Shown here piece by piece: positions 1-59,706 of a stretch of DNA of 59,706 nucleotides. The notes under the pieces are model-generated. The model did no database searches, had not been told where the DNA came from, and saw only the letters and a list, made by a program, of their open reading frames with translations. The stretch spans positions 1 to 59,706 of the forward strand of contig JABSSD010000121.1 in NCBI GenBank assembly GCA_013214575.1, written 5' to 3'. The DNA comes from Paracoccaceae bacterium. Lineage in GTDB: Bacteria; Pseudomonadota; Alphaproteobacteria; Rhodobacterales; Rhodobacteraceae. The translations under genes were made by a program, and so were the position numbers. The stretch's first letter is position 1, and each line of letters begins with the position of its first letter.

Positions 1-23
1 ACCGGGTGTTTTGTCTCGGGGGT

Positions 24-82
24 GATTCTGAAACCACGTTAAAGCGACTCTGAACCCCCGATAGGGTGACTCTGAACCCCCG
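24..82 (+). repeat. Three origin iterons in 22-bp phase
   Basis: Two identical 15-mers gactctgaacccccg lie at 46-60 and 68-82. A diverged copy, gattctgaaaccacg, lies at 24-38. Starts are exactly 22 bp apart, two helical turns, so all three face the same side of the DNA. They sit about 160 bp upstream of repA and are the probable RepA binding sites. A further partial match ends at 130 but is out of phase. Confidence 0.8.
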
Positions 83-93
83 TTGTGCCGCCT

Positions 94-102
94 TGTGGAT
101 AA
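94..102 (-). promoter_or_regulatory. DnaA box
   Basis: tgtggataa is the exact complement of the consensus DnaA box TTATCCACA. It lies 11 bp after the last iteron, so host DnaA probably helps RepA open the origin. Confidence 0.8.
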
Positions 103-242
103 CTCTAGGGTGGGTGTCATTAAAACCACGAAACCGAGTCACCCCGCGACAGCCAATAAGATCGTCAGCAAGATCCGTCACCAAGACGGGCATCCAGACA
201 GGCACAAGACGGGGGCATCGGTGAGATCGAGCAGGGACCACT

Positions 243-1262
243 ATGTGTGCAGCACTGACAGCAGGGGCAGGCCCGGCGCCGGGGCAGGGGGCGTTCTTTC
301 TGTGTGATGTGTTTGGCGCGGTGCCCAAAAACGATATGGCCTCGATGGAACATCCGCTGTTCTCATTGGCGACCCGGCCGGACCGGCGCATCCTGAGCTA
401 CGAGCACAAGGGCACTGCGATCACCGTGACGCCATCGGTCAAGGGATTGGCGACCATCCACGACAAGGATATTCTGATCTTCTGCATCAGCCAGCTGATG
501 GCGGCGCTGAACGCAGGGCGTAGCATCAGCCGCACCCTGCACCTGAAAGCCCATGACCTGCTGATCGCCACCAACCGCGAAACCAGCGGCGATGCCTACC
601 GGCGCCTGCGCGAGTCGTTTGAGCGGCTGGCGGGCACCCGCATCACCACCAATATCGTCACCGGCGGGGTCGAGGTGACCAAGGGGTTTGGCCTGATCGA
701 GAGCTGGGAAATCGTCCGCCGGGCGCCGACCGGAGGCGGCTCTGGCCGGATGACCCATGTGGCGGTGACCCTGTCGGACTGGCTGTATCAGGCGGTGCTG
801 TCCAATGCGGTGCTGACCCTGAACCGCGATTACTTCAGCCTGCGCAAACCGCTGGAACGGCGCATCTACGAACTGGTGCGCAAACACTGTGGCCGCCAGC
901 AAAGCTGGACCGTCTCGGTGGATACATTGCTGAAGAAATCCGGCTCGGCCAGCCCGCGGCGGGTGTTCCGCAAGATGCTGCGCGACATGATTGCAGCCCA
1001 ACCGCTGCCGGATTACGCGCTGGAGGAACAGCCCGGAGATCTGATCTATTTCAGCCAGAAACAGGGGCTGGTGGAGCGCCCGGGCGTGCAGCCGCCAAGC
1101 TTGCGGGTAGAGACGCTGGAGCAGGGCCGCGCGCTGGCGCCGGGGGCCGATATCTATGCGCTGGAGGCCGACTGGCGTGGCATGTGGGTGCGCTCGGGGG
1201 CGCCGCGATTGCGCTCGCCGGATGCGGCGTTCCTGGGCTGGCTGCGCAAGCGGGCGCAATAG
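243..1262 (+). CDS. repA: Plasmid replication initiator RepA
   Basis: 339-residue replication protein of the RepA type found on Rhodobacterales plasmids (RPA family). It should bind the iterons just upstream and start plasmid replication. The N-terminus has the family pattern CDVFGAVPKNDMASMEHPLFSL, here residues 21-42, followed by PDRRILSYEH. Because the conserved block begins before the internal Met32, the upstream ATG at 243 is preferred; it has a weak aggga ribosome site at 233-237. The arginine-rich middle (LRESFERLAGTRITT, LEKRIYEL-like LERRIYELVRKHCG) is typical of winged-helix initiators. It is the first gene after the origin, and parA lies on the other side in the opposite direction. 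Length and motifs are full; no sign of damage. The exact RepA compatibility subgroup cannot be set by eye. Confidence 0.93.
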   Translation: MCAALTAGAGPAPGQGAFFLCDVFGAVPKNDMASMEHPLFSLATRPDRRILSYEHKGTAITVTPSVKGLATIHDKDILIFCISQLMAALNAGRSISRTLHLKAHDLLIATNRETSGDAYRRLRESFERLAGTRITTNIVTGGVEVTKGFGLIESWEIVRRAPTGGGSGRMTHVAVTLSDWLYQAVLSNAVLTLNRDYFSLRKPLERRIYELVRKHCGRQQSWTVSVDTLLKKSGSASPRRVFRKMLRDMIAAQPLPDYALEEQPGDLIYFSQKQGLVERPGVQPPSLRVETLEQGRALAPGADIYALEADWRGMWVRSGAPRLRSPDAAFLGWLRKRAQ

Positions 1263-1357
1263 ACCTCGGAGGATCGTGTCGCAGCGCTGGTTTGCAGTGA
1301 CAGCCCGGTGCGGGTTTGGTATTGCTGCTGGGAATTTGAGCGAATTTTGAGGCTATT

Positions 1358-1918
1358 GTGCAAATCGAAGACACCCCCCTGCCGGGCGTAAAAATACTCA
1401 CCCCCAACCGATTTGGCGATGCCCGTGGTTTTTTCAGCGAGAGCTGGAACAAGCGGCTGCTGGCGGAGCATGGCATTGATTTGAATTTTGTGCAGGACAA
1501 CCACTCCGTGTCGGCGCAGGTCGGCACTCTGCGCGGTTTGCATTTCCAGGCGCCGCCCCATGCGCAGGACAAGCTGGTGCGCTGTGGCCAGGGGGCGCTG
1601 TTTGACGTGGCGGTGGATATCCGCAAGGGCAGCCCCAGTTATGGCCAGTGGTTCGGCCTTGAGTTGTCGGCCGCAAATGGCAAGCAGCTGCTGGTGCCTG
1701 CGGGGTTCCTGCACGGCTTTATCACCCGGGCACCCAATACCGAGATCATTTACAAATGCACGGATTACTACGCCCCCGACTGTGACGGCGCGGTGCGCTG
1801 GGACAGCTGCGGCATCAATTGGCACCATGACGGCGCCCCGGTGCTGTCGGACAAGGACGCGGTGGCGCCACCCTTGGCGGCGTTCGACAGCCCCTTTGTC
1901 TGGCAGGGTGCGACATGA
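1358..1918 (+). CDS. rmlC: dTDP-4-dehydrorhamnose 3,5-epimerase
   Basis: 186 residues, normal for RmlC. It epimerises C3 and C5 of dTDP-4-keto-6-deoxy-D-glucose, the third step of dTDP-L-rhamnose synthesis in the cytoplasm. Visible signatures: the cupin segment [11 protein letters not shown] (20-30), LRGLHFQ with catalytic His62, VPAGFLHGF (113-121) and the Tyr-rich YKCTDYY (132-138). The start is GTG, supported by tgagg 6 bp upstream at 1348-1352; no ATG is better placed. It is the first gene of the operon rmlC-rmlB-rmlD-rmlA-GT4, starting 96 bp after repA. Its stop overlaps the rmlB start in an ATGA arrangement, implying translational coupling. Confidence 0.97.
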
Positions 1919-2967
1919 AAATCCTGATCACCGGCGGCGCTGGGTTCATCGGATCCGCAGTGGTGCGGCGCGCCATTGGGGCGGGTCACGCTGTGACCAA
2001 TCTGGATGCGCTGACCTATGCCGCCTGTCTCGACAATGTCGCCTCGGTGGCGGACAGCCCAAATTATGCCTTTGAACAGGCGGATATTCGCGATCGCGCC
2101 GCGTTGGACCGTATCTTTGCCGCCCATCAACCGGATGCGGTGATGCATCTGGCGGCGGAGAGCCATGTGGACCGCTCGATCGACGGGCCCGGCACCTTCA
2201 TCGAGACCAATATCACCGGCAGTTTTAACATGCTGGAGGCGGCTCGGAAATATTGGAATGAGGGCGGCAAGTCCGACGATTTTCGCTTTCATCATGTCTC
2301 GACGGATGAGGTCTATGGCAGCCTGCCCAATGACCCCTCGGTGCGGTTCACCGAAGACACCCCTTACGATCCGCGTTCGCCCTATTCGGCCAGCAAGGCC
2401 TCCAGTGACCATCTGGTGCGGGCCTGGGGCGAGACCTACGGGCTGCCGGTGCTGCTGAGCAATTGCTCCAACAATTACGGCCCCTATCATTTCCCCGAGA
2501 AACTGGTGCCGGTGGTGATCCTCAATGCGCTGGCGGGTAAGCCACTGCCGATCTACGGCGATGGCAGCAATATCCGCGACTGGCTTTATGTCGAGGATCA
2601 CGCCGAGGCGCTGCTCTGTGTGCTGCAAAAGGGCGCAGTGGGGCGCAACTATAATATCGGCGGCGACAACGAACGGTCGAACCTCGACTTGGTGCAGACG
2701 CTGTGCGCCATTCTGGATCGTCTGCGGCCCCGCAGCGATGGCAGGCCTTACGCCGACCAGATCGCTTACGTCACCGACCGTCCCGGCCATGATGCCCGCT
2801 ATGCGATTGATCCCAGCCGTATCCGCGACGAGCTGGGCTGGCGGCCATCGGTCACGGTTGAGCAGGGGCTGGAGAAGACGGTGCAGTGGTATCTCGACAA
2901 TGAGAGCTGGTGGCGCGCGCTGCAGACCCGCGACGGGGTCGGTGAGCGTTTGGGAGTAAAGGCATGA
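1915..2967 (+). CDS. rmlB: dTDP-glucose 4,6-dehydratase
   Basis: 350-residue short-chain dehydrogenase of the extended type. It converts dTDP-glucose to dTDP-4-keto-6-deoxyglucose, the second rhamnose step. The NAD loop GGAGFIGS is at 7-14, the catalytic TDEVYG (Asp131-Glu132) and the YxxxK pair Tyr157/Lys161 are intact, and [12 protein letters not shown] is the standard RmlB block. The start overlaps the end of rmlC by 4 bp and its end overlaps rmlD by 4 bp, so the enzymes are translated as a unit. Full length and all catalytic residues present; no alternative assignment is likely. Confidence 0.97.
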
Positions 2968-3815
2968 GCATTCTGGTGTTTGGCAAAAGTGGTCAGGTGG
3001 CGCGGGAACTGGCGGCGTTTGACGATGTGACCTGTCTGGACCGGGCAGCGGCGGATCTGTCCGATCCTGCCGCCTGCGCTGAGGTCATTTTGCAGGCCCA
3101 GCCGCAGGCTGTGATCAATGCCGCCGCCTATACCGCGGTGGACAAGGCCGAGCAGGAGGAGGCGCTGGCGACCGTGATCAACGGCGATGCCCCCGGCGCC
3201 ATGGCACAGGCCTGCGCTGATCTTGGCGTGCCCTTTGTGTCGATCTCGACCGATTACGTGTTTGACGGCAGCGGCACCGCGCCCTGGAAGCCCTCGGATG
3301 CAACCGGTCCGCTGGGCGCCTATGGGCGCTCCAAACGGGTGGGCGAGCAACGGGTCGTCGGGGCAGGGGGGGCTTATGGGATCTTACGCACCTCTTGGGT
3401 GGTCTCGGCGCATGGCAATAATTTTGTCAAAACCATGCTGCGACTGGCGGCGGAGCGCGATGGCTTGAGTATTGTGGCAGATCAGATCGGTGCCCCCACT
3501 ATGGCGCGTGATATCGCCGCCGCCTGCATCGCGATGGCGCAGCAACTGGGTGACGATCCGGCACGCGCGGGGATCTATCATTTCAGCTCTGCACCGCAGT
3601 GCAGCTGGGCCCAATTTGCCCGCGAGATCTTTGCTCAGGCGGGGCTGCCTTGCGTGGTTACGGATATCGCCAGCGCCGATTATCCCACCCCAGCGCGGCG
3701 ACCGCTGAACTCAAGGCTGGATTACGCCTTGTTAGGCTCTGTTTTTGGCATCCCCCGCCCGGATTGGCGGCAGGGGTTAAGTGATATTTTAAAAGATTTA
3801 GGAGCCAGCGCATGA
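2964..3815 (+). CDS. rmlD: dTDP-4-dehydrorhamnose reductase
   Basis: 283 residues. It reduces dTDP-4-keto-L-rhamnose to dTDP-L-rhamnose, the last step. Seen: N-terminal nucleotide loop GKSGQVA (7-13), [20 protein letters not shown] (95-102) and the catalytic pair Tyr120/Lys124 in YGRSK, all diagnostic of RmlD. It overlaps rmlB upstream and rmlA downstream by 4 bp each. The gene is complete and shows ordinary codon use like its neighbours. Confidence 0.96.
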
Positions 3816-4684
3816 CTGCGAGAAAAGGCATTATTCTGGCCGGAGGATCCGGCACCCGGCTCTATCCGATCACCATGGGCGTCTCCAAACAATTGCTGCC
3901 GATCTATGACAAACCGATGATCTATTACCCGATCTCGGTGCTGATGCTGGCCGGCATCCGCGACATCTGCATGATCACCACGCCGCAGGACCGCAGCCAG
4001 TTTGAGCGCAGTCTCGGCGACGGCAGCCAATGGGGCCTCTCGCTGAGCTATGTGGAACAGCCCAGCCCGGAGGGGCTGGCGCAGGCCTATATTCTGGCCG
4101 AGGATTTTCTCGACGGGGCACCTTCGGCGCTGGTGCTGGGCGACAATATCTTCTTTGGTCATGGCTTGCCGGAGCTGCTGGCGGCGGCGGATGCGCAGAC
4201 CGAGGGCGGCACCGTGTTTGGCTATCACGTGGCGGATCCGGAGCGCTACGGGGTGGTGGATTTTGACGCCGAGGGCCGGGCGCGCCAGATCATCGAGAAA
4301 CCGGCGGTGCCGCCGTCGAACTATGCGGTGACCGGGCTGTATTTCCTCGATGGTTCTGCCCCGGCGCGGGCGCGTCAGATCAGGCCTTCGCCGCGCGGCG
4401 AGCTGGAGATCACCGATCTGTTGCAGATGTATCTGGACGCCGGCCAGCTGCGGGTGGAGACCATGGGGCGCGGCTATGCCTGGCTCGACACCGGCACCCA
4501 TGCCAGCCTGCTGGATGCGGGCAATTTTGTGCGCACCCTGGAGAACCGCCAGGGGTTGCAGACCGGCTGCCTGGAAGAGATCGCCTTTGATCAGGGCTGG
4601 ATCAGCCGCGCCGATCTGGCGGCCCGGGCGGCGCTGTTTGCCAAAAATGGCTATGGCGCCTATTTGGCCGGGTTGCTGAAGTAA
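3812..4684 (+). CDS. rmlA: Glucose-1-phosphate thymidylyltransferase
   Basis: 290 residues. It makes dTDP-glucose from dTTP and glucose 1-phosphate, the entry step and usual feedback-controlled point of the pathway. The signature [11 protein letters not shown] (11-21) with [16 protein letters not shown] follows directly, and LGDNIFFG marks the metal-binding Asp. Order rmlC-B-D-A differs from the common enteric order rmlBDAC. The start overlaps rmlD; the next gene, a GT4, starts 18 bp later, so it belongs to the same transcript. Confidence 0.97.
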
Positions 4685-4702
4685 GGCAGGAAGGCCACGT
4701 CG

Positions 4703-5956
4703 ATGAAAATTCTGTTTGTTCACCAGAACATGCCGGGGCAATACCGCGAGCTGATCCAGTGGCTGGCGGCCAGCGGTGACCATGAGCTGGTGTTCCTGAC
4801 CCAGCGCCGCGATGAGCCCGCGATCAAGGGGGTGCGGACCGAAATCTACAGCCCGCATCACCGCCCCGCCAAAGAGGCCTATGGGCTGTCCAAGACCTGG
4901 GAAGAGGCCAGTGGCACCGGCTTTGGCGCCGCGATGGCGGCGCAGGCGCTGGAACGTGACGCGGGCTTTAAGCCGGACATCGTGCTGGGCCATACCGGCT
5001 GGGGCGAGCTGCTGTTTTTCAAGGAAATCTGGCCAGATGTGCCGCTGCTGGGCTTCTTTGAATATTTCTACCGCGCCAAAGGCGGCCCGGTGGGATTTGA
5101 TCCCGAAGAGGTGGTCAGTGAGCACACGTCCTTCCTGATGGCGGCGCGCAATACGGTGCCCTATGCCAATATCCAGACCGTCGATCTTGGCCATGTGCCC
5201 ACGCAGTGGCAGAAACACACCTTCCCGGACAGCTTCCACTCAAAATTCTACACCTGCCACGATGGCATTCGCACCGATCTGCTAAAGCCCAACCCAGAGG
5301 TCAGCCTGGGGCTGGGGCGGCTGAACCAGCCGCTGAGCCGCGACGATGAGGTGTTCACCTATATGGCGCGCAATCTTGAACGCACCCGTGGCTTTCACGT
5401 CTTTATGCGCGCATTGCCAAAAATCCTGGCGGCGCGCCCCAACGCCCGGGTGCTGATCATCGGCGGCAACGCCACCTCATACGGCCGTAAAAGCGGCCAC
5501 CAGGGCGGTTTGCGCGGTGAAATGGAAGCCGAGGTCGGGGCGGATCTGGACTGGGACCGGGTGCATTTTCTGGGTCAGGTGCCTTATGAGAAATTCTGCC
5601 AGGTGGTGCAGCTCAGCCGCTGCCACATCTATCTGACCATGCCCTTTGTGCTCAGCTGGTCGCTGCTCGAGGCGATGTCGATGCAGGCCACCGTGGTGGC
5701 CTCGGATGTGGCGCCGGTACGCGAGGCGATCACCCACGGCAAAACCGGTCTGCTGGTGGATTTCTTTGACCCTCAGGCACTGGCCGATCAGGTGATTGAG
5801 GTACTGGCGCAGCCGCAAAAATACGCCCATCTGGGGGTGGCGGCGCGCGCCCATGTGGTGGCGCAATATGACTTCCTGAGCCATTGTCTGCCGCAGCATA
5901 TATCGCGCATCAACAGCCTGCTGCCGGCGGGTCGGCAGATTGCGATACCCGACTAA
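4703..5956 (+). CDS. Glycosyltransferase family 4
   Basis: 417-residue GT-B retaining glycosyltransferase, cytoplasmic or membrane-peripheral. N-terminal KILFVHQNMPGQYREL is typical of the GT4 group-1 subfamily with a MPGQ motif. The C-terminal half (from about 215) has YMARNLERTRGFHVFMRALPKIL, the HFLGQVPYEKF nucleotide-binding segment and FVLSWSLLEAMSM, the subfamily form of the GT4 donor motif. GKTGLLVDFFDP follows. As the last gene of the rhamnose operon, 18 bp after rmlA, it is a plausible rhamnosyltransferase, but donor and acceptor are inferred from context only. It is convergent with the OPX gene, with only 22 bp between them. Confidence 0.9.
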   Translation: MKILFVHQNMPGQYRELIQWLAASGDHELVFLTQRRDEPAIKGVRTEIYSPHHRPAKEAYGLSKTWEEASGTGFGAAMAAQALERDAGFKPDIVLGHTGWGELLFFKEIWPDVPLLGFFEYFYRAKGGPVGFDPEEVVSEHTSFLMAARNTVPYANIQTVDLGHVPTQWQKHTFPDSFHSKFYTCHDGIRTDLLKPNPEVSLGLGRLNQPLSRDDEVFTYMARNLERTRGFHVFMRALPKILAARPNARVLIIGGNATSYGRKSGHQGGLRGEMEAEVGADLDWDRVHFLGQVPYEKFCQVVQLSRCHIYLTMPFVLSWSLLEAMSMQATVVASDVAPVREAITHGKTGLLVDFFDPQALADQVIEVLAQPQKYAHLGVAARAHVVAQYDFLSHCLPQHISRINSLLPAGRQIAIPD

Positions 5957-5978
5957 CCTGTGCATGCTGCAGACATGC

Positions 5979-7094
5979 CTAGATCCGGCTGGCTGCCGAG
6001 AACACTCCGAAGAAGTTGCCGATGATGTTGGACACGGTGAGCACGTCATTGATCGGAGATTCGGTGGCAATGATCAGATCATCGGGATTGATTTGAAACT
6101 GGCGAGCTGAAAACAGCCCGTCCGCCGAGGTCAGATCCAGCGAGAACACCACCCGGGTCTGGCGTGGTCCGCGCTGTCCGGCGACCAGCGCCGAGGTGGC
6201 ATATTCCCGCAGAATCAGCAGCCCCTGCGGATCGGCACGGTTGTCCTGAATGCCGCCCATGATTGCCACTGCGTCCATTGCCGAAACCTGATCCTTGGTG
6301 AAGATGTGCAAGTCCTCGGTGCCGGTGGCGCCAAAGGAGAGGAAATAGCGTTCGTCCTCTTCCACAAACACCCGGTCGCCGCCGCGCAACAGGGTGTCCA
6401 TATGTGGACTGTTGAGCAGGGCGTCAACCGAGGTGCCAAAAAGGGCACCGCCGCGCATCAGCCGGATCTGCGGGTTGTTCAGGTTCAGCCCGATGCCGCC
6501 CCCCGCCGAAATCAGCCCCAGCAGGGTATAATTGCGGTTGGGCATCGGATAGGTGCCGGGGCGTTCAACGCCGCTGACCAGATCAACTGAGTTGTTGCGC
6601 CCCTCATTCATGCTCAGCTGCAGCTGGGCAGAGGGCACAATCGCCTCCAGTTCGGATTGCAGGCTCTCGCGGGCCAGATCGGGGGTCAGCCCCAGCACGT
6701 TCAGATTGCCGATATAGGGCATGAAGATGGTGCCATTGGCGGCCACCTCGACATCCTGCAATTGCACCGCCTTCTGATCCGCTGAGGTCAGCAGGGAGTT
6801 GTCGCTACTGTCCCAAATTCGCAGAGTCAGGATATCACCGGGTTGGATGATCTGAGTTTTGGCGCCGTTGCTGTTATGGATCCAGCCCAGGGTCTCCTGT
6901 TTGCCGGTGGGGGGCCATTGCGCCACCGTGGGCAAAAAGGCGCGGCTGACGGAATAAAGCGCAAACTCAGTGCTCTCCTCACTGAGTTCGGTCAGAATTT
7001 CTTCGCTGACCGGGGCTCCGCCGGGGAGGCGACCACAGCCGCTTGGCAGTAAGCTAAGGCTCGCAACGGCGAGAACAGAAAGAAGGATGCGCAT
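5979..7094 (-). CDS. Outer-membrane polysaccharide export lipoprotein (OPX, Wza/KpsD-like)
   Basis: 371 residues. Type II signal peptide with lipobox LPSGC (Cys20), so probably an outer-membrane-anchored lipoprotein. A polysaccharide export domain follows (about 80-175: QPGDILTLRIWDS, ANGTIFMPYIGNLNVLGLT), then soluble ligand-binding beta-grasp repeats (VSGVERPGTYPMP from about 174; LRGGDRVFVEE). OPX proteins form the periplasm-spanning channel for capsule or exopolysaccharide. No Wzc-type kinase is present, and the KpsM/T/E homologues at 51-54 kb are the likely partners. The gene runs against the rml operon and shares a short 84-bp region with the divergent epimerase gene, which probably holds both promoters. 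Confidence 0.92.
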   Translation of the reverse strand: MRILLSVLAVASLSLLPSGCGRLPGGAPVSEEILTELSEESTEFALYSVSRAFLPTVAQWPPTGKQETLGWIHNSNGAKTQIIQPGDILTLRIWDSSDNSLLTSADQKAVQLQDVEVAANGTIFMPYIGNLNVLGLTPDLARESLQSELEAIVPSAQLQLSMNEGRNNSVDLVSGVERPGTYPMPNRNYTLLGLISAGGGIGLNLNNPQIRLMRGGALFGTSVDALLNSPHMDTLLRGGDRVFVEEDERYFLSFGATGTEDLHIFTKDQVSAMDAVAIMGGIQDNRADPQGLLILREYATSALVAGQRGPRQTRVVFSLDLTSADGLFSARQFQINPDDLIIATESPINDVLTVSNIIGNFFGVFSAASRI

Positions 7095-7178
7095 GAAAGC
7101 CTGCCCTGAAATGTCTTGATTTTTGCTCTCCGCAAGATACTGGCATCAGGCAGGCAGTCAACGGGTTCAAGGATTTAC

Positions 7179-8036
7179 ATGCAGTTTCCCGACACATTGG
7201 TTTTGGGTGCAACAGGTCGGATTGGGCAGCTGTTGCAGTTGAGCTGGAAGCGCGCGCCTTTTGGGGCGCGGTTGCTGTGGCAGGGACGCACAGGGACTGG
7301 ACTGGAGCAGGCGACTCACAGGGTTGTTCTTCAGCCGTTGGAGGAGCCGGAAAATTTGCGGCAGGTGGCGAGGGGACGGCAGATACTTTGCCTGGCCGGA
7401 GGTATCCCGGGGCGCGGAAATCTGAATGATAACTGGCCCCTGGCTGAGGCGGCACTGCGGGCGACCCTGCCGGGGGGGCGGGTGATCTTATGCTCCTCGG
7501 CCGCAGTTTACGGCAATCAGCCGGGATTTCTGAATGAGGCCGCACCGTTGCGCCCGGCCAGTGACTATGGCCGGGCCAAGCTTGAAATGGAGCAGCGCAG
7601 TGCGATGCTGGCGGCCCAGCTTGGCGTCCGGCTCTGTGTGCTGCGGATTGGCAATATCGCCGGACTGGATGCCATTTTGGGTGGCTGGGCCCCGGGGTTT
7701 CAACTGGATCAATTTGCCGATGGCTCTACCCCGGCGCGCAGCTATATCGGGGTGGCGACACTTGCGCAGGTTTTGGCGGCGTTGCTGGCCCTGCCGCAAC
7801 TGCCAGGGGTGGTGAACCTGGCGCAGCCCGGACTGGTAGAGATGGGCGCATTGCTCACGGCGGCGGGGCTCGGCTGGGCCGCACGCCCGGCATCGGAGGC
7901 TGCCATCGCCAGGGTGGTGCTGGACACGGGCCTGTTGCAGGACCTGGTGCCGTTGCCTAAGGCGGATGCCACACAGATGGTGCAGCAATGGTGTAAGTTA
8001 GAACCAGATATAACAGGAAATCAGGAACAGATATGA
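7179..8036 (+). CDS. NAD-dependent epimerase/dehydratase family protein
   Basis: 285 residues. Rossmann loop LGATGRIGQLL near the N-terminus and a YGRAKLEME active-site Tyr-Lys motif, with SSAAVYGNQPG between them, place it in the extended SDR family. Its sugar-nucleotide substrate cannot be told. The ATG at 7179 is chosen over an upstream in-frame ATG at 7116 because aagga lies 5 bp before it and the family alignment starts there. It overlaps the next gene by 4 bp (ATGA), so it is co-translated with the initiating sugar transferase and may supply or modify the first sugar of the repeat unit. Confidence 0.85.
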   Translation: MQFPDTLVLGATGRIGQLLQLSWKRAPFGARLLWQGRTGTGLEQATHRVVLQPLEEPENLRQVARGRQILCLAGGIPGRGNLNDNWPLAEAALRATLPGGRVILCSSAAVYGNQPGFLNEAAPLRPASDYGRAKLEMEQRSAMLAAQLGVRLCVLRIGNIAGLDAILGGWAPGFQLDQFADGSTPARSYIGVATLAQVLAALLALPQLPGVVNLAQPGLVEMGALLTAAGLGWAARPASEAAIARVVLDTGLLQDLVPLPKADATQMVQQWCKLEPDITGNQEQI

Positions 8037-8647
8037 CTTGGCAAAAACGATTTTTTGATCTTTTCTTTGCCAGTCTTCTGGTGCTGGTGCTGGGGCCGAT
8101 CTTACTGGCTCTGCTGATCTGGTTGCTGGTAAAGCAGGGCCGCCCGCTGTTCTATGTTGCCGAACGGATGAAAGGCGTCGATCAGCCGTTTGATCTGTGG
8201 AAGCTGCGCACCATGACAGTGGTGGACCGCGATGATGGGGTGTCGGGTGGCAACAAGACCGCCCGCATCACTCCGATGGGCAACTGGTTACGCCGCCGCC
8301 GTCTGGATGAATTTCCGCAGCTGTACAACATCCTCAAGGGCGATCTCAGCTTTGTCGGCCCGCGCCCACCGCTGCGCAAATACGTCAGCCGTCACCCTGA
8401 GCTCTATGCCCAAGTCCTGCAAAGCCGCCCCGGTGTCACCGGGCTGGCCAGCATCGCCTACCACCGCCACGAAACGGCGCTGTTGCAGCGCTGCAACAGC
8501 GCCGAAGAGACCGATCAGATCTATTCCCGCCACTGCGTGCCAGGTAAGGCGCGACTGGACCTGATCTATCAGCGCCATCAGAACCTGTGTTATGATTTTG
8601 ATCTGGTGTTTCAGACCATCGGCAATATCTTTCGCCGCGGCGGCTGA
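8033..8647 (+). CDS. Undecaprenyl-phosphate sugar phosphotransferase (bacterial sugar transferase)
   Basis: 204-residue short polyprenol phosphohexose-1-phosphate transferase, the catalytic core without the multi-TM N-terminus of WbaP types. One hydrophobic re-entrant helix (FDLFFASLLVLVLGPILLALL), then GRPLFYVAERMKG, FDLWKLRTM, and the catalytic RRRRLDEFPQLYNILKGDLSFVGPRPP. It would start lipid-linked glycan assembly on the cytoplasmic face of the inner membrane. It is coupled to the epimerase upstream. The presence of an initiating transferase together with ABC-type exporter genes suggests either a Wzx/Wzy-type unit made elsewhere or a lipid-linked capsule; the window alone does not decide. 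Confidence 0.93.
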   Translation: MTWQKRFFDLFFASLLVLVLGPILLALLIWLLVKQGRPLFYVAERMKGVDQPFDLWKLRTMTVVDRDDGVSGGNKTARITPMGNWLRRRRLDEFPQLYNILKGDLSFVGPRPPLRKYVSRHPELYAQVLQSRPGVTGLASIAYHRHETALLQRCNSAEETDQIYSRHCVPGKARLDLIYQRHQNLCYDFDLVFQTIGNIFRRGG

Positions 8648-8812
8648 TCTAGGCGAAGCGGTGTAGGGGGCCGATTTAACAATAGTTTTTTAGTAATGAC
8701 CTTTTGCGTCACAGCAAAAACCGCTAAGTCTGTGGTGTAAACGAAACTTTTGTCGGGTACTCGCTCTCTGGAGGCGGCCTCTATTTTCAATGCGGTAAGG
8801 ATGACGGCTGAA

Positions 8813-10693
8813 ATGTTTAACTTTATCAGTTCGTTGTCTCGCAAACAGAAGTCATATATTTTTCTGGCGATTGATCTTGGGTTGATCCCGGTTGCGCTGT
8901 TGTTCACCTATGGGGTGCAATCTCTGCCGGCCTCGGCGATGGACACTTTGGCTGGGGTCCTGCCGGTGCTGGCCTATTTGCTAGCCGCGGCGGCAGTGCT
9001 GTCGCTGGGGCTGGGGTTGCCACAGATCCAGCTCAATGCCTATGAACGGCATGCTGTTGGCTTGACTGCTATGTTTGCAACAGCGGTCGCCTTGATCTCG
9101 ATGGTGTTGATCGGGATCTGGGGGCCGCGGTTGCCGCTGGGCACTCATGTGATGTTTGGTCTCAGCTATTTCCTGTTTATGGTGGCAACGCGGGCGGTGC
9201 TGTATCAGATTGTGGTGGCGATTTATAATCATGCTCAGCCACGCCGCCGGGTGCTGATCTATGGGGCGGGCGCCACCGGCACCCAGCTGGCGCAGGCCCT
9301 AAAGGCGCATGACAGTATTGTCCCGGTGGCTTTTGTTGACGACAACATCTCGCTGCAGGGGGTGACGCTGATGGGACTGCCGGTGTGTCCACCGTCCCAA
9401 ATTGATGAGATCGTGAAAAATCGTCAGATCAAGCGGGTACTGTTGGCGATGCCCTCGCAGAGCCGCCCCAAACAGGCGCAGACCATTCGCCGATTGCAGA
9501 AGATGGGGCTGGAGGTGCAGGCGCTGCCCTCCTTTGCTCAGCTGATCGGCGAAGAGGCGCTGGTGGATAAGCTGACCGCGGTACCGCCGCAGAATTTCCT
9601 GGGCCGAGCGGTCTGTGACGTGGCCTTGGCCGCGGCCTGCGACAGCTATGCTAGGCGCGTGGTGCTGGTCACGGGGGCAGGCGGCTCGATCGGATCGGAG
9701 CTGTGCCGTCAGGTGCTCAGCTGCCGGCCGACGCGGCTGGTGCTCTATGAGCTGAGTGAGCTGGCGCTCTATACCGTGCATCAGGAGCTGGAGCTGCTGG
9801 TCCAGGGCTGCGGTGTCGAATTGGTGCCTGTGTTGGGGTCCATCACCGACCCGCGTCAGGTGCGCCGGGTGATGGTGGAGCAGCAGGTACAGGTGGTGCT
9901 GCATGCGGCGGCCTATAAACATGTGCCGCTGGTGGAGGCCAATCCGCTGCCGGGGCTGTCCAACAATGTGCTGGGCACCGAGGTGCTGGCCCGCGCCGCC
10001 GCTGAGGCCAAGGTGGAGCGGTTCATTCTGATCTCTTCGGATAAGGCGGTCAATCCGACCAATGTGATGGGGGCCAGCAAACGGCTGGCCGAGCTGGTGG
10101 TGCAGGACATCGCCTCGCGCAGCACGGATACGGTGTTTGCCATGGTGCGCTTTGGCAATGTGCTGGGCTCTTCTGGCTCGGTGGTGCCGTTGTTTCAGGA
10201 TCAGATCAGCCGCGGCGGCCCGGTCACCGTCACCGATGTGGCGGTGAAACGCTATTTCATGACCATCACCGAGGCGGTGCAGCTGGTGCTGCAGGCCGGT
10301 GCCGAGGCGCGCGGCGGCGAGGTTTTTGTGCTCGACATGGGAGAGCCAGTGGCGATTCTGCAGCTGGCCCGGCAGGTGATCGAAAGTGCCGGCTATACGG
10401 TGCGCGATGCCCGCAACCCCGAGGGTGATATTGCCATTGAGATCACCGGGCTGCGCCCCGGCGAAAAACTGCAAGAAGAATTGACCCTGTGCCGCGAGCT
10501 GACCAGCACCCGTCATGCCAAGATTTTCTGTGCCCGTGAGGTCGGCCTGTCGGAAATCGAAGTGGCGGCGATGCTGCGCGGGCTGCGCCTCGCCCTGGCC
10601 GACAGCGACGAAGCCGCCGCGCGGCAGCTGATCAGCCACTGGGTTGAGGGCTATCGCCAGCCTGCGGTTGGACGCAAGACCTCCAAAGCCTAG
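8813..10693 (+). CDS. Membrane NDP-sugar 4,6-dehydratase/epimerase (CapD/WbpM-like)
   Basis: 626 residues from the chosen start. N-terminal third has four hydrophobic segments, followed by a CoA-binding-like Rossmann domain (LIYGAGATGTQLAQALK) and a C-terminal SDR dehydratase with VTGAGGSIGSELCRQ and the active-site stretch SSDKAVNPTNVMGASKR. This is the architecture of UDP-GlcNAc 4,6-dehydratases such as WbpM; the product is probably a 4-keto-6-deoxy sugar used as first or branch sugar. Start: the frame opens further upstream only with TTG at 8750. ATG 8801 directly abuts its aagga, whereas ATG 8813 keeps that site about 11 bp away and begins where relatives begin; 8801 remains possible. Confidence 0.92.
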   Translation: MFNFISSLSRKQKSYIFLAIDLGLIPVALLFTYGVQSLPASAMDTLAGVLPVLAYLLAAAAVLSLGLGLPQIQLNAYERHAVGLTAMFATAVALISMVLIGIWGPRLPLGTHVMFGLSYFLFMVATRAVLYQIVVAIYNHAQPRRRVLIYGAGATGTQLAQALKAHDSIVPVAFVDDNISLQGVTLMGLPVCPPSQIDEIVKNRQIKRVLLAMPSQSRPKQAQTIRRLQKMGLEVQALPSFAQLIGEEALVDKLTAVPPQNFLGRAVCDVALAAACDSYARRVVLVTGAGGSIGSELCRQVLSCRPTRLVLYELSELALYTVHQELELLVQGCGVELVPVLGSITDPRQVRRVMVEQQVQVVLHAAAYKHVPLVEANPLPGLSNNVLGTEVLARAAAEAKVERFILISSDKAVNPTNVMGASKRLAELVVQDIASRSTDTVFAMVRFGNVLGSSGSVVPLFQDQISRGGPVTVTDVAVKRYFMTITEAVQLVLQAGAEARGGEVFVLDMGEPVAILQLARQVIESAGYTVRDARNPEGDIAIEITGLRPGEKLQEELTLCRELTSTRHAKIFCAREVGLSEIEVAAMLRGLRLALADSDEAAARQLISHWVEGYRQPAVGRKTSKA

Positions 10694-10882
10694 CTTTATT
10701 AGGCTCCGATCGGTAGCCGTGGCGGATCCGCCGCAATGAGGCATAATATAGTGTGCCCCTGTTGCCGGGGGCGTTGATTGAGTGCTCTAAGAAATTCAGA
10801 ATTCCAAACAGGCACAAGGCGGTTGATTTCGGTGTATCTCCCATTGGCAGGACAGTTTTTTCAAACCAACCATCGGCGTGTC

Positions 10883-13060
10883 ATGCAGCGCTTTGGTCTG
10901 GCGCTGACTATGGCTACGGCTGTGACTGTTGCCCCCCTTGCAGCGCAAAATCAGGCCCCGATCACTGCAACTGACGCGCCCAGATTTACGCCTTTACCAC
11001 CGCCCAGCCTGAATTTTTATGGCTCCCCAGGGCTACTGGATATGCCCAGTGCCGAGATGATGCCGGACGGGCAATTTGCCACCAGCTATTCCTGGTTTGG
11101 CGATCAGGGCCGATTTAACCTGAGTTTTCAGGCGCTGCCCTGGCTCTCGGCCAGTTTCCGGTACAACAGCATCAAGACCAACGGCGCCCAGATTGGTGGG
11201 TTTGACACTTATTACGACCGTGGTTTTGACCTGCGGGCGCGGCTGTGGCGTGAGGGGCGCTGGCGGCCTGAGGTCACCATGGGGCTGCAGGATTTTGCCG
11301 GCACTGGTATCTATGCGGCCGAGTATTTTGTTGCCACCAAGCATTTCGATACCCCGGCCCTGGGCGGCTCGCCACGATCCGGAAAACTGAAGATATCAGC
11401 CGGTCTCGGCTGGGGGCGACTGGGGTCACATGGGGCGATTGGCACCACGGGCGTCCGGCCCTCTTTTGTCCCCGGAGATACCGGTGGCCAGCTCTCCTAT
11501 GATCAATGGTTCCGCGGAGATTTTGCGCCCTTTGGCGGCATCGAATGGCAGGCCAATGACCGCTGGGGCTTTAAGGCGGAATATTCTTCGGATGCCTATG
11601 TCATTGAAACCGGTGCTCCGAATGTCTTCGAGCGCGAATCCTCGTTTAACTTTGGCGCCGAATATCAGGCGACGCCGCGCACCCGGTTGGGCGCCTATTA
11701 TCTCTATGGCTCGGAATTCGGTTTTACCGCGCAGATCCAGCTGAACCCCTATCACCCCACAATCCCGATGGTGGTGTCGGCACCGCTGCCGATTGTACCG
11801 CGCTCGGACTGGGCAAAATTGCCCGAGGACTGGAACGGCGACTGGGCGCAGAGTCGGGACAGCCGACTGGCGCTGCGCGACCAACTGGAACCGCTGCTGG
11901 CGAAGGACGGCTTGATTCTGGAAAGCCTGGAGGTTGACAGCAGCCGCGCCGAGGTCCGTTTCCGCAACAGCCGCTACCGCTCGGATGCGCAGGCGGTGGG
12001 GCGCGCCGCTCGGGCGATGAGCCGGGTGCTGCCAGCCTCGGTCGAGATCTTCCGCATGGTGCCAGTGCGCAGCGGCATGGCACTGTCGGTCACCGAGATC
12101 CGCCGCGCGGACCTGGAGGCACTGGAGTTTGACGCCAATGCCGTCGATGCGTTGCTGGCGGTGACGGCCTTTACAGGGGCCACACCGCGGCCTGATGCGG
12201 CGCTGCTGTCCGAGCAGCTCTATCCGGCCTTCAGCGCTTCGATCAGCCCCTATGCCTCGCCGTCCTATTTTGATCCGGATCGCCCTTTTCGACTGGATGT
12301 CGGTGTGGATTTTTCGGCGTCTTACGCCCCAGCCCCAGGCTGGATCGTGGCTTCGACCCTGCGCCAGCGGATCTGGGGCAATGTGAAGAACGGCCGCGCC
12401 TCGAACTCAGTGCTGCCGCATGTGCGCACCGATCAGGTGAAATACGCTGAATATGGCACCACGCTGGAAAATCTCTATGTTGGTCGCAGCTGGAAATTGA
12501 GCCGGGATCTCTATGCCCGCAGCAGTCTGGGTTATTTTGAGAGCATGTATGGCGGTGTCTCAGGCGAAGTCCTGTGGAAACCGGTCGCCAGCCCGCTGGC
12601 GCTGGGGATTGAGGCCAATTACGTGGTGCAGCGGGACTATGATCAGCGGCTCAGCTTTCTCGATTACAAGACCTTCACCGGCCATGCCTCGGCCTACTAC
12701 GAGCTGCGCGGCGGCTATCTGATGCAACTGGATGCGGGGCGCTATCTGGCCGGCGATTATGGCGGCACCTTCAGTCTGGACCGGACCTTTGCCAATGGCT
12801 GGAAGGTGGGCGGCTTTTTCACCCTGACAGATGTCTCGGCCGAAGAATTTGGCGAAGGCTCGTTTGACAAGGGGTTCCGCTTTCAGATCCCGGTCGGCTG
12901 GCTGTTGGGCAAACCAAGCCGCAATAGTTTTGGCACCACCATTCGGCCGGTGCAGCGCGATGGCGGCCAGAGGGTGCATGTGCCGGGGCGGCTCTATGGG
13001 CAGATTCGCGAGGCGCATCGCGTCAGCCTGGTCGATCAACGGGCAAGGATTTGGGAATGA
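10883..13060 (+). CDS. yjbH: YjbH-type outer-membrane exopolysaccharide protein
   Basis: 725 residues from the ATG at 10883, which starts a good signal peptide (MQRFGLALTMATAVTVAPLAAQ); the frame opens upstream only at an unlikely TTG. The body is rich in alternating aromatic and polar residues, as in beta-barrels. It begins with the YjbH hallmark LNFYGSPGLLDMPSAEMMPDGQF, here split by a short linker, and repeats barrel-like strands to the end (YLAGDYGGTFSLDRTFANGWKVGGFFTLTDV). YjbH proteins support exopolysaccharide secretion with YjbE, F and G. It overlaps yjbF in an ATGA junction. No clear ribosome site was found. Confidence 0.88.
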   Translation: MQRFGLALTMATAVTVAPLAAQNQAPITATDAPRFTPLPPPSLNFYGSPGLLDMPSAEMMPDGQFATSYSWFGDQGRFNLSFQALPWLSASFRYNSIKTNGAQIGGFDTYYDRGFDLRARLWREGRWRPEVTMGLQDFAGTGIYAAEYFVATKHFDTPALGGSPRSGKLKISAGLGWGRLGSHGAIGTTGVRPSFVPGDTGGQLSYDQWFRGDFAPFGGIEWQANDRWGFKAEYSSDAYVIETGAPNVFERESSFNFGAEYQATPRTRLGAYYLYGSEFGFTAQIQLNPYHPTIPMVVSAPLPIVPRSDWAKLPEDWNGDWAQSRDSRLALRDQLEPLLAKDGLILESLEVDSSRAEVRFRNSRYRSDAQAVGRAARAMSRVLPASVEIFRMVPVRSGMALSVTEIRRADLEALEFDANAVDALLAVTAFTGATPRPDAALLSEQLYPAFSASISPYASPSYFDPDRPFRLDVGVDFSASYAPAPGWIVASTLRQRIWGNVKNGRASNSVLPHVRTDQVKYAEYGTTLENLYVGRSWKLSRDLYARSSLGYFESMYGGVSGEVLWKPVASPLALGIEANYVVQRDYDQRLSFLDYKTFTGHASAYYELRGGYLMQLDAGRYLAGDYGGTFSLDRTFANGWKVGGFFTLTDVSAEEFGEGSFDKGFRFQIPVGWLLGKPSRNSFGTTIRPVQRDGGQRVHVPGRLYGQIREAHRVSLVDQRARIWE

Positions 13061-13743
13061 GGAACGTGCCGGTGAAATGGGCCGCAGTGCTGGGCCTAGT
13101 CCTGCTGGGCGGCTGTAGTCAGGGGCCCGAGGAGCCGTCGCTGGAGCTGGAGGTGATGCAGCTTGTTCGCCAGCGGGTCAGCAGCATTGGCCGCGCCGCT
13201 CCGGCAGAGCGGCCGCCGTTGACCCGGGCGGCGTTGGACACGGTTGAGGGCGCCTATATCGAGGTGACGCTGGAGAACAGCGGTGTCTTTGCCTATCTGT
13301 CGCAACAACAAGTGCGTCGCGATGGCAGTCCGGGTCAGATCGTGTCCTGGCGCAGCGAGGACAATGTCACCCTGACGTTGCGCAGCGGCGTGCTGATCGC
13401 CACCCGCGGGCTGGGGGGAGACATCCTGTCAGCTTCGGCGCCGGTGACTTCGGGGCGGGTGGGACCCGCGTCGGGCGGTGCGCGCCGCTACCATATCCGC
13501 GGGTTGGACAACCAAACTCAGTCGCTGGCGCTGGCCTGCAGTCTGATGGACTTGGGTGCCGAGACGGTAGAAATTGTCGAGCAGCGCCATGCCACCCGCC
13601 ACCTGCAGGAACGCTGTGAGGGGGCAGGCGGCGTGGTGGTGAATGACTATTGGGTTGATTCGCGCTCGGGGCGGGTTTGGCAATCGCGGCAATGGGCGGG
13701 CCCGACAATTGGCTATCTGCGTATTCGACAGCTGACCACCTGA
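13057..13743 (+). CDS. yjbF: YjbF/GfcB-like lipoprotein
   Basis: 228 residues. Signal peptide with lipobox LLGGCS, so a lipoprotein. The body matches the YjbF/GfcB group by size and by conserved stretches (AYIEVTLENSGVFAYL, TLRSGVLIATRGLGGDI, YWVDSRSGRVWQSRQWAGP near the C-terminus). Start ATG 13057 overlaps the stop of yjbH and has aagga/ggga upstream; an in-frame TTG at 13051 is less likely. In enterobacteria this group belongs to the yjbEFGH and group 4 capsule gfc operons. Its role here is inferred as periplasmic/outer-membrane help in polysaccharide export together with the YjbH barrel. Confidence 0.88.
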   Translation: MRNVPVKWAAVLGLVLLGGCSQGPEEPSLELEVMQLVRQRVSSIGRAAPAERPPLTRAALDTVEGAYIEVTLENSGVFAYLSQQQVRRDGSPGQIVSWRSEDNVTLTLRSGVLIATRGLGGDILSASAPVTSGRVGPASGGARRYHIRGLDNQTQSLALACSLMDLGAETVEIVEQRHATRHLQERCEGAGGVVVNDYWVDSRSGRVWQSRQWAGPTIGYLRIRQLTT

Positions 13744-13798
13744 GCGGTTTTCCTGCAACGAAGCCCTAAAAACTGGATAGTAAGGATTTCAGGTCATT

Positions 13799-13848
13799 AA
13801 GCTGCGTTGAAATAAGATGCAATCTCAGGTAGGATTTCAATGCAGCTT
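13799..13848 (+). promoter_or_regulatory. Long hairpin in the leader of the YjbE-like gene
   Basis: aagctgcgttgaaat (13799-13813) pairs with atttcaatgcagctt (13834-13848): 15 bp with a single G-T wobble and a 20-nt loop. It ends just before the ggaga ribosome site of the gene at 13866. It has no T tract, so it is a candidate leader structure controlling stability or translation rather than a plain terminator. Confidence 0.55.
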
Positions 13849-13865
13849 TCCATGGAGAATGAATA

Positions 13866-14105
13866 ATGAAACTAATCATTGCAGTATTAGCGATTGCCGC
13901 TAGCGGATTTGCCAGCGTTGCCAGCGCCCAAGTGGTTACCCCCGCTGTGGCGGCCGCTGCCACGACCACGACCACGACCGGCGTTCTGGGCGGCACCGTC
14001 TTGGGTGTCAGTGCTGCGACGGTTGGGGCGGTCGTAGGCGCAGTGGTGTTGGTCGCCGTTGTTGCCAACTCCTCCTCCTCCTCCACCACCCCACCTCCCA
14101 ATTGA
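13866..14105 (+). CDS. Small secreted Thr/Val/Ala-rich protein, YjbE/GfcA-like
   Basis: 79 residues. Clear signal peptide ending in ASAQ, then a low-complexity mature part: Ala/Val run, six Thr, Gly/Val-rich hydrophobic core, five Ser and a PPPN tail. Size, composition and place beside yjbH-yjbF match YjbE/GfcA, the small secreted partner of those operons, though sequence identity is too low to be decisive. Strong ribosome site ggaga 7 bp before the ATG. The 122-bp gap before it and its hairpin leader suggest separate or enhanced expression from yjbHF. Confidence 0.75.
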   Translation: MKLIIAVLAIAASGFASVASAQVVTPAVAAAATTTTTTGVLGGTVLGVSAATVGAVVGAVVLVAVVANSSSSSTTPPPN

Positions 14106-14112
14106 GTGATCT

Positions 14113-14129
14113 GACCGGTTTTACCGGTC
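14113..14129 (+). terminator. Hairpin after YjbE-like gene
   Basis: gaccggt / accggtc, a perfect 7-bp stem with a TTT loop, 8 bp after the stop codon. It has no T tract of its own and probably acts together with the second hairpin at 14150. Confidence 0.5.
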
Positions 14130-14149
14130 CTTGATCAGGGGGCGATTAC

Positions 14150-14173
14150 GGGCAGGTCTTGTGCCTGCCCTTT
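14150..14173 (+). terminator. Rho-independent-type terminator
   Basis: gggcagg / cctgccc, perfect 7-bp GC-rich stem with a 7-nt loop, followed by ttt. It closes the yjb transcription unit. Confidence 0.6.
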
Positions 14174-14305
14174 GTCGTGCCAATATGCTGGTTCCGGGGG
14201 AACGATTTCTGACTAAACCCTGAACAGGGCGCTTGGGGTGTTTAGAGAGTTAACAGGGTTTGGCGACATGCTGCGGGTCTTGATCTGACCCGTTGCGGAG
14301 CCAAA

Positions 14306-15366
14306 ATGTCCGGATTATCCCCCGGCTTGGGGCTGCCCTATCTGCAGCCCTCGCAAGCCCAGAAACACGTCACTCATAACGCCGCCCTGCAGCGCCTGGA
14401 TCAGCTGGTCCAGCTGCGCTTGCCAGTGTTGAGGCGGGCTCCCCAGCGGCGTCTGGGCCGGGCAGGGCGGTCAGCTGGCCGCCTGGGATGGCTCCGCCTG
14501 GCAGTTTATCCCGCCGCAGCAGGGTTGGCTGGGCTGGGATCTGACCGCGGCTGAGATGCGGGTGTGGAATGACAGCGCCCAGGCCTGGCTGGGTGCCGCC
14601 CCGGCGCAGCTGGATTTTCTGGGCATCGCCACCACAGCGGATGCCACCAACCGGCTGGCGGTCTCGGCCCCGGCCAGTCTGTTCACCCATGCGGGCGGCG
14701 GCCATCAGCTAAAAATCAACAAGGCCAGTGATGGCGAGACCGCCAGCCTGTTGTTTCAATCCAACTGGAGCGGCCATGCGGAGCTGGGACTGGCGGGGGG
14801 CACCGCCTTTACGCTGAAGGTGAGCAATGATGGCAGCAGCTGGAGCGAGGTGCTGCGGGCCGATCCGGTGGCGCAGCGCATCGACTGGGCGGCGGCGCAG
14901 CGTGCAGATGTCGCTCACCGCCAGCACCCTGCAGCTGGATCTGCCGCTAACTGGCGCGGCGGTGCAATCCGAGGCCAGCGACACCACGCCGGGACGGCTG
15001 ATGCGGGCCGATTATGGCTATGGGCCGGGCAATCTGCTGGGCCCGGTGTCGCAGTTGGCGGCGCAGCCCACCGGCGCGGTGATCGAGAGCGCCAGCACCG
15101 GCACTGGTGACTATATCCGCTGGGCGGATGGCACCCAGATCTGCCTGTTCAGCGCCAGCTCATCGGCTATCGCCAGCAGCAGCTGGAGCTTTCCGGTGGC
15201 GTTCTTGGGCGTGCCGCAACTGCTGATCTCGGTCAGCTCTGCCGATCCCCGCTTTGCCAGCCACAGCGGCGCAACACCAACAGGGGTCAGCTTTGATGGC
15301 TGGAATACCGCTGGCGCGCGGGTGGTCCTGAGCTGTGATTTGATGGCAATGGGCCGCGGGTTCTAG
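14306..15366 (+). pseudogene. DUF2793 protein gene, broken by two frameshifts
   Basis: The first frame opens with LSPGLGLPYLQPSQAQKHVTHN, the invariant start of DUF2793 proteins (phage-tail-like or secreted proteins common in Rhodobacteraceae). Around 14430-14460 the family sequence moves to another frame (GGQLAAWDGSAWQFIPP, then MRVWNDSAQAWLGAAPAQLDFLG) and some 20 residues of the expected linker seem missing. Around 14900 it shifts again to the frame ending at 15366 (SLTASTLQLDLPLTG, GYGPGNLLGPVSQ, CDLMAMGRGF). The parts together nearly rebuild one protein, so this is one decayed gene. An assembly error could fake one shift, less easily two plus a deletion. Confidence 0.8.
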
Positions 15367-15412
15367 AGGCGGGGGAAATTGTAGCGCTGCAGGCTGCAGT
15401 GCTGGCCATGGG

Positions 15413-17515
15413 TCAGGCAAGAATAAAGTGATCTTCGCTCAGCCCGCTCATCATTTCTGCATCAAACGCCTCCAGCCGGATCCGGCCACCGTCATGGGTG
15501 ATGACGGTCCGCATCTCTCCGTGGGCGGTTGGCGCCGCGTGGAAGGAAAAGTTCAGGTCTTCGAAGTCGGTGACCCCCCAGCCACTGAGATCGATGCGGT
15601 CTTCGAGGGGATTGAAGTCCAGTATGACACCACGTAAATCACTCGCAGTGAAGACAAAAGTATCCTGTCCGGCACCACCGGACATCACGTCACGACCGCC
15701 GCCAGACAGCAACCGGTCATTGCCATTGCCGCCGTAGATATAGTCGCGGCCAGGGCCACCGTAGAGCAGATCATTGCCATCACCGCCGTATAGGGTGTCC
15801 TGGCCCTGGCCACCGTAGATCCGGTCACGCCAGCCGCCGCCAGTGAGATTATCGTCACCGCTGCCGCCGTAGATACGATCGCGACCGGCTCCGCCGTGGA
15901 TGATGTCATCGCCACCAAAACCGCGTATGTGGTCGTTTCCACCGCGACCCTGCACCTGATCATTACCGGCCCCGACAGAGGTAAACTCAAGCCGCGTCAT
16001 GCCCCAGGCCTCGAGATCAAATTCGGCTGAGCTGCCCTGCACCGTGGTGCCATTGGTGTATGACAACACCGGTGTGGCACGGTGGTCCAGGCCATTGCCC
16101 TCGCCATCTCCCAAGTGGGTGAGCGTGACAAAATAGCGGCGGTCCTCAAGGAAGTTGCTGAGATCCAGCTCTAGGTCCTGGCGGCCTTCGCCGCTGCGCT
16201 CTGCGGCAAACAACACCAGACGGGCGTTATTTGCAAAACCGTGTACGTCAATGTTCTGATGCAGCGACCAGTCAAACACCGGCTCCAGGTCAATCAGGCT
16301 TTCCCGCATCAGCGCGATCATCTCACCGGCGATGGTCAGCTGTTGCTGGTCCAGTGTCACCAGTGTGATGTTCTGACTGTTGTCAAAGCTCAGCGGCCAA
16401 ATCTGTGCGGCTTCAATCCCATGGGTGGTCATTTCGTAGAAGCTTTCGACGATCATGCCGGCCTGCTGTAATCCGCGATTGTTCAGACCGTCACGCGCAT
16501 TGACGTTCCACTCGGTGATATGAAACGAGGGATCCTCCAGCCCTGGGGACCGCTCCAGCAGATTGGCAAGACGCTGGAACTGGCTGAAGCCAAAGCTGAA
16601 GCCAGTGTCGGCGGCGTCAAATCCGCCGCTCAGGTAATGATGATCGGCGATGCCGCCAATGGCATCGGCGGCGCCGGCGGCGGCGTTGATTGCCTCTGCC
16701 AGACTGTGCAGTTGCGCATAGGCTGATCCTTGGCCCGGCACTGTCACGGTCACCCAGTCTACCGGCACCACGCCACCGAAATTCGCATCAATATCGGCTT
16801 GGCTATAGACCCCGCTGTTGCTGCCACTGGCGGTTTCTCTGGGGTCGACATAGGCGGTGACAGCGTCGCGCGGTGAAAACAGCCGTGAGGCCGAGGACAC
16901 CGATTGCACCACCAGTTCGACCCCGTCTTGGCCGAGTTCCTCTAGGTGCTGTTGGATGGCCGGCGCCAGCACCGCCATCAGGCGACCATATTCCTGTGCC
17001 GTCATCTCGCCCGAGCCCCAGAACTCATTCCCCAGCTCAAAGGCGGTCAGCTCGACGTCATTGGCGGTGGCCTCCTCGACCGCATGGGTGACAAACTCCA
17101 GCACCTCGTTCAGGTAGCTGGCATCCACCGTGTCGCGCTGGCCATAGCTGCCATTCAGCAACGCCTCGGCGGCGCTGTCGCCAAAGCCGTGTTTGGTGGG
17201 GATCACGATGGAGGCGGCGATGCCCAGGGCGTCGGCCTGGGCCAGAAAACTGTTCATCGGCAGCAGTGTTTCACTGACATCAAACTGCGAAATGGCGGCA
17301 TCCGGGTTGGCCATGTCAAAGAAATGTTCAGTGGCCGACCCGCCAGGATAGCGCAATGTGGTGAGGCCCATTTCCGCAACCAACTGGGCCAGGTTTGAAT
17401 CGGGATCGGCAAATTCCTCATCGTAGATGGTGACCAGATTGACACCAAAATGACTGGCGGTAATCACAGTGGCCTGAGAGATGTCCGTTTGATCGGTAAC
17501 TGCATAGGTGCCCAT
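15413..17515 (-). CDS. Secreted RTX glycoside hydrolase-like protein (clan GH-A fold)
   Basis: 700 residues. No Sec signal; the C-terminus has about six Gly/Asp nonapeptides (GGxGxDxxx, residues about 515-615) and a DTFVFTASDLRGVILDFNPLEDRIDLS tail typical of type I secretion substrates. The N-terminal 450 residues look like a TIM-barrel glycosidase: LRYPGGSATE, FELGNEFWGSG with acid/base Glu164 and FHITEWNV with candidate nucleophile Glu335. Similar barrels occur in GH39, GH51 and GH79, so the substrate is open. An extracellular glycanase next to matrix polysaccharide genes could trim or release that glycan. ATG 17515 (ggag/ggga upstream) is preferred over GTG 17536. No type I exporter is encoded in the window. 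Confidence 0.85.
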   Translation of the reverse strand: MGTYAVTDQTDISQATVITASHFGVNLVTIYDEEFADPDSNLAQLVAEMGLTTLRYPGGSATEHFFDMANPDAAISQFDVSETLLPMNSFLAQADALGIAASIVIPTKHGFGDSAAEALLNGSYGQRDTVDASYLNEVLEFVTHAVEEATANDVELTAFELGNEFWGSGEMTAQEYGRLMAVLAPAIQQHLEELGQDGVELVVQSVSSASRLFSPRDAVTAYVDPRETASGSNSGVYSQADIDANFGGVVPVDWVTVTVPGQGSAYAQLHSLAEAINAAAGAADAIGGIADHHYLSGGFDAADTGFSFGFSQFQRLANLLERSPGLEDPSFHITEWNVNARDGLNNRGLQQAGMIVESFYEMTTHGIEAAQIWPLSFDNSQNITLVTLDQQQLTIAGEMIALMRESLIDLEPVFDWSLHQNIDVHGFANNARLVLFAAERSGEGRQDLELDLSNFLEDRRYFVTLTHLGDGEGNGLDHRATPVLSYTNGTTVQGSSAEFDLEAWGMTRLEFTSVGAGNDQVQGRGGNDHIRGFGGDDIIHGGAGRDRIYGGSGDDNLTGGGWRDRIYGGQGQDTLYGGDGNDLLYGGPGRDYIYGGNGNDRLLSGGGRDVMSGGAGQDTFVFTASDLRGVILDFNPLEDRIDLSGWGVTDFEDLNFSFHAAPTAHGEMRTVITHDGGRIRLEAFDAEMMSGLSEDHFILA

Positions 17516-17722
17516 TGTTCCCACTCCGTTCTCCACCCTAAAGGGTTGTACAAGGCGGAGAGGCGGCGGGCCAATGAATTGAACGTTGCATTTTAGGACT
17601 ATTTAAAGACCATTTTTTAAATGTTAATACATCTTAAAATATCGTTTGTGATCTGCTGCAGCTGCAGATCGAAGCGTACTTGTTTTGGATGGTTTTTTCG
17701 GATGATCTATGATCCCCCGGCT

Positions 17723-17751
17723 GCGGACAGCTGAAATCAGCAGCTGTCCGC
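17723..17751 (-). terminator. 11-bp inverted repeat between the two RTX genes
   Basis: gcggacagctg (17723-17733) and cagctgtccgc (17741-17751) are perfect complements around a 7-nt loop, 20 bp beyond the stop of the protease gene. There is no T tract on the minus strand, so it is a stem-loop that could end or protect the protease mRNA rather than a classical terminator. Confidence 0.4.
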
Positions 17752-17771
17752 GCCCATAAAAGATGCAGACC

Positions 17772-19016
17772 TTAGGCGAAGATAAAGTCTGAAGCGCTGA
17801 GGGGGTCGGTGACGCCGGTCAGCTCCAGCTCGAACCAAGTGCCGTAAGCCACGATGGTATTGCCACCGGCATAGTCAAAGGTCAGGCGATCCATGCTTGC
17901 AGAGCTGAATGCCGACAGATCAATCAGGTCCGAACCTGTGGTGAAATCGGTGATCCTGTCAGAGTCATAGTTATCAGCACTGGTAAAGACAAAGACGTCA
18001 TCGCCGCCACCACCGCGCAATATGTCATTTCCAGCGCCGCCAATTAGCCTGTCGGCACCGCGGTTGCCGACCAGTTTGTCATCACCGGAGCCGCCATAAA
18101 GAGTGTCTGCGCCGCGCCCGCCATACAGCCGATCTTTGGCCGAGCCGGAGCCTGAATAGCCACTTTGGTCAAGATCACCGATCAGCAGGTCCTTGCCACG
18201 GTTGCCCCGCAGCAGATCATTGCCCAGGCCTCCGGTCAGAGTGTCGTGGCCACCGCCGCCGAATAGGCGGTCATCGGCTTCGCGGCCAAGCAGCACATCG
18301 TCGCCGCCCCGGCCGAGAATGCGGGTGTTTTGATCGGTTGCCAGAATGGTTTGAGCCGCCCCGGTGCCGGTGATCTTGACCACATCATTGGCATCGACCG
18401 ACACGGTCCAGCCGTCAAAACTGCCAGCCCCGCCATAGAGATGCTGCAGCGCTTGAACATCCAGTGGCCCCAGTTTGGCAGTATAGGGCTGTTCGATATT
18501 ATAGGTCATCACTGTGTTGGGTTGAGTGTCGTAAGCGTCTAATAAGGTGATATCCCCATCGTGGGGATGTGCCAATCCCAGAGCGTGACCGAGTTCATGC
18601 AGGTTGACCTGATAGCCGTACTCGCCCGCGTCCATGTCCTGATAGGCATTCACCAGATCGCCTTGGGAGGTAAAGGTTTCCCCCGATTGGGCAATATTGG
18701 CCCAGCCACCTGCCCAACCACCGCTGGAGCCAAACACATTGATCATTGCCGGGCCTTGCACCTCGACAAAGATCACGCCACTGACGGCTTCGAATTTGTC
18801 CAGCGCCTCGCGAAACAGCAGGCGTTGGGCATCATCATAGGCCCAATAATCGGTGGCCCGATATAAATCATAGCTCGCCGGATCCTGCAGATCTGTTGTC
18901 CCGGTAAAGTTGTAGGTGACAACAACCTGGGTTCCAGTCTGAACCGGAGCGTTCCACCGCAAAGAATCATTCTCCATATAATACAGAAGGGCGGTGTAAT
19001 TGCTGACTTCAGACAT
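17772..19016 (-). CDS. Serralysin-like RTX zinc metalloprotease
   Basis: 414 residues from ATG 19016. Catalytic domain about 1-205 with the M10 zinc motif HELGHALGLAH (His140, Glu141, His144, His150) and the Met-turn NTVMTYN; then GPLDVQALQHLYG as in serralysins. C-terminal RTX repeats (about 235-345) and a SDLIDLSAFSS...ASDFIFA end for type I secretion. Predicted secreted, calcium-stabilised protease. The frame is open upstream to 19100, but those codons lack family similarity and the ATG at 19016 starts right at the typical MSEVSNYTALLYY. It lies on the same strand as the RTX glycosidase, 256 bp before it, with AT-rich DNA between them that may hold the latter's promoter. Confidence 0.92.
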   Translation of the reverse strand: MSEVSNYTALLYYMENDSLRWNAPVQTGTQVVVTYNFTGTTDLQDPASYDLYRATDYWAYDDAQRLLFREALDKFEAVSGVIFVEVQGPAMINVFGSSGGWAGGWANIAQSGETFTSQGDLVNAYQDMDAGEYGYQVNLHELGHALGLAHPHDGDITLLDAYDTQPNTVMTYNIEQPYTAKLGPLDVQALQHLYGGAGSFDGWTVSVDANDVVKITGTGAAQTILATDQNTRILGRGGDDVLLGREADDRLFGGGGHDTLTGGLGNDLLRGNRGKDLLIGDLDQSGYSGSGSAKDRLYGGRGADTLYGGSGDDKLVGNRGADRLIGGAGNDILRGGGGDDVFVFTSADNYDSDRITDFTTGSDLIDLSAFSSASMDRLTFDYAGGNTIVAYGTWFELELTGVTDPLSASDFIFA

Positions 19017-19394
19017 GGCTGTTCTCGAAATGTTGCGTTTGGTTTCTTTTATGGCCCAAATATGGCCTGCATTTGTCCGACCCTCTGCGTGAAAACTCAC
19101 GGGTTCGAGTTAAAAACAGTTAAGCTGCTTCGGAGGGTCTTAGTATTGAGGCGGTACTGTGCTGATATAGCACTGAAAATATCCAGATAGCGCTGAAAAA
19201 ATCCGGTGCTAAAAAAGGTGAATTTTTGAGACCACAAAGCAAAATAATATTTTAAGAGCCAATACTTGCAGCAGCCGTTCGGTCTATTACCGAACCTATG
19301 AGTGTTTCAGTTCTTTAGAAAACACAGCTGCCAGGTTGGGATCGCAGGTGCGATTTTGACCTTCTTACATAATTCAGGTTCAAGGTCATCAACG
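19017..19394. other. Intergenic region with operator-like repeats
   Basis: No gene recognised. AT-rich stretch upstream of the protease gene. It holds a 20-bp tandem repeat (19167-19206) and a perfect 7-bp hairpin gttcggt/accgaac (19277-19283 with 19289-19295). It probably contains the protease promoter and its control sites. Confidence 0.5.
19167..19206. repeat. 20-bp direct tandem repeat
   Basis: atagcactgaaaatatccag is followed at once by atagcgctgaaaaaatccgg, 17 of 20 identical. Two adjoining copies about 150 bp upstream of the protease start suggest a double binding site for a regulator. Confidence 0.5.
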
Positions 19395-19711
19395 ATGAAG
19401 CCTTTACATTTTTTTCTGCGTATCCTGTTTGCTTTGGTTGCGCCTGTGGTTGCAGCCACGGGGGCCTCGGCACAGGTGGCGGTGCCGACATTCTCAGCCG
19501 CATTTTCGCCGGATACCATCACTTCCGGAACCTGACCTGTGAAATGGTCAAATCGGGAACCTCGACCAGCAACTGCGGCGGCGGGGTTGCTGTGGGCATT
19601 TATGCGGTGTCGCGGGATGGTCAAGCCCTGCTGGATGCAAAGCTGCGCATTGACCGGATTGGCGATGTGACCCGCACTGGGCTGGAACTCAGCTTTGACT
19701 ATGCGTTCTAA
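19395..19711 (+). pseudogene. Remnant of a secreted protein gene
   Basis: Starts with a good signal peptide (MKPLHFFLRILFALVAPVVAATGASAQ) and a segment VPTFSAAFSPDTITSGT like the start of Rhodobacteral DUF11/conserved-repeat surface proteins, then stops at 19533. Another frame continues with LTCEMVKSGTSTSNCGGG and ends DRIGDVTRTGLELSFDYAF at 19711. The two ends resemble the N- and C-terminal parts of one larger protein with the middle lost. Identification is weak; the loss of frame is plain. Confidence 0.45.
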
Positions 19712-19843
19712 GCTTGGGAAACCAACTGGTTCAGCATAGTAAACCTGATAATTCAGGAGTCCGATGGTTCTCGACATTGTCCTCCTGCCTTGGCATGAGC
19801 CACGTTGTGAATAGATGCTGTGAATTTTAAAGCGAGGATTGAT

Positions 19844-20884
19844 ATGGGAAATACCAAGAAAACGCCCCCGGGAATGGTGTTGCGACTGGACCGAGATGGC
19901 ATGTTCTGGAACGTCAATCGGGTCATTAATGCGATTTTTGTTGCCGAGTCTCTGGGGCTGAAATTCAGGGTGCGTTGGAAGAACTCTCTTTATGGCGAGC
20001 CGGGCAAGGGGCGGCCAAACACCTGGCTGAGTTATTTTAGGCCCGTGTTTCCGAATGTGACGCTGGATGAGAAACCCCCTGTTTTTAACGCAGACAAATT
20101 GCGCAAGAAAGCGGGGGTGCCTCGGCTGGCAGGGGAAAAGTACCATTTCCAGGGGAAAGTGTTTGGGCTGCAACCTCCGCAGGACCGACCTCGTGCCTCT
20201 GAAATTATCGAACACCACATCCGGCTTCAGCCAGATATACGCGCCCTGATCGACACATTCCAAAACGACCATTTCGCTGGACCGGTGATTGGGTTGCATA
20301 TTCGGGGGCGTGGCAGATCGCTGGCGGGGGGGGCCGGGTTGATGCGCTATTTGCTGGATCCGTCGGAACCCATCCCATACGGTGCCTATTTTGCGGCGGT
20401 GGATCGGGCGCTCCTGCAGTTTCCGCAGGCCAGAATTTTTGCCTGTTCAGATTCCACGGAGGTTCTGGAACGCTGCAAGGAACATTATGGTGACCGGGTG
20501 TTTTCTTATGATGCAACGCGGTCGGCCTTTGGTGAAATGCATTGCACGACGTCCCAATCAGAGGCCGTTGAAATGTCGCCGCACAAGCTTGGCATAGATA
20601 TTCTGATTGAGGCTTATGGCCTGGCCAATTGTGATTTCTTTGTTCACGGAAACAGCAACGTCGCAAATTTCGTTCTGTGCAAGTCACCAGATCTGCCGCA
20701 TGATTATGTCTATCAACCCGTCGAAGCCAAATATGTCGAACTCGAAAAACAACGCATTATCAGTGGCGATAATACCTCTGACGAGCTGCCCTCGGATTGG
20801 AGTGATCCCAAATCCGGAATGATCCGATTTCGCACTCAAGCTGCCCGCGAAAAAAACGGGCGCTCAGCATCGGGTAGCCGTTAA
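19844..20884 (+). CDS. Fucosyltransferase-like glycosyltransferase
   Basis: 346 residues. The middle has VIGLHIRGRGRS (His152), the HxR donor-binding motif of the GT-B fucosyltransferase group (NodZ/GT23, GT11-like). It is followed by FPQARIFACSDSTEVLERCKEHYGDRVFSYDATRS and a C-terminal HGNSNVANFVLC segment, both usual in that group. Fucosyltransferase activity is inferred; donor and acceptor are unknown. Start ATG 19844 has gagga 5 bp upstream; GTG 19820 is also in frame. The final ~30 residues run up to the edge of a foreign, reversed RTX fragment, so the C-terminus may have been altered by rearrangement. Confidence 0.7.
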   Translation: MGNTKKTPPGMVLRLDRDGMFWNVNRVINAIFVAESLGLKFRVRWKNSLYGEPGKGRPNTWLSYFRPVFPNVTLDEKPPVFNADKLRKKAGVPRLAGEKYHFQGKVFGLQPPQDRPRASEIIEHHIRLQPDIRALIDTFQNDHFAGPVIGLHIRGRGRSLAGGAGLMRYLLDPSEPIPYGAYFAAVDRALLQFPQARIFACSDSTEVLERCKEHYGDRVFSYDATRSAFGEMHCTTSQSEAVEMSPHKLGIDILIEAYGLANCDFFVHGNSNVANFVLCKSPDLPHDYVYQPVEAKYVELEKQRIISGDNTSDELPSDWSDPKSGMIRFRTQAAREKNGRSASGSR

Positions 20885-21325
20885 ATCCGGAATAGGGAAA
20901 GACTTTGGCTTGAAGGCTGGCCTGGGTGGCGGCACCAGTGTCATCGCTCACCGTATAAGAGAACTGGGTGCTCAGCACCTCGCCGCTATCAGGATCCGAG
21001 ATGTAATCCCGCAGATCAATCTCGAAAACGCCGTCAACCTCATTGGCCGTGAGGGTCGCGGTTGCAGTCTCTGGTGTGTCGTTCACCGGGTTCACCGTGA
21101 TACTGCCAGTGTCAGTGCCGGTCAGATCTCCATCGCTCAGCGTATAGCTGAAACTGTCCGGCCCGTGTAATCCGCCTCTGGATCATAGGTGAACGAGCCG
21201 CCATTAAGCAGGTCGTCGCCACCATTACCGTCCACAAAACCAGCACCACGCCTTGCATCAATGGTATCATTTACAGCGCTGCCGATGAGTGTGTCGGCGC
21301 CATTTGATCCGGTAATCGTGGCCAT
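20885..21325 (-). pseudogene. RTX/cadherin-like adhesin fragment, frameshifted and truncated
   Basis: Start ATG 21325 gives MATITGSNGADTLIGSAVNDTID and one RTX nonapeptide (NGGDDLLNGG), then FTYDPEADYTG, a cadherin-like/VCBS repeat start. Near 21165 one base is missing; the other frame continues DSFSYTLSDGD...TGSITVNPVNDTPETATATL and SDPDSGEVLSTQFSYTVSDDTGAATQASLQ before similarity ends next to the fucosyltransferase-like gene. Such modules come from very large secreted adhesins, so this is the head of one, joined by deletion and broken by a 1-nt shift. Confidence 0.75.
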
Positions 21326-21682
21326 GCGACGTCCCCCTGAAAAAGCAAGAGGGCCCAACAGGCCACCCCTGCCAAAGCTCAATAAAACATGTTTAAACAT
21401 GACGCAGATATCCCTGAGCGCATGCAGCCTATGGTCGCCGTACGGACCCCGACTGACATAATGTGCATACATCAGACATATCCTGCCAATGTCACTTACC
21501 CTTTAGATTGGCGTCTTAGGAATTACAGTTGGGGGGGGCGCCTCAAGCCACACAGGGTGTTGCAAGGTTATGTCGCAAATTTTTGGAATTGTGTAACGCC
21601 AACGTCTGTGGCTCCAAATAGGGTCATCAGAAAACACGAGAGCGACCTTACTCCTCCACGGCCCACCATAACCAAGCAGGAC
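21326..21682. other. Gene-free stretch between adhesin and IS fragments
   Basis: No recognisable gene on either strand. It contains the upstream region of the adhesin fragment and short reading frames without family similarity. Confidence 0.5.
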
Positions 21683-21824
21683 ATGGGACAGACAACTGGA
21701 ACACGCAAAAGCGCTGGCGAGAAGATCGTCAAAGGCATTAAGCGGGCAACCCGCAAACGTTACTCGTCCGAAGACAAGATCAGGATCGTCTTGGATGGCT
21801 TGCGGGGCGTAAACTCTCGGATGT
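21683..21824 (+). pseudogene. IS3-family OrfA N-terminal fragment
   Basis: MGQTTGTRKSAGEKIVKGIK followed by RKRYSSEDKIRIVLDGLRG, the helix-turn-helix start of IS3-type OrfA transposases. Similarity stops abruptly after GLRG at about 21808, where the IS1202-like element begins. The IS3 copy was evidently cut by that insertion or a later deletion. Confidence 0.7.
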
Positions 21825-23355
21825 TGCAACCAAGTTGAAATGTCCGCCCTTGTGCAAAGTAGAAATGTCACCAGTCAAGCGGAACAGTAGTGCAGCCTGA
21901 CAGGGTGGAGACTTCAAATATCGGAGCCCTGACTGGCTGCACGAGCCTTGGCGCGACGGGCCAATTTGGAATTCCAGTCATCGTTGCGGCGACCTGTAGG
22001 CTGATACCGGCTGCGCTGTTTTCCTGCCCGGCGTTTCTTCGGAGCTCCTTTGTCCTGCTCCTTCTTTATGAACTCCAGCACTGCACTCAGATGCTTGTTC
22101 TCCGTAATAGCAGCATGGGTGACGCGCTGATCCTTGTCGAAAGCAGAGTAGGGCAGTGAGATACCTTTCCAGCGGATTTCCAACCTCCCGTCTGCAAACG
22201 CGTAGGTATCCACGTATTTGCCAACCAAGCCGCGGCTGATCTCACTCTCTTCCAGCATGATCCGCTTGCGTTCATAAGAGAACGTCAGCTGCTGGCCGAC
22301 ATATCTCTGATCCCGGAAACAGAACACATCTCGGAGCCGATTTGGCTCTATGTTCAGAGCGCGGTGCAGATTGTCCGGACGCCTTGGAACTTTGGCAAAT
22401 CTGGCGTTGTAGCGGTCCATGAACCCTGGAAGAAACGCATTGGCAGCCTCCATGTCACAGATGGCTGCCAGACGCAGTTCCTTGACCAAACGGTCCTGCA
22501 AGGTGCGGTTCGCCCGCTCGACACGACCTTTGGCTTGAGAGCTGTTTGCGCAGAGGATCTCGATACTTAACTCATTCAAAGCACGGCCGAACTGGGTCAT
22601 GCCATGTCCTGACTTTGGCGGATTGATTGGCGACGCGGAACACCGTGTGCTTGTCAGAATAGAACGCGACCGGTCGGCCATGTGCTGCGAGATACAGATC
22701 AAGAGCTTCGAAGTAGCTGAACGTGCTCTCAGACGTCACAAAACGCAGCTGCATCAACGTACTTGTTGCATCATCAATGAACACAAGCAGCGTGCAAGCC
22801 GGCCCACGATCTTCAAACCATCGATGATCTGAGCCGTCGATCTGGATCAACTCTCCAAAACATTCCCGGCGTAATCTTGGTTGATGAAACTTCCGCCGTT
22901 CTTTGCGAGGTAACCACATTCCGTCCTCGACCATCCACTTGCGCAGTGTCTCACGGGACACTTTGAACCCGTGATGGCCCACCAACATCTCAGCTGCCAA
23001 TGTTGGACCAAAATCGGCGTAGGTCTCTTTGATCAACGTTAGCGCGTAGTCACGTTTGGCATGGTGGATTTGGTTGTTCGGAACCTTGCCCCGAGACCGA
23101 TGCCGGATCGATGAAGCACCGTCCACACGATACCGCTTCAATAGCCTGAACACTTGTCTGCGCGTCAGATCCAGCAGGTTCGCAGCGCTCTCAACCGTTA
23201 ACTTGCCATCATCGACTTGCGCCAAAACCTCTATGCGATTCAGCTCACGCTCGCTCATCATTATCCATCCCATGTCCAATCTCCCTCAGCTCATTTGAAG
23301 AAGAGAGTGACATTCCTGCTTTGCACAGGGGTGACATTATCGCTTTGCGCGTACA
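21825..23355. mobile_element. IS1202/ISNCY-like insertion sequence
   Basis: Transposase gene bounded by related inverted ends. The left inner repeat tgcaaagtagaaatgtcac (21853-21871) matches the complement of the right one (23307-23325) at 17 of 19 bases. Each end carries a second, outer copy (about 21825-21844 and 23331-23350), so both ends show paired sites. Outer borders are approximate and no target duplication was found. Confidence 0.65.
21914..23279 (-). pseudogene. IS1202-like transposase, frameshifted in the DDE core
   Basis: N-terminal part: helix-turn-helix region (MSERELNRIEVL, AANLLDLTRRQVFRLLKRYR) and the first catalytic Asp in LIQIDGSDHRWFEDRG. The frame breaks near 22620 after FYSDKHTVFRVANQ; one extra A in a short run moves the rest (SGHGMTQFGRALNELSIEILCANSSQAKGRVERANRTLQDRLVKELRL, given here as the conserved core, with its catalytic Glu) to another frame ending at 21914. 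Deleting one base restores one continuous protein of about 450 residues. Either a recent inactivation or a sequence error. Confidence 0.8.
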
Positions 23356-23839
23356 TCGGAGAGGCGCATAATCAACATTATGTAATATACGTTTCGACAT
23401 CTGTTGCTGTTGAACGTGATATGATCAGATCTTTCCATGCCATAGCCGCGCAAGTGCCTCCTGTTAAGGTTTTGGAATACTCGGTAGAATGGCGATCAAT
23501 TGGCTGCACAATTAATCCAGCTATCCAGAGACGGAATTCATGTTGCGGCAAAAGTCTCGTGTTCCGGGGAGGTCGCAGCCATCGCCGGAATCTGCCCTCT
23601 GTTTGCCCAATGCGCTGCCGGTCAAACCCTAACCGTGACAACAGTGCAAAACGCAAGAGACCTCTTTGAGAGCGCGCTTGTTTTTTGTGTTGTATTGGCA
23701 ACGAGCTCTTGTCGGCCCTGCCCCAAGACTGAGGTCAGAGGCAGCGCCAATGTGCCCCTTTCCCAATGATTTTTCCATGACCGTGGCACGGCGGGCAATG
23801 ACCTTGCTGGCGGTTTCCTCGGGAAACGTGACCGGACTG
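23356..23839. other. Stretch with no recognised gene
   Basis: Short reading frames occur on both strands but none shows a family motif, a convincing ribosome site or codon use like the neighbours. It lies between the IS and the true end of the RTX gene and may be remnant DNA. Confidence 0.5.
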
Positions 23840-25575
23840 TTAAAAAATGAAATCATCGGCGCCAAGATCACTGTGGTGCAGATCCCGTATCCAAATGCGA
23901 CCTTCACCGGTGATGATCAGCACGTCATCACCGCGTTGTCGCAACACCAGATCCTCAAATCTGTCAATATCCCCCCCAGGGTGCTGAGGTTGATATGGTC
24001 GTTACCGGGGCTGAAGTCAGTGATACTGTCACGGCCGTGCCCGCCGCCAAAGATAAAGACGTCCCGCCCAGCACCGCCCGTTAGCTCATCCCTGCCGCGG
24101 CCGCCAGACAATATATCCTGCCCCGTGCCGCCGTATAATCGATCCCTCCCTCCCCCACCTTTCAATACATCGTCCCCCGCCTGGCCCCACAAGCGATCCG
24201 TCCCCTTACCTCCGGTCAGGACATCCCGGCCATCTCCTCCCCACAGTTTATCGCCGCCCCCCCCGCCACTGAGCGTATCATTGCCTCCGAGCCCATCTAT
24301 CTGGTCATGTTGACCGCTCCCGTTCAATTGATCGTCCCCACTGCTGCCATATTCAACGCCGCTGTCCAGGGTCTCTCGCAGCGGCATCCGGTCCGGTGCG
24401 ATAAACCCGTTGGGCCACAGATCTTGGAGCGTCAACGGGGCCCCGTCGGCGCTGTACACGGTAATTTCGGTGTTGTCCCACTGCAACTGAATGCCATCTG
24501 TCAATGTTTGCACCTGCATCTGTCCGGAGCTGCGCAGCCCGGTAAAAAGCGACATATCGATCTGATCATGGCCAACCTCAAAGTCGCTGATCTGCAGCCG
24601 ATCACTGGTTGGGCACAGCACAAAAATATCCGGCCCAGCGCCGCCCGTCAGGGCCCCGCCGCCACTCCCTGCCAGGAGCACATCATCCCCTGCCGCGCCG
24701 TGCAGAGTGACCTGGCCATTATACCCGACCAATAGGTCGTCGCCGCTGGTTCCGGTCAGGTCGGCGCTGCTGTCGCTGGCCTCGATCACCGTGCCCAAGC
24801 TGTCCAGCCCAATAGAGAACCAGGAAATTTCTGCGGCGCCTTGCGAACTGGCAAAGATCTGAATCTGACCGCCCATGACAGTGGCCTCCAGCGCGGAGAC
24901 ATTCTGCAAGCCCAGACCACTGTCATGGGGCAAGCTCTTCACATGCACCAACTGTCCTCCCGGCAGCAACCGAAACAGGCTCAATCCGTCGTCGCTGCCG
25001 GCCGCCACCACAAAGGCATGCCCCTCGACCTGCACCACCTCGAGCGCTGTCAGCCCGGCAAACCGGGTCTGGAGATTATCGATCAAGTGATCCTTCAGGT
25101 TGAGACTGCCGTCATCGCCCAACTGCAGTACGCTGAGTGAACTGCTGCCCGCCGCCCCAAGGATGACCCAGCGGGTTCCAAAAGCAGCAAACACCCGCAG
25201 CGCCGTAGGTATCGCCACCCCCAGTCCCTGGTCCGGGCCAAATGTATCAACCAGAGTCAGTGCTCCGCTCTGCCCATCAATCTGAAAGCTGCGGAGTCCG
25301 AGGCTGCCACCATCCGCTGCCAGTAGATATTGGCTGTCGGAAGCGGCCTCGCCTGCAACCGGTGCCAACGCAACCGCGCCTGACAGATTATAGGCGGCAT
25401 CGGATCCTGAGGTGGCGACCACTTCCAGCACCTGGCCCGCCTCGTCGAGGCGCCAACCCATCAGCACCCGGCCCTGATCCGGCGTTGCACTACTGGCATA
25501 AACAACGCTATGGCCCTGATCCAAACTGACTGTGGTGATCGCCGCAGTGGGGCTGTTTATGCCAGTGCCCATTGC
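23840..25575 (-). pseudogene. RTX calcium-binding protein gene, truncated at 5' end and frameshifted near 3' end
   Basis: The main frame (about 25575 to 23917) has a beta-propeller-like N-part (SVVYASSATPDQGRVLMGW, LTALEVVQVEGHAFVVAAGSDDG), a degenerate RTX stretch, then a dense RTX block (GGNDTLSGGGGGDKLWGG and following) and DVFIFGGGHGRDSITDFSPGND. After NLSTLGG the frame is lost at a run of seven G (minus strand; 23971-23977). Another frame then gives the normal secretion tail FEDLVLRQRGDDVLIITGEG...LGADDFIF ending at 23840. The start is also lost: the N-terminus runs into the divergent CRTAC1 gene at about 25540-25575 with no good start codon. Confidence 0.8.
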
Positions 25576-27778
25576 CTTTGATGTAGTGGTCTGTGGCATG
25601 CTGATGGGGCTGGGGCTGAGCCAGGGCTATGTGATGGCGTTGCTGTTCACCCTGGGATCCTTCAGCATCTATTCCTTTTTCATCGTCACTCAGGCGGTGT
25701 CCCTGCGCGCGGCCGCCCTGCTGTCCGGCATGGTGCTGCTGGGCGGCATCAGCGTCGGCATCGCAGCCCAAAGCTACCATAACTGGCAAAGCCAGCGCGC
25801 CCTGGAGATCCTGTTGGGCGAGTCTGAGCCCGCCCCTTCCCTTGGGTTCTGGGCGGCCCAAGCCGCAACGTTAGAGCCTGCTTTCATAACAGTGACCAGC
25901 GCAGATGCCGCGCAGATCACTGTCACCGTCACCCCGCTGGCCGCGCCCTCCCCTGCTGCAGCCAGCCCCTTTACCCGTGTTGAAGCCATCACAGTCGGCA
26001 TCGACAAGCCGCTGGAGTTCTCTTTCGCCGATATGTGGCCGCCATTCTGGGAGGGCCGCAGCCTGAGTGCGGGCGATATCGACCGCGACGGGGATCTGGA
26101 TCTACTGCTGGCCTCGACCGAGGTGGGGCTATACGCCTATGAAAACGACGGGTATGGCCAGTTTCCCCGCATCCTCCTGCCTGCTGGCCCCTTGCAGGGC
26201 CTACCTGTGTTCAATGCGGCCTTGGTTGACCTTGATAATGACGGTTGGCTGGATCTGTTTGTCGCCACCTATCGGCAGGGCAATTTTCTGGTCAAAGGAA
26301 CACCACAAGGGCTGGACACCGCCCATCCGCAATCCGTCGCCAACCGCGCCGACGCGGTGCTGTCGTTGGCGCTTAGCTTTGGCGACGTGGATCGCGACGG
26401 CGATCTGGATCTGGCTTTGGGCAACTGGGCGGCGGGCTGGTACCGCCGGGTGCCGGGTGAAGAAAGCCGCAACCGAATCCTGTGGAATGACCAGGGTCAG
26501 CTGACCGGCGAGGACTATCTCGACCTGCCCGCCATTCCCGGCGAAACCCTGTCGATCCTGTTCTCCGATATCGATGACAACGGCACCCTGGATCTCTGGG
26601 CTGGCAATGATTTCGAAATCCCCGATGCCATCTATCTGGGTGACGGCGCGGATGGCTTTTCCCAGATCATCTATCAAGACGGGCTGATACCGCAGACCAC
26701 CACCACCACCATGGCGGTCAAAAGTGCCGACCTGAGTGGCAATGGCATGCCCGAGGTCTATCTGGCGCAGATTGCAGGCCGCTCATCCGGCGTCTCTGAC
26801 ACCCTGAAAATGCAACCACTGGAGCACTATTGCAACGGCATTCAAAACCCCGATGCACTGGTCACCTGCCGCAACAACATGGCGATCAAGACCTGGTACA
26901 AATCCGGCAATAATTTTGATCCCAGTTGCGCCGCCCGTTGCCAGCAATTGGGCCCGCGCGATCAGGTGGAATGCAAGGCGATGCTGATCAAGGATCTGGC
27001 CATTCAGCGCCGCGATGCCAGCCTCTGTGCGCTGATCCCGGCCACCCAGGACATCGCCAAATCTTATTGCACCCTGCATTTCCTGCCGCCCCGCGCCATA
27101 ACGGCGGCTGAGGCCGAGGCCTCGATCCCGCAGATCCTGCGCTCCAACGTGCTGCTGGAATGGCAAACCGAAACCTACACCGATAGCGCCGAGGCCCGCG
27201 GCCTCGATGTCGGCGGCTGGAGCTGGGACACTAAGATCGAGGATTTTGATCTCGATGGCGATCTGGATGTCTATATCGTCAATGGCACCTGGGTGTCCAA
27301 CGAGGTGTCGCCCTCGAACTTATATTTTGAAAACGACGGCGCGGGCCAGTTCACCGAGACCTCAGGCCCGATGGGGCTGGAGGATTACCTGATGACTGCC
27401 GCCGCGCTGGCGCTGGACATCGACGGCGACGGCGACTTGGATATCCTGACCCAGCCGGTGAACGGGCCGGTCATGCTGTTCGTCAACAATGCCCAGACCC
27501 CGGATCGGCTGGTGGTGATCTTACAGGATCATATCGGCAACCGCGATGGCATTGGTGCGGTACTAGTGCTGACGGATGATCAAGGTGCGCAGCAACGCCG
27601 CGAGATCCAGCTGGGCGGCGGGTTCATGAGCTTTGACGCGCCGCGCGCAACATTTGGCCTTGCCCCGGGTCACTCTGCCGTTGCGCTAACAATCCGCTGG
27701 GCAGACGGGGCCAAGACCCAGCTGGACGGGGATCTGGCAGTGAAATCCCTGTACCACGTGCGGCGGCAGATCCCGTAA
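25532..27778 (+). CDS. CRTAC1-like FG-GAP/ASPIC repeat protein, probably N-terminally truncated
   Basis: 748 residues. N-terminal 80 residues hold three hydrophobic helices (IAFDVVVCGMLMGLG, VMALLFTLGSFSIYSFFIV, AAALLSGMVLLGGISVGIA) that look like the end of a longer permease-like domain. Then six FG-GAP calcium loops (DIDRDGDLDLLLAS, DLDNDGWLDLF, DVDRDGDLDLALG, DIDDNGTLDLW, DFDLDGDLDVYIV, DIDGDGDLDIL) and a C-terminal ASPIC/UnbV domain (GNRDGIGAVLVL, IRWADGAKTQLDG). A Cys-rich insert lies around 430-520. Probably membrane-anchored with an extracytoplasmic propeller. The first residues overlap the broken RTX gene, so the real 5' end was likely lost in a rearrangement; ATG 25601 or 25610 could serve now. 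Confidence 0.75.
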   Translation: MVIAAVGLFMPVPIAFDVVVCGMLMGLGLSQGYVMALLFTLGSFSIYSFFIVTQAVSLRAAALLSGMVLLGGISVGIAAQSYHNWQSQRALEILLGESEPAPSLGFWAAQAATLEPAFITVTSADAAQITVTVTPLAAPSPAAASPFTRVEAITVGIDKPLEFSFADMWPPFWEGRSLSAGDIDRDGDLDLLLASTEVGLYAYENDGYGQFPRILLPAGPLQGLPVFNAALVDLDNDGWLDLFVATYRQGNFLVKGTPQGLDTAHPQSVANRADAVLSLALSFGDVDRDGDLDLALGNWAAGWYRRVPGEESRNRILWNDQGQLTGEDYLDLPAIPGETLSILFSDIDDNGTLDLWAGNDFEIPDAIYLGDGADGFSQIIYQDGLIPQTTTTTMAVKSADLSGNGMPEVYLAQIAGRSSGVSDTLKMQPLEHYCNGIQNPDALVTCRNNMAIKTWYKSGNNFDPSCAARCQQLGPRDQVECKAMLIKDLAIQRRDASLCALIPATQDIAKSYCTLHFLPPRAITAAEAEASIPQILRSNVLLEWQTETYTDSAEARGLDVGGWSWDTKIEDFDLDGDLDVYIVNGTWVSNEVSPSNLYFENDGAGQFTETSGPMGLEDYLMTAAALALDIDGDGDLDILTQPVNGPVMLFVNNAQTPDRLVVILQDHIGNRDGIGAVLVLTDDQGAQQRREIQLGGGFMSFDAPRATFGLAPGHSAVALTIRWADGAKTQLDGDLAVKSLYHVRRQIP

Positions 27779-28280
27779 ACAGCCCTTCTATGGTTACCTC
27801 CCGTGGGGCAAGATATTTCTGACTCTGCAGGCATGTGATCGAGCTCCGCCTTCTATCACTCCTTTGAGCGCGGCATATTTCCTGCCGCGGAGCACGTGAA
27901 GTAATGGGATGAACTGCCTTTCCACCAAAACGGAGCTACTGTTTTGCTTGTTGGCTGGAACAGGAAAGGAACGTTCTGATGGAAATCGCAGTCCACCCCA
28001 TTATTTCACAGATACACATGATCGATCGAGCACCCCGCGCAAGATGTCGACCTCGTTCTCTGGCCCAATATGACCAGATGTCCCGCCCCCACAAGCGCAA
28101 CGCCCTCGTTAGCACCTCGTAGCGGCACTTGGTCAACCACGCAATTTTTCGCGCTAAAGCAGGTCCGACTGGAAGTCGGAGGGCTTGGACCAATGAGTGG
28201 ATAGTAAACGGGGAACGTTTGGGTCTGCGCTATGTCAAGTTACTGATTTTTGATGGTAACGAGGTGAGGGTTATTGACGG
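27779..28280. other. Gene-free stretch
   Basis: No gene recognised. A minus-strand frame at 27936-28193 (85 codons) has no family motif and unusual codon use. The region separates the CRTAC1 gene from the convergent hydratase gene. Confidence 0.5.
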
Positions 28281-29012
28281 TCATCGCGAGCTGATCTCCA
28301 GAATAACGCTGGCCCCCAAAGCTGCAAATCTGAGCCTGTCGCCTGGGGCAATCGCCACCGCAGGGTTAAGGCCACCGGTGGCAATCCATTGCCCGGACTG
28401 CAGCGGCATGTCGTATTGCTTAGCCAGTTGCAGAAACTCGCTGGCCGCCCCCAGCGGGCCGTCAAATATATTGCGGCTATGACCTGCCACCGGCGCTGCA
28501 TCATTGTGGCAAAACGTAGAGTCAAAATCCGCCTCCAGCTTTGCGATATCGATGGGTTGCACCGCACCAACCCACAGGGCTCCGGCCCCGGCCCGATCGG
28601 CAATCTGCCCGGTCAACTGCACCTTGGCATCGTCAGGCAACACGCTGGCGGGAATTTCGAACCCAATCCCCATACGCACAAACTGTGCCTCTGAGCGGGC
28701 GGCCTGCCAATCGCCCAGCTCCAGCATGATTTCCGGCTCTGCCAGCGGTGCCCACAGCCCTGAGATATCAAGGATGGCGGTCTCAACGGCAATCTCCGCC
28801 GGTGCCAGCGGCCCAAAAAAAACTTCCGTATTATCGAACACTTTGCGCGACCATGGATTGGCACCGCCAATCTTCCAGGCGGAAATCTGATCCATCCCTG
28901 CCAGCCCCACCGCATAGGCCTCGGCAGGGGTGCCAGGCAAATCCGCCAGCGTAATTTCAGCGAGCCTTCCCTGCGCCCGGGCGCGCTGTAATTGCAGGGT
29001 CAGTTGTTTCAT
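28281..29012 (-). CDS. 2-keto-4-pentenoate hydratase/fumarylacetoacetate hydrolase-family protein
   Basis: 243 residues, usual for MhpD-type hydratases. LGDW...SEAQFVRMGIGFEIP and the metal-site segment LAEPEIMLELG are present, as is a C-terminal SGQWIATGGLNPAVAIAPGDRLRFAALG, the family end (G-x-W-I-x-T-G). Expected to hydrate or decarboxylate 2-keto acids in the cytoplasm; in this setting a sugar-acid-derived substrate is possible. Start ATG 29012 is set by homology; the frame reads further upstream only through IS3 DNA, so the native promoter was probably replaced. It faces away from the following sugar operon. Confidence 0.8.
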   Translation of the reverse strand: MKQLTLQLQRARAQGRLAEITLADLPGTPAEAYAVGLAGMDQISAWKIGGANPWSRKVFDNTEVFFGPLAPAEIAVETAILDISGLWAPLAEPEIMLELGDWQAARSEAQFVRMGIGFEIPASVLPDDAKVQLTGQIADRAGAGALWVGAVQPIDIAKLEADFDSTFCHNDAAPVAGHSRNIFDGPLGAASEFLQLAKQYDMPLQSGQWIATGGLNPAVAIAPGDRLRFAALGASVILEISSR

Positions 29013-29020
29013 TTTCCCAG

Positions 29021-29215
29021 ATCCCATTCCTAGCGTGTTTGCGTCTCGGATTATAGAATATCTCGGTGTAGTCAAACACCTCAGATCTTGCGTCGCCTCG
29101 GGCTTGGTATGTCCTGCGCCTGATGCGCTCGTGCTTTACCAGGTTTAAGAAGCTTTCTGCGACAGCGTTATCCGTTGCCTGACAGGGCGTGTCATGCCCG
29201 AGAAGGGTGGCAGCC
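29021..29215 (-). pseudogene. IS3-family OrfB C-terminal fragment
   Basis: The minus strand reads CQATDNAVAESFLNLVKHERI then RRRTYQARGDARSEVFDYTEIFYNPRRKHARNG, the final third of the IS3 OrfB integrase including the catalytic Glu of AVAESF. It has no start, an in-frame stop lies before it, and the C-terminal end is cut at the hydratase leader. It may derive from the same IS type as the OrfA fragment at 21.7 kb. Confidence 0.75.
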
Positions 29216-29488
29216 TAAATGAAACCCTGATCCACCTTAAACAGGCGGCAAACTGGTCGAAAAAGTCGGACCACCTCTACTGACAATCTTATCTGTTGTC
29301 CCCCGCGCATTCTTTACAGTCAAATCAAGGTTTAGCGCTCTGGCTTTCCGCCAATAATAGACACCATTCTGCTTGCACCAATAGAAAAAATCACTAAATT
29401 CGCACCCAGCTCTCTAGATTTTTGGTCGACCTTCATGTTGTTCTGAAGTTTTATTGCCCCTCCACCTTATGTAGTAGAAAACAGTGTC
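29216..29488. other. Leader region of the sugar-modification operon
   Basis: AT-richer DNA without a gene, between the IS3 remnant and the oxidoreductase gene. It should contain the promoter of the 29.5-40.5 kb operon; no confident -35/-10 pair could be chosen. Confidence 0.4.
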
Positions 29489-30541
29489 ATGAAATTAAGT
29501 GTTGCGATTGTCGGGTATGGGAAAATGGGGCGTATTCGCCACCAGGCCATGGAGCGACATGGCGGGTTTGAGGTGGTTGCGGTCTGTGACACCCAGATAG
29601 ACCCAGAGGTGACTATTCCAATGGTTACCGATCCCCTGAAAATTTATGACTACAATCCCGACGTGGTGGTCTGCAGCATTCCCAATGTGATGGTCCCGGA
29701 TGTGGTGTGCGATGCGCTGTCACGGGGCAAACATGTGTTTTCCGAAAAACCGCCCGGGCGCAGTTCGCAGGATGTGCGGCGGATGCAGCGGGCCGAGGCT
29801 CAGAACCCGGCGCTGGTGCTGAAATTTGGCTTCAACCACCGGGTTCATGATGCCATCCAGGAAGCCAAGAAGCTGGTTGATGCCGGCATCATGGGCGATC
29901 TCTATTTCATGCGTGGCGTCTACGGCAAGGCGGGAGGCCCCAGCTATGCCCAGAACTGGCGCAACAATCCGGAGCAATCTGGCGGCGGCATCCTGATCGA
30001 TCAGGGTATTCACATGCTGGACCTGTTTTTAATGTTTGCCGGGCGCTTCTCCAATGTGCAATCCATTGTGCAGCGCAAATTCTGGACCGAAGTCCCGGTT
30101 GAGGATAACGCCTTTGCCCTGATGAAGACCGAGACCGGCATTGTCGCCTCGGTCCATTCCTCGGCCACGCAGTGGCAGCATACTTTCCGGCTGGAGCTCT
30201 ATATGCGCAATGGGTTCATCTCGGTGGATGGGATCCTCTCTGCTTCGGGCAGCTATGGCACCGAAGTTTTGACGGTGGCGCTGAACCGCATGGACAAAGA
30301 CGGCAACCCCACGCCAAATCCCGAAAGTCAGGAAACCCGCTTCACCCAGGACCAGTCCTGGGACAAGGAAGCCGCCGAGTTTTATGACGCCATCATTGGC
30401 ACCAGACCGGTGCGCTACGGCACCTCGACGCAGGCATTGGATGTGATGGAACTGGTGGAAGATATCTATGCGGCTGACCCCGAGTGGACTTCAGATCTGA
30501 AAGCCCGCACTCTGCAGGTCGCAGACGAGAGATCCGCATAA
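29489..30541 (+). CDS. Gfo/Idh/MocA-family sugar oxidoreductase
   Basis: 350 residues. N-terminal Rossmann fold with VAIVGYGKMGRIRHQAM, then the family motif SEKPPGRS (EKP) and LIDQGIHMLDLFLMF in the catalytic domain (GxHxxD with the active His). Oxidises or reduces a sugar or sugar nucleotide with NAD(P); the substrate is unknown. First gene of a compact operon: its stop TAA shares a base with the next start (TAATG). All key residues are present. Confidence 0.9.
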   Translation: MKLSVAIVGYGKMGRIRHQAMERHGGFEVVAVCDTQIDPEVTIPMVTDPLKIYDYNPDVVVCSIPNVMVPDVVCDALSRGKHVFSEKPPGRSSQDVRRMQRAEAQNPALVLKFGFNHRVHDAIQEAKKLVDAGIMGDLYFMRGVYGKAGGPSYAQNWRNNPEQSGGGILIDQGIHMLDLFLMFAGRFSNVQSIVQRKFWTEVPVEDNAFALMKTETGIVASVHSSATQWQHTFRLELYMRNGFISVDGILSASGSYGTEVLTVALNRMDKDGNPTPNPESQETRFTQDQSWDKEAAEFYDAIIGTRPVRYGTSTQALDVMELVEDIYAADPEWTSDLKARTLQVADERSA

Positions 30542-31512
30542 TGCATACCCCTGTTTTTCTGGACCATTTACCGGATATCACGTCGGTCTCAAGCCGCAAG
30601 TCCGAGCTGTACCGGCTGACCCGCAACAGGGCGTTGCTGGATCTGATGCTGGACGACCACACAAGCTGGCACCGGCGCGACTGCCCAGCCTGCGGTCAAC
30701 CTCGCATCAAAAGCAAGAGTTTCAGTCAGGCCCTGCTGCCGTTTCAACGCTGCACCGGCTGCAACACCATCTACGCCCCACGCCTGCCCAGTCAGCAGAC
30801 CCTGGATACCCTGCGTCTGGACACTGTGATTGATCACGACGAGGAGCAAAACCGAGATTTTGAGTTTACCTCATTGTTAAACTGGATCAGCCTGACCGAG
30901 GTGCGCAGTGAACGGTCGCTGGAGACGGTGCTGGATTACCGGTTCTCGGCTCAGGCCCCGGCCTGGCCCCTAACCGCGCAGCGGTTGACCCGCCACCGAA
31001 AGCTGACGTTTCTGCCGTTACAGGTCCAGTCAGAAGCTGAAAGCTATTGTGACCTACAACAGGCCTTGCAGGCGCAGGACCCCCGCGCCGTGCTGGTACT
31101 GGCAGAAATGGACCGGGTCGCCGATCCCGCCCTGTTGCTGCGCAGTATCCAGGAAAATGTGGCCAGGGGCACCCTGGTCTTTATTGCCACGTCCTGTGCC
31201 GACGGGTTGGAATATGAAATCCTTGGCGCCGATTCGCCCAGCTTCATCCCCCTGGATCGGTTGACTGTTTTTTCTGTCAGCGGCTTTGAAGCTCTGGCTC
31301 AAAAGCTGGGTTTCAACGTTCTTGAAGTCTCCACCCCCGGGCGTCTGGATGCGGTCATTCTTGATCAGTATTTCAAAGCAACCGAAAGCTCTGACATTCC
31401 ATTCTGGTCGAGCTTTTTCCGTGAGGCAGACAACAACAGGTTGCGAGACTTGCAAATCCTGCTGCAACGCAGCCTCAAATCCAGCGTAATGCGGTTTGTT
31501 CTCGAAACATAA
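30541..31512 (+). CDS. Methyltransferase-like protein with zinc ribbon and decayed SAM site
   Basis: 323 residues. A CPACG...CTGC zinc ribbon (about residues 42-80) as in sugar C-methyltransferases, then a class I methyltransferase-like fold. The C-terminal half matches well (VLVLAEMDRVADPALLLRSI, GTLVFIATSCADGLEYEILG, FSVSGFEALAQKLGFNVLEVSTPGRLD). Where the glycine-rich SAM loop should be, the protein reads TVLDYRFSAQAPAWPL, with no GxGxG. SAM binding is therefore doubtful and the protein may have a structural or binding role. It starts on the last base of the preceding stop codon, so it is co-translated with the oxidoreductase. Confidence 0.7.
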   Translation: MHTPVFLDHLPDITSVSSRKSELYRLTRNRALLDLMLDDHTSWHRRDCPACGQPRIKSKSFSQALLPFQRCTGCNTIYAPRLPSQQTLDTLRLDTVIDHDEEQNRDFEFTSLLNWISLTEVRSERSLETVLDYRFSAQAPAWPLTAQRLTRHRKLTFLPLQVQSEAESYCDLQQALQAQDPRAVLVLAEMDRVADPALLLRSIQENVARGTLVFIATSCADGLEYEILGADSPSFIPLDRLTVFSVSGFEALAQKLGFNVLEVSTPGRLDAVILDQYFKATESSDIPFWSSFFREADNNRLRDLQILLQRSLKSSVMRFVLET

Positions 31513-31529
31513 TCAGAAAGACCTCCACC

Positions 31530-32156
31530 ATGACTGCTCTTTTCCCAGCAACCCCATTTGACACCTGTGGCGCCTTTGCTTCGGAGTATTTCAATCAGCT
31601 CAGCGCAGCCGCGCAGGCCTGTGATCTGACTGCTCTGGACAAGATTTCCGCGTTGGTCAAAACAACCATCGACAACGGCAATTTCATCTACATCTGCGGC
31701 AATGGTGGCTCTGCCGGAATCGCCAATCATTCGCTCTGTGATTTTCTCAAATGCGTGCGCACAGATACCAACCTGAGGCCGCGGGTGATGTCGCTTGCAG
31801 CCCATACGGAAATGAACTCGGCTCTGGCCAATGATATCTCTTATGACGAGGTCTTTGCTTATCAGCTGACGTCAATGGGGCGGCCGGGGGATCTTCTGTG
31901 GACGGTCAGTTCGTCGGGAGATTCTCCGAATGTGGTGCGCGCCCTGGAAGTGGCCCGCGAGAACGGTCTGACATCGGTGTCTTTTACCGGATTTTCCGGC
32001 GGCCGCTCCCGCAAACTGGCAGATCTGAATGCCCACGTCGATGCGCAGAACTATGGTGTGGTCGAAGACATCCACATGAGCTTTATCCATATCATCACCC
32101 AATACCTGCGCCTCAGCCACATGGATCAGAGCCTGCTGGGACAGCGAAAATTCTGA
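31530..32156 (+). CDS. SIS-domain sugar-phosphate isomerase (GmhA-like)
   Basis: 208 residues. The phosphosugar-binding motifs ICGNGGSAGIANH and WTVSSSGDSPNVVRALE are intact, as is the C-terminal GVVEDIHMSFIHIITQYL characteristic of the sedoheptulose-7-phosphate isomerase group. Cytoplasmic aldose/ketose phosphate isomerase. It sits 17 bp after the methyltransferase-like gene and 1 bp before the phosphatase, a typical isomerase-phosphatase-nucleotidyltransferase order for making an activated sugar. The actual sugar may differ from heptose. Confidence 0.88.
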   Translation: MTALFPATPFDTCGAFASEYFNQLSAAAQACDLTALDKISALVKTTIDNGNFIYICGNGGSAGIANHSLCDFLKCVRTDTNLRPRVMSLAAHTEMNSALANDISYDEVFAYQLTSMGRPGDLLWTVSSSGDSPNVVRALEVARENGLTSVSFTGFSGGRSRKLADLNAHVDAQNYGVVEDIHMSFIHIITQYLRLSHMDQSLLGQRKF

Positions 32157-32157
32157 G

Positions 32158-32937
32158 ATGCTGTCGATAAGCCCCAACCTGCATCGCCAGCTGTGCGCCC
32201 TGCTGCCACGGCTCGCGGCCGAGATTTTCAGCGAGCGTTTTGACACCGATGCCAAAGGCAGCGACGGGCTGGATTTTGTCACCTCGATTGATCTAAAAAT
32301 GCAGGACCGGTTGACCACGATCCTGCCCGAGCTGCTGCTCGGGTCCCGCGTTGTCGGTGAAGAGGGTTTTTGCCAGACACAGGACAGCACCGCGCCGCTC
32401 TGGTTGGTGGATCCGCTGGATGGCACGGTGAACTTTGTCGCCGGTCTGCCCAGCTATGCCATTGCGGTGGTGCTAATCGACAACGGTCAACCCTGTCTGG
32501 CGGCGGTGCATGATGTACCCCATGGCATTACCTATTCCGCCATTGCTGATGGCGGGGCGTTTCGCAACGGGGCACCACTGGTGCGCCGCCAACACGACGC
32601 CCGTCTGGCCGTGCTCAGCTCGGGATTGCTACGGGATCTCTCTTGCCACGCCCCGGACAGGTTGGCACAGCTTCTGGCGCGCTACAAACTGCGCAACTTT
32701 GGCAGCCAAGCGCTGCATCTGTGTTATGCTGCTGCGGGCCATGTCAGCCTGGTGGCCAGCCGCGAGGCCAAAGGCTGGGATGATCTGGCTGGCGCGCTAA
32801 TTGCCCGCGAGGCTGGGCTGCAATATGGCCCTTATCATGGCTCGCAAGCGGCCATGGACGTGGATCAGTTCAGCCTTTGCTCGGACCCCGCAACCTTCGA
32901 AGCCCATGTGAGCGTATTCTCTGGATCCGTTCCCTAG
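32158..32937 (+). CDS. Inositol-monophosphatase-family sugar phosphatase
   Basis: 259 residues. Metal ligands are visible in VGEEG, DPLDGTVNF and GWDDLAGALIAREAG, the three IMPase motifs. A Mg-dependent, Li-sensitive type phosphomonoesterase acting on a small sugar or polyol phosphate. It lies between the isomerase and the cytidylyltransferase, so it probably removes a phosphate from the intermediate before or between activation steps. The start ATG immediately follows the stop of the isomerase. Confidence 0.9.
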   Translation: MLSISPNLHRQLCALLPRLAAEIFSERFDTDAKGSDGLDFVTSIDLKMQDRLTTILPELLLGSRVVGEEGFCQTQDSTAPLWLVDPLDGTVNFVAGLPSYAIAVVLIDNGQPCLAAVHDVPHGITYSAIADGGAFRNGAPLVRRQHDARLAVLSSGLLRDLSCHAPDRLAQLLARYKLRNFGSQALHLCYAAAGHVSLVASREAKGWDDLAGALIAREAGLQYGPYHGSQAAMDVDQFSLCSDPATFEAHVSVFSGSVP

Positions 32938-32966
32938 ACCTCCCCTGCAACAAGGACCCACTTGCC

Positions 32967-33635
32967 ATGAAAACCATTGCCATGATCCCCGCCCGCATGG
33001 GAAGCCAGCGTCTGACCAGAAAAAACTTACGCACCCTGGCCGGGCAGCCGCTGATCACCCATGCGATCGAGAAATGTCAGCGGGCCGGCTGTTTCAACGA
33101 AATTTACATCAACTCGGAGGATGCTGAGTTTAGCCAATACGCCGAGCAGTATGGGATCAAATTTTACCAACGCCCGGCTGAATTGGGCAACTCCACCGCC
33201 ACCTCTGAACAGTTTGTCTATGACTTCCTGAAACATGTCGACTGCGACCTGCTTCTACAGGTGCATTCCATTGCACCGCTGCTCAGCGCCAAAGAGGTCG
33301 AGGCCTTCACCAAGAGCTTCCTTGCCTCAGACGCCGATGTCATGATCGCCTGTATCGAAGACATGATCGAGGTTGCCTATCAGGATCAGCCCGTCAACTT
33401 CAGTTTTGCCACGAAGACCAACTCGCAAGATCTAAAACCCACCCAGCGCATCACCTGGTCAATCACCGGTTTTAAGGCAAAATCCTATATCAACGCGGTC
33501 GAGGCTGGTGAAATCGGCACCTACAACGGCAAGGTCTCCTTCTATCCGGTGAACCCGATCTCAGGCCATGTGATCAAAACCCAGCAGGATCTCGACATCG
33601 CCGAGGCACTGCTGGGCGTCATTGGCAGGACATAA
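32967..33635 (+). CDS. CMP-sugar synthetase-family cytidylyltransferase (NeuA/KdsB-like)
   Basis: 222 residues. Starts MKTIAMIPARMGSQRLTRKNL, the nucleotide-binding signature of acylneuraminate cytidylyltransferases, followed by LAGQPLITHAIEKC and LLLQVHSIAPLLSAKEVEAF (equivalent of the LQPTSPLR block, changed here to VHSIAPLL). Expected to couple CTP with a sugar or keto-sugar acid. The altered second motif and the absence of NeuB/NeuC-like genes argue against ordinary sialic acid. Start at ATG 32967 follows from the motif; the frame is open further upstream without similarity. Confidence 0.85.
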   Translation: MKTIAMIPARMGSQRLTRKNLRTLAGQPLITHAIEKCQRAGCFNEIYINSEDAEFSQYAEQYGIKFYQRPAELGNSTATSEQFVYDFLKHVDCDLLLQVHSIAPLLSAKEVEAFTKSFLASDADVMIACIEDMIEVAYQDQPVNFSFATKTNSQDLKPTQRITWSITGFKAKSYINAVEAGEIGTYNGKVSFYPVNPISGHVIKTQQDLDIAEALLGVIGRT

Positions 33636-33657
33636 AGCAGAAAAAAGGATTACGATA

Positions 33658-34584
33658 ATGAAGGTGCTTATCTCCAATATCATGATGCAGAACGAACGTG
33701 ATCGCTTTCACTCGATCCTCCGTGCCAAAGGCATAGACCCGGTCTGGCCCGAGGTTAACCAGTTCATGGATGAGGCCCAGTGTCTCGCGCAAGTCGGCGA
33801 GATCGACGGCTGGCTTGCAGGAGACGATCAGATTACCGAAAAGGTCCTCCAGGCTTCTCTGCCTCGGCTCAAGGTGATTTCCAAATGGGGCACCGGCGTC
33901 GATTCAATCGACTTGGACGCCGCCAAACGCCTGAACATTCCGGTGTGCAATTCTCCCGGTGCCTTTCGTGATGCGGTCAGCGAATATGCCATTGGTCTGC
34001 TGTTGGCGGCCACCCGACAACTGGCCCGCACTGACCGGATGGTGCGGCAGGGCGGCTGGCCCAAGGGACGGTTTCCGGGGCTGGCGGGCAAAACCATGGG
34101 GGTGGTCGGCTATGGTGCCATTGGGCAGGGGGTCGGCCAACGCGCCCGCGGACTTGGCATGCAGGTGATCGCCCATGATCCCTACCTGACCAGCACCCCA
34201 GATGGCGCCCCCCTTGTCAGCTTCGACCACGTGTTGCAGGAGGCCGATGTGATCTGCCTTTGTTGCAACCAGACCGCCGATAATTATCACCTGCTCAATG
34301 CCGAAACCCTGGCGCGCGCGCGCGATGGGGTGATCCTATGCAACGTGGCTCGTGGCGGATTGATTGATGAGGCTGCTCTGATCGAAGCCCTTGCCTCGGG
34401 AAAGGTGGGCGCTGCGGCGCTGGATGTCTTTGAAACGGAACCCTTGCCGCAGGACCATCCGTTGCTGCAGTTCGAAAATGTCGCCCTCTCCAGCCACAAT
34501 GCAAACAGCACCATAGAGGCGATCGAGTATGTCCATGCCAATACGCTTGATAACCTGCTCAAACACTTGCCCGGCAGATCCTGA
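33658..34584 (+). CDS. D-2-hydroxyacid dehydrogenase (phosphoglycerate dehydrogenase-like)
   Basis: 308 residues. NAD loop VVGYGAIGQGVGQRARGLG, and the catalytic triad is visible: Arg in CNVARGGLIDE, Glu in DVFETEPLP, His in SSHNANST. Reversibly oxidises a 2-hydroxy acid. As part of this sugar operon it probably acts on a sugar acid, not serine synthesis. ATG 33658 is used; an upstream in-frame start at 33622 overlaps the previous gene and adds residues outside the family. The next gene starts directly after its stop. Confidence 0.88.
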   Translation: MKVLISNIMMQNERDRFHSILRAKGIDPVWPEVNQFMDEAQCLAQVGEIDGWLAGDDQITEKVLQASLPRLKVISKWGTGVDSIDLDAAKRLNIPVCNSPGAFRDAVSEYAIGLLLAATRQLARTDRMVRQGGWPKGRFPGLAGKTMGVVGYGAIGQGVGQRARGLGMQVIAHDPYLTSTPDGAPLVSFDHVLQEADVICLCCNQTADNYHLLNAETLARARDGVILCNVARGGLIDEAALIEALASGKVGAAALDVFETEPLPQDHPLLQFENVALSSHNANSTIEAIEYVHANTLDNLLKHLPGRS

Positions 34585-36939
34585 ATGATGCATGGACAGG
34601 GAATAAAATACCGGCTTCAGGGCTATGTGCCGGGCTTTGGCAGGGCAGTCACCAACGCCTTTGACCTGCAAGCCTGGCGTCAGGGCTCGTCTCTGACCGC
34701 CTTTGGTGTTGAGCTGTTTGTCCACAGTGGGGCGGTGACCGTCAGCCTGCGTCACATCACACCGGGCGGGCACGATACAGAGTACTGCCAGCTTGACCGC
34801 CCAGACCCAGGTTCGACCTTCAGCCCGCCGATCTTTGTTGCAGACCTGGAGGGGATGTTACTGCCGGTGGTCGAGACGGTCTCGGAAGGAGCGGTCTTTG
34901 ATATCTTCTTTGGCACCAACGAGCTGCCGCCCTGCCCCCATGCCAAAACCGCCTTTATTCTGGATGGTCAGAGCTCCGACCAGGCGGTCGCGGCATTTAC
35001 CTCCTATCTGGAAGAGCATCAGTCGCATGGCTCTCGCCAGAACGCGCATCTGGTTATTCTCGACGGCCACAGCACCGCAAACCTGTCCCCCGACCCGGCA
35101 ATCAGCCGGATTGCCAATGATGGCACCAAGGGCATTGGCGCGGCGGGACGCGGGTTGTACGAGGTCTGCTATGGCAGCATGGCAGGCCAGGGGTTCACCC
35201 ACGGCTGCCTGATCCAGCAGATCCTGTACCTGCACCCAGAGATGTTTGCCCGAACAGTGGCTTTCATGCAGTTTATGCGCGACGGGATCCATATCAGCGC
35301 ACCGCTCTATCAGGCCGGACCTCCGCCCGGAGACCGTTGTCTGGATTTTACCGCGTCAGGGCCCCGCCTGCTGGAAGATATCCATCCGCAGGGAGATGGC
35401 ATTGGCGCGATGGAACTGGCCACTCTTGCAGCCACAGCTCAACACCAGCAGGCTACAGGCCGGTGGTGGTGCACGCTGGACCTGTGCGAGGTGCACCTTA
35501 ATGGTTTGCCCTATCCCTTCCTTGGCGGTGTGGACATGGCAGAGTATAGCACCCGGCTGCAACGGGCCGGATCACAACGGGTCACCCCCCTATCCTTCTG
35601 GGCGCAGCAGAATGGGTCACCAATGCCCACCAGTGACCTCAGGCAGATCCTGACCCTGCGCATCTTACAGGGCACTCTGAGCGATCCTGCGGCCCTAAAG
35701 CATGAGTTTGCCACCTTGGTGCTGCAACGCCTGACCGATCGAGATCCGGCGGCGGCGGCGGTCCTGATGGCGGAAATGAAGGTCTTTTTGGCGGGCCCTA
35801 GACAGATGCTGGCACAGGCCCTTGCCCCGGCAGCGCCCAGCCCGGCACCTCGCCCTCCCTGGCGAACCTGGCGGATGAAGCAACGGTTAAAACGGCAATT
35901 GCCTCAGCTGAATAGGATACCTGCCCTGATTCAGGCTTATAGCACCGCCCGCAACCACCTGGGCACGGTGGCCTATTGGTCCCAAACGGAAGGCAATCAA
36001 CCGCCCGCCACAACAGCCCTGGCTGAGTTACGCCAGACCCCTGATGTCCTGCAGTACCAACGGGACTTAATGGCGGTGCATCTCAAAATGGACAGGCTGC
36101 ACCGCACGCAGAAAAACGCCTGGACGCAGCAGATCCAGCGTTTGGAGGCGCAACTGCAGCACAATCATCTGCTGGACCCGGCGCGGGCCCATGCCGATCA
36201 GGACCGCGCCAGCCGAACCATGCTGAGCCTACTGCGCAATCGCCACGCCGGACGCCGTGCCTTTATCATCGGCAACGGACCCAGCCTACGAATCCCGGAT
36301 CTCGACCGATTGCAGGGAGAGGTCACTTTTGCCTCCAACAAGATCTACCTGGCCTATGAGGAGACCCGCTGGCGGCCGACCTATTATTCGGTCGAAGATC
36401 ACCTAGTGCTCCAGAACAACCGGGGGCGGATCCACGACCTGGAAGGCAGCATCAAGATCTTTCCGGCCAATGTACGCGACTTCGGATTTCACGCGGCGGA
36501 CACAATTTTTGTCCCCTTCCGCCCCCCCCGCTCCTTCGAGGACCCCCTGTCGGACCCAAATTTCCCCGATTTCAGCAGCGACTTGAGCCACGGCATCTGC
36601 TGGGGCTCCACCATCGTCTACAGCCAGATCCAGATGGCGATCCATATGGGCTGTTGCGAAATCTATCTGATTGGCCTTGACCATTCCTATCAACTCCCCC
36701 GCGTCAAACACGGCAACCAATACCTGCACGAGGGCGAGCAAAACCATTTCCACCCCGAGTACCGCGTTCTCGGCGAAAGATGGCATCAGCCAAACCTGGA
36801 GGTTCTGGAAGCCTCTTATGGCCGCGCCCGTGACTGTTGCGCCGCCCTTGGCGTGCCCATTTTCAACGCCTCGCGTAAAACCTGCCTTGATGCGTTTGAA
36901 CGCTTTGACTTCAATGATCTCTTTAACGAGCCCGAGTGA
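34585..36939 (+). CDS. GlfT2-like/DUF115 fusion protein with inactivated GT2 domain
   Basis: 784 residues, paralogue of the protein at 37878-40514. Beta-rich N-domain (1-115), GT2/GlfT2-like domain (about 120-345), helical linker, then a DUF115 domain with GNGPSL (563-568), PTYYSVEDHLV, GICWGSTIVYSQIQMA and EIYLIGLDHSY. In the GT domain the metal-binding DDD of the paralogue is IQQ (210-212), the later MDDVEY is VDMAEY and FWVLHDD is FWAQQNG. So that domain should be catalytically dead while the DUF115 domain looks intact. DUF115 occurs in Maf flagellin glycosylation proteins and resembles CMP-sugar (GT42) transferases, which fits the CMP-sugar synthetase upstream. Role: possibly a transferase through DUF115, or a scaffold for its active paralogue. 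Confidence 0.82.
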   Translation: MMHGQGIKYRLQGYVPGFGRAVTNAFDLQAWRQGSSLTAFGVELFVHSGAVTVSLRHITPGGHDTEYCQLDRPDPGSTFSPPIFVADLEGMLLPVVETVSEGAVFDIFFGTNELPPCPHAKTAFILDGQSSDQAVAAFTSYLEEHQSHGSRQNAHLVILDGHSTANLSPDPAISRIANDGTKGIGAAGRGLYEVCYGSMAGQGFTHGCLIQQILYLHPEMFARTVAFMQFMRDGIHISAPLYQAGPPPGDRCLDFTASGPRLLEDIHPQGDGIGAMELATLAATAQHQQATGRWWCTLDLCEVHLNGLPYPFLGGVDMAEYSTRLQRAGSQRVTPLSFWAQQNGSPMPTSDLRQILTLRILQGTLSDPAALKHEFATLVLQRLTDRDPAAAAVLMAEMKVFLAGPRQMLAQALAPAAPSPAPRPPWRTWRMKQRLKRQLPQLNRIPALIQAYSTARNHLGTVAYWSQTEGNQPPATTALAELRQTPDVLQYQRDLMAVHLKMDRLHRTQKNAWTQQIQRLEAQLQHNHLLDPARAHADQDRASRTMLSLLRNRHAGRRAFIIGNGPSLRIPDLDRLQGEVTFASNKIYLAYEETRWRPTYYSVEDHLVLQNNRGRIHDLEGSIKIFPANVRDFGFHAADTIFVPFRPPRSFEDPLSDPNFPDFSSDLSHGICWGSTIVYSQIQMAIHMGCCEIYLIGLDHSYQLPRVKHGNQYLHEGEQNHFHPEYRVLGERWHQPNLEVLEASYGRARDCCAALGVPIFNASRKTCLDAFERFDFNDLFNEPE

Positions 36940-36943
36940 ATTC

Positions 36944-37819
36944 ATGACCCCAGCCATTTTTGACAATCGCCACTGTATCCTGGGCGAAGGCCCGCTCTGG
37001 CATCCCCTGCGTCAGCAATTATTCTGGTTCGACATCATCACCTGCAAGTTGATGTCACGCCATCATGACAGGGCGCTAGACTGGAGCTTTAACCGCTATG
37101 TCAGCGCCGCAGCCTGGATCGACAAATTCCACCTGCTGATCGCCAGCGAAACCGGTCTCAGCCAGTTCAACCTGGACACCGGCCACGAAGACATGATCTG
37201 CCCCATCGAGGCGGAACAGTCCGAGACCCGCTCCAATGATGGCCGCGCCGATCCCTGGGGGGGCTTCTGGATGGGCACCATGAGCAAGGTGGGTGCGCCG
37301 ACAATGGGCACGCTCTATCGCTGGTTCAAAGGGGAATTGCGAGTCCTGCAAACCAAAATGAACACCCCTAATGCGATCTGTTTCGACAAGGGGCGCAACT
37401 GCGCCTATTACTGCGATACCAAAACCCGCATCATCTGGCGCCAGCCCGTCGCCCCCAGCACCGGGTGGCCCATCGGTGATCCCGCTGTTTTTGTCGACCT
37501 ACGCGCCCGTGCCAACCAGCCCGAACATAAGCCCGACGGAGCCGTAGTCGATGCCGATGGCTGCCTATGGAGCGCGCAATGGGGCTCGGCCCGGGTGGCG
37601 CGGTATAGTCCGGATGGTCAATTTCTAAGCGCCATCGACCTGCCCACCGGGCACACCTCCTGCCCGGCCTTTGGTGGACCTGATCTCACAACTCTCTATG
37701 TCACCACCGCCAGCCAAAAATTGCCCGCCAATGCGCAGGACTGGCAACAAACAGCGGGACAAACCTTTGCCATTGAAACCACTGTCCATGGTCTCCCTGA
37801 GCCACAGGTGATACGTTAA
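36944..37819 (+). CDS. SMP-30/gluconolactonase-family lactonase
   Basis: 291 residues. Six-bladed propeller signatures: ILGEGPLWHPLRQQLFWFDI (metal Glu), SNDGRADPWGGFWMGTM, NTPNAICFDKGRNCAYYCDT (metal Asn) and KPDGAVVDADGCLWSAQW (metal Asp). Probably hydrolyses a sugar lactone in the cytoplasm. It starts 4 bp after the first GlfT2-like gene and precedes its paralogue, so the pair brackets it in one operon. Start ATG 36944 fits the family beginning; the frame is open upstream but overlaps the previous gene. Confidence 0.9.
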   Translation: MTPAIFDNRHCILGEGPLWHPLRQQLFWFDIITCKLMSRHHDRALDWSFNRYVSAAAWIDKFHLLIASETGLSQFNLDTGHEDMICPIEAEQSETRSNDGRADPWGGFWMGTMSKVGAPTMGTLYRWFKGELRVLQTKMNTPNAICFDKGRNCAYYCDTKTRIIWRQPVAPSTGWPIGDPAVFVDLRARANQPEHKPDGAVVDADGCLWSAQWGSARVARYSPDGQFLSAIDLPTGHTSCPAFGGPDLTTLYVTTASQKLPANAQDWQQTAGQTFAIETTVHGLPEPQVIR

Positions 37820-37877
37820 AGGCAAGACTCCACTCTCTGCCCCGACGGCAGACCGAACATGAAAGCAGCGCGTCGTA

Positions 37878-40514
37878 ATGGATGTATCTTCCAAAAAATT
37901 CGCCGACCCCGCCCGCCTTCGGTTCAATCAGATCCGGGGCATCTATCCGCTACAGCGCTACGTGCGAAATTTTGGCCCCAGCGCAGTCAATGCCTTTGAT
38001 TTGGACGCCTGGAGCCGGGCTACCACCCTGATCTGGCTTGGCATCCGGCTGGTGGTCAGGTCCGGGCATGTGCGGGTTGTGATTCGCCATATTGCACGCG
38101 ACGGCACCAGCACCGACCTGTTTCAGCTCCACCAAAATGGCTCCGGCACCCAGCTCGCCCCGGCGCTGAAACTGTCCGATTACGACGGGGCTCTGCTGCC
38201 GGTGGTACTGTCTGAAACGGACAAGGCCAATTTCGACATCACCTTTGCCACCGACGACCAGCCCGCCACCCCGCATCTACGGATCAACTACATTTTCTGC
38301 ACCTTCAAACGGGCCGAATATGTGCAACGCAATGCCAATGTCTTTCGCGACTACTTGCGCCGCCACCGCGCCCAGGATGCGGCGCATCTGACAGTTGTGG
38401 ACAATGGCAGCGACCACGGCAGCAATGACTGCGGTGTCGAAGCCGACGACAACATCACAGTGTTTGCCAACAACAACACCGGCGGGGCCGGCGGCTTTGG
38501 CCGCGGCATCTACGAAAGCTGCTATGGGGCTCTGGCAGGCGAAGCCTTTACCCATGTCTGCCTGCTGGATGACGACATCTATCTGCACCCGGAAATGTTT
38601 GCCCGCAACACCGCCTTCATGCGCTTTGTGAAACCCGGGTTCCACGTTGGCGCCCCCATGTATCCAGCCTCCTCGGAGCAGAAAATTCCACGCACCAGCG
38701 CCTGCTTTGGACATAAATATCGCGGCTCGGTACATCCCAGCGATAAGGCCCTGGGGGCCGGGCTCGACACCGGAGACATCACCGCTTTCCTGCGCATGGA
38801 CCGGGACCCCGACAGCACCGGCTGGTGGTGGAGCTGCATAGCTGTCAGCGATATTCATCGCATCGGCCTGCCCTATCCATTCTTCATCAAGATGGACGAC
38901 GTGGAATATTCGCTGCGACTGCGCGACGCCGGTGTCAAGCTGGTCATTCCTTTCTCTTTCTGGGTGCTACATGACGATTTTGAAGAAAAACACTCGGCGG
39001 CAATGCAGTATTTCCGCTTCCGCAACCGCTGGCTGCTGCTCGCACAACAGCAAAAGCTCAGCGACCTGCCGGGGTTTTTAGCTGAATATACCCGACTGGT
39101 GCGAGATTTCATCGCCGGGCGCAAATACGAACACGCCCAACTGCTGCTGGATGCCATGCGTCATTTCCTGAAAGGCCCCGAATATCTGATCTCAAACGAG
39201 AAACAGATTCTGACGGGAATTTTCCGCCTGGTGCGGGATGAAAAAAATGTGCCCATGCTCAGCCCGCCGGACAATGCCGCAGTGGTGAATGGGCTGGAAC
39301 GGCCCAGCTCGCCGCGCACCGAGACGCTGAACCGGATCACGCTCAACAATCACTTTATTCCCCTAAAGGAACAAGTGACCATCGACACCACCCGGCCCAG
39401 CCGCCTGACCGATTGTCGCCGCGCCCGGACCGTCAGCTACTGGAACCCCCAGAAACAGGTTGGATATACCGTCACCCGGAATTCCCGGCGGGCCTTGCGT
39501 CAGCTGTTGCAATTGCGGCGGCTGGAACGTCAGCTGCCTGGACAACTCCCTCCCCTGTTGGCGCGCTATCACAAGGCCAAGACTTATCTGACCTCACAGG
39601 GATTCTGGGCCACCTATGGTAAATTTGGAGAAGCGGTACACACCAGTGCCCAGCCCGGCGAGAATGCCGCCTTACAGGATATGTACAAAAGACTGACCCA
39701 TCTGCAGGGCGCACAGGCCCTTTCCGCCCGCCCGCTTCGCGGCCCCAACACGGCGGCGGACAACACCTTTTTCAACAGCCTGCGCAACCGCCATCTGGGG
39801 CAACGCTGTTTTGTACTGGGCAATGGTCCCAGCCTGACCGTCAGCGACCTGGAGCTGTTGAAGAATGAGATCACCTTTGCCGCCAACAAGATCTACCTGT
39901 GCTTTGATGAAACCAACTGGCGCCCCACCTATTATTCGGTCGAAGATTTGCTGGTGGCGCAGAATTGCCGCTCCGAAATCATGGCCCTGGATGGCACCAC
40001 CAAGATCTTTGCCGACCACATGCTGCCCTATCTGCCGCGCCAGCCCAATCACCACTATGCCCGCTGGCTGCCGCCCGCCGACAACCGCTCGCCATTTCGC
40101 GAATTTTCCACCGATCTGACCAAAGGCATCTGCTGGGGCTCTACCATCACCTATTCGATGCTGCAAATGGCGGTGCATATGGGTTTCAAGGAGATCTATA
40201 TTCTTGGTCTTGACCATTCTTATGTGGAACCCAAAACCAAGCAGGACGGCGCGCTGATTTCTGACGGCGAGGTCAACCACTTCCATCCTGAGTACCGCAA
40301 ACCCGGTGAGAAATGGCACTATCCAGTGCTGGACCGACTGGAGCAGTCTTATCAGTTTGCCAAGGATTATTGCGACAGCATTGACGTCAAGGTTTGGAAT
40401 GCCAGCCGCTTCTCCAAGCTCGACATTTTCCCACGCGCCAATCTGGACGAGGTGCTGAGGGGACCGCCTGCCGCCGATGACCTCCCCGCGGCAGACCGCC
40501 AGGTCTCCCCATAG
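37878..40514 (+). CDS. GlfT2-like glycosyltransferase fused to DUF115 domain
   Basis: 878 residues. N-terminal beta domain (about 15-130), GT2 catalytic domain like galactofuranosyltransferase GlfT2: VVDNGS, NNNTGGAGGFGRG, CLLDDDIYLHPEM (DDD 231-233), FFIKMDDVEYS (Asp340-Asp341), FWVLHDDFEEK. A helical region follows, then DUF115 from about 635 with LGNGPSL (647-653), PTYYSVEDLLV, GICWGSTITYSMLQMA, EIYILGLDHSY and VNHFHPEY. The two-domain build suggests a bifunctional enzyme: UDP-Galf-type transfer by the first domain and perhaps transfer from a CMP-sugar by the second. Last gene of the operon from 29.5 kb. UDP-Galf can be supplied by glf at 45.4 kb. Confidence 0.86.
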   Translation: MDVSSKKFADPARLRFNQIRGIYPLQRYVRNFGPSAVNAFDLDAWSRATTLIWLGIRLVVRSGHVRVVIRHIARDGTSTDLFQLHQNGSGTQLAPALKLSDYDGALLPVVLSETDKANFDITFATDDQPATPHLRINYIFCTFKRAEYVQRNANVFRDYLRRHRAQDAAHLTVVDNGSDHGSNDCGVEADDNITVFANNNTGGAGGFGRGIYESCYGALAGEAFTHVCLLDDDIYLHPEMFARNTAFMRFVKPGFHVGAPMYPASSEQKIPRTSACFGHKYRGSVHPSDKALGAGLDTGDITAFLRMDRDPDSTGWWWSCIAVSDIHRIGLPYPFFIKMDDVEYSLRLRDAGVKLVIPFSFWVLHDDFEEKHSAAMQYFRFRNRWLLLAQQQKLSDLPGFLAEYTRLVRDFIAGRKYEHAQLLLDAMRHFLKGPEYLISNEKQILTGIFRLVRDEKNVPMLSPPDNAAVVNGLERPSSPRTETLNRITLNNHFIPLKEQVTIDTTRPSRLTDCRRARTVSYWNPQKQVGYTVTRNSRRALRQLLQLRRLERQLPGQLPPLLARYHKAKTYLTSQGFWATYGKFGEAVHTSAQPGENAALQDMYKRLTHLQGAQALSARPLRGPNTAADNTFFNSLRNRHLGQRCFVLGNGPSLTVSDLELLKNEITFAANKIYLCFDETNWRPTYYSVEDLLVAQNCRSEIMALDGTTKIFADHMLPYLPRQPNHHYARWLPPADNRSPFREFSTDLTKGICWGSTITYSMLQMAVHMGFKEIYILGLDHSYVEPKTKQDGALISDGEVNHFHPEYRKPGEKWHYPVLDRLEQSYQFAKDYCDSIDVKVWNASRFSKLDIFPRANLDEVLRGPPAADDLPAADRQVSP

Positions 40515-40642
40515 ACGGCGACCCAGACCAGATCGCTTGACCTCAAATCTGCAAGCGCTCTGGACGCCCATCGCAAATCTGTCCAACATTCCGGCCGCCG
40601 GCGTTTCTGTCAGGCAGGTACTTTCTGGGGAGCCCCTCAACC

Positions 40643-41693
40643 ATGTTTGCTGAACTGCCGGTAGAGGCCATCACCTATAATCACGCGATTGGCCGCGTGA
40701 CCATCTCTTTTCAAGGGGATCAGTTTCAGGGCGGCTGTCCGGTTTCGCTGCTGGTGGCCGGGGTGACACACCAGACAACCAGTCAGCACCTTGCGGCCAC
40801 CGCCACGACGCCAGAGCGCATCGTCGCGGTGTTTAACAATATTTGGCTGACCTCGATCTCGGACGAGGTGCTTTTGATAAGCCGCCTCCAGGACCAGGCC
40901 GCCTTCTACCCCTTCTACCCCTTCAACCCGGATCAGCACAAACTACTACATTGGCACAGCATCAATCACGCGGAGGCCGATCTGACCCTGCTGGTGTCGT
41001 TCCCCCGCAGCGGCAGCAATTTCCTGCAAAATATCGTACGCGACAATACAAAACAACTGGGCTGCGCCAGCATCTACCAGAGTCTGAGCCTGACAACTCC
41101 GAAAATACTCCTTAAATCCCACGCCCTGAACTTCGGCGTCCTGCGCAAAGAACTGACCACCTTGTGGGACATTGCCCCCCCCAGGTTCAAACGGATCGTG
41201 CTGGTGCGCGACCCGCGGGATGTCTTCATCTCGCTCTATGATTATGTGACCGCCCTGCACGGCGCAGAAATTGATCCGGCCACGTTTCTCATAATCGACT
41301 TTTACTGGCATCTCTACAGACCTCACATGAATGGTCTCGTACGGGGCAAGCAAACACGGGCGCTGACTGTGTTGCAAGCCTACCAGACTTGGTTTCGCAC
41401 ATGGATCACCGGTGCAGACAAATTCCCCAGGGCCCTGCATGTCCGGTTCGAAGAGCTGGTCAGCGACCCGCAAACCGGCTTTGCCCCAGTTTTCAAACTC
41501 CTGGATGAACCGATGCCAGACCCGCTGGCATCCACGGCCAAGCTGGTCTCTCAGATTGGCGAAAGCCCGCGCCGTCGCGGTCAATCGCAGGGCTGGAGGA
41601 CGGGCCCCGGACATCTATCGCCCGATCATCGATCAGGTCAGTGAAAAACTGGCCCCTGAGATCGCCCATCTCGGGTATGGCGGCGAGGTGTAA
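40643..41693 (+). pseudogene. Sulfotransferase gene with a C-terminal frameshift
   Basis: About 330 residues to the break. PAPS 5'-phosphosulfate loop SFPRSGSNFLQN (119-130) and 3'-phosphate loop VLVRDPRDVFISLYDY are perfect; ESPRRRGQ-x-QGW is the C-terminal PAPS site. Near 41600, in cggaggacgggccccgg-like GC-rich DNA, the frame changes: the family end APDIYRPIIDQVSEKL...GYGG lies in another frame and stops at 41693, while the original frame stops at 41644. Only about 15-30 C-terminal residues are affected, so the protein may still fold, or the shift may be a sequence error. Transfers sulfate to an alcohol, probably sugar hydroxyls of the local glycan. Confidence 0.75.
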
Positions 41694-41792
41694 AGGTTAG
41701 ATTGATCATATCGTCCGGCACGTTTCAGATCTGTGCAAAAGCGGGAAAATACCCCTGGGCGAACAGCAGGCATATTATCAAGGACCCATACA

Positions 41793-42707
41793 ATGAAACC
41801 AAAGCTCATCATCCACATCGGCACCCACAAGACTGCGAGCACGGCGCTTCAGGTCCTGATGTCGCGACACCGTAAATCGCTGGCAGAAGGCGGCATTTTG
41901 TACCCCAAAACCGATCGTGCCCCTGCTCCGAACAAAACAAAACACGCGACGGTGGTCAATGCATTGGTGGCTGGGAAACGTGACTTTGCCGAGGAACACG
42001 CCCGGCTGGTTCGAGAGTTCGAAGCATCCGGCTGTCACACGATGATCCTGAGTCAGGAACGCCTGTCTGCCCCCCTGACGCAGGCACCCGGGCTGGTGAA
42101 ACGGTTCGAGATTTTTATGAACAGTTTCGACATTGAGGTGATCGCGGTTCTGCGACGTCAGGACTATTTTGTTGAATCGATGTGGAACCAGGGCAGTAAA
42201 ACCAGATTGGTCACAACCCCTGTCGAAAAATATCTGACGCGCAAGAATATGCAACGCCACATCAATTATCTGGACACATTGGAAAATTGGAAGCAAGTCG
42301 GAGACGTAACAGCGATCGGCTATGAGGCGGCAAAAGAAGAAGGCGTAATCGCCACCTTCTCAAAAGTGACTGGAATCCCGCTGACGGAAGCGCCCAGAAG
42401 AGCAAACATTAGCCCTTCAATGACCTGTGCTGCCATTATGGTGCGTCTGAACAAGGCTGGAATTGAAACGGACTGGCACGATATCGAAGCGGCATTGGGC
42501 ACCGAAAAACAACGCTATGCTCTCGGATCCGAACTTCGGCGCGAGTTGCTGGATAAGATGGCTGCTCACAACGCGCGGCTGGCCTCGCAATATGGGGTCA
42601 TTTTTCCGGAAGGGACACCCGAAGAACCCAGAGATCCAATCCGCATTCCAACGCTGAAAGACGCAAAAGCGTATGCTCTTGGGAAAATCAAACACCCGGA
42701 TTTATAG
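41793..42707 (+). CDS. Sulfotransferase-like P-loop protein
   Basis: 304 residues. HIGTHKTASTALQVLMSRHR near the N-terminus is the phosphosulfate-binding loop of bacterial carbohydrate sulfotransferases, and VIAVLRRQDYFVESMWNQG is the following 3'-phosphate strand-helix. Probably PAPS-dependent sulfation of a polysaccharide. ATG 41793 is used because the loop must sit near the N-terminus; the frame opens 60 bp earlier without similarity. It is convergent with the next gene. Acceptor unknown; sulfate transfer is inferred from the fold. Confidence 0.82.
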   Translation: MKPKLIIHIGTHKTASTALQVLMSRHRKSLAEGGILYPKTDRAPAPNKTKHATVVNALVAGKRDFAEEHARLVREFEASGCHTMILSQERLSAPLTQAPGLVKRFEIFMNSFDIEVIAVLRRQDYFVESMWNQGSKTRLVTTPVEKYLTRKNMQRHINYLDTLENWKQVGDVTAIGYEAAKEEGVIATFSKVTGIPLTEAPRRANISPSMTCAAIMVRLNKAGIETDWHDIEAALGTEKQRYALGSELRRELLDKMAAHNARLASQYGVIFPEGTPEEPRDPIRIPTLKDAKAYALGKIKHPDL

Positions 42708-42768
42708 CATCGGATTGGGGCGCGGGATGAGCATCTCGACCGAGAGACCGCAAAACACGATCACAACA

Positions 42769-43803
42769 TTAGCTATCATCCGGGCTGTTGCCTCTCTTGC
42801 GGTCCCACTCCTGAAAAAATAACGCCATCATGACATCCATATTCAGATTTTCCTCAGACCGGTCCCCTGCTTCCGCTTCGGGAGCCGAAAACAACTGTCC
42901 GTCCGGCTTATCAAAATATGTTCTGGCAACCTCGGCGTTGGTTGCGTCCCAGCGGCTCATGAAGTTTTTTCTGCGCTTACCCGTTAGCTTCAATTTTCCC
43001 CGGTTCGGCTGATTGCCCAGAAAGGTAATAAGGGACGCATCCTGACCAAGGGGGTGAAGATCGCGCCCTTTGTGTTCCTTGTAGACCATCTTGTATCGAC
43101 GAAGAAACTCAGTGCTTGCCGCATCTAGGCTGGTATTTAGTGTTTTGACATCTTCAAAATTCGCCGCATCGTGAAGTCCGACACAGGACAGGAAATCCGC
43201 AATCAGAGAGCCTCCGAAAAACGCCTGTTTGTCAAAGATCCTGGGCACCAGGGCCTCACGCCCAAACACCTCCGCCCAACGCGCCAGAAGATCCGCATAG
43301 AGATACTGTGGATGGCGTCCCTTCAGGTATTCCGAGAACGTCAGCACGCTGCCTCCGGTTTTTACAACCTGTTGATACCGGCTTGTGACATGGTCGTCCT
43401 GCCGCCTGAGATAGCTGATAATCGTAATCTTATCAAAATGATCCGACAGCAGGCTCTGCAGCCGCCGGATCTCATTTGGATTCAACCGGCACAATCCTTC
43501 ATCCGACAGAATGACTTTCGGTAGGCCGCAGCTGCGGATCTCATCCGCAAATTGCTGGCTGAATTCACGGCGGAAATCAGCAGGGGTCGGGTTTCTGTTT
43601 TTCCATGATGGTTGTTTAACCGTTCTCTTGTCGTTAAACTCATATAAAAGCAGCTTAAAATGTCGCAACGGACCCGGAGACTTCGGAACCAGATAGCCGC
43701 GCCCGCGCAGTGTCTCTCTGTTGACGGAAAGAAATTTCTGGAGTGTTGTGGTGCCACTTTTACCTGGCCCAATATGTAAAAAAGGTCCATATTCTACAGT
43801 CAC
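42769..43803 (-). CDS. Sulfotransferase-like P-loop protein
   Basis: 344 residues. FLHIGPGKSGTTTLQKFLSVNRETL carries the PAPS loop (GPGKSGTTT) and TIISYLRRQDDHVTSRYQQVVK the second site. The C-terminal half is charged and variable, as usual for acceptor-binding parts of these enzymes. It is the last gene of a minus-strand group with the fusion gene, glf and two further sulfotransferase-like genes (42769-48835). Codon use appears somewhat less GC-biased than in the rml operon. Likely cytoplasmic sulfation of the chain before export. Confidence 0.82.
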   Translation of the reverse strand: MTVEYGPFLHIGPGKSGTTTLQKFLSVNRETLRGRGYLVPKSPGPLRHFKLLLYEFNDKRTVKQPSWKNRNPTPADFRREFSQQFADEIRSCGLPKVILSDEGLCRLNPNEIRRLQSLLSDHFDKITIISYLRRQDDHVTSRYQQVVKTGGSVLTFSEYLKGRHPQYLYADLLARWAEVFGREALVPRIFDKQAFFGGSLIADFLSCVGLHDAANFEDVKTLNTSLDAASTEFLRRYKMVYKEHKGRDLHPLGQDASLITFLGNQPNRGKLKLTGKRRKNFMSRWDATNAEVARTYFDKPDGQLFSAPEAEAGDRSEENLNMDVMMALFFQEWDRKRGNSPDDS

Positions 43804-43883
43804 CTATTTTGACCTGAACCATGGCGCACCATTGTCTTGAACGGAGCCCCATATAGTGAATTATGCCCGGTCGTCCCAAACCC

Positions 43884-45356
43884 TCAGGACGAGGTTTCCT
43901 CACGGGGCAGCGCCAGATAGGGCGGCACAACGCCGACCGCCACACTGGCCAGTTCCCATCCGCGAAACAGCGGGCCCTTATACGGCTTGATCCCCTGCAG
44001 GGCTTTGGTCAGGTCAGCAAGCGGCATTGTCTGCGCAAAATCTATCCCCTTGGTATCGTGCAGCGAATACTGCCACCAGGCCAAGTCAGTCAGGCCTTTC
44101 CTGAACCGCACCGGATCGTTTGGGACATCATCGAACCGGAACCTCACAACCTGGGCTGGCGATCCCGCAACAATGGCATATGGGGCAACGTCGCGATCAA
44201 CATAGGACCCCGGCAACACGATTGCGCCATCCCCGATCCGAACCCCCGCCTGAATTCTGGCCCCGCGCTGAATACGCACATCATTTCCGATCACCGTGCG
44301 TTTTGCGCCACCCCGGTTCGGTTTCATCGGCGCATCTGCCCCCCCCCCGGAATTGGAAAACCGGGCCCAGTCTCTGAACACCGGCCGGTCCTGTATCCGA
44401 CTTGTCGATACCCCGGTCTCCAGTCCGGAGAAATCGCCAACAGTCACGCCATTTTCGATCACACAGTACCGGCCAATGTTGCAAGCATCCACATTTGCGG
44501 AATAAATCATGCTGAAGGCGCCAATATGAACCGGCTTGGAAAATTTGACATCCATATTGAATTTCATCGGCATTTCAAACGTCGAATCCGAATGCACCCG
44601 CAGCTTCGAAGCGATCAATCCGATGTCTTGGAAGTTTTTCCGAACCGCCGGGGTATCTGGAAACACCAGATCTTTTTGTCGGGACTTTGACTGCACTGTT
44701 TCCGTCCATTGGACATCAACGGTTTTACCCAAGCCTTTTAACAGCTCGACCTCATCCTGGTATTTTCCGACAACAAGATCCCAATCGTCCTGACCGTAAA
44801 ACAGCCTGTAGTCGACTTCGATCGGATTGACGTTCAGCCTGGGCATTTTCTGCCCAGGCAACCCGCAGGCGGCGCTCACTGTCTCGTAGACCTCAGAAAT
44901 TTTGTCATGCGGCACGATCTCATCCACCAGCATGTTGCCAGAGGCATCAAGTGCATAGTCATTGATTTTCTCGAATTCCGCATAGTCAGAGCGAAGGTAG
45001 TCTTTGAATGACAGGCCCACGGCCCATTTGTATTTCTCAGGGTTGCGTGCATTGTGACGTTTTACATGCAGATAGAAAGAGGCCACCCGTTCCCAGAACG
45101 GGCGGTCCGAAATCAACAAGATCTTTGATATCTTTTTTCTGTCCGGGTCCAATTGCCTGATGATATCTTTCGCCGGCGAGTGCTTCCAGATCAGACCCTT
45201 ACGACTGTTCTGGGCGCTGCGGTCCTCGCCCTCGGCCGTATAGCCCAGGAAAAACAGCCGCTCCGGTGGCAATGTATCAATCAGTCCTTTGCAAAAGGCC
45301 GTACCACCACATTTTTTCATGTGTACTACCAGTGTTTTTTCATCGATCAGTAACAT
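43884..45356 (-). CDS. Sulfotransferase-hexapeptide acyltransferase fusion
   Basis: 490 residues with two domains. Residues 1-210: a sulfotransferase-like fold with VHMKKCGGTAFCKGL (11-25), comparable to the HIPKTGGTS loop, and LLISDRPFWERVASFYLHV. Residues about 275-405: a left-handed beta-helix acyltransferase of the CatB/LbH type (VIENGVTVGDFSG, VIGNDVRIQRGARIQAG, VRIGDGAIVLPGSYVDRDV, YAIVAGSPAQVVRFRF), usually acetyl-CoA dependent. One polypeptide could therefore both sulfate and acetylate a glycan. It lies between glf and a sulfotransferase-like gene on the same strand. No internal stop or start suggests two merged genes. Confidence 0.82.
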   Translation of the reverse strand: MLLIDEKTLVVHMKKCGGTAFCKGLIDTLPPERLFFLGYTAEGEDRSAQNSRKGLIWKHSPAKDIIRQLDPDRKKISKILLISDRPFWERVASFYLHVKRHNARNPEKYKWAVGLSFKDYLRSDYAEFEKINDYALDASGNMLVDEIVPHDKISEVYETVSAACGLPGQKMPRLNVNPIEVDYRLFYGQDDWDLVVGKYQDEVELLKGLGKTVDVQWTETVQSKSRQKDLVFPDTPAVRKNFQDIGLIASKLRVHSDSTFEMPMKFNMDVKFSKPVHIGAFSMIYSANVDACNIGRYCVIENGVTVGDFSGLETGVSTSRIQDRPVFRDWARFSNSGGGADAPMKPNRGGAKRTVIGNDVRIQRGARIQAGVRIGDGAIVLPGSYVDRDVAPYAIVAGSPAQVVRFRFDDVPNDPVRFRKGLTDLAWWQYSLHDTKGIDFAQTMPLADLTKALQGIKPYKGPLFRGWELASVAVGVVPPYLALPREETSS

Positions 45357-45411
45357 TGCGTTCTTCTAGGTCCCGTTTTCTGTATGCCAATTGTCAGACG
45401 GTCGGCGCCCT

Positions 45412-46596
<1,185 letters not shown>

Positions 46597-46615
46597 TTAA
46601 TAACGGTCTTGAGTA

Positions 46616-47695
46616 TCATTCAGAGGTCATAGCTTTTGCTCGGATATTCTGGATATCCTTTTTCAGCCGCTCTGGGCTTTCGGCGACAAACTCCGCCATC
46701 AAATCCGCAAAAACATGTACACTGCTGATGACATCAGCCGTGAAATGGTCGGCTGCATTCAGCGATTGATCGTCGGTGGTGGCCTTCAGGTGGATCTTCT
46801 CCATTGCGTCCGACATGGGAGACCCCTCAAAGAAAATCTCATCCAGCGCCGCCGCATCCACCGCGTAACGCTCAATGAACTGATCCGCCAATACGGTTGG
46901 TATCCGCAATGTTTTACTGTTTTTTCCAAGCCCATTGGACTGCAAATGCTCTGCAACAATCCGCCCCAAAGCACTTTGTGCGTCTTTCACACGCGGACCG
47001 TTTCTGGGCCTCAATCCCTTATTCACCCGAATGTGCACTTCGCGGAGCAGTGACAACTGGCTCACCGTCAAAGATGTATTAGCGGACACAATGGTTCCCA
47101 GCTCAAAAGTCTCAGCCTGCAGCACAAATTTGAAAAAGTCAGCGACAACGTCGCTCCGGAATAATTGAGCGCGCACAAATGGCCGCAATTCAAACCGATC
47201 GCCAAATACCTCTCGCCACGCTTCAAATCGCGGTGTGTAATCGAACCTGCCGGTGTTTGTCGCCGCAAGAAAAGCCTCTTCCACTGTCGTCTTCATAGCC
47301 CCCAGCTTCACATGCTCAGAAAAACTGGATAAGAACTTATCCGCATGTGGTCGCACATAGGCCACCAGACGAACCCGGTCCGCCAGATCGGGCCAGTAGG
47401 TCTCTATGGCCTGGTGTAGCTCGTTCGGATCGACCATCTGAAAATGCTCAGCCGAGATAATTCCATAGTCTGCGTCGCTTTTTTGAAACGCGACATAGAT
47501 CTTTTTAAAAGCGGCAGCGCGATCCTCAAAGCGTCTTTTTCTAAACAGTGTCGCTGCAAGACCGTTGTGATTGAAACGGGTTGGATAGGTAAAAGATACC
47601 CCGGATGCTTTGCATATGTTGGAAGCTAAGGCCGATTGGATCGATGTTGACCCGGTTTTGGTATCACCCAGATGAATGATCAGTTCGTTAATCAT
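46616..47695 (-). CDS. Sulfotransferase-like P-loop protein
   Basis: 359 residues. LIIHLGDTKTGSTSIQSALASN is the PAPS-binding loop with its helix; VRLVAYVRPHADKFLSSFSEHVK is the 3'-phosphate motif. The middle and C-terminal parts share size and layout with the neighbouring sulfotransferase-like proteins but little sequence, so they are old paralogues or separate arrivals with different acceptors. Start ATG 47695 puts the loop at residue 6. It lies 31 bp upstream of glf on the same strand. Confidence 0.82.
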   Translation of the reverse strand: MINELIIHLGDTKTGSTSIQSALASNICKASGVSFTYPTRFNHNGLAATLFRKRRFEDRAAAFKKIYVAFQKSDADYGIISAEHFQMVDPNELHQAIETYWPDLADRVRLVAYVRPHADKFLSSFSEHVKLGAMKTTVEEAFLAATNTGRFDYTPRFEAWREVFGDRFELRPFVRAQLFRSDVVADFFKFVLQAETFELGTIVSANTSLTVSQLSLLREVHIRVNKGLRPRNGPRVKDAQSALGRIVAEHLQSNGLGKNSKTLRIPTVLADQFIERYAVDAAALDEIFFEGSPMSDAMEKIHLKATTDDQSLNAADHFTADVISSVHVFADLMAEFVAESPERLKKDIQNIRAKAMTSE

Positions 47696-47719
47696 ATCAA
47701 TTTCTTTCTTATGGACAAC

Positions 47720-48835
47720 TCAAAGCTCAGCGCTGGACTCTGCTTTCAGCGCGGTCAGAAAATCTCGGATCTCTGGTTCTTCAATGTCAGCCAGGCGTTG
47801 GGTAACCCCAGCTAGGGCCAGCCGGAACACCTCCATCTCGGGGATGGGCCGCAGGGTTTCCACCTGCGCCTGATCCTTGAAAAACGGCGCCTTGCCGCTG
47901 ACCTCTGCCAAGAAGGCATGGATGGGCTCAAACTGCTCTTGCATCAACTGCCGGTGCTGCGCCCCGAACAATTCGATATCAGCCGAGGCAGGCAAGCCCA
48001 GCTCCGGGGTCAGATCCTGCAAGTTCCGGCGCAACTCATTGGCCAGTAGTGGGCGCAGCGCCTTATTTCCCAGCCGGGCGATCTCGTAAAGACCGCGATG
48101 CAGCGATTGATTTGTCTTGCGCTCTTTGCTCAGACGGCGCGGGACTTTCAGCCCGGTTTGCGTGATGAAATCGGCCACCGATCCACCACTCTGGCGCACA
48201 TCACGATACTCACGCAGAATGAATCGCGCCTCGGGCATCCCCTGGATCCAGCCCTCCAGCATCAGCCGGTAATCAAAGTGGATATTGCCAAAATAACTCT
48301 GCGCCCCGGTGTCGCGCAGTGGCGCAGGTTTGTGGCCAAATTTCAGCCGCTGACCGTGCCAGGAGGCCAGATAGTCATCAATCCGCCGCAGGGTCGCGAC
48401 AACGGTAATGTCAGCCTCAGGAAAGATGTCGCGCAGGCGGGTGATCAGATCCGGGCTGGTGGGGGCAAAATTGGCAAAGACTTCGGCGGCCAGAATGACG
48501 GTGTGTGGAGCCAGGAATTCAACCTGTTTGCGGATCGCCCGGACCATCTGCCCCGTCGCGGGAAGCCCCTTGTGAAACGGCGGAACCTTGCCCTTATTGT
48601 GCTCGGCCAGCATCTTGAAGGCCAGCGCGTTATGCGGTTCGCGGGCGTTGATCGGCAGGCTCTCATCAGGGGTCTTGCCACTGATGGCAGCGGCCAGCAT
48701 CAGCGACATGCCTTCAAAATCAACGCTCGGGTATAATATGCCAGCCTGCGCCAAGGCCACACTGTTGCGGGATAAAAAGTCCTGCAACGAGGTTGAGCCC
48801 ACTTTATGGTGACCGATGAAAAGTATAATTTTCAC
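47720..48835 (-). CDS. Sulfotransferase-like P-loop protein
   Basis: 371 residues. IILFIGHHKVGSTSLQDFLSRN gives the PAPS loop near the N-terminus; ADITVVATLRRIDDYLASWHGQRLKFG the second site. First gene of the five-gene minus-strand group that includes glf. It is divergent from the third GlfT2-like gene, with a 228-bp region between them that should carry both promoters. Sulfate donor PAPS must come from the host, as no cysD/N/C genes are present. Confidence 0.83.
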   Translation of the reverse strand: MKIILFIGHHKVGSTSLQDFLSRNSVALAQAGILYPSVDFEGMSLMLAAAISGKTPDESLPINAREPHNALAFKMLAEHNKGKVPPFHKGLPATGQMVRAIRKQVEFLAPHTVILAAEVFANFAPTSPDLITRLRDIFPEADITVVATLRRIDDYLASWHGQRLKFGHKPAPLRDTGAQSYFGNIHFDYRLMLEGWIQGMPEARFILREYRDVRQSGGSVADFITQTGLKVPRRLSKERKTNQSLHRGLYEIARLGNKALRPLLANELRRNLQDLTPELGLPASADIELFGAQHRQLMQEQFEPIHAFLAEVSGKAPFFKDQAQVETLRPIPEMEVFRLALAGVTQRLADIEEPEIRDFLTALKAESSAEL

Positions 48836-49063
48836 GTGGGTTTATTCCTTTGTCTCACTCAGTGGCAAGTTTCGACCATATGTGGCCGGTAGGACATAAA
48901 TTACAAGATAGAAGCCGCAGCTACTTGGTCACCACCCAGCTGCGGGTGGTACTATCCGGCCTGTTGGGGCATGACTGAATTTCCATCCTGCCGCCCGGGG
49001 CACATTCTTGCCTTCCTCTTTCAATGGCCGCTTGGCCCAGCCCCAAGTTAGAGATCTCGTTAT

Positions 49064-50857
49064 ATGATCACCCTCCAGAACTTCATCTCTCCAGAACAGC
49101 AGGTCTGCACCGAACAGGCGCTGTATTTTCACGCCCAAGGCCCGGTTGGTTTTTCTCAGACTGAAGGTCGTTACCTGATGGGTCGCGGTGTCCGGCTCAG
49201 CTTTAATACCTACTTCAACCTGTTCAACCTCAGCAAATGGAATACCGGCTGTCAGCTGGATGGGCTGTTTGCAGAAATATCAGGCGCCGGTCAGGCCGAA
49301 ATCCGAGTCATCCATACGCAACAAGGCCAATCCTGTGAGGTGGTTCATTGTGAACTGACCCAGCTACAGGCCGACAGCCCATATGTTATTGACCTGTCAG
49401 AATTTTCCGGGGCCAAGATCGGGGGGCTGCTTTATGTTGAAGTGCTGGCGCTGGATGACAAGGTCAGCCTGACCCGCGCCCGGTTTGCCACAAACACGGT
49501 GCCCGAAACCCTGCCGCAGTTGGCGGTCTCGATCACCACGTTCAAACGCGAGGCCGAGGTGCGCAGAACGGTTGAACGCTTTGAGGCCTTCCTGCCCGAA
49601 TTTGAATTTGGCGAGCAGGTGCAAGTGCAAGTGGTCGACAATGGCAATAGCGCCGAGATCCAGGCCAGCAAGCAGGTCACGCCAATCATCAATCCCAATT
49701 ACGGCGGTGCTGGCGGCTTTGCCCGCGGGTTGCTGGAGGCGGAAAAATCCGGTGCCAGCCACTGTCTGTTCATGGATGACGATGCCTCGTTCCACATGGA
49801 AAATATCGTCCGCGCCTATATATTTCTGGCGTTGGCCAAGGACCGCAAGGCCGCCGTCTCAGGCGCGATGATCAACAATACCCACAAATGGGCAATGTGG
49901 GAAAATGGCGCCCATTTTGATGGCTCCTGTCATCCGCTGTTTTGTGGCACAGATTTGCGCGATCCCGATCAGGTCGTCAATATGGAGCTCATCTCGGCGC
50001 GCCAGTCTCCGGCCAACCTCTATGGGGGCTGGTGGTTCTTTGCCTTTGCCATCGATCAGGTCAAACATCACCCCTTCCCGTTTTTTGTCCGCGGCGACGA
50101 CATCAGCTTTTCGCTGATGAATGATTTTTCCATCACTACCCTGAACGGCGTGGTGTCGTTTCAGGATGATTTTTCCGCGAAAGAAAGCCCGCAAACCCTA
50201 TATCTGGACCTGCGCAACCATCTGATCCACCACCTGGTGGTCGACCGTTTGCAGCGCAGCGCCTTTGGCACCGCAAAAATCGCGCTGCGCTTTATCGCGC
50301 GCTCCCTGTTGCGGTTCCATTATGACTCTGCCGAAGCACAGTTGCTGGCTTGGCAAGACATGATGCGCGGCCCGGAATTTTTTGATGAAAACATCGACAT
50401 GGCCGCGCGCCGCGCGCAGATAAAAGCGCTGACTACAACCGAAGTCTGGCAAGACATCGACCCCAATACGGTCAAGCAACGTCACAAGTACACGCGACGT
50501 TCTGGCCACCGCCGCCATCGTCTGGGGATCTACAGCTTGAACGGGCACCTGCTGCCGCTATCTGCGCAGCGTTGGGACCGTATTATTCTGGAGATCGGCG
50601 AGCGTGGTCAGCTGCACCGGGCCTTTGGCGCCGCACAGATCACCTATCTCAACACCGCCCAGACCCAAGGCTATACGGTGACCCAGTCAAAGCGGCGGTT
50701 CTTTTCGATCTGCTGGCGCATGACCAAAACCTTGGTGCAGTTCCTGCGCGGCCATGACCCACTCAAGGCCACCTATCGCCAAGGCTATAATCGGATGACC
50801 AGCAAGAGCTATTGGCAGAAAAAACTATACAAATCTGAGGATTTGGCCGAGCTCTAA
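49064..50857 (+). CDS. GlfT2-like galactofuranosyltransferase-family glycosyltransferase
   Basis: 597 residues. N-terminal beta domain (about 1-145) as in GlfT2, then GT2 core: LAVSITTFKREAEV, VVDNGNSAEI, NYGGAGGFARGL, CLFMDDDASFHME (DDD 238-240), FFVRGDDISFSL. A helical C-terminal region (about 400-597) is shared with the two DUF115 fusion proteins (compare GYTVTQSKRR here with GYTVTRNSRR there), but DUF115 itself is absent. This is therefore the plain version from which the fusions could have arisen. With glf in the divergent operon it is the best candidate for building a galactofuranose chain. Confidence 0.9.
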   Translation: MITLQNFISPEQQVCTEQALYFHAQGPVGFSQTEGRYLMGRGVRLSFNTYFNLFNLSKWNTGCQLDGLFAEISGAGQAEIRVIHTQQGQSCEVVHCELTQLQADSPYVIDLSEFSGAKIGGLLYVEVLALDDKVSLTRARFATNTVPETLPQLAVSITTFKREAEVRRTVERFEAFLPEFEFGEQVQVQVVDNGNSAEIQASKQVTPIINPNYGGAGGFARGLLEAEKSGASHCLFMDDDASFHMENIVRAYIFLALAKDRKAAVSGAMINNTHKWAMWENGAHFDGSCHPLFCGTDLRDPDQVVNMELISARQSPANLYGGWWFFAFAIDQVKHHPFPFFVRGDDISFSLMNDFSITTLNGVVSFQDDFSAKESPQTLYLDLRNHLIHHLVVDRLQRSAFGTAKIALRFIARSLLRFHYDSAEAQLLAWQDMMRGPEFFDENIDMAARRAQIKALTTTEVWQDIDPNTVKQRHKYTRRSGHRRHRLGIYSLNGHLLPLSAQRWDRIILEIGERGQLHRAFGAAQITYLNTAQTQGYTVTQSKRRFFSICWRMTKTLVQFLRGHDPLKATYRQGYNRMTSKSYWQKKLYKSEDLAEL

Positions 50858-50889
50858 ACAGAGTGCGTAAATGACTCTCACACGACACC

Positions 50890-51543
50890 TCAGCTCAACT
50901 GCGCCTCATGCAAAGCGATTGCCTCCTCTAAGTCCTCGAAATACAACATCTTACCATGTTCCAGCACCACCCCGGCATTACAGAACTTACGCAGCTGCCC
51001 CATCGAGTGATTGACCATGATGGCGCTGGAGTGCTGCATCCGGTCTGCAAACAAAGCGCGGCTTTTGCGTTTGAACTGGGCATCCCCTACCGCCGTCACC
51101 TCATCCACCAGATAGGTGTCAAAACGGATCCCCATCGAGGCCCCAAAAGTCAAACGCGATTTCATCCCCGAGGAATAGCTGCGCATGGGCATGTGATAAA
51201 ATTTTCCCAGTTCGGCAAAGCTGTCGACAAATGCCACCAGATCATCGGTATCGACGCCATAGATGCGGGCAATAAAGCGCACGTTTTCGGCGCCACTCAG
51301 ATCCTTGTGAAACGAGGCACCCAGCCCCACTGGCCAGGAAATGCTGCCGTCGCTGATCACCCGGCCATGGTCCGGGCGCAGCGTGCCGGCGATGATCTCC
51401 AACAGCGTTGATTTTCCAGCCCCATTGCGCCCCAGCAGGGCCAGTGATTTCCCGGTTGGCAGGGTCAGGTTCAAATTGTCGATGACAATCTTGCGCTCCC
51501 CTTGCAACCAAAAGCTTTTGGTCAGGTTCTCAAATCGGATCAT
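50890..51543 (-). CDS. kpsT: Capsule ABC exporter ATP-binding protein (KpsT-like)
   Basis: 217 residues. Walker A LGRNGAGKST, signature YSSGMKSRL, Walker B TYLVDEVTAVGD and the switch His in IMVNHS. The short length without a C-terminal glycan-binding extension matches KpsT/CtrD rather than Wzt. ATPase of an ABC-2 polysaccharide exporter at the inner membrane. It follows kpsE on the same strand with 6 bp between them; the permease is just beyond, on the other strand. Confidence 0.94.
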   Translation of the reverse strand: MIRFENLTKSFWLQGERKIVIDNLNLTLPTGKSLALLGRNGAGKSTLLEIIAGTLRPDHGRVISDGSISWPVGLGASFHKDLSGAENVRFIARIYGVDTDDLVAFVDSFAELGKFYHMPMRSYSSGMKSRLTFGASMGIRFDTYLVDEVTAVGDAQFKRKSRALFADRMQHSSAIMVNHSMGQLRKFCNAGVVLEHGKMLYFEDLEEAIALHEAQLS

Positions 51544-51549
51544 AACAGC

Positions 51550-52947
51550 TCAGCTACGGTCACGGATAGAATAGTAAATCAGCGTCAGGATCGACCAGCC
51601 CAACAGCAGAAACAGCCCGACCAGCCCGGCCAAGATAAACCGCTGCGGATACTGCGAGTCCTCTGCCAGGGTTGGTGTAATATAGGTGGCCAGATAGCGG
51701 CTTTGGCGGGTGGCATCATCGCGGGCCACCTCAAGCGCCGTCAGGGCCGCACGATAGGCCGTTTCAGCATATTCCAGGTCCACATTCAGGCGCTCAAATT
51801 CAGAGATCAGCGATGGGTAATCCTCGCCCACAGCCCCGGTTTCGGTACTGGATGAGGTAAAGGTCTGACGCTCGATGGCGATGCGGTCGCGGATCACATC
51901 AATCCGCAGAAGCGCCTTTTTCAGTCGCGGATCCCCCTCTCTGACGCTGGCGCGCAGCAGGTCATGCTCAATCAGCGCCTCGGCCAGCTGCTGCTGCAGG
52001 TTATTCATCACGCCCATACGGCCCTGTATGTCGGCGTTTGGATCGACAATGCGGGTCCGGGTCCGAAACTGGGTCAGCGCCCCTCTGGCCCCCTTCAACC
52101 GCTCAATTGCTTCGCCAAGATCAGCTTGAGCATATCCCATCGCATCGTCGCGGGCCCGCGCATTCAAAGCGTTGATGCGGGTCTGGCTCTCTGCCACAAT
52201 CTCTCGGGTGACGGCCTGTGCCATCGCCGCGTCAAACGCCACCACCTGCACCTCGATCAACCCGGAGGAGCCATCATAGGACATGCTGACCACCCGCTGC
52301 CAATACCAGACCAGATCTTCGAGGCTGGCATCCGGCCACAGCGAAAAAGCCCAGTCATCGGGCCAGCGCTGCGCATAATGCGCCTTCAGGCCCAAGCGTG
52401 CATCGACAATTCTGGCCATTTCTTGACTTTGAATGAACTCATAAAGGATATCGCTGTCCGAGGCCGCGTTACCTCCGGCAAATTGGGCCAGCCCGCCCAG
52501 CAGATCATTGGCACCACTGCTTTCCTGACTGCGCACGGTAAAGCCGACAGTGGAAATATATTGATCCCCGGCCACGGTCCACAGATAGAGGCTCACCGCC
52601 ACCAATGGTGCCAGCACCATCAGGAAAAAACCAGCCAATAGCCCCCAGTGGCGTTTTTTCATCTGCGCCGGGCTCGCAATGGGCGGCAGCGACATGGAAG
52701 AGACCCCTGCTTGCAGCTGCGGCGCCCCTTCAGACAGTGCCAAAGCTTTGGCCGCCTGTCTCTGTTTACGACGCTGATTGTTGCCCTTACCGCCCCGCCT
52801 GTTCTGCCTCTCCTCTGACACTAGGAGCGGCACATTGCCATCTGCCCTCGCGCCCTCGTCTACAGCCGGTCCGGCCTGACCTGCGGATGCGCCCGCCTCA
52901 TCCGACAGTGATCGTTTCCGGTCCGGGGAAGAATCGCCCTGGTTCAT
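51550..52947 (-). CDS. kpsE: Capsule export inner-membrane/periplasmic adaptor (KpsE-like)
   Basis: 465 residues. A polar, low-complexity cytoplasmic N-tail of about 95 residues rich in Arg, Gln and Gly, then a transmembrane helix (HWGLLAGFFLMVLAPLVAVSL), a long periplasmic part with YISTVGFTVRSQE and coiled-coil stretches, and a second helix near the C-terminus (FILAGLVGLFLLLGWSILTLI). This is the PCP-type KpsE/CtrB build. It should bridge the KpsM/T exporter to an OPX channel such as the lipoprotein at 5979-7094. The long charged N-tail is more than KpsE usually has. Confidence 0.9.
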   Translation of the reverse strand: MNQGDSSPDRKRSLSDEAGASAGQAGPAVDEGARADGNVPLLVSEERQNRRGGKGNNQRRKQRQAAKALALSEGAPQLQAGVSSMSLPPIASPAQMKKRHWGLLAGFFLMVLAPLVAVSLYLWTVAGDQYISTVGFTVRSQESSGANDLLGGLAQFAGGNAASDSDILYEFIQSQEMARIVDARLGLKAHYAQRWPDDWAFSLWPDASLEDLVWYWQRVVSMSYDGSSGLIEVQVVAFDAAMAQAVTREIVAESQTRINALNARARDDAMGYAQADLGEAIERLKGARGALTQFRTRTRIVDPNADIQGRMGVMNNLQQQLAEALIEHDLLRASVREGDPRLKKALLRIDVIRDRIAIERQTFTSSSTETGAVGEDYPSLISEFERLNVDLEYAETAYRAALTALEVARDDATRQSRYLATYITPTLAEDSQYPQRFILAGLVGLFLLLGWSILTLIYYSIRDRS

Positions 52948-53037
52948 ATCGTTTGGTCCTGGCGTTCAGCCGTTTGTAATTGGCTTTGGTTTCTTTCATA
53001 CTATGGCGTGCTAATGTCCGCATCACAATGGTATTTC

Positions 53038-53859
53038 ATGGTCAGAACGTCCTCGGTAGTCCCGCCTGCTCAGCTCCCTAAACATCGCGGCAAACGTCGT
53101 TTTGCCACTCTGCGCAGCACCCTTGCTCTGGTGCTGCGCGAGATGTCGACACGCTATGGCCGCACACCTGGGGGCTATATCTGGGGCATTCTGGAACCAC
53201 TGGCCACCATCATCTTTCTCAGCTTGGGGTTTGCCCTCGTGTTGCGGTCGCCATCTCTGGGCACCAGCTTCCTGCTATTCTATGCGACCGGCTATTTACC
53301 CTTTAACCTCTACGGGACCCTATCCGGATCCGTCGCCAGTGCCCTGAAATTTTCCAAACCGCTGCTGCAATACCCTGCTGTCACCTGGTTGGATGCGGTT
53401 ATGGCACGGTTTCTTCTCAACAGCCTGACCAACCTTCTGATCACGGCATTGCTGCTCACCGGCATCCTGCTAGTCATCGGCAGTCGGTCCGTTCTGGATC
53501 TGCCAGTGATTGTGCTGGCGATGGCCCTGTCAATGGTGCTGGGACTGGCGGTGGGCGTTCTCAACTGCGTATTGATGGGACTTTTCCCAATGTGGACAGT
53601 GATCTGGGGCATTGTTACCCGGCCGCTGTTTCTGGCCTCGGGGGTGATCTTTATCTACGATGACCTGCCGCCACAGGCGCAGCAATTGCTGTGGTACAAC
53701 CCACTGATCCATATCACCGGGCTAATGCGCACTGGGTTTTATTCCACCTACAGCCCCGCCTACATCAACCTCACCTATGTGCTCGCCATCAGCCTGACGC
53801 TGCTGACCATGGGGTTGCTGTTGCTGCGCCGCTATCACCGGGTCATTCTGAACCGCTAG
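53038..53859 (+). CDS. kpsM: Capsule ABC exporter permease (KpsM-like)
   Basis: 273 residues from ATG 53038. ABC-2 permease with six predicted helices; the N-terminal block ALVLREMSTRYGRTPGGYIWGILEPLATIIFL is the KpsM/CtrC signature. Forms the inner-membrane channel with KpsT. It is divergent from kpsE (90 bp between), an unusual split of kpsM from kpsT/E. ATG 53014 and GTG 53008 are also in frame; no start has a strong ribosome site. Its 3' end overlaps the convergent GT2 gene by 17 bp. Confidence 0.92.
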   Translation: MVRTSSVVPPAQLPKHRGKRRFATLRSTLALVLREMSTRYGRTPGGYIWGILEPLATIIFLSLGFALVLRSPSLGTSFLLFYATGYLPFNLYGTLSGSVASALKFSKPLLQYPAVTWLDAVMARFLLNSLTNLLITALLLTGILLVIGSRSVLDLPVIVLAMALSMVLGLAVGVLNCVLMGLFPMWTVIWGIVTRPLFLASGVIFIYDDLPPQAQQLLWYNPLIHITGLMRTGFYSTYSPAYINLTYVLAISLTLLTMGLLLLRRYHRVILNR

Positions 53860-54841
53860 ACCCGCCCTCATCCGCCAACGCCAAGACATTGCCGTGCGAC
53901 CGGCCCAGACGCCGGCCCAATCCGTCACCAATGGCCCGCCAGGTCAGCCGCAGAAAAGCGCGCCGCTCGCCGCGGTGATGGCGCACCTTGAGGATCCACT
54001 TCGGCAGCACCACCAGCAGCACCGGCCAGAACAGCCAGCCCGCCGCCATCCGGTACAGCAACAGCAGATTGCGGTGATAATAATAGGCCTTCCACAACGG
54101 CAGGAACCGGCCCCTCTGACCGGCAAAGGTCGACAGGTCATGTTCAAAACGCACCCCCGGTTCAAAACCGATGCGCCCCCCCGCCTTGGTCAGCCCCAAA
54201 GTATAAAGCCCGTCATCACCGTAGATGAACAGGCTGGCGTCAGGATAACCCGCCAAATGCACCGCCCGGCGCGAAATGAAAAATCCGACAAAAGAGGTCA
54301 CATCAATTTGCATCCCCGGCCCCTGATAGTCCTCGGGAGTCACATGAAACCCAGAACGCCCGCCACCAAACAGGGTGCGCCAGAACTCGCGGCGATGCCA
54401 AAACGGATTGCGCGAGGGGCGGTTCATCTCGCAGATTTCGCCACTCGGGAAATACACCGCCGCCGCCACCGCATCCCAGCGCGGCTCTGGCAGCGCGTGA
54501 AAGGCCGCCAGCCCATCCGGAGCCGGGCGACCGTCATCATCCATCACCACCAGCCAATCCGGATCATAGGCCTGCATGGCATGGCGCATCCCCCTCTCGA
54601 ATCCGCCGGCACCACCGATATTGACATCGTTTCTCAGCACCAACAACCGCGGGTCCGTCTGCGCCGCCAGCCAGGTGCCGGTGCCGTCGGTCGAGGCATT
54701 ATCCACCACCACCACCGCCGCCAGATGCGCCACCGGACTGTCGAGCAGCCGCGCCAGTGTCACCTGCAGCTTGTCCAGCCGGTTGTGGGTCACCACCACC
54801 GCCACCAGGTGACTGCATGAAGTTGGGTTTGGCAGTGGCAT
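53843..54841 (-). CDS. Glycosyltransferase family 2
   Basis: 332 residues. GT-A fold: VAVVVTHNRLDKLQVTLARLL, VVDNASTDGTGTWL, NIGGAGGFERGM, WLVVMDDDGRPAPDG (DDD metal site), SLFIYGDDGLYTLGL. A hydrophobic stretch near the C-terminus (AAGWLFWPVLLVVLPKWIL) suggests membrane association. This is the Rv3782/GlfT1-like type often found with galactofuranosyl transferases, so it might prime the chain; that is inference. ATG 54841 is used; upstream codons to 54961 lack similarity. Confidence 0.88.
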   Translation of the reverse strand: MPLPNPTSCSHLVAVVVTHNRLDKLQVTLARLLDSPVAHLAAVVVVDNASTDGTGTWLAAQTDPRLLVLRNDVNIGGAGGFERGMRHAMQAYDPDWLVVMDDDGRPAPDGLAAFHALPEPRWDAVAAAVYFPSGEICEMNRPSRNPFWHRREFWRTLFGGGRSGFHVTPEDYQGPGMQIDVTSFVGFFISRRAVHLAGYPDASLFIYGDDGLYTLGLTKAGGRIGFEPGVRFEHDLSTFAGQRGRFLPLWKAYYYHRNLLLLYRMAAGWLFWPVLLVVLPKWILKVRHHRGERRAFLRLTWRAIGDGLGRRLGRSHGNVLALADEGGSSGSE

Positions 54842-54983
54842 TGTCTGAGACACAATCTGGATCCTGATGGTTTTACTCCTCCGCAAAACCCATAAATAAC
54901 CTCTGCTGTCAAACGCTTCGTGCAGGGCCGACCGAGGAAGCGTTTGGCAGCGGTAATCCAAACCGGCACCTGATCACCAGCCT

Positions 54984-55090
54984 ATTGTTCTTGTCATCGG
55001 CACCGCCGGATTTATCGGCTACCATCTGTCCCATCGCCTATTGGCATGCGCCGCTTTGTCGATTGGTCCCGCGACTACGACCATGTCTGA
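54984..55090 (+). pseudogene. Remnant of a UDP-glucuronate 4-epimerase gene
   Basis: Reads IVLVIGTAGFIGYHLSHRLLA, the N-terminus of an NDP-sugar epimerase, and then in another frame RFVDWSRDYDHV followed by a stop, like the FVDWYRDYY end of UDP-glucuronate epimerases. Some 300 residues between are missing. It lies just upstream of UDP-glucose dehydrogenase, whose product would have been its substrate. Confidence 0.65.
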
Positions 55091-55112
55091 GCCCGCTCAA
55101 GCCCCGGACAAA

Positions 55113-55150
55113 AATTTAACATAATATGTTTCGCGTGCGAAACATTTGGG
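55113..55150. repeat. Palindrome-bearing 38-bp repeat, copy 1 (candidate parS)
   Basis: Matches 56578-56615 at 36 of 38 bases. Its core atgtttcgcgtgcgaaacat (55126-55145) is a 9-bp inverted repeat around GT. The half-sites tgtttc/gaaaca are those of the general ParB target, but spaced 6 instead of 4 bp apart. Lies 107 bp upstream of ugd. Confidence 0.65.
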
Positions 55151-55256
55151 CAGCGGGCGGCGTCCCATGCTAGAACACACCCTTGAATCCCCGGCCCCCA
55201 TAAGCCAAAACCAAACGCAGGTCCGGGCAGGATATTTCAGAACCAAAGGATAGCAC

Positions 55257-56579
55257 ATGCGCATTGCAATGATTGGCACCGGATATGTCGGCTTGGTGTC
55301 GGGGGTCTGTTTCTCTGATTTTGGCCATGACGTGATCTGCGTCGACCAGAACGCCGATAAGATCGATCAGCTGACCGCAGGCAAAGTACCGATCTACGAG
55401 CCGGGGCTGCAGGATCTGATGCTGAAGAATGTCGAGTCCGGGCGGCTCAGCTTCACCACAGATCTGGCCTCGGCTGTGGCCGGCGCCGAGGCGGTGTTCA
55501 TCGCCGTTGGCACCCCGACACGGCGCGGCGATGGCCATGCGGATCTGACCTATGTGATGGCGGCCGCCGAAGAGATCGCCGCCGCGATCACCGACTATAC
55601 CGTGGTGGTGACCAAATCCACCGTGCCGCTGGGCACCAACCGCTCGGTCAAACAGACCATAGCCAAGGCCAATCCGGCGGCCGAATTCGACGTCGCCTCC
55701 AACCCCGAGTTCCTGCGCGAAGGCGCCGCCATTGATGATTTCATGAAACCCGACCGGGTGGTTGTGGGGGTGCAGAACAGCCGCGCCGCCGAGGTCATGG
55801 AGGAGATCTACCGGCCGCTATACTTACGCGATTTCCCGATTCTGACCACCGATCTGGAAAGCGCCGAGATGATCAAATACGCCGCCAATGCCTTTCTCGC
55901 CACCAAGATCACCTTTATCAACGAAATCGCCGGCCTCTGTGAGCGCACCGGCGCCGATGTCAAAGAAGTGTCGCGCGGCATCGGGCTGGACGGGCGTATT
56001 GGCAACAAGTTCCTGCATGCCGGCCCCGGCTATGGCGGCTCGTGCTTTCCCAAGGACACCGCGGCGCTGGCCCGCATCGGGCAGGACCATGCCTATCCGA
56101 TGCAGATCACCGAGACGGTGATCCGGGTCAATGAAGAGGTCAAGCAGCGCATGGTGGAAAAACTGCGCGACGCCTGTGACGGCAGCTTTAACGGCAAGAC
56201 CATTGCGGTGCTGGGGGTGACCTTCAAGCCCAATACCGACGATATGCGCGATGCGCCCAGCCTGACCATCGTGCCGGCGCTGATTGGCGGCGGCGCCAAG
56301 GTGCGGGTGGTGGACCCCCAGGGTAGGTCCGAGGGCGAGGCGCTGCTGCCCGGGGTGAAATGGATGGAGGATCCCTATCACGCCGCCCGCAATGCCGATC
56401 TGGTGGTGCTGCTGACCGAATGGAACGAGTTCCGCGCCCTGGATCTCAAGGCGCTGGCGCGCAAGATGGCCAGCCCGCGGATGGTTGATCTGCGCAATAT
56501 CTACAATGCCAAAACCGCCAAGCGGGGTGGATTTGAGTATTACACCGCCGTTGGCCGCGCTGAGCGCGTGGGGAATTAA
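55257..56579 (+). CDS. ugd: UDP-glucose 6-dehydrogenase
   Basis: 440 residues. NAD loop MIGTGYVGLVSGVCFSDFGH at the N-terminus, SNPEFLREGAAI, TFINEIAGLCERTGADV, and the catalytic GPGYGGSCFPKD with Cys263; GVTFKPNTDDMRDAPS in the C-terminal domain. Oxidises UDP-glucose to UDP-glucuronate for acidic polysaccharides. It is a single-gene unit, bracketed by the two palindromic repeats and preceded by the remains of an epimerase gene. A bidirectional terminator separates it from parB. Confidence 0.96.
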   Translation: MRIAMIGTGYVGLVSGVCFSDFGHDVICVDQNADKIDQLTAGKVPIYEPGLQDLMLKNVESGRLSFTTDLASAVAGAEAVFIAVGTPTRRGDGHADLTYVMAAAEEIAAAITDYTVVVTKSTVPLGTNRSVKQTIAKANPAAEFDVASNPEFLREGAAIDDFMKPDRVVVGVQNSRAAEVMEEIYRPLYLRDFPILTTDLESAEMIKYAANAFLATKITFINEIAGLCERTGADVKEVSRGIGLDGRIGNKFLHAGPGYGGSCFPKDTAALARIGQDHAYPMQITETVIRVNEEVKQRMVEKLRDACDGSFNGKTIAVLGVTFKPNTDDMRDAPSLTIVPALIGGGAKVRVVDPQGRSEGEALLPGVKWMEDPYHAARNADLVVLLTEWNEFRALDLKALARKMASPRMVDLRNIYNAKTAKRGGFEYYTAVGRAERVGN

Positions 56580-56615
56580 TTTAACATAATATGTTTCGCA
56601 CGCGAAACATTTGGG
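56578..56615. repeat. Palindrome-bearing 38-bp repeat, copy 2 (candidate parS)
   Basis: Same sequence as copy 1 except the two central bases (AC instead of GT), core atgtttcgcacgcgaaacat. It begins at the stop codon of ugd and lies about 135 bp beyond the 3' end of parB, a usual place for a plasmid centromere. Confidence 0.65.
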
Positions 56616-56680
56616 ACGATCGGCCAGCCGGCAGCCGGGCAGGGGGTTGATTTCGACCCTAAAGCATATGTTAGAGATGC

Positions 56681-56707
56681 AAAAAGGCGCCACCTGGCGC
56701 CTTTTTT
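56681..56707. terminator. Bidirectional rho-independent terminator
   Basis: Stem aggcgcca (56685-56692) / tggcgcct (56695-56702) with a 2-nt loop, A-run before and T-run after. Symmetric, so it ends both ugd (plus) and parB (minus) transcripts. Confidence 0.88.
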
Positions 56708-56749
56708 ATGTCCAGAGATCTGCCTGCCGGGGGGAGGGGGCGCAGGCGC

Positions 56750-57838
56750 TTAGCGCTGGCTGAGCCAGTGCCGCAACTCCTGGATCAACCGCTCATCCAC
56801 CCCGGCACCGCTCAGCTCAATGCGGTGCTGGCCCGGCGTATAGCCCAGCCGCAGCCCCGGAGCCACCTGGGTATTGATGCGTTCGCCCTTAGCAGGCAGC
56901 GGCTCGCGGATCCGTGGTCCAGCCGCAACTGGTTCAGCCGCAAGCGGCCCGGCATTCTGCGGCTCTGACAGACGGGTTAGAGCCGCTTTCTCGGCCGCCG
57001 TCACCGCTGCCGACAATATCCGCAGCTCCGCCACCGGGGTGTCGCGGCTGCCGGCCCGCAGATGGCTGATCAGCTGATCAGCAAAGCCGGAATCGCGGGT
57101 GATCTCGCGCACCAGCGCCAGACCCAGCTTTTCATTGATCGCTACCGGAAACATCAGCACCGCATCCAGCGCCTCGACCAGCGCCACAAAGCTGCCGACC
57201 TTGGAGCGTTTGGCGCGGGTGGCATTGGCAAACAATCCCTGCAGCGCCATTTTCTGGTTTGGATAAACCCCCTCGCGCAGCGCCCGCACGGTAATCCGGG
57301 CCCGTTCATAATGGCTCAGGTTGACGCGAATTTCGTTTTCCTCGACCATCGCCACATAGGCGTCCCGGGCACTGGCCGGCTGAATAACCAGCGCCTTGAT
57401 TGTCGACAGTTCAGGCTCTGATGTCTCGGCGTAGAGCCGCTTGAGCGCCGACAGCCGCCGCCAGCCCGAGATCAGCCCATGGGTCTTGCCATCGGGGCGA
57501 TCCTCCAGCTGCACCACTTCGATGGGGATCTGCTGGCCGCGGGCGCGCAGCGAGCCCATCAGCGCCGCCATCTCATCTTCGTCCTGTTCCAGCCGATCGC
57601 GCACCAGATGCGTCTCGTCGATCTGCTGCAGCCCAATCCGCTCAATCAGCCGCCCATCGGCGCGGGCACTTTCCAACACCGCGCTCAGCTCGCTCAGCGC
57701 CGCCTGCGCCGCCGCATCCGAGGCCACCTGGGCAATCGGGGCTGCGGTCGCCAGCGGTGCGCCAAGCGCCGATTTGCTTTCGGGCGCAGCACTCAGGTAG
57801 GTGGGTTGGGCCGGGGTCAGTCGTTTGCGTTTGGCCAT
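56750..57838 (-). CDS. parB: Plasmid partition protein ParB
   Basis: 362 residues. ParB/RepB-like: ERIGLQQIDETHLVRDR, then the ParB/Srx box MAALMGSLRARGQQIPIEVV and GLISGWRRLSALKRL, followed by VEENEIRVNLSHYERA and a helix-turn-helix region (QKMALQGLFANATRAKRSKVGSFVALVEAL). Binds the centromere and recruits ParA. The C-terminus is Pro/Ala-rich with a variable tail. It is downstream of parA by 60 bp on the same strand. Candidate binding sites are the palindromes beside ugd. Confidence 0.92.
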   Translation of the reverse strand: MAKRKRLTPAQPTYLSAAPESKSALGAPLATAAPIAQVASDAAAQAALSELSAVLESARADGRLIERIGLQQIDETHLVRDRLEQDEDEMAALMGSLRARGQQIPIEVVQLEDRPDGKTHGLISGWRRLSALKRLYAETSEPELSTIKALVIQPASARDAYVAMVEENEIRVNLSHYERARITVRALREGVYPNQKMALQGLFANATRAKRSKVGSFVALVEALDAVLMFPVAINEKLGLALVREITRDSGFADQLISHLRAGSRDTPVAELRILSAAVTAAEKAALTRLSEPQNAGPLAAEPVAAGPRIREPLPAKGERINTQVAPGLRLGYTPGQHRIELSGAGVDERLIQELRHWLSQR

Positions 57839-57898
57839 GCTGTTCTCTCCTCAGGGCACCGGGATCTGTCACCCTGCACCAAATCCTTTAGGCGCGCC

Positions 57899-59299
57899 TT
57901 ACTCGGCCGCGCGCTGCTGTTCCAATTCGGCGCGGCGCCAGATGCCCAGCAGCAAGCGTTTGAAAGCGGCATAGGTGGCATCGAATGTTTCACGGCCCCG
58001 GGCATAGGTCTCGCGGTTGAAATCGCGATAATCGGCCTCGTAGATGCCATTGACCTGCTCGCCGGCCTGACCGATCAGCGCGGTGAAATCCTGCCGGTGC
58101 GGCGATAGAGTGCGGCCCAGATAGGCCTGCATCAGCGCCGCCAGCTCGCCCTGCTGGGCGCCGTCATAGCGGGTGATCACCGTGCGCACCGCCTCCCACT
58201 CAAAGCCCATCTCGGGGCGGCCCAGGGCGCGGGCGGCCAGGTTCTCGCCGTCCTCGATACTGGCAAAGGTGGAGTGCAACATGTCAAAGAACCGCCCCGT
58301 CGAATCAAATTCCAGGAACGAGGCGCCCATCGGCACCAGCAGGATATCCGCCGCCGACAGCCCGTTGATGGTCAGATATCCCAGCGCCGGCGGGGTGTCG
58401 ATGAACACCAGATCATACTGATCCAGCACCCCATCCGCCTGCAGCCGGTCGGTCAGCGCATCCCACAGTTTCCAGCCGCGCGCCGCCATCCGCCAGACCG
58501 GGATCTGGAACTCGGCCCAGTACAGGTTCAGCTGGGCACCGATCAGATCGATATTGGGCCAGTGGGTGCTCTGGATCACATCCCCAGCGGTCATATCCAT
58601 CGCCGCCGTCAGCGCCTCGTCCAGCGGTTGCGGTGGGTCGCCGCGATCCAAACGGCGCTGGTTCTCCAGCCGCAGATGCTCGCCGTAATGACGCGCCAGC
58701 AGCGGAAAGACGGTCTGCCATTCATCGTCAACCTTGCCGCCAAAGATTGAGGTCATCGAGCCCTGGCTGTCGAGATCGATCACCAGCACCTTGTAGCCAT
58801 CCAGCGCCGCCGACATCGCCAGATGCGCCGCGGTCGAGGTCTTGCCAACGCCGCCTTTGAAATTGGCCACTGCCACCATTTTGGCGGGCAGACCCTTGGG
58901 CCGGTAGGGCAGGTAGTCTTTGGCCTTGCTGCCCTGTTTGCCAAAAAACGCCCGCAGTTTCAGCACCTCATCGAGGCTGAACCATTTGGCGCCGCCCTCA
59001 CTTTCGGCGCGGCCCTGGGGCAATTCGGGATTGGCCTTGAGCACCCGGCGGAAATGGGCGCTGGCCACCGGGATCAGATAGCGGGTGATCTCCCAGGTGG
59101 AAAACAGCCGCAGCTGCTTGCGGCCCATCTCGTCGAGACCACGGCTGGACAGATCGGCGCGCCCCTGGGCACAGGCGGCGGCGATCTCAGCAAAGCCGCC
59201 GGTATCGGTGGGCGCATCCAGTTCGGCCAGCGCCGCATCGGGGTCAATATTGAAATAGGGCGGCAGGGTCGGCGTGGTTTTATGGGGATCTTTTGCCAT
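57899..59299 (-). CDS. parA: Plasmid partition ATPase ParA
   Basis: 466 residues. N-terminal DNA-binding extension (about 1-135) as in RepA/SopA-type ParA, then deviant Walker A FKGGVGKTSTAAHLA (148-155 core), VLVIDLDSQGSMTSIFG and FIDTPPALGYLTING. Drives plasmid segregation with ParB and usually represses its own operon through the N-domain. First gene of parAB, divergent from repA across the origin. The A/T-rich DNA directly upstream should hold its promoter. Confidence 0.94.
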   Translation of the reverse strand: MAKDPHKTTPTLPPYFNIDPDAALAELDAPTDTGGFAEIAAACAQGRADLSSRGLDEMGRKQLRLFSTWEITRYLIPVASAHFRRVLKANPELPQGRAESEGGAKWFSLDEVLKLRAFFGKQGSKAKDYLPYRPKGLPAKMVAVANFKGGVGKTSTAAHLAMSAALDGYKVLVIDLDSQGSMTSIFGGKVDDEWQTVFPLLARHYGEHLRLENQRRLDRGDPPQPLDEALTAAMDMTAGDVIQSTHWPNIDLIGAQLNLYWAEFQIPVWRMAARGWKLWDALTDRLQADGVLDQYDLVFIDTPPALGYLTINGLSAADILLVPMGASFLEFDSTGRFFDMLHSTFASIEDGENLAARALGRPEMGFEWEAVRTVITRYDGAQQGELAALMQAYLGRTLSPHRQDFTALIGQAGEQVNGIYEADYRDFNRETYARGRETFDATYAAFKRLLLGIWRRAELEQQRAAE

Positions 59300-59565
59300 T
59301 TTTTGCCTGTCAAAACTGCTGTTTCAAGGCGGCTTCCCCCGCAGTTTCCCTGCGAATGTACTGCCTTTTTGCGAGGATAGCACAAAAGATGGCATATGGA
59401 AGGATAAGTCGCAGATAATATGTATTTCCTAAGCAAATCCGGGCCTTACAGCCTGTTCAAACAGAGGATTTTAGTGGTCTGATGATTTTTTGCTAAGTTA
59501 ATTTATAGTTATCTATAGTTAAGGGGTCGCAGTCTCTGGGGAAAACCTTTGTTTATAAGCTCTTT
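59300..59565. other. AT-rich origin flank upstream of parA
   Basis: No gene. Distinctly AT-rich against the GC-rich plasmid, especially 59460-59565, with tatagtta twice in 10-bp phase (59504-59511, 59514-59521). Continuous with the iteron region through the circular junction, so it is the likely unwinding element of the origin and also carries the parAB promoter. Confidence 0.65.
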
Positions 59566-59706
59566 ACCGGGTGTTTTGTCTCGGGGGTGATTCTGAAACC
59601 ACGTTAAAGCGACTCTGAACCCCCGATAGGGTGACTCTGAACCCCCGTTGTGCCGCCTTGTGGATAACTCTAGGGTGGGTGTCATTAAAACCACGAAACC
59701 GAGTCA
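59566..59706. repeat. Right copy of 141-bp terminal redundancy
   Basis: Exact duplicate of bases 1-141. It should be merged with the left copy when the molecule is closed. After merging, parA (minus strand) and repA (plus strand) are divergently oriented with the origin region between them. Confidence 0.95.

Follow-up and report, generated by a model that had tools for sequence, protein, structure and literature searches.

What kind of glycan could be made by a block of genes that sets a UDP-galactopyranose mutase among sulfotransferase-like genes, a CMP-sugar cassette and an ABC-type exporter? The window, the whole stretch of DNA that was analysed, is a contig of 59.7 kb. Its sequence suggests that the most likely product of the block is a surface polysaccharide, exported by an ABC transporter, with galactofuranose (Galf), sulfate and a CMP-activated ulosonic acid (probability about 0.62). 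An oxidative, aldolase-free route to the acid is proposed more tentatively. The original prediction was of a sulfated Galf glycan pathway on one plasmid, of a kind without precedent. The pathway itself is supported by a UDP-Galf supply, relatives of Galf transferases, an ABC exporter, a fold like that of carbohydrate sulfotransferases (in the one protein modelled) and the linkage of these genes. The unprecedented status is not. The listed parts lie at the stated coordinates (Table 1): glf, the CMP-sugar cassette (29489-34584), six sulfotransferase-like genes with ST5 (46616) and 43884 on either side of glf (45412-46584), a hexapeptide acyltransferase domain ending the 43884-45356 protein, and KpsM/T/E genes, these as homologues (50890, 51550, 53008).

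Table 1. Features of the 59.7-kb window
Feature	Position	Strand	Basis
RepA replication initiator (RPA family)	243..1262	+	PF10134 E 1e-98
rmlC-rmlB-rmlD-rmlA, dTDP-L-rhamnose operon, as on biofilm plasmids	1358..4684	+	TIGR01221, TIGR01181, TIGR01214, TIGR01207, each over cut-off
Outer-membrane polysaccharide export (OPX) protein	5979..7094	-	Poly_export 50.3 bits, SLBB
MhpD-family 2-keto acid hydratase-like protein	28281..29075	-	Profile vs PDB: 2-keto-4-pentenoate hydratase 2.3e-32; 25/80 cassette loci
Gfo/Idh/MocA sugar oxidoreductase	29489..30541	+	PF22725, PF02894, PF01408; 57/80 loci
Zinc-ribbon protein with degenerate methyltransferase-like domain	30541..31512	+	PF13489 22.6 bits, under cut-off 27; alignment
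SIS isomerase, GmhA (phosphoheptose isomerase)-like	31530..32156	+	SIS_2; 5ltz 1.9e-23; TIGR00441 under cut-off
Inositol-monophosphatase-family sugar phosphatase	32158..32937	+	PF00459 131.8 bits
CMP-ulosonate-synthetase-like cytidylyltransferase, without named subfamily	32967..33635	+	CTP_transf_3; CMP-Neu5Ac synthetase 1qwj 9.4e-28
D-2-hydroxyacid dehydrogenase	33658..34584	+	PF02826, PF00389; 68/80 loci
Degenerate GlfT-like domain (GGAGGF, DDD lost) fused to MptE/GT42-like domain	34585..36939	+	
SMP-30/gluconolactonase-like lactonase	36935..37819	+	PF08450 205.6 bits, scored on longer frame 36671-37819
GlfT-like GT domain (GGAGGF, DDD intact) fused to putative MptE/GT42-like CMP-sugar transferase domain	37878..40514	+	
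Sulfotransferase (Sulfotransfer_1)	40643..41644	+	PF00685 38.4 bits, cut-off 22; C-terminal end apparently out of frame
ST2, divergent sulfotransferase-family protein	41793..42707	+	Family alignment of divergent STs
ST3, divergent sulfotransferase-family protein	42769..43803	-	PF13469 (Sulfotransfer_3) 21.9 bits, under cut-off 27; divergent ST family alignment
Sulfotransferase-like N-terminal part with C-terminal hexapeptide acyltransferase domain	43884..45356	-	PF00132; R-x7-S
glf, UDP-galactopyranose mutase	45412..46584	-	PF03275 261.9 bits, cut-off 26.3
ST5, divergent sulfotransferase adjoining glf	46616..47695	-	Homologues beside glf on Phaeobacter, Leisingera plasmids
ST6, divergent sulfotransferase-family protein	47720..48835	-	Divergent ST family
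GlfT2-related galactofuranosyltransferase	49064..50857	+	Glft2_N (PF17994) 29.9 bits, cut-off 26.1
KpsT-like ABC ATPase	50890..51543	-	PF00005 (ABC_tran); 83-85% identity to homologues on three biofilm-type plasmids
KpsE-like export protein	51550..52947	-	TIGR01010 208 bits, under cut-off 437.5
KpsM-like permease	53008..53859	+	PF01061 (ABC2_membrane); NF050053 84 bits, under cut-off 300
GlfT1-like GT2 glycosyltransferase	53843..54820	-	NF050113 73.8 bits
UDP-glucose dehydrogenase-family protein (UDP-GlcA supply)	55257..56579	+	PF03721, PF00984, PF03720
ParA partition ATPase	57899..59299	-	AAA_31; 88% identity to pPGA1_65 protein

The ends of the contig are identical (a 141-bp exact terminal overlap) and, given this overlap, RepA, ParA and rmlCBDA, it is probably a complete circular plasmid, a small one from a marine bacterium of Roseobacter type. 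The rmlCBDA operon, which the original prediction had not mentioned, shares the plasmid with the glycan block. An RPA-type RepA, a matching ParA and an rml operon on one replicon mark a RepA-type Roseobacter biofilm plasmid. Judged by these genes, the plasmid is related to the 65–70-kb "biofilm plasmids" of Phaeobacter, a type already known, and the best explanation for the block is that it is the variable glycan locus of such a plasmid.

Galf is very likely present in the product. Glf matches PF03275 over its full length and above the curated cut-off, which places it in the family, and its closest solved structure is the UDP-galactopyranose mutase 2bi7 (E 1.6e-178, residues 3-386). No other such match occurs within the host genome. 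Strong homology suggests that Glf would supply UDP-Galf. Transfer of Galf would then fall to the GlfT1/GlfT2-like enzymes and to the GlfT-like half of the 37878-40514 protein, a specificity predicted from homology. The original prediction had named three GlfT2-like transferases. The 49064-50857 protein has three PDB matches, all of them Galf transferases (top 4fix, E 8.6e-20), and both GGAGGF and DDD are present in the alignment. It is termed a GlfT2 relative and not a member because GlfT2_domain3 (PF19320) scores 19.5 bits, under the cut-off of 27. A GGAGGF/DDD domain is also found in 37878. The 53843-54820 gene is GlfT1-like, though under the cut-off of the GlfT1 equivalog model NF050113 (330 bits), and there is a fourth, degenerate gene at 34585.

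How would such a polymer leave the cell? Homologues of KpsM, KpsT and KpsE are encoded here, KpsM and KpsE below their curated NCBIfam cut-offs, and KpsS/KpsC-type genes are encoded elsewhere in the genome (two open frames on contig C95 with Capsule_synth PF05159 over cut-off), which together point to a capsule exporter of the KpsMTE kind. The KpsM/T/E-like proteins and the OPX protein may export the polymer attached to a lipid-linked primer of KpsS/KpsC type, the genes for which lie outside the plasmid.

The product is also likely to be sulfated. All six sulfotransferase-like proteins have an R-x7-S site, a short pattern that recurs elsewhere within some of them, and a P-loop-like motif was found in five by script and in 43884 by eye. 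The 3' end of the 40643 gene seems to run on in a different frame. ST2, ST3, ST5 and ST6 have the P-loop-like motif, the Arg/Ser 3'-phosphate site and the predicted sulfotransferase fold (one protein modelled), and all miss the Pfam sulfotransferase curated cut-off; ST2, ST5 and ST6 have no Pfam match even at E 10. By alignment, these four of the six belong to one divergent family that is mostly missed by Pfam. Among its 25 aligned rows, Pfam at E 0.01 finds Sulfotransfer_3 in two and Sulfotransfer_1 in one. In profile and predicted fold (one protein modelled) the family resembles carbohydrate sulfotransferases. With APS kinase in the host genome for PAPS supply, up to six putative PAPS-dependent sulfotransferases, one of them fused to an O-acyltransferase, would decorate the chain, as their fold and motifs suggest.

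What if these proteins act on a lipid, a protein or a small molecule and the glycan is unsulfated? Acceptors are not readable from sequence, and the family is scattered, with 118 of its 141 hits in 37 other glf genomes lying beyond 10 kb of glf. The remaining 23 compare with about 0.7 expected, making the family about 30-fold enriched near other glf genes, beyond chance. However, up to five copies are clustered beside glf, ST5 homologues adjoin glf on Phaeobacter and Leisingera plasmids, and the top fold matches for ST5 are heparan-type sulfotransferases. An unsulfated glycan is quite unlikely.

The third proposed component, a CMP-activated acid, depends on a cassette that recurs across phyla (80 loci examined), a feature which the original prediction did not bring out, nor the lack of an aldolase described below. 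To our knowledge, the product of this widespread cassette is not known. The SIS isomerase, phosphatase and CTP_transf_3 steps also occur in the Kdo and nonulosonic acid CMP-sugar pathways. The cassette differs from these in having no detected aldolase and in having a Gfo/Idh oxidoreductase and a 2-hydroxyacid dehydrogenase, which are outside the Kdo route. No NeuB- or KdsA-like aldolase lies near it at any of the 80 loci (KdsA tested with a single query). The lactonase gene is found at all 15 of the closest loci and a YhcH/DUF386-type protein at 7 of the 80 (one representative tested). The cassette (28281-34584) and the lactonase might yield a 2-keto sugar acid in CMP-activated form with no need for an aldolase: a GmhA-like isomerase would act first, the Gfo/Idh enzyme would then oxidise its product, the lactone would be opened and the 2-hydroxyacid dehydrogenase would oxidise C2, before the phosphate is removed and the acid is activated with CMP, an order and substrates that we infer. 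A 2-keto sugar acid would suit the 2-hydroxyacid dehydrogenase, the MhpD-like hydratase, the YhcH/DUF386-type protein and the CMP synthetase alike, and the prediction is thereby specific enough to be refuted. That a CMP-ulosonate is built into the glycan is moderately likely; the aldolase-free oxidative route to it is a tentative proposal.

Perhaps the CMP-sugar is more ordinary, namely CMP-Kdo or a sugar close to Kdo, supplied by the genome's own KdsA-type synthase, with the cassette adding tailoring only. There is a KdsA-type gene on contig C40, beside a second KpsE, the cytidylyltransferase has weak KdsB model matches and three enzyme families parallel the Kdo pathway as described above. 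However, the nearest sequence relatives of the cytidylyltransferase are CMP-Neu5Ac synthetases, and the missing aldolase and the two foreign oxidation enzymes also argue against CMP-Kdo, which is unlikely. Among the PseF, KdsB and NeuA types of CMP-ulosonate synthetase, the cytidylyltransferase reaches no named equivalog cut-off, being under that of PseF (78.8 vs 205.7 bits) and likewise under those of the KdsB models.

Is the acid joined to Galf in one polymer? The MptE-like domain accompanies the cassette. PF01973 is found in all 25 domains of its alignment (E<=0.001); the 37878 protein passes the cut-off of 34.6 bits (37.9 whole, 40.9 as an isolated domain) and the 34585 protein falls under it (27.9). 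In profile and predicted fold the domain appears similar to the CMP-using Maf and GT42 sialyltransferases (CstII). Unlike these, it is joined on this plasmid to a GlfT-like GT domain, a fusion which the original prediction lacked and which suggests that one enzyme adds both Galf and the CMP-activated acid. We propose that 37878-40514 is such a bifunctional polymerase. Its MptE/GT42-like half would transfer the acid, giving a Galf-acid repeat from one protein, as fold and fusion suggest.

The plasmid might instead encode two or more separate glycans, with the glf, GT and Kps genes forming one capsule while the cassette and MptE proteins modify another target, such as protein (Maf-like glycosylation). 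Maf glycosyltransferase is indeed the top structural match of the MptE-like domain, and among the 65 more distant loci glf rarely lies close to the cassette (L061 and L074). However, of the 15 genomes with the closest cassettes 14 carry glf, against a background of 38/198, with a same-contig match in 11, and the intact fusion of this plasmid has counterparts, by motif, at 7 of the 15 loci. Separate glycans are an unlikely reading.

Partial decay of the locus, with a simpler product, would account for the GT half of 34585 without its motifs, the out-of-frame end of 40643 and the degenerate methyltransferase-like gene. Nevertheless, the core genes are open frames, and of the 15 closest loci 11 have, by motif, a GT-MptE protein without GGAGGF, a recurrence which indicates that this form is maintained. 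Decay is very unlikely. In a wider and rather doubtful proposal, an unrecognised cross-phylum pathway makes CMP-ulosonic acid oxidatively and not by aldol chemistry (isomerase, Gfo/Idh at C1, 2-hydroxyacid dehydrogenase at C2, phosphatase, CMP synthetase), Roseobacter GlfT-GT42-like proteins polymerise it with Galf and divergent sulfotransferases sulfate the chain. If true, bacteria would have, on a plasmid, an equivalent of the sulfated acidic glycans of algae or animals.

The claim that no bacterial capsule with such a combination had been described is not supported in that form, and this kind of locus is already known. The studied plasmid pPGA1_65 of Phaeobacter inhibens DSM 17395 (NC_018288) combines a sulfotransferase with glf and KpsM/E/T-like genes. 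It and pGal_F69 (NC_023142) share with the present plasmid ParA, rfbABCD, OPX, ugd, GT and KpsM/E/T-like genes, glf (83-84% identity), an ST5-like gene beside it (32%, annotated hypothetical), one annotated sulfotransferase, type I secretion and RTX-type genes. The stretches compared (49,946 of 65,245 and 40,000 of 68,752 bases) have two ST-family profile hits each and nothing that matches the CMP cassette, the GlfT2-like gene or the GT-MptE fusions above 60 bits; GDP-fucose and mannose genes stand in place of the cassette. A Leisingera caerulea M561 plasmid (NZ_CP081066) has the identical order ugd-GT-KpsM-KpsE-KpsT-GlfT2-ST6-ST5-glf, followed not by the cassette but by glmU, glmS, glmM, wecB and wecC (GlcNAc and ManNAcA genes). 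A Leisingera aquaemixtae M602 plasmid (NZ_CP081063) has the six cassette genes (65-85% identity, order kept) near KpsM-GT-ugd across the record start, while neither half of its record matches glf. In E. coli, the group 3 capsule (kps) clusters TBA_4-10 are ABC-type, some plasmid-borne, with rml genes in 5/7; as a set they have predicted UDP-Galf, CMP-sugar, acetylase and sulfotransferase genes, a single cluster holding all not being stated, and section 5 of that account does not mention a GT-MptE fusion (PMC10433991).

In the literature that we searched, we found neither the chemistry of such a plasmid-encoded polymer nor the acid-sugar gene set described. Curing P. inhibens of its 65-kb plasmid reportedly abolishes attachment, as the title of one study has it. 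Attachment is reduced when rmlA-D is deleted from the P. inhibens plasmid (PMC11481893). Biofilm plasmids influence attachment in a major marine bacterial group. The locus gives one of them a testable composition, Galf, sulfate and an acidic CMP-sugar, and draws attention to a sulfotransferase family mostly missed by Pfam and to a widespread CMP-sugar cassette.

The original prediction placed glf, GlfT-like genes, sulfotransferases, a CMP-sugar cassette and KpsM/T/E exporter genes together on one plasmid block. At the gene level this observation is right, and the combination recurs across the genomes with the closest relatives of the cassette. The predicted product is most likely a sulfated glycan that contains galactofuranose (Galf) and is exported.

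Features of the plasmid and of its glycan block
Feature	Coordinates	Remarks
rmlCBDA		on plasmid
OPX protein, sugar transferase, YjbH, YjbF		on plasmid
RTX-type proteins	15413-25599	on plasmid; three, calcium-binding
Transposase-like gene	21914-23279	seemingly split across two frames
FG-GAP repeat protein	25532-27778	with ASPIC/UnbV domain
CMP cassette	29489-34584	six genes: Gfo/Idh, methyltransferase-like, SIS, phosphatase, cytidylyltransferase, 2-hydroxyacid dehydrogenase
Methyltransferase-like protein	30541-31512	zinc ribbon; accompanies the CMP cassette
First GT-MptE fusion	34585-36939	
Second GT-MptE fusion	37878-40514	
Sulfotransferase	40643-41644	C-terminal end seems to run on in another frame
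Divergent sulfotransferase family	41793-48835	
GlfT-like protein	49064-50857	
GlfT1-like GT2	53843-54820	below equivalog cut-off
KpsT-, KpsE-, KpsM-like genes		in the block; KpsM on + strand

A scan for relatives of the cytidylyltransferase yielded 187, and the loci of the best 80 were compared. The 15 closest (L016 to L030) belong, judging by their record titles, to Rhodobacterales, with cytidylyltransferases 72-82% identical to that of the window. A glf gene of the window type is present in 14 of these 15 genomes, versus 38 of 198 background genomes of the family (p 7e-9, ignoring relatedness and with sets that overlap, Albibacillus at least being in both). The glf match lies on the cassette contig in 11 of the 15, 4-21 kb away, and at L029 the match on that contig is partial, with a full copy on another contig. 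However, two observations count against a link. The M602 plasmid of Leisingera aquaemixtae carries the cassette without a glf match, and among the 65 loci outside the closest 15, glf neighbours the cassette at only two (L061 and L074). M602 suggested that the cassette and glf are shuffled independently in Roseobacters. This is rejected because 14 of the 15 genomes nearest to the window hold both, the whole-genome check having covered these 15; three further Rhodobacterales loci (L049, L081 and L087) are more distant.

The sulfotransferases are tied to glf as well. The 38 background genomes with glf include the window's own, so DNA around the other 37 glf genes was taken, about 10 kb per side and less at contig ends. 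Matches there are KpsT-like in 17/37, KpsE-like in 18/37, KpsM-like in 14/37, GT2 in 19/37 and GlfT2-like in 9/37. At least one gene of the divergent sulfotransferase family is near glf in 12 of the 37, versus 3 of the 80 cytidylyltransferase loci (p 5e-5, not to be taken literally because some of the sequences behind the profile are themselves glf neighbours and glycan genes tend to cluster in any case). The frequency is not significantly higher than at the 15 closest cassette loci (2/15, p 0.30). Genome-wide, the 37 genomes hold 141 matches to the family, and 23 of them, in 12 genomes, lie within 10 kb of glf, where chance alone would place about 0.7. Among the 15 closest cassette genomes the corresponding figure is 27 of 41 matches, across nine genomes. 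Taken together, the co-occurrence of cassette and glf, the same-contig matches and the clustering of sulfotransferases near glf mean that this is a recurring locus type, not a chance neighbourhood.

The sulfotransferase family is itself mostly unrecognised by Pfam. A match at E 1e-10 is present in 37 of the 38 glf genomes, with up to 20 per genome. The apparent frame change in the sulfotransferase at 40643-41644 would be either a sequencing error or a real frameshift.

The glf gene of the block is unmistakable and is the sole match in its genome. The only solved structures matched by the GlfT-like protein are galactofuranosyltransferases (three distinct sequences). The two fusions are long proteins with a GlfT-like N-terminal half and an MptE-like C-terminal domain resembling GT42/Maf. 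In an alignment the GT motifs GGAGGF and DDD are retained in the second fusion and lost from the first, yet GNGPSL is still present in the MptE domain of the first. A motif search finds one intact and one GGAGGF-less fusion at 6 of the 15 closest loci (L016, L018, L019, L020, L021 and L024), the intact form only at L017 and the GGAGGF-less form only at L022, L023, L025, L027 and L028. Neither form was found at L026, L029 or L030 among frames of more than 500 residues. Keeping such pairs across genera suggests a non-catalytic role for the motif-less GT-like half.

The CMP cassette recurs well beyond the window. All six genes are on M602 in the order of the window. Five of the six have matches lying close together in Sinorhizobium fredii, where the methyltransferase-like gene is the exception, and in Paenibacillus, where the phosphatase is. 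The best 80 of the 187 loci, which span 3.5-20.7 kb each (nine below 10 kb), come, by record title, from Alphaproteobacteria, Verrucomicrobiota, Hydrogenedentota, Planctomycetota, Chloroflexota and others. By tblastn the hydroxyacid dehydrogenase is matched at 68 of the 80 (53 of the 65 beyond the 15 closest), Gfo/Idh at 57 (42), the phosphatase at 54 (39), SIS at 50 (35), GT-MptE at 48 (33), a hydratase-like gene at 25 (11), the methyltransferase-like gene at 21 (6) and SMP-30 at 16 (1). A universal lactonase step is therefore weakened, SMP-30 being at all 15 closest loci but at one of the 65 others. A nonulosonic acid formed via NeuB is rejected, since NeuB has no match in the window's own genome or at any of the 80 loci. 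By comparison, five of six NeuB queries each recovered every other NeuB locus of the six (29-43% identity), and the remaining query, which seems to be mis-framed, recovered one. A single KdsA query likewise gave no match at the 80 loci. The methyltransferase-like proteins share a conserved STPG.LD-type motif, and their SAM-site region is poorly kept.

Capsule genes are also found elsewhere in the genome. Two open frames of another contig match Capsule_synth (KpsS/KpsC-type), and between them is an OPX-like frame, named by eye. A second KpsE-like gene adjoins the only PF00793 (KdsA-type) gene of the genome (G000:C40:60911-62768, on a further contig), hinting at another capsule locus.

The window is the entire contig C26 of a 5.59 Mb draft genome. 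Its ends share 141 identical bases, with an RPA-type repA close to one end and parA close to the other. The contig therefore probably represents an entire circular plasmid, about 59.6 kb in size. Its ParA shares 97.6% and 94.4% identity with two Parasedimentitalea plasmid proteins, and 88% with ParA of the 65-kb biofilm plasmid of Phaeobacter inhibens, so the host is probably a Roseobacter. One RTX-type protein has an M10 peptidase-like domain, and proteins of the RTX type also occur on other biofilm plasmids. The transposase-like gene, a possible insertion element, has HTH domains in 22572-23279; none were found in 21914-22702. The FG-GAP protein has a 66% identical match about 8 kb from glf at locus L148.

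The view that the combination lacks a described precedent does not hold, and a one-off assembly is rejected, given near relatives on Phaeobacter and Leisingera plasmids. The Phaeobacter biofilm plasmids pPGA1_65 and pGal_F69 also hold parA, rfbABCD, OPX, ugd, GT and KpsM/E/T-like genes, glf and an annotated sulfotransferase. Earlier papers on biofilm plasmids (Michael 2016; Frank 2015) may already mention these genes. Deleting rmlA-D on the 65-kb P. inhibens plasmid is reported to lower attachment (PMC11481893). E. coli group 3 clusters, as a set, have predicted Galf, CMP-sugar, acetylase and sulfotransferase genes (PMC10433991). Among the papers listed by the literature searches, no bacterial sulfated Galf polymer was seen at the level of titles and abstract starts, nothing emerged on Galf plus sulfation in Roseobacters, and no description of the CMP cassette was found. 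The locus is a biofilm-plasmid capsule locus to which a battery of sulfotransferases and this CMP-sugar cassette have been added. Its most interesting element is the cassette, apparently aldolase-free and accompanied by a GT42-like transferase domain.
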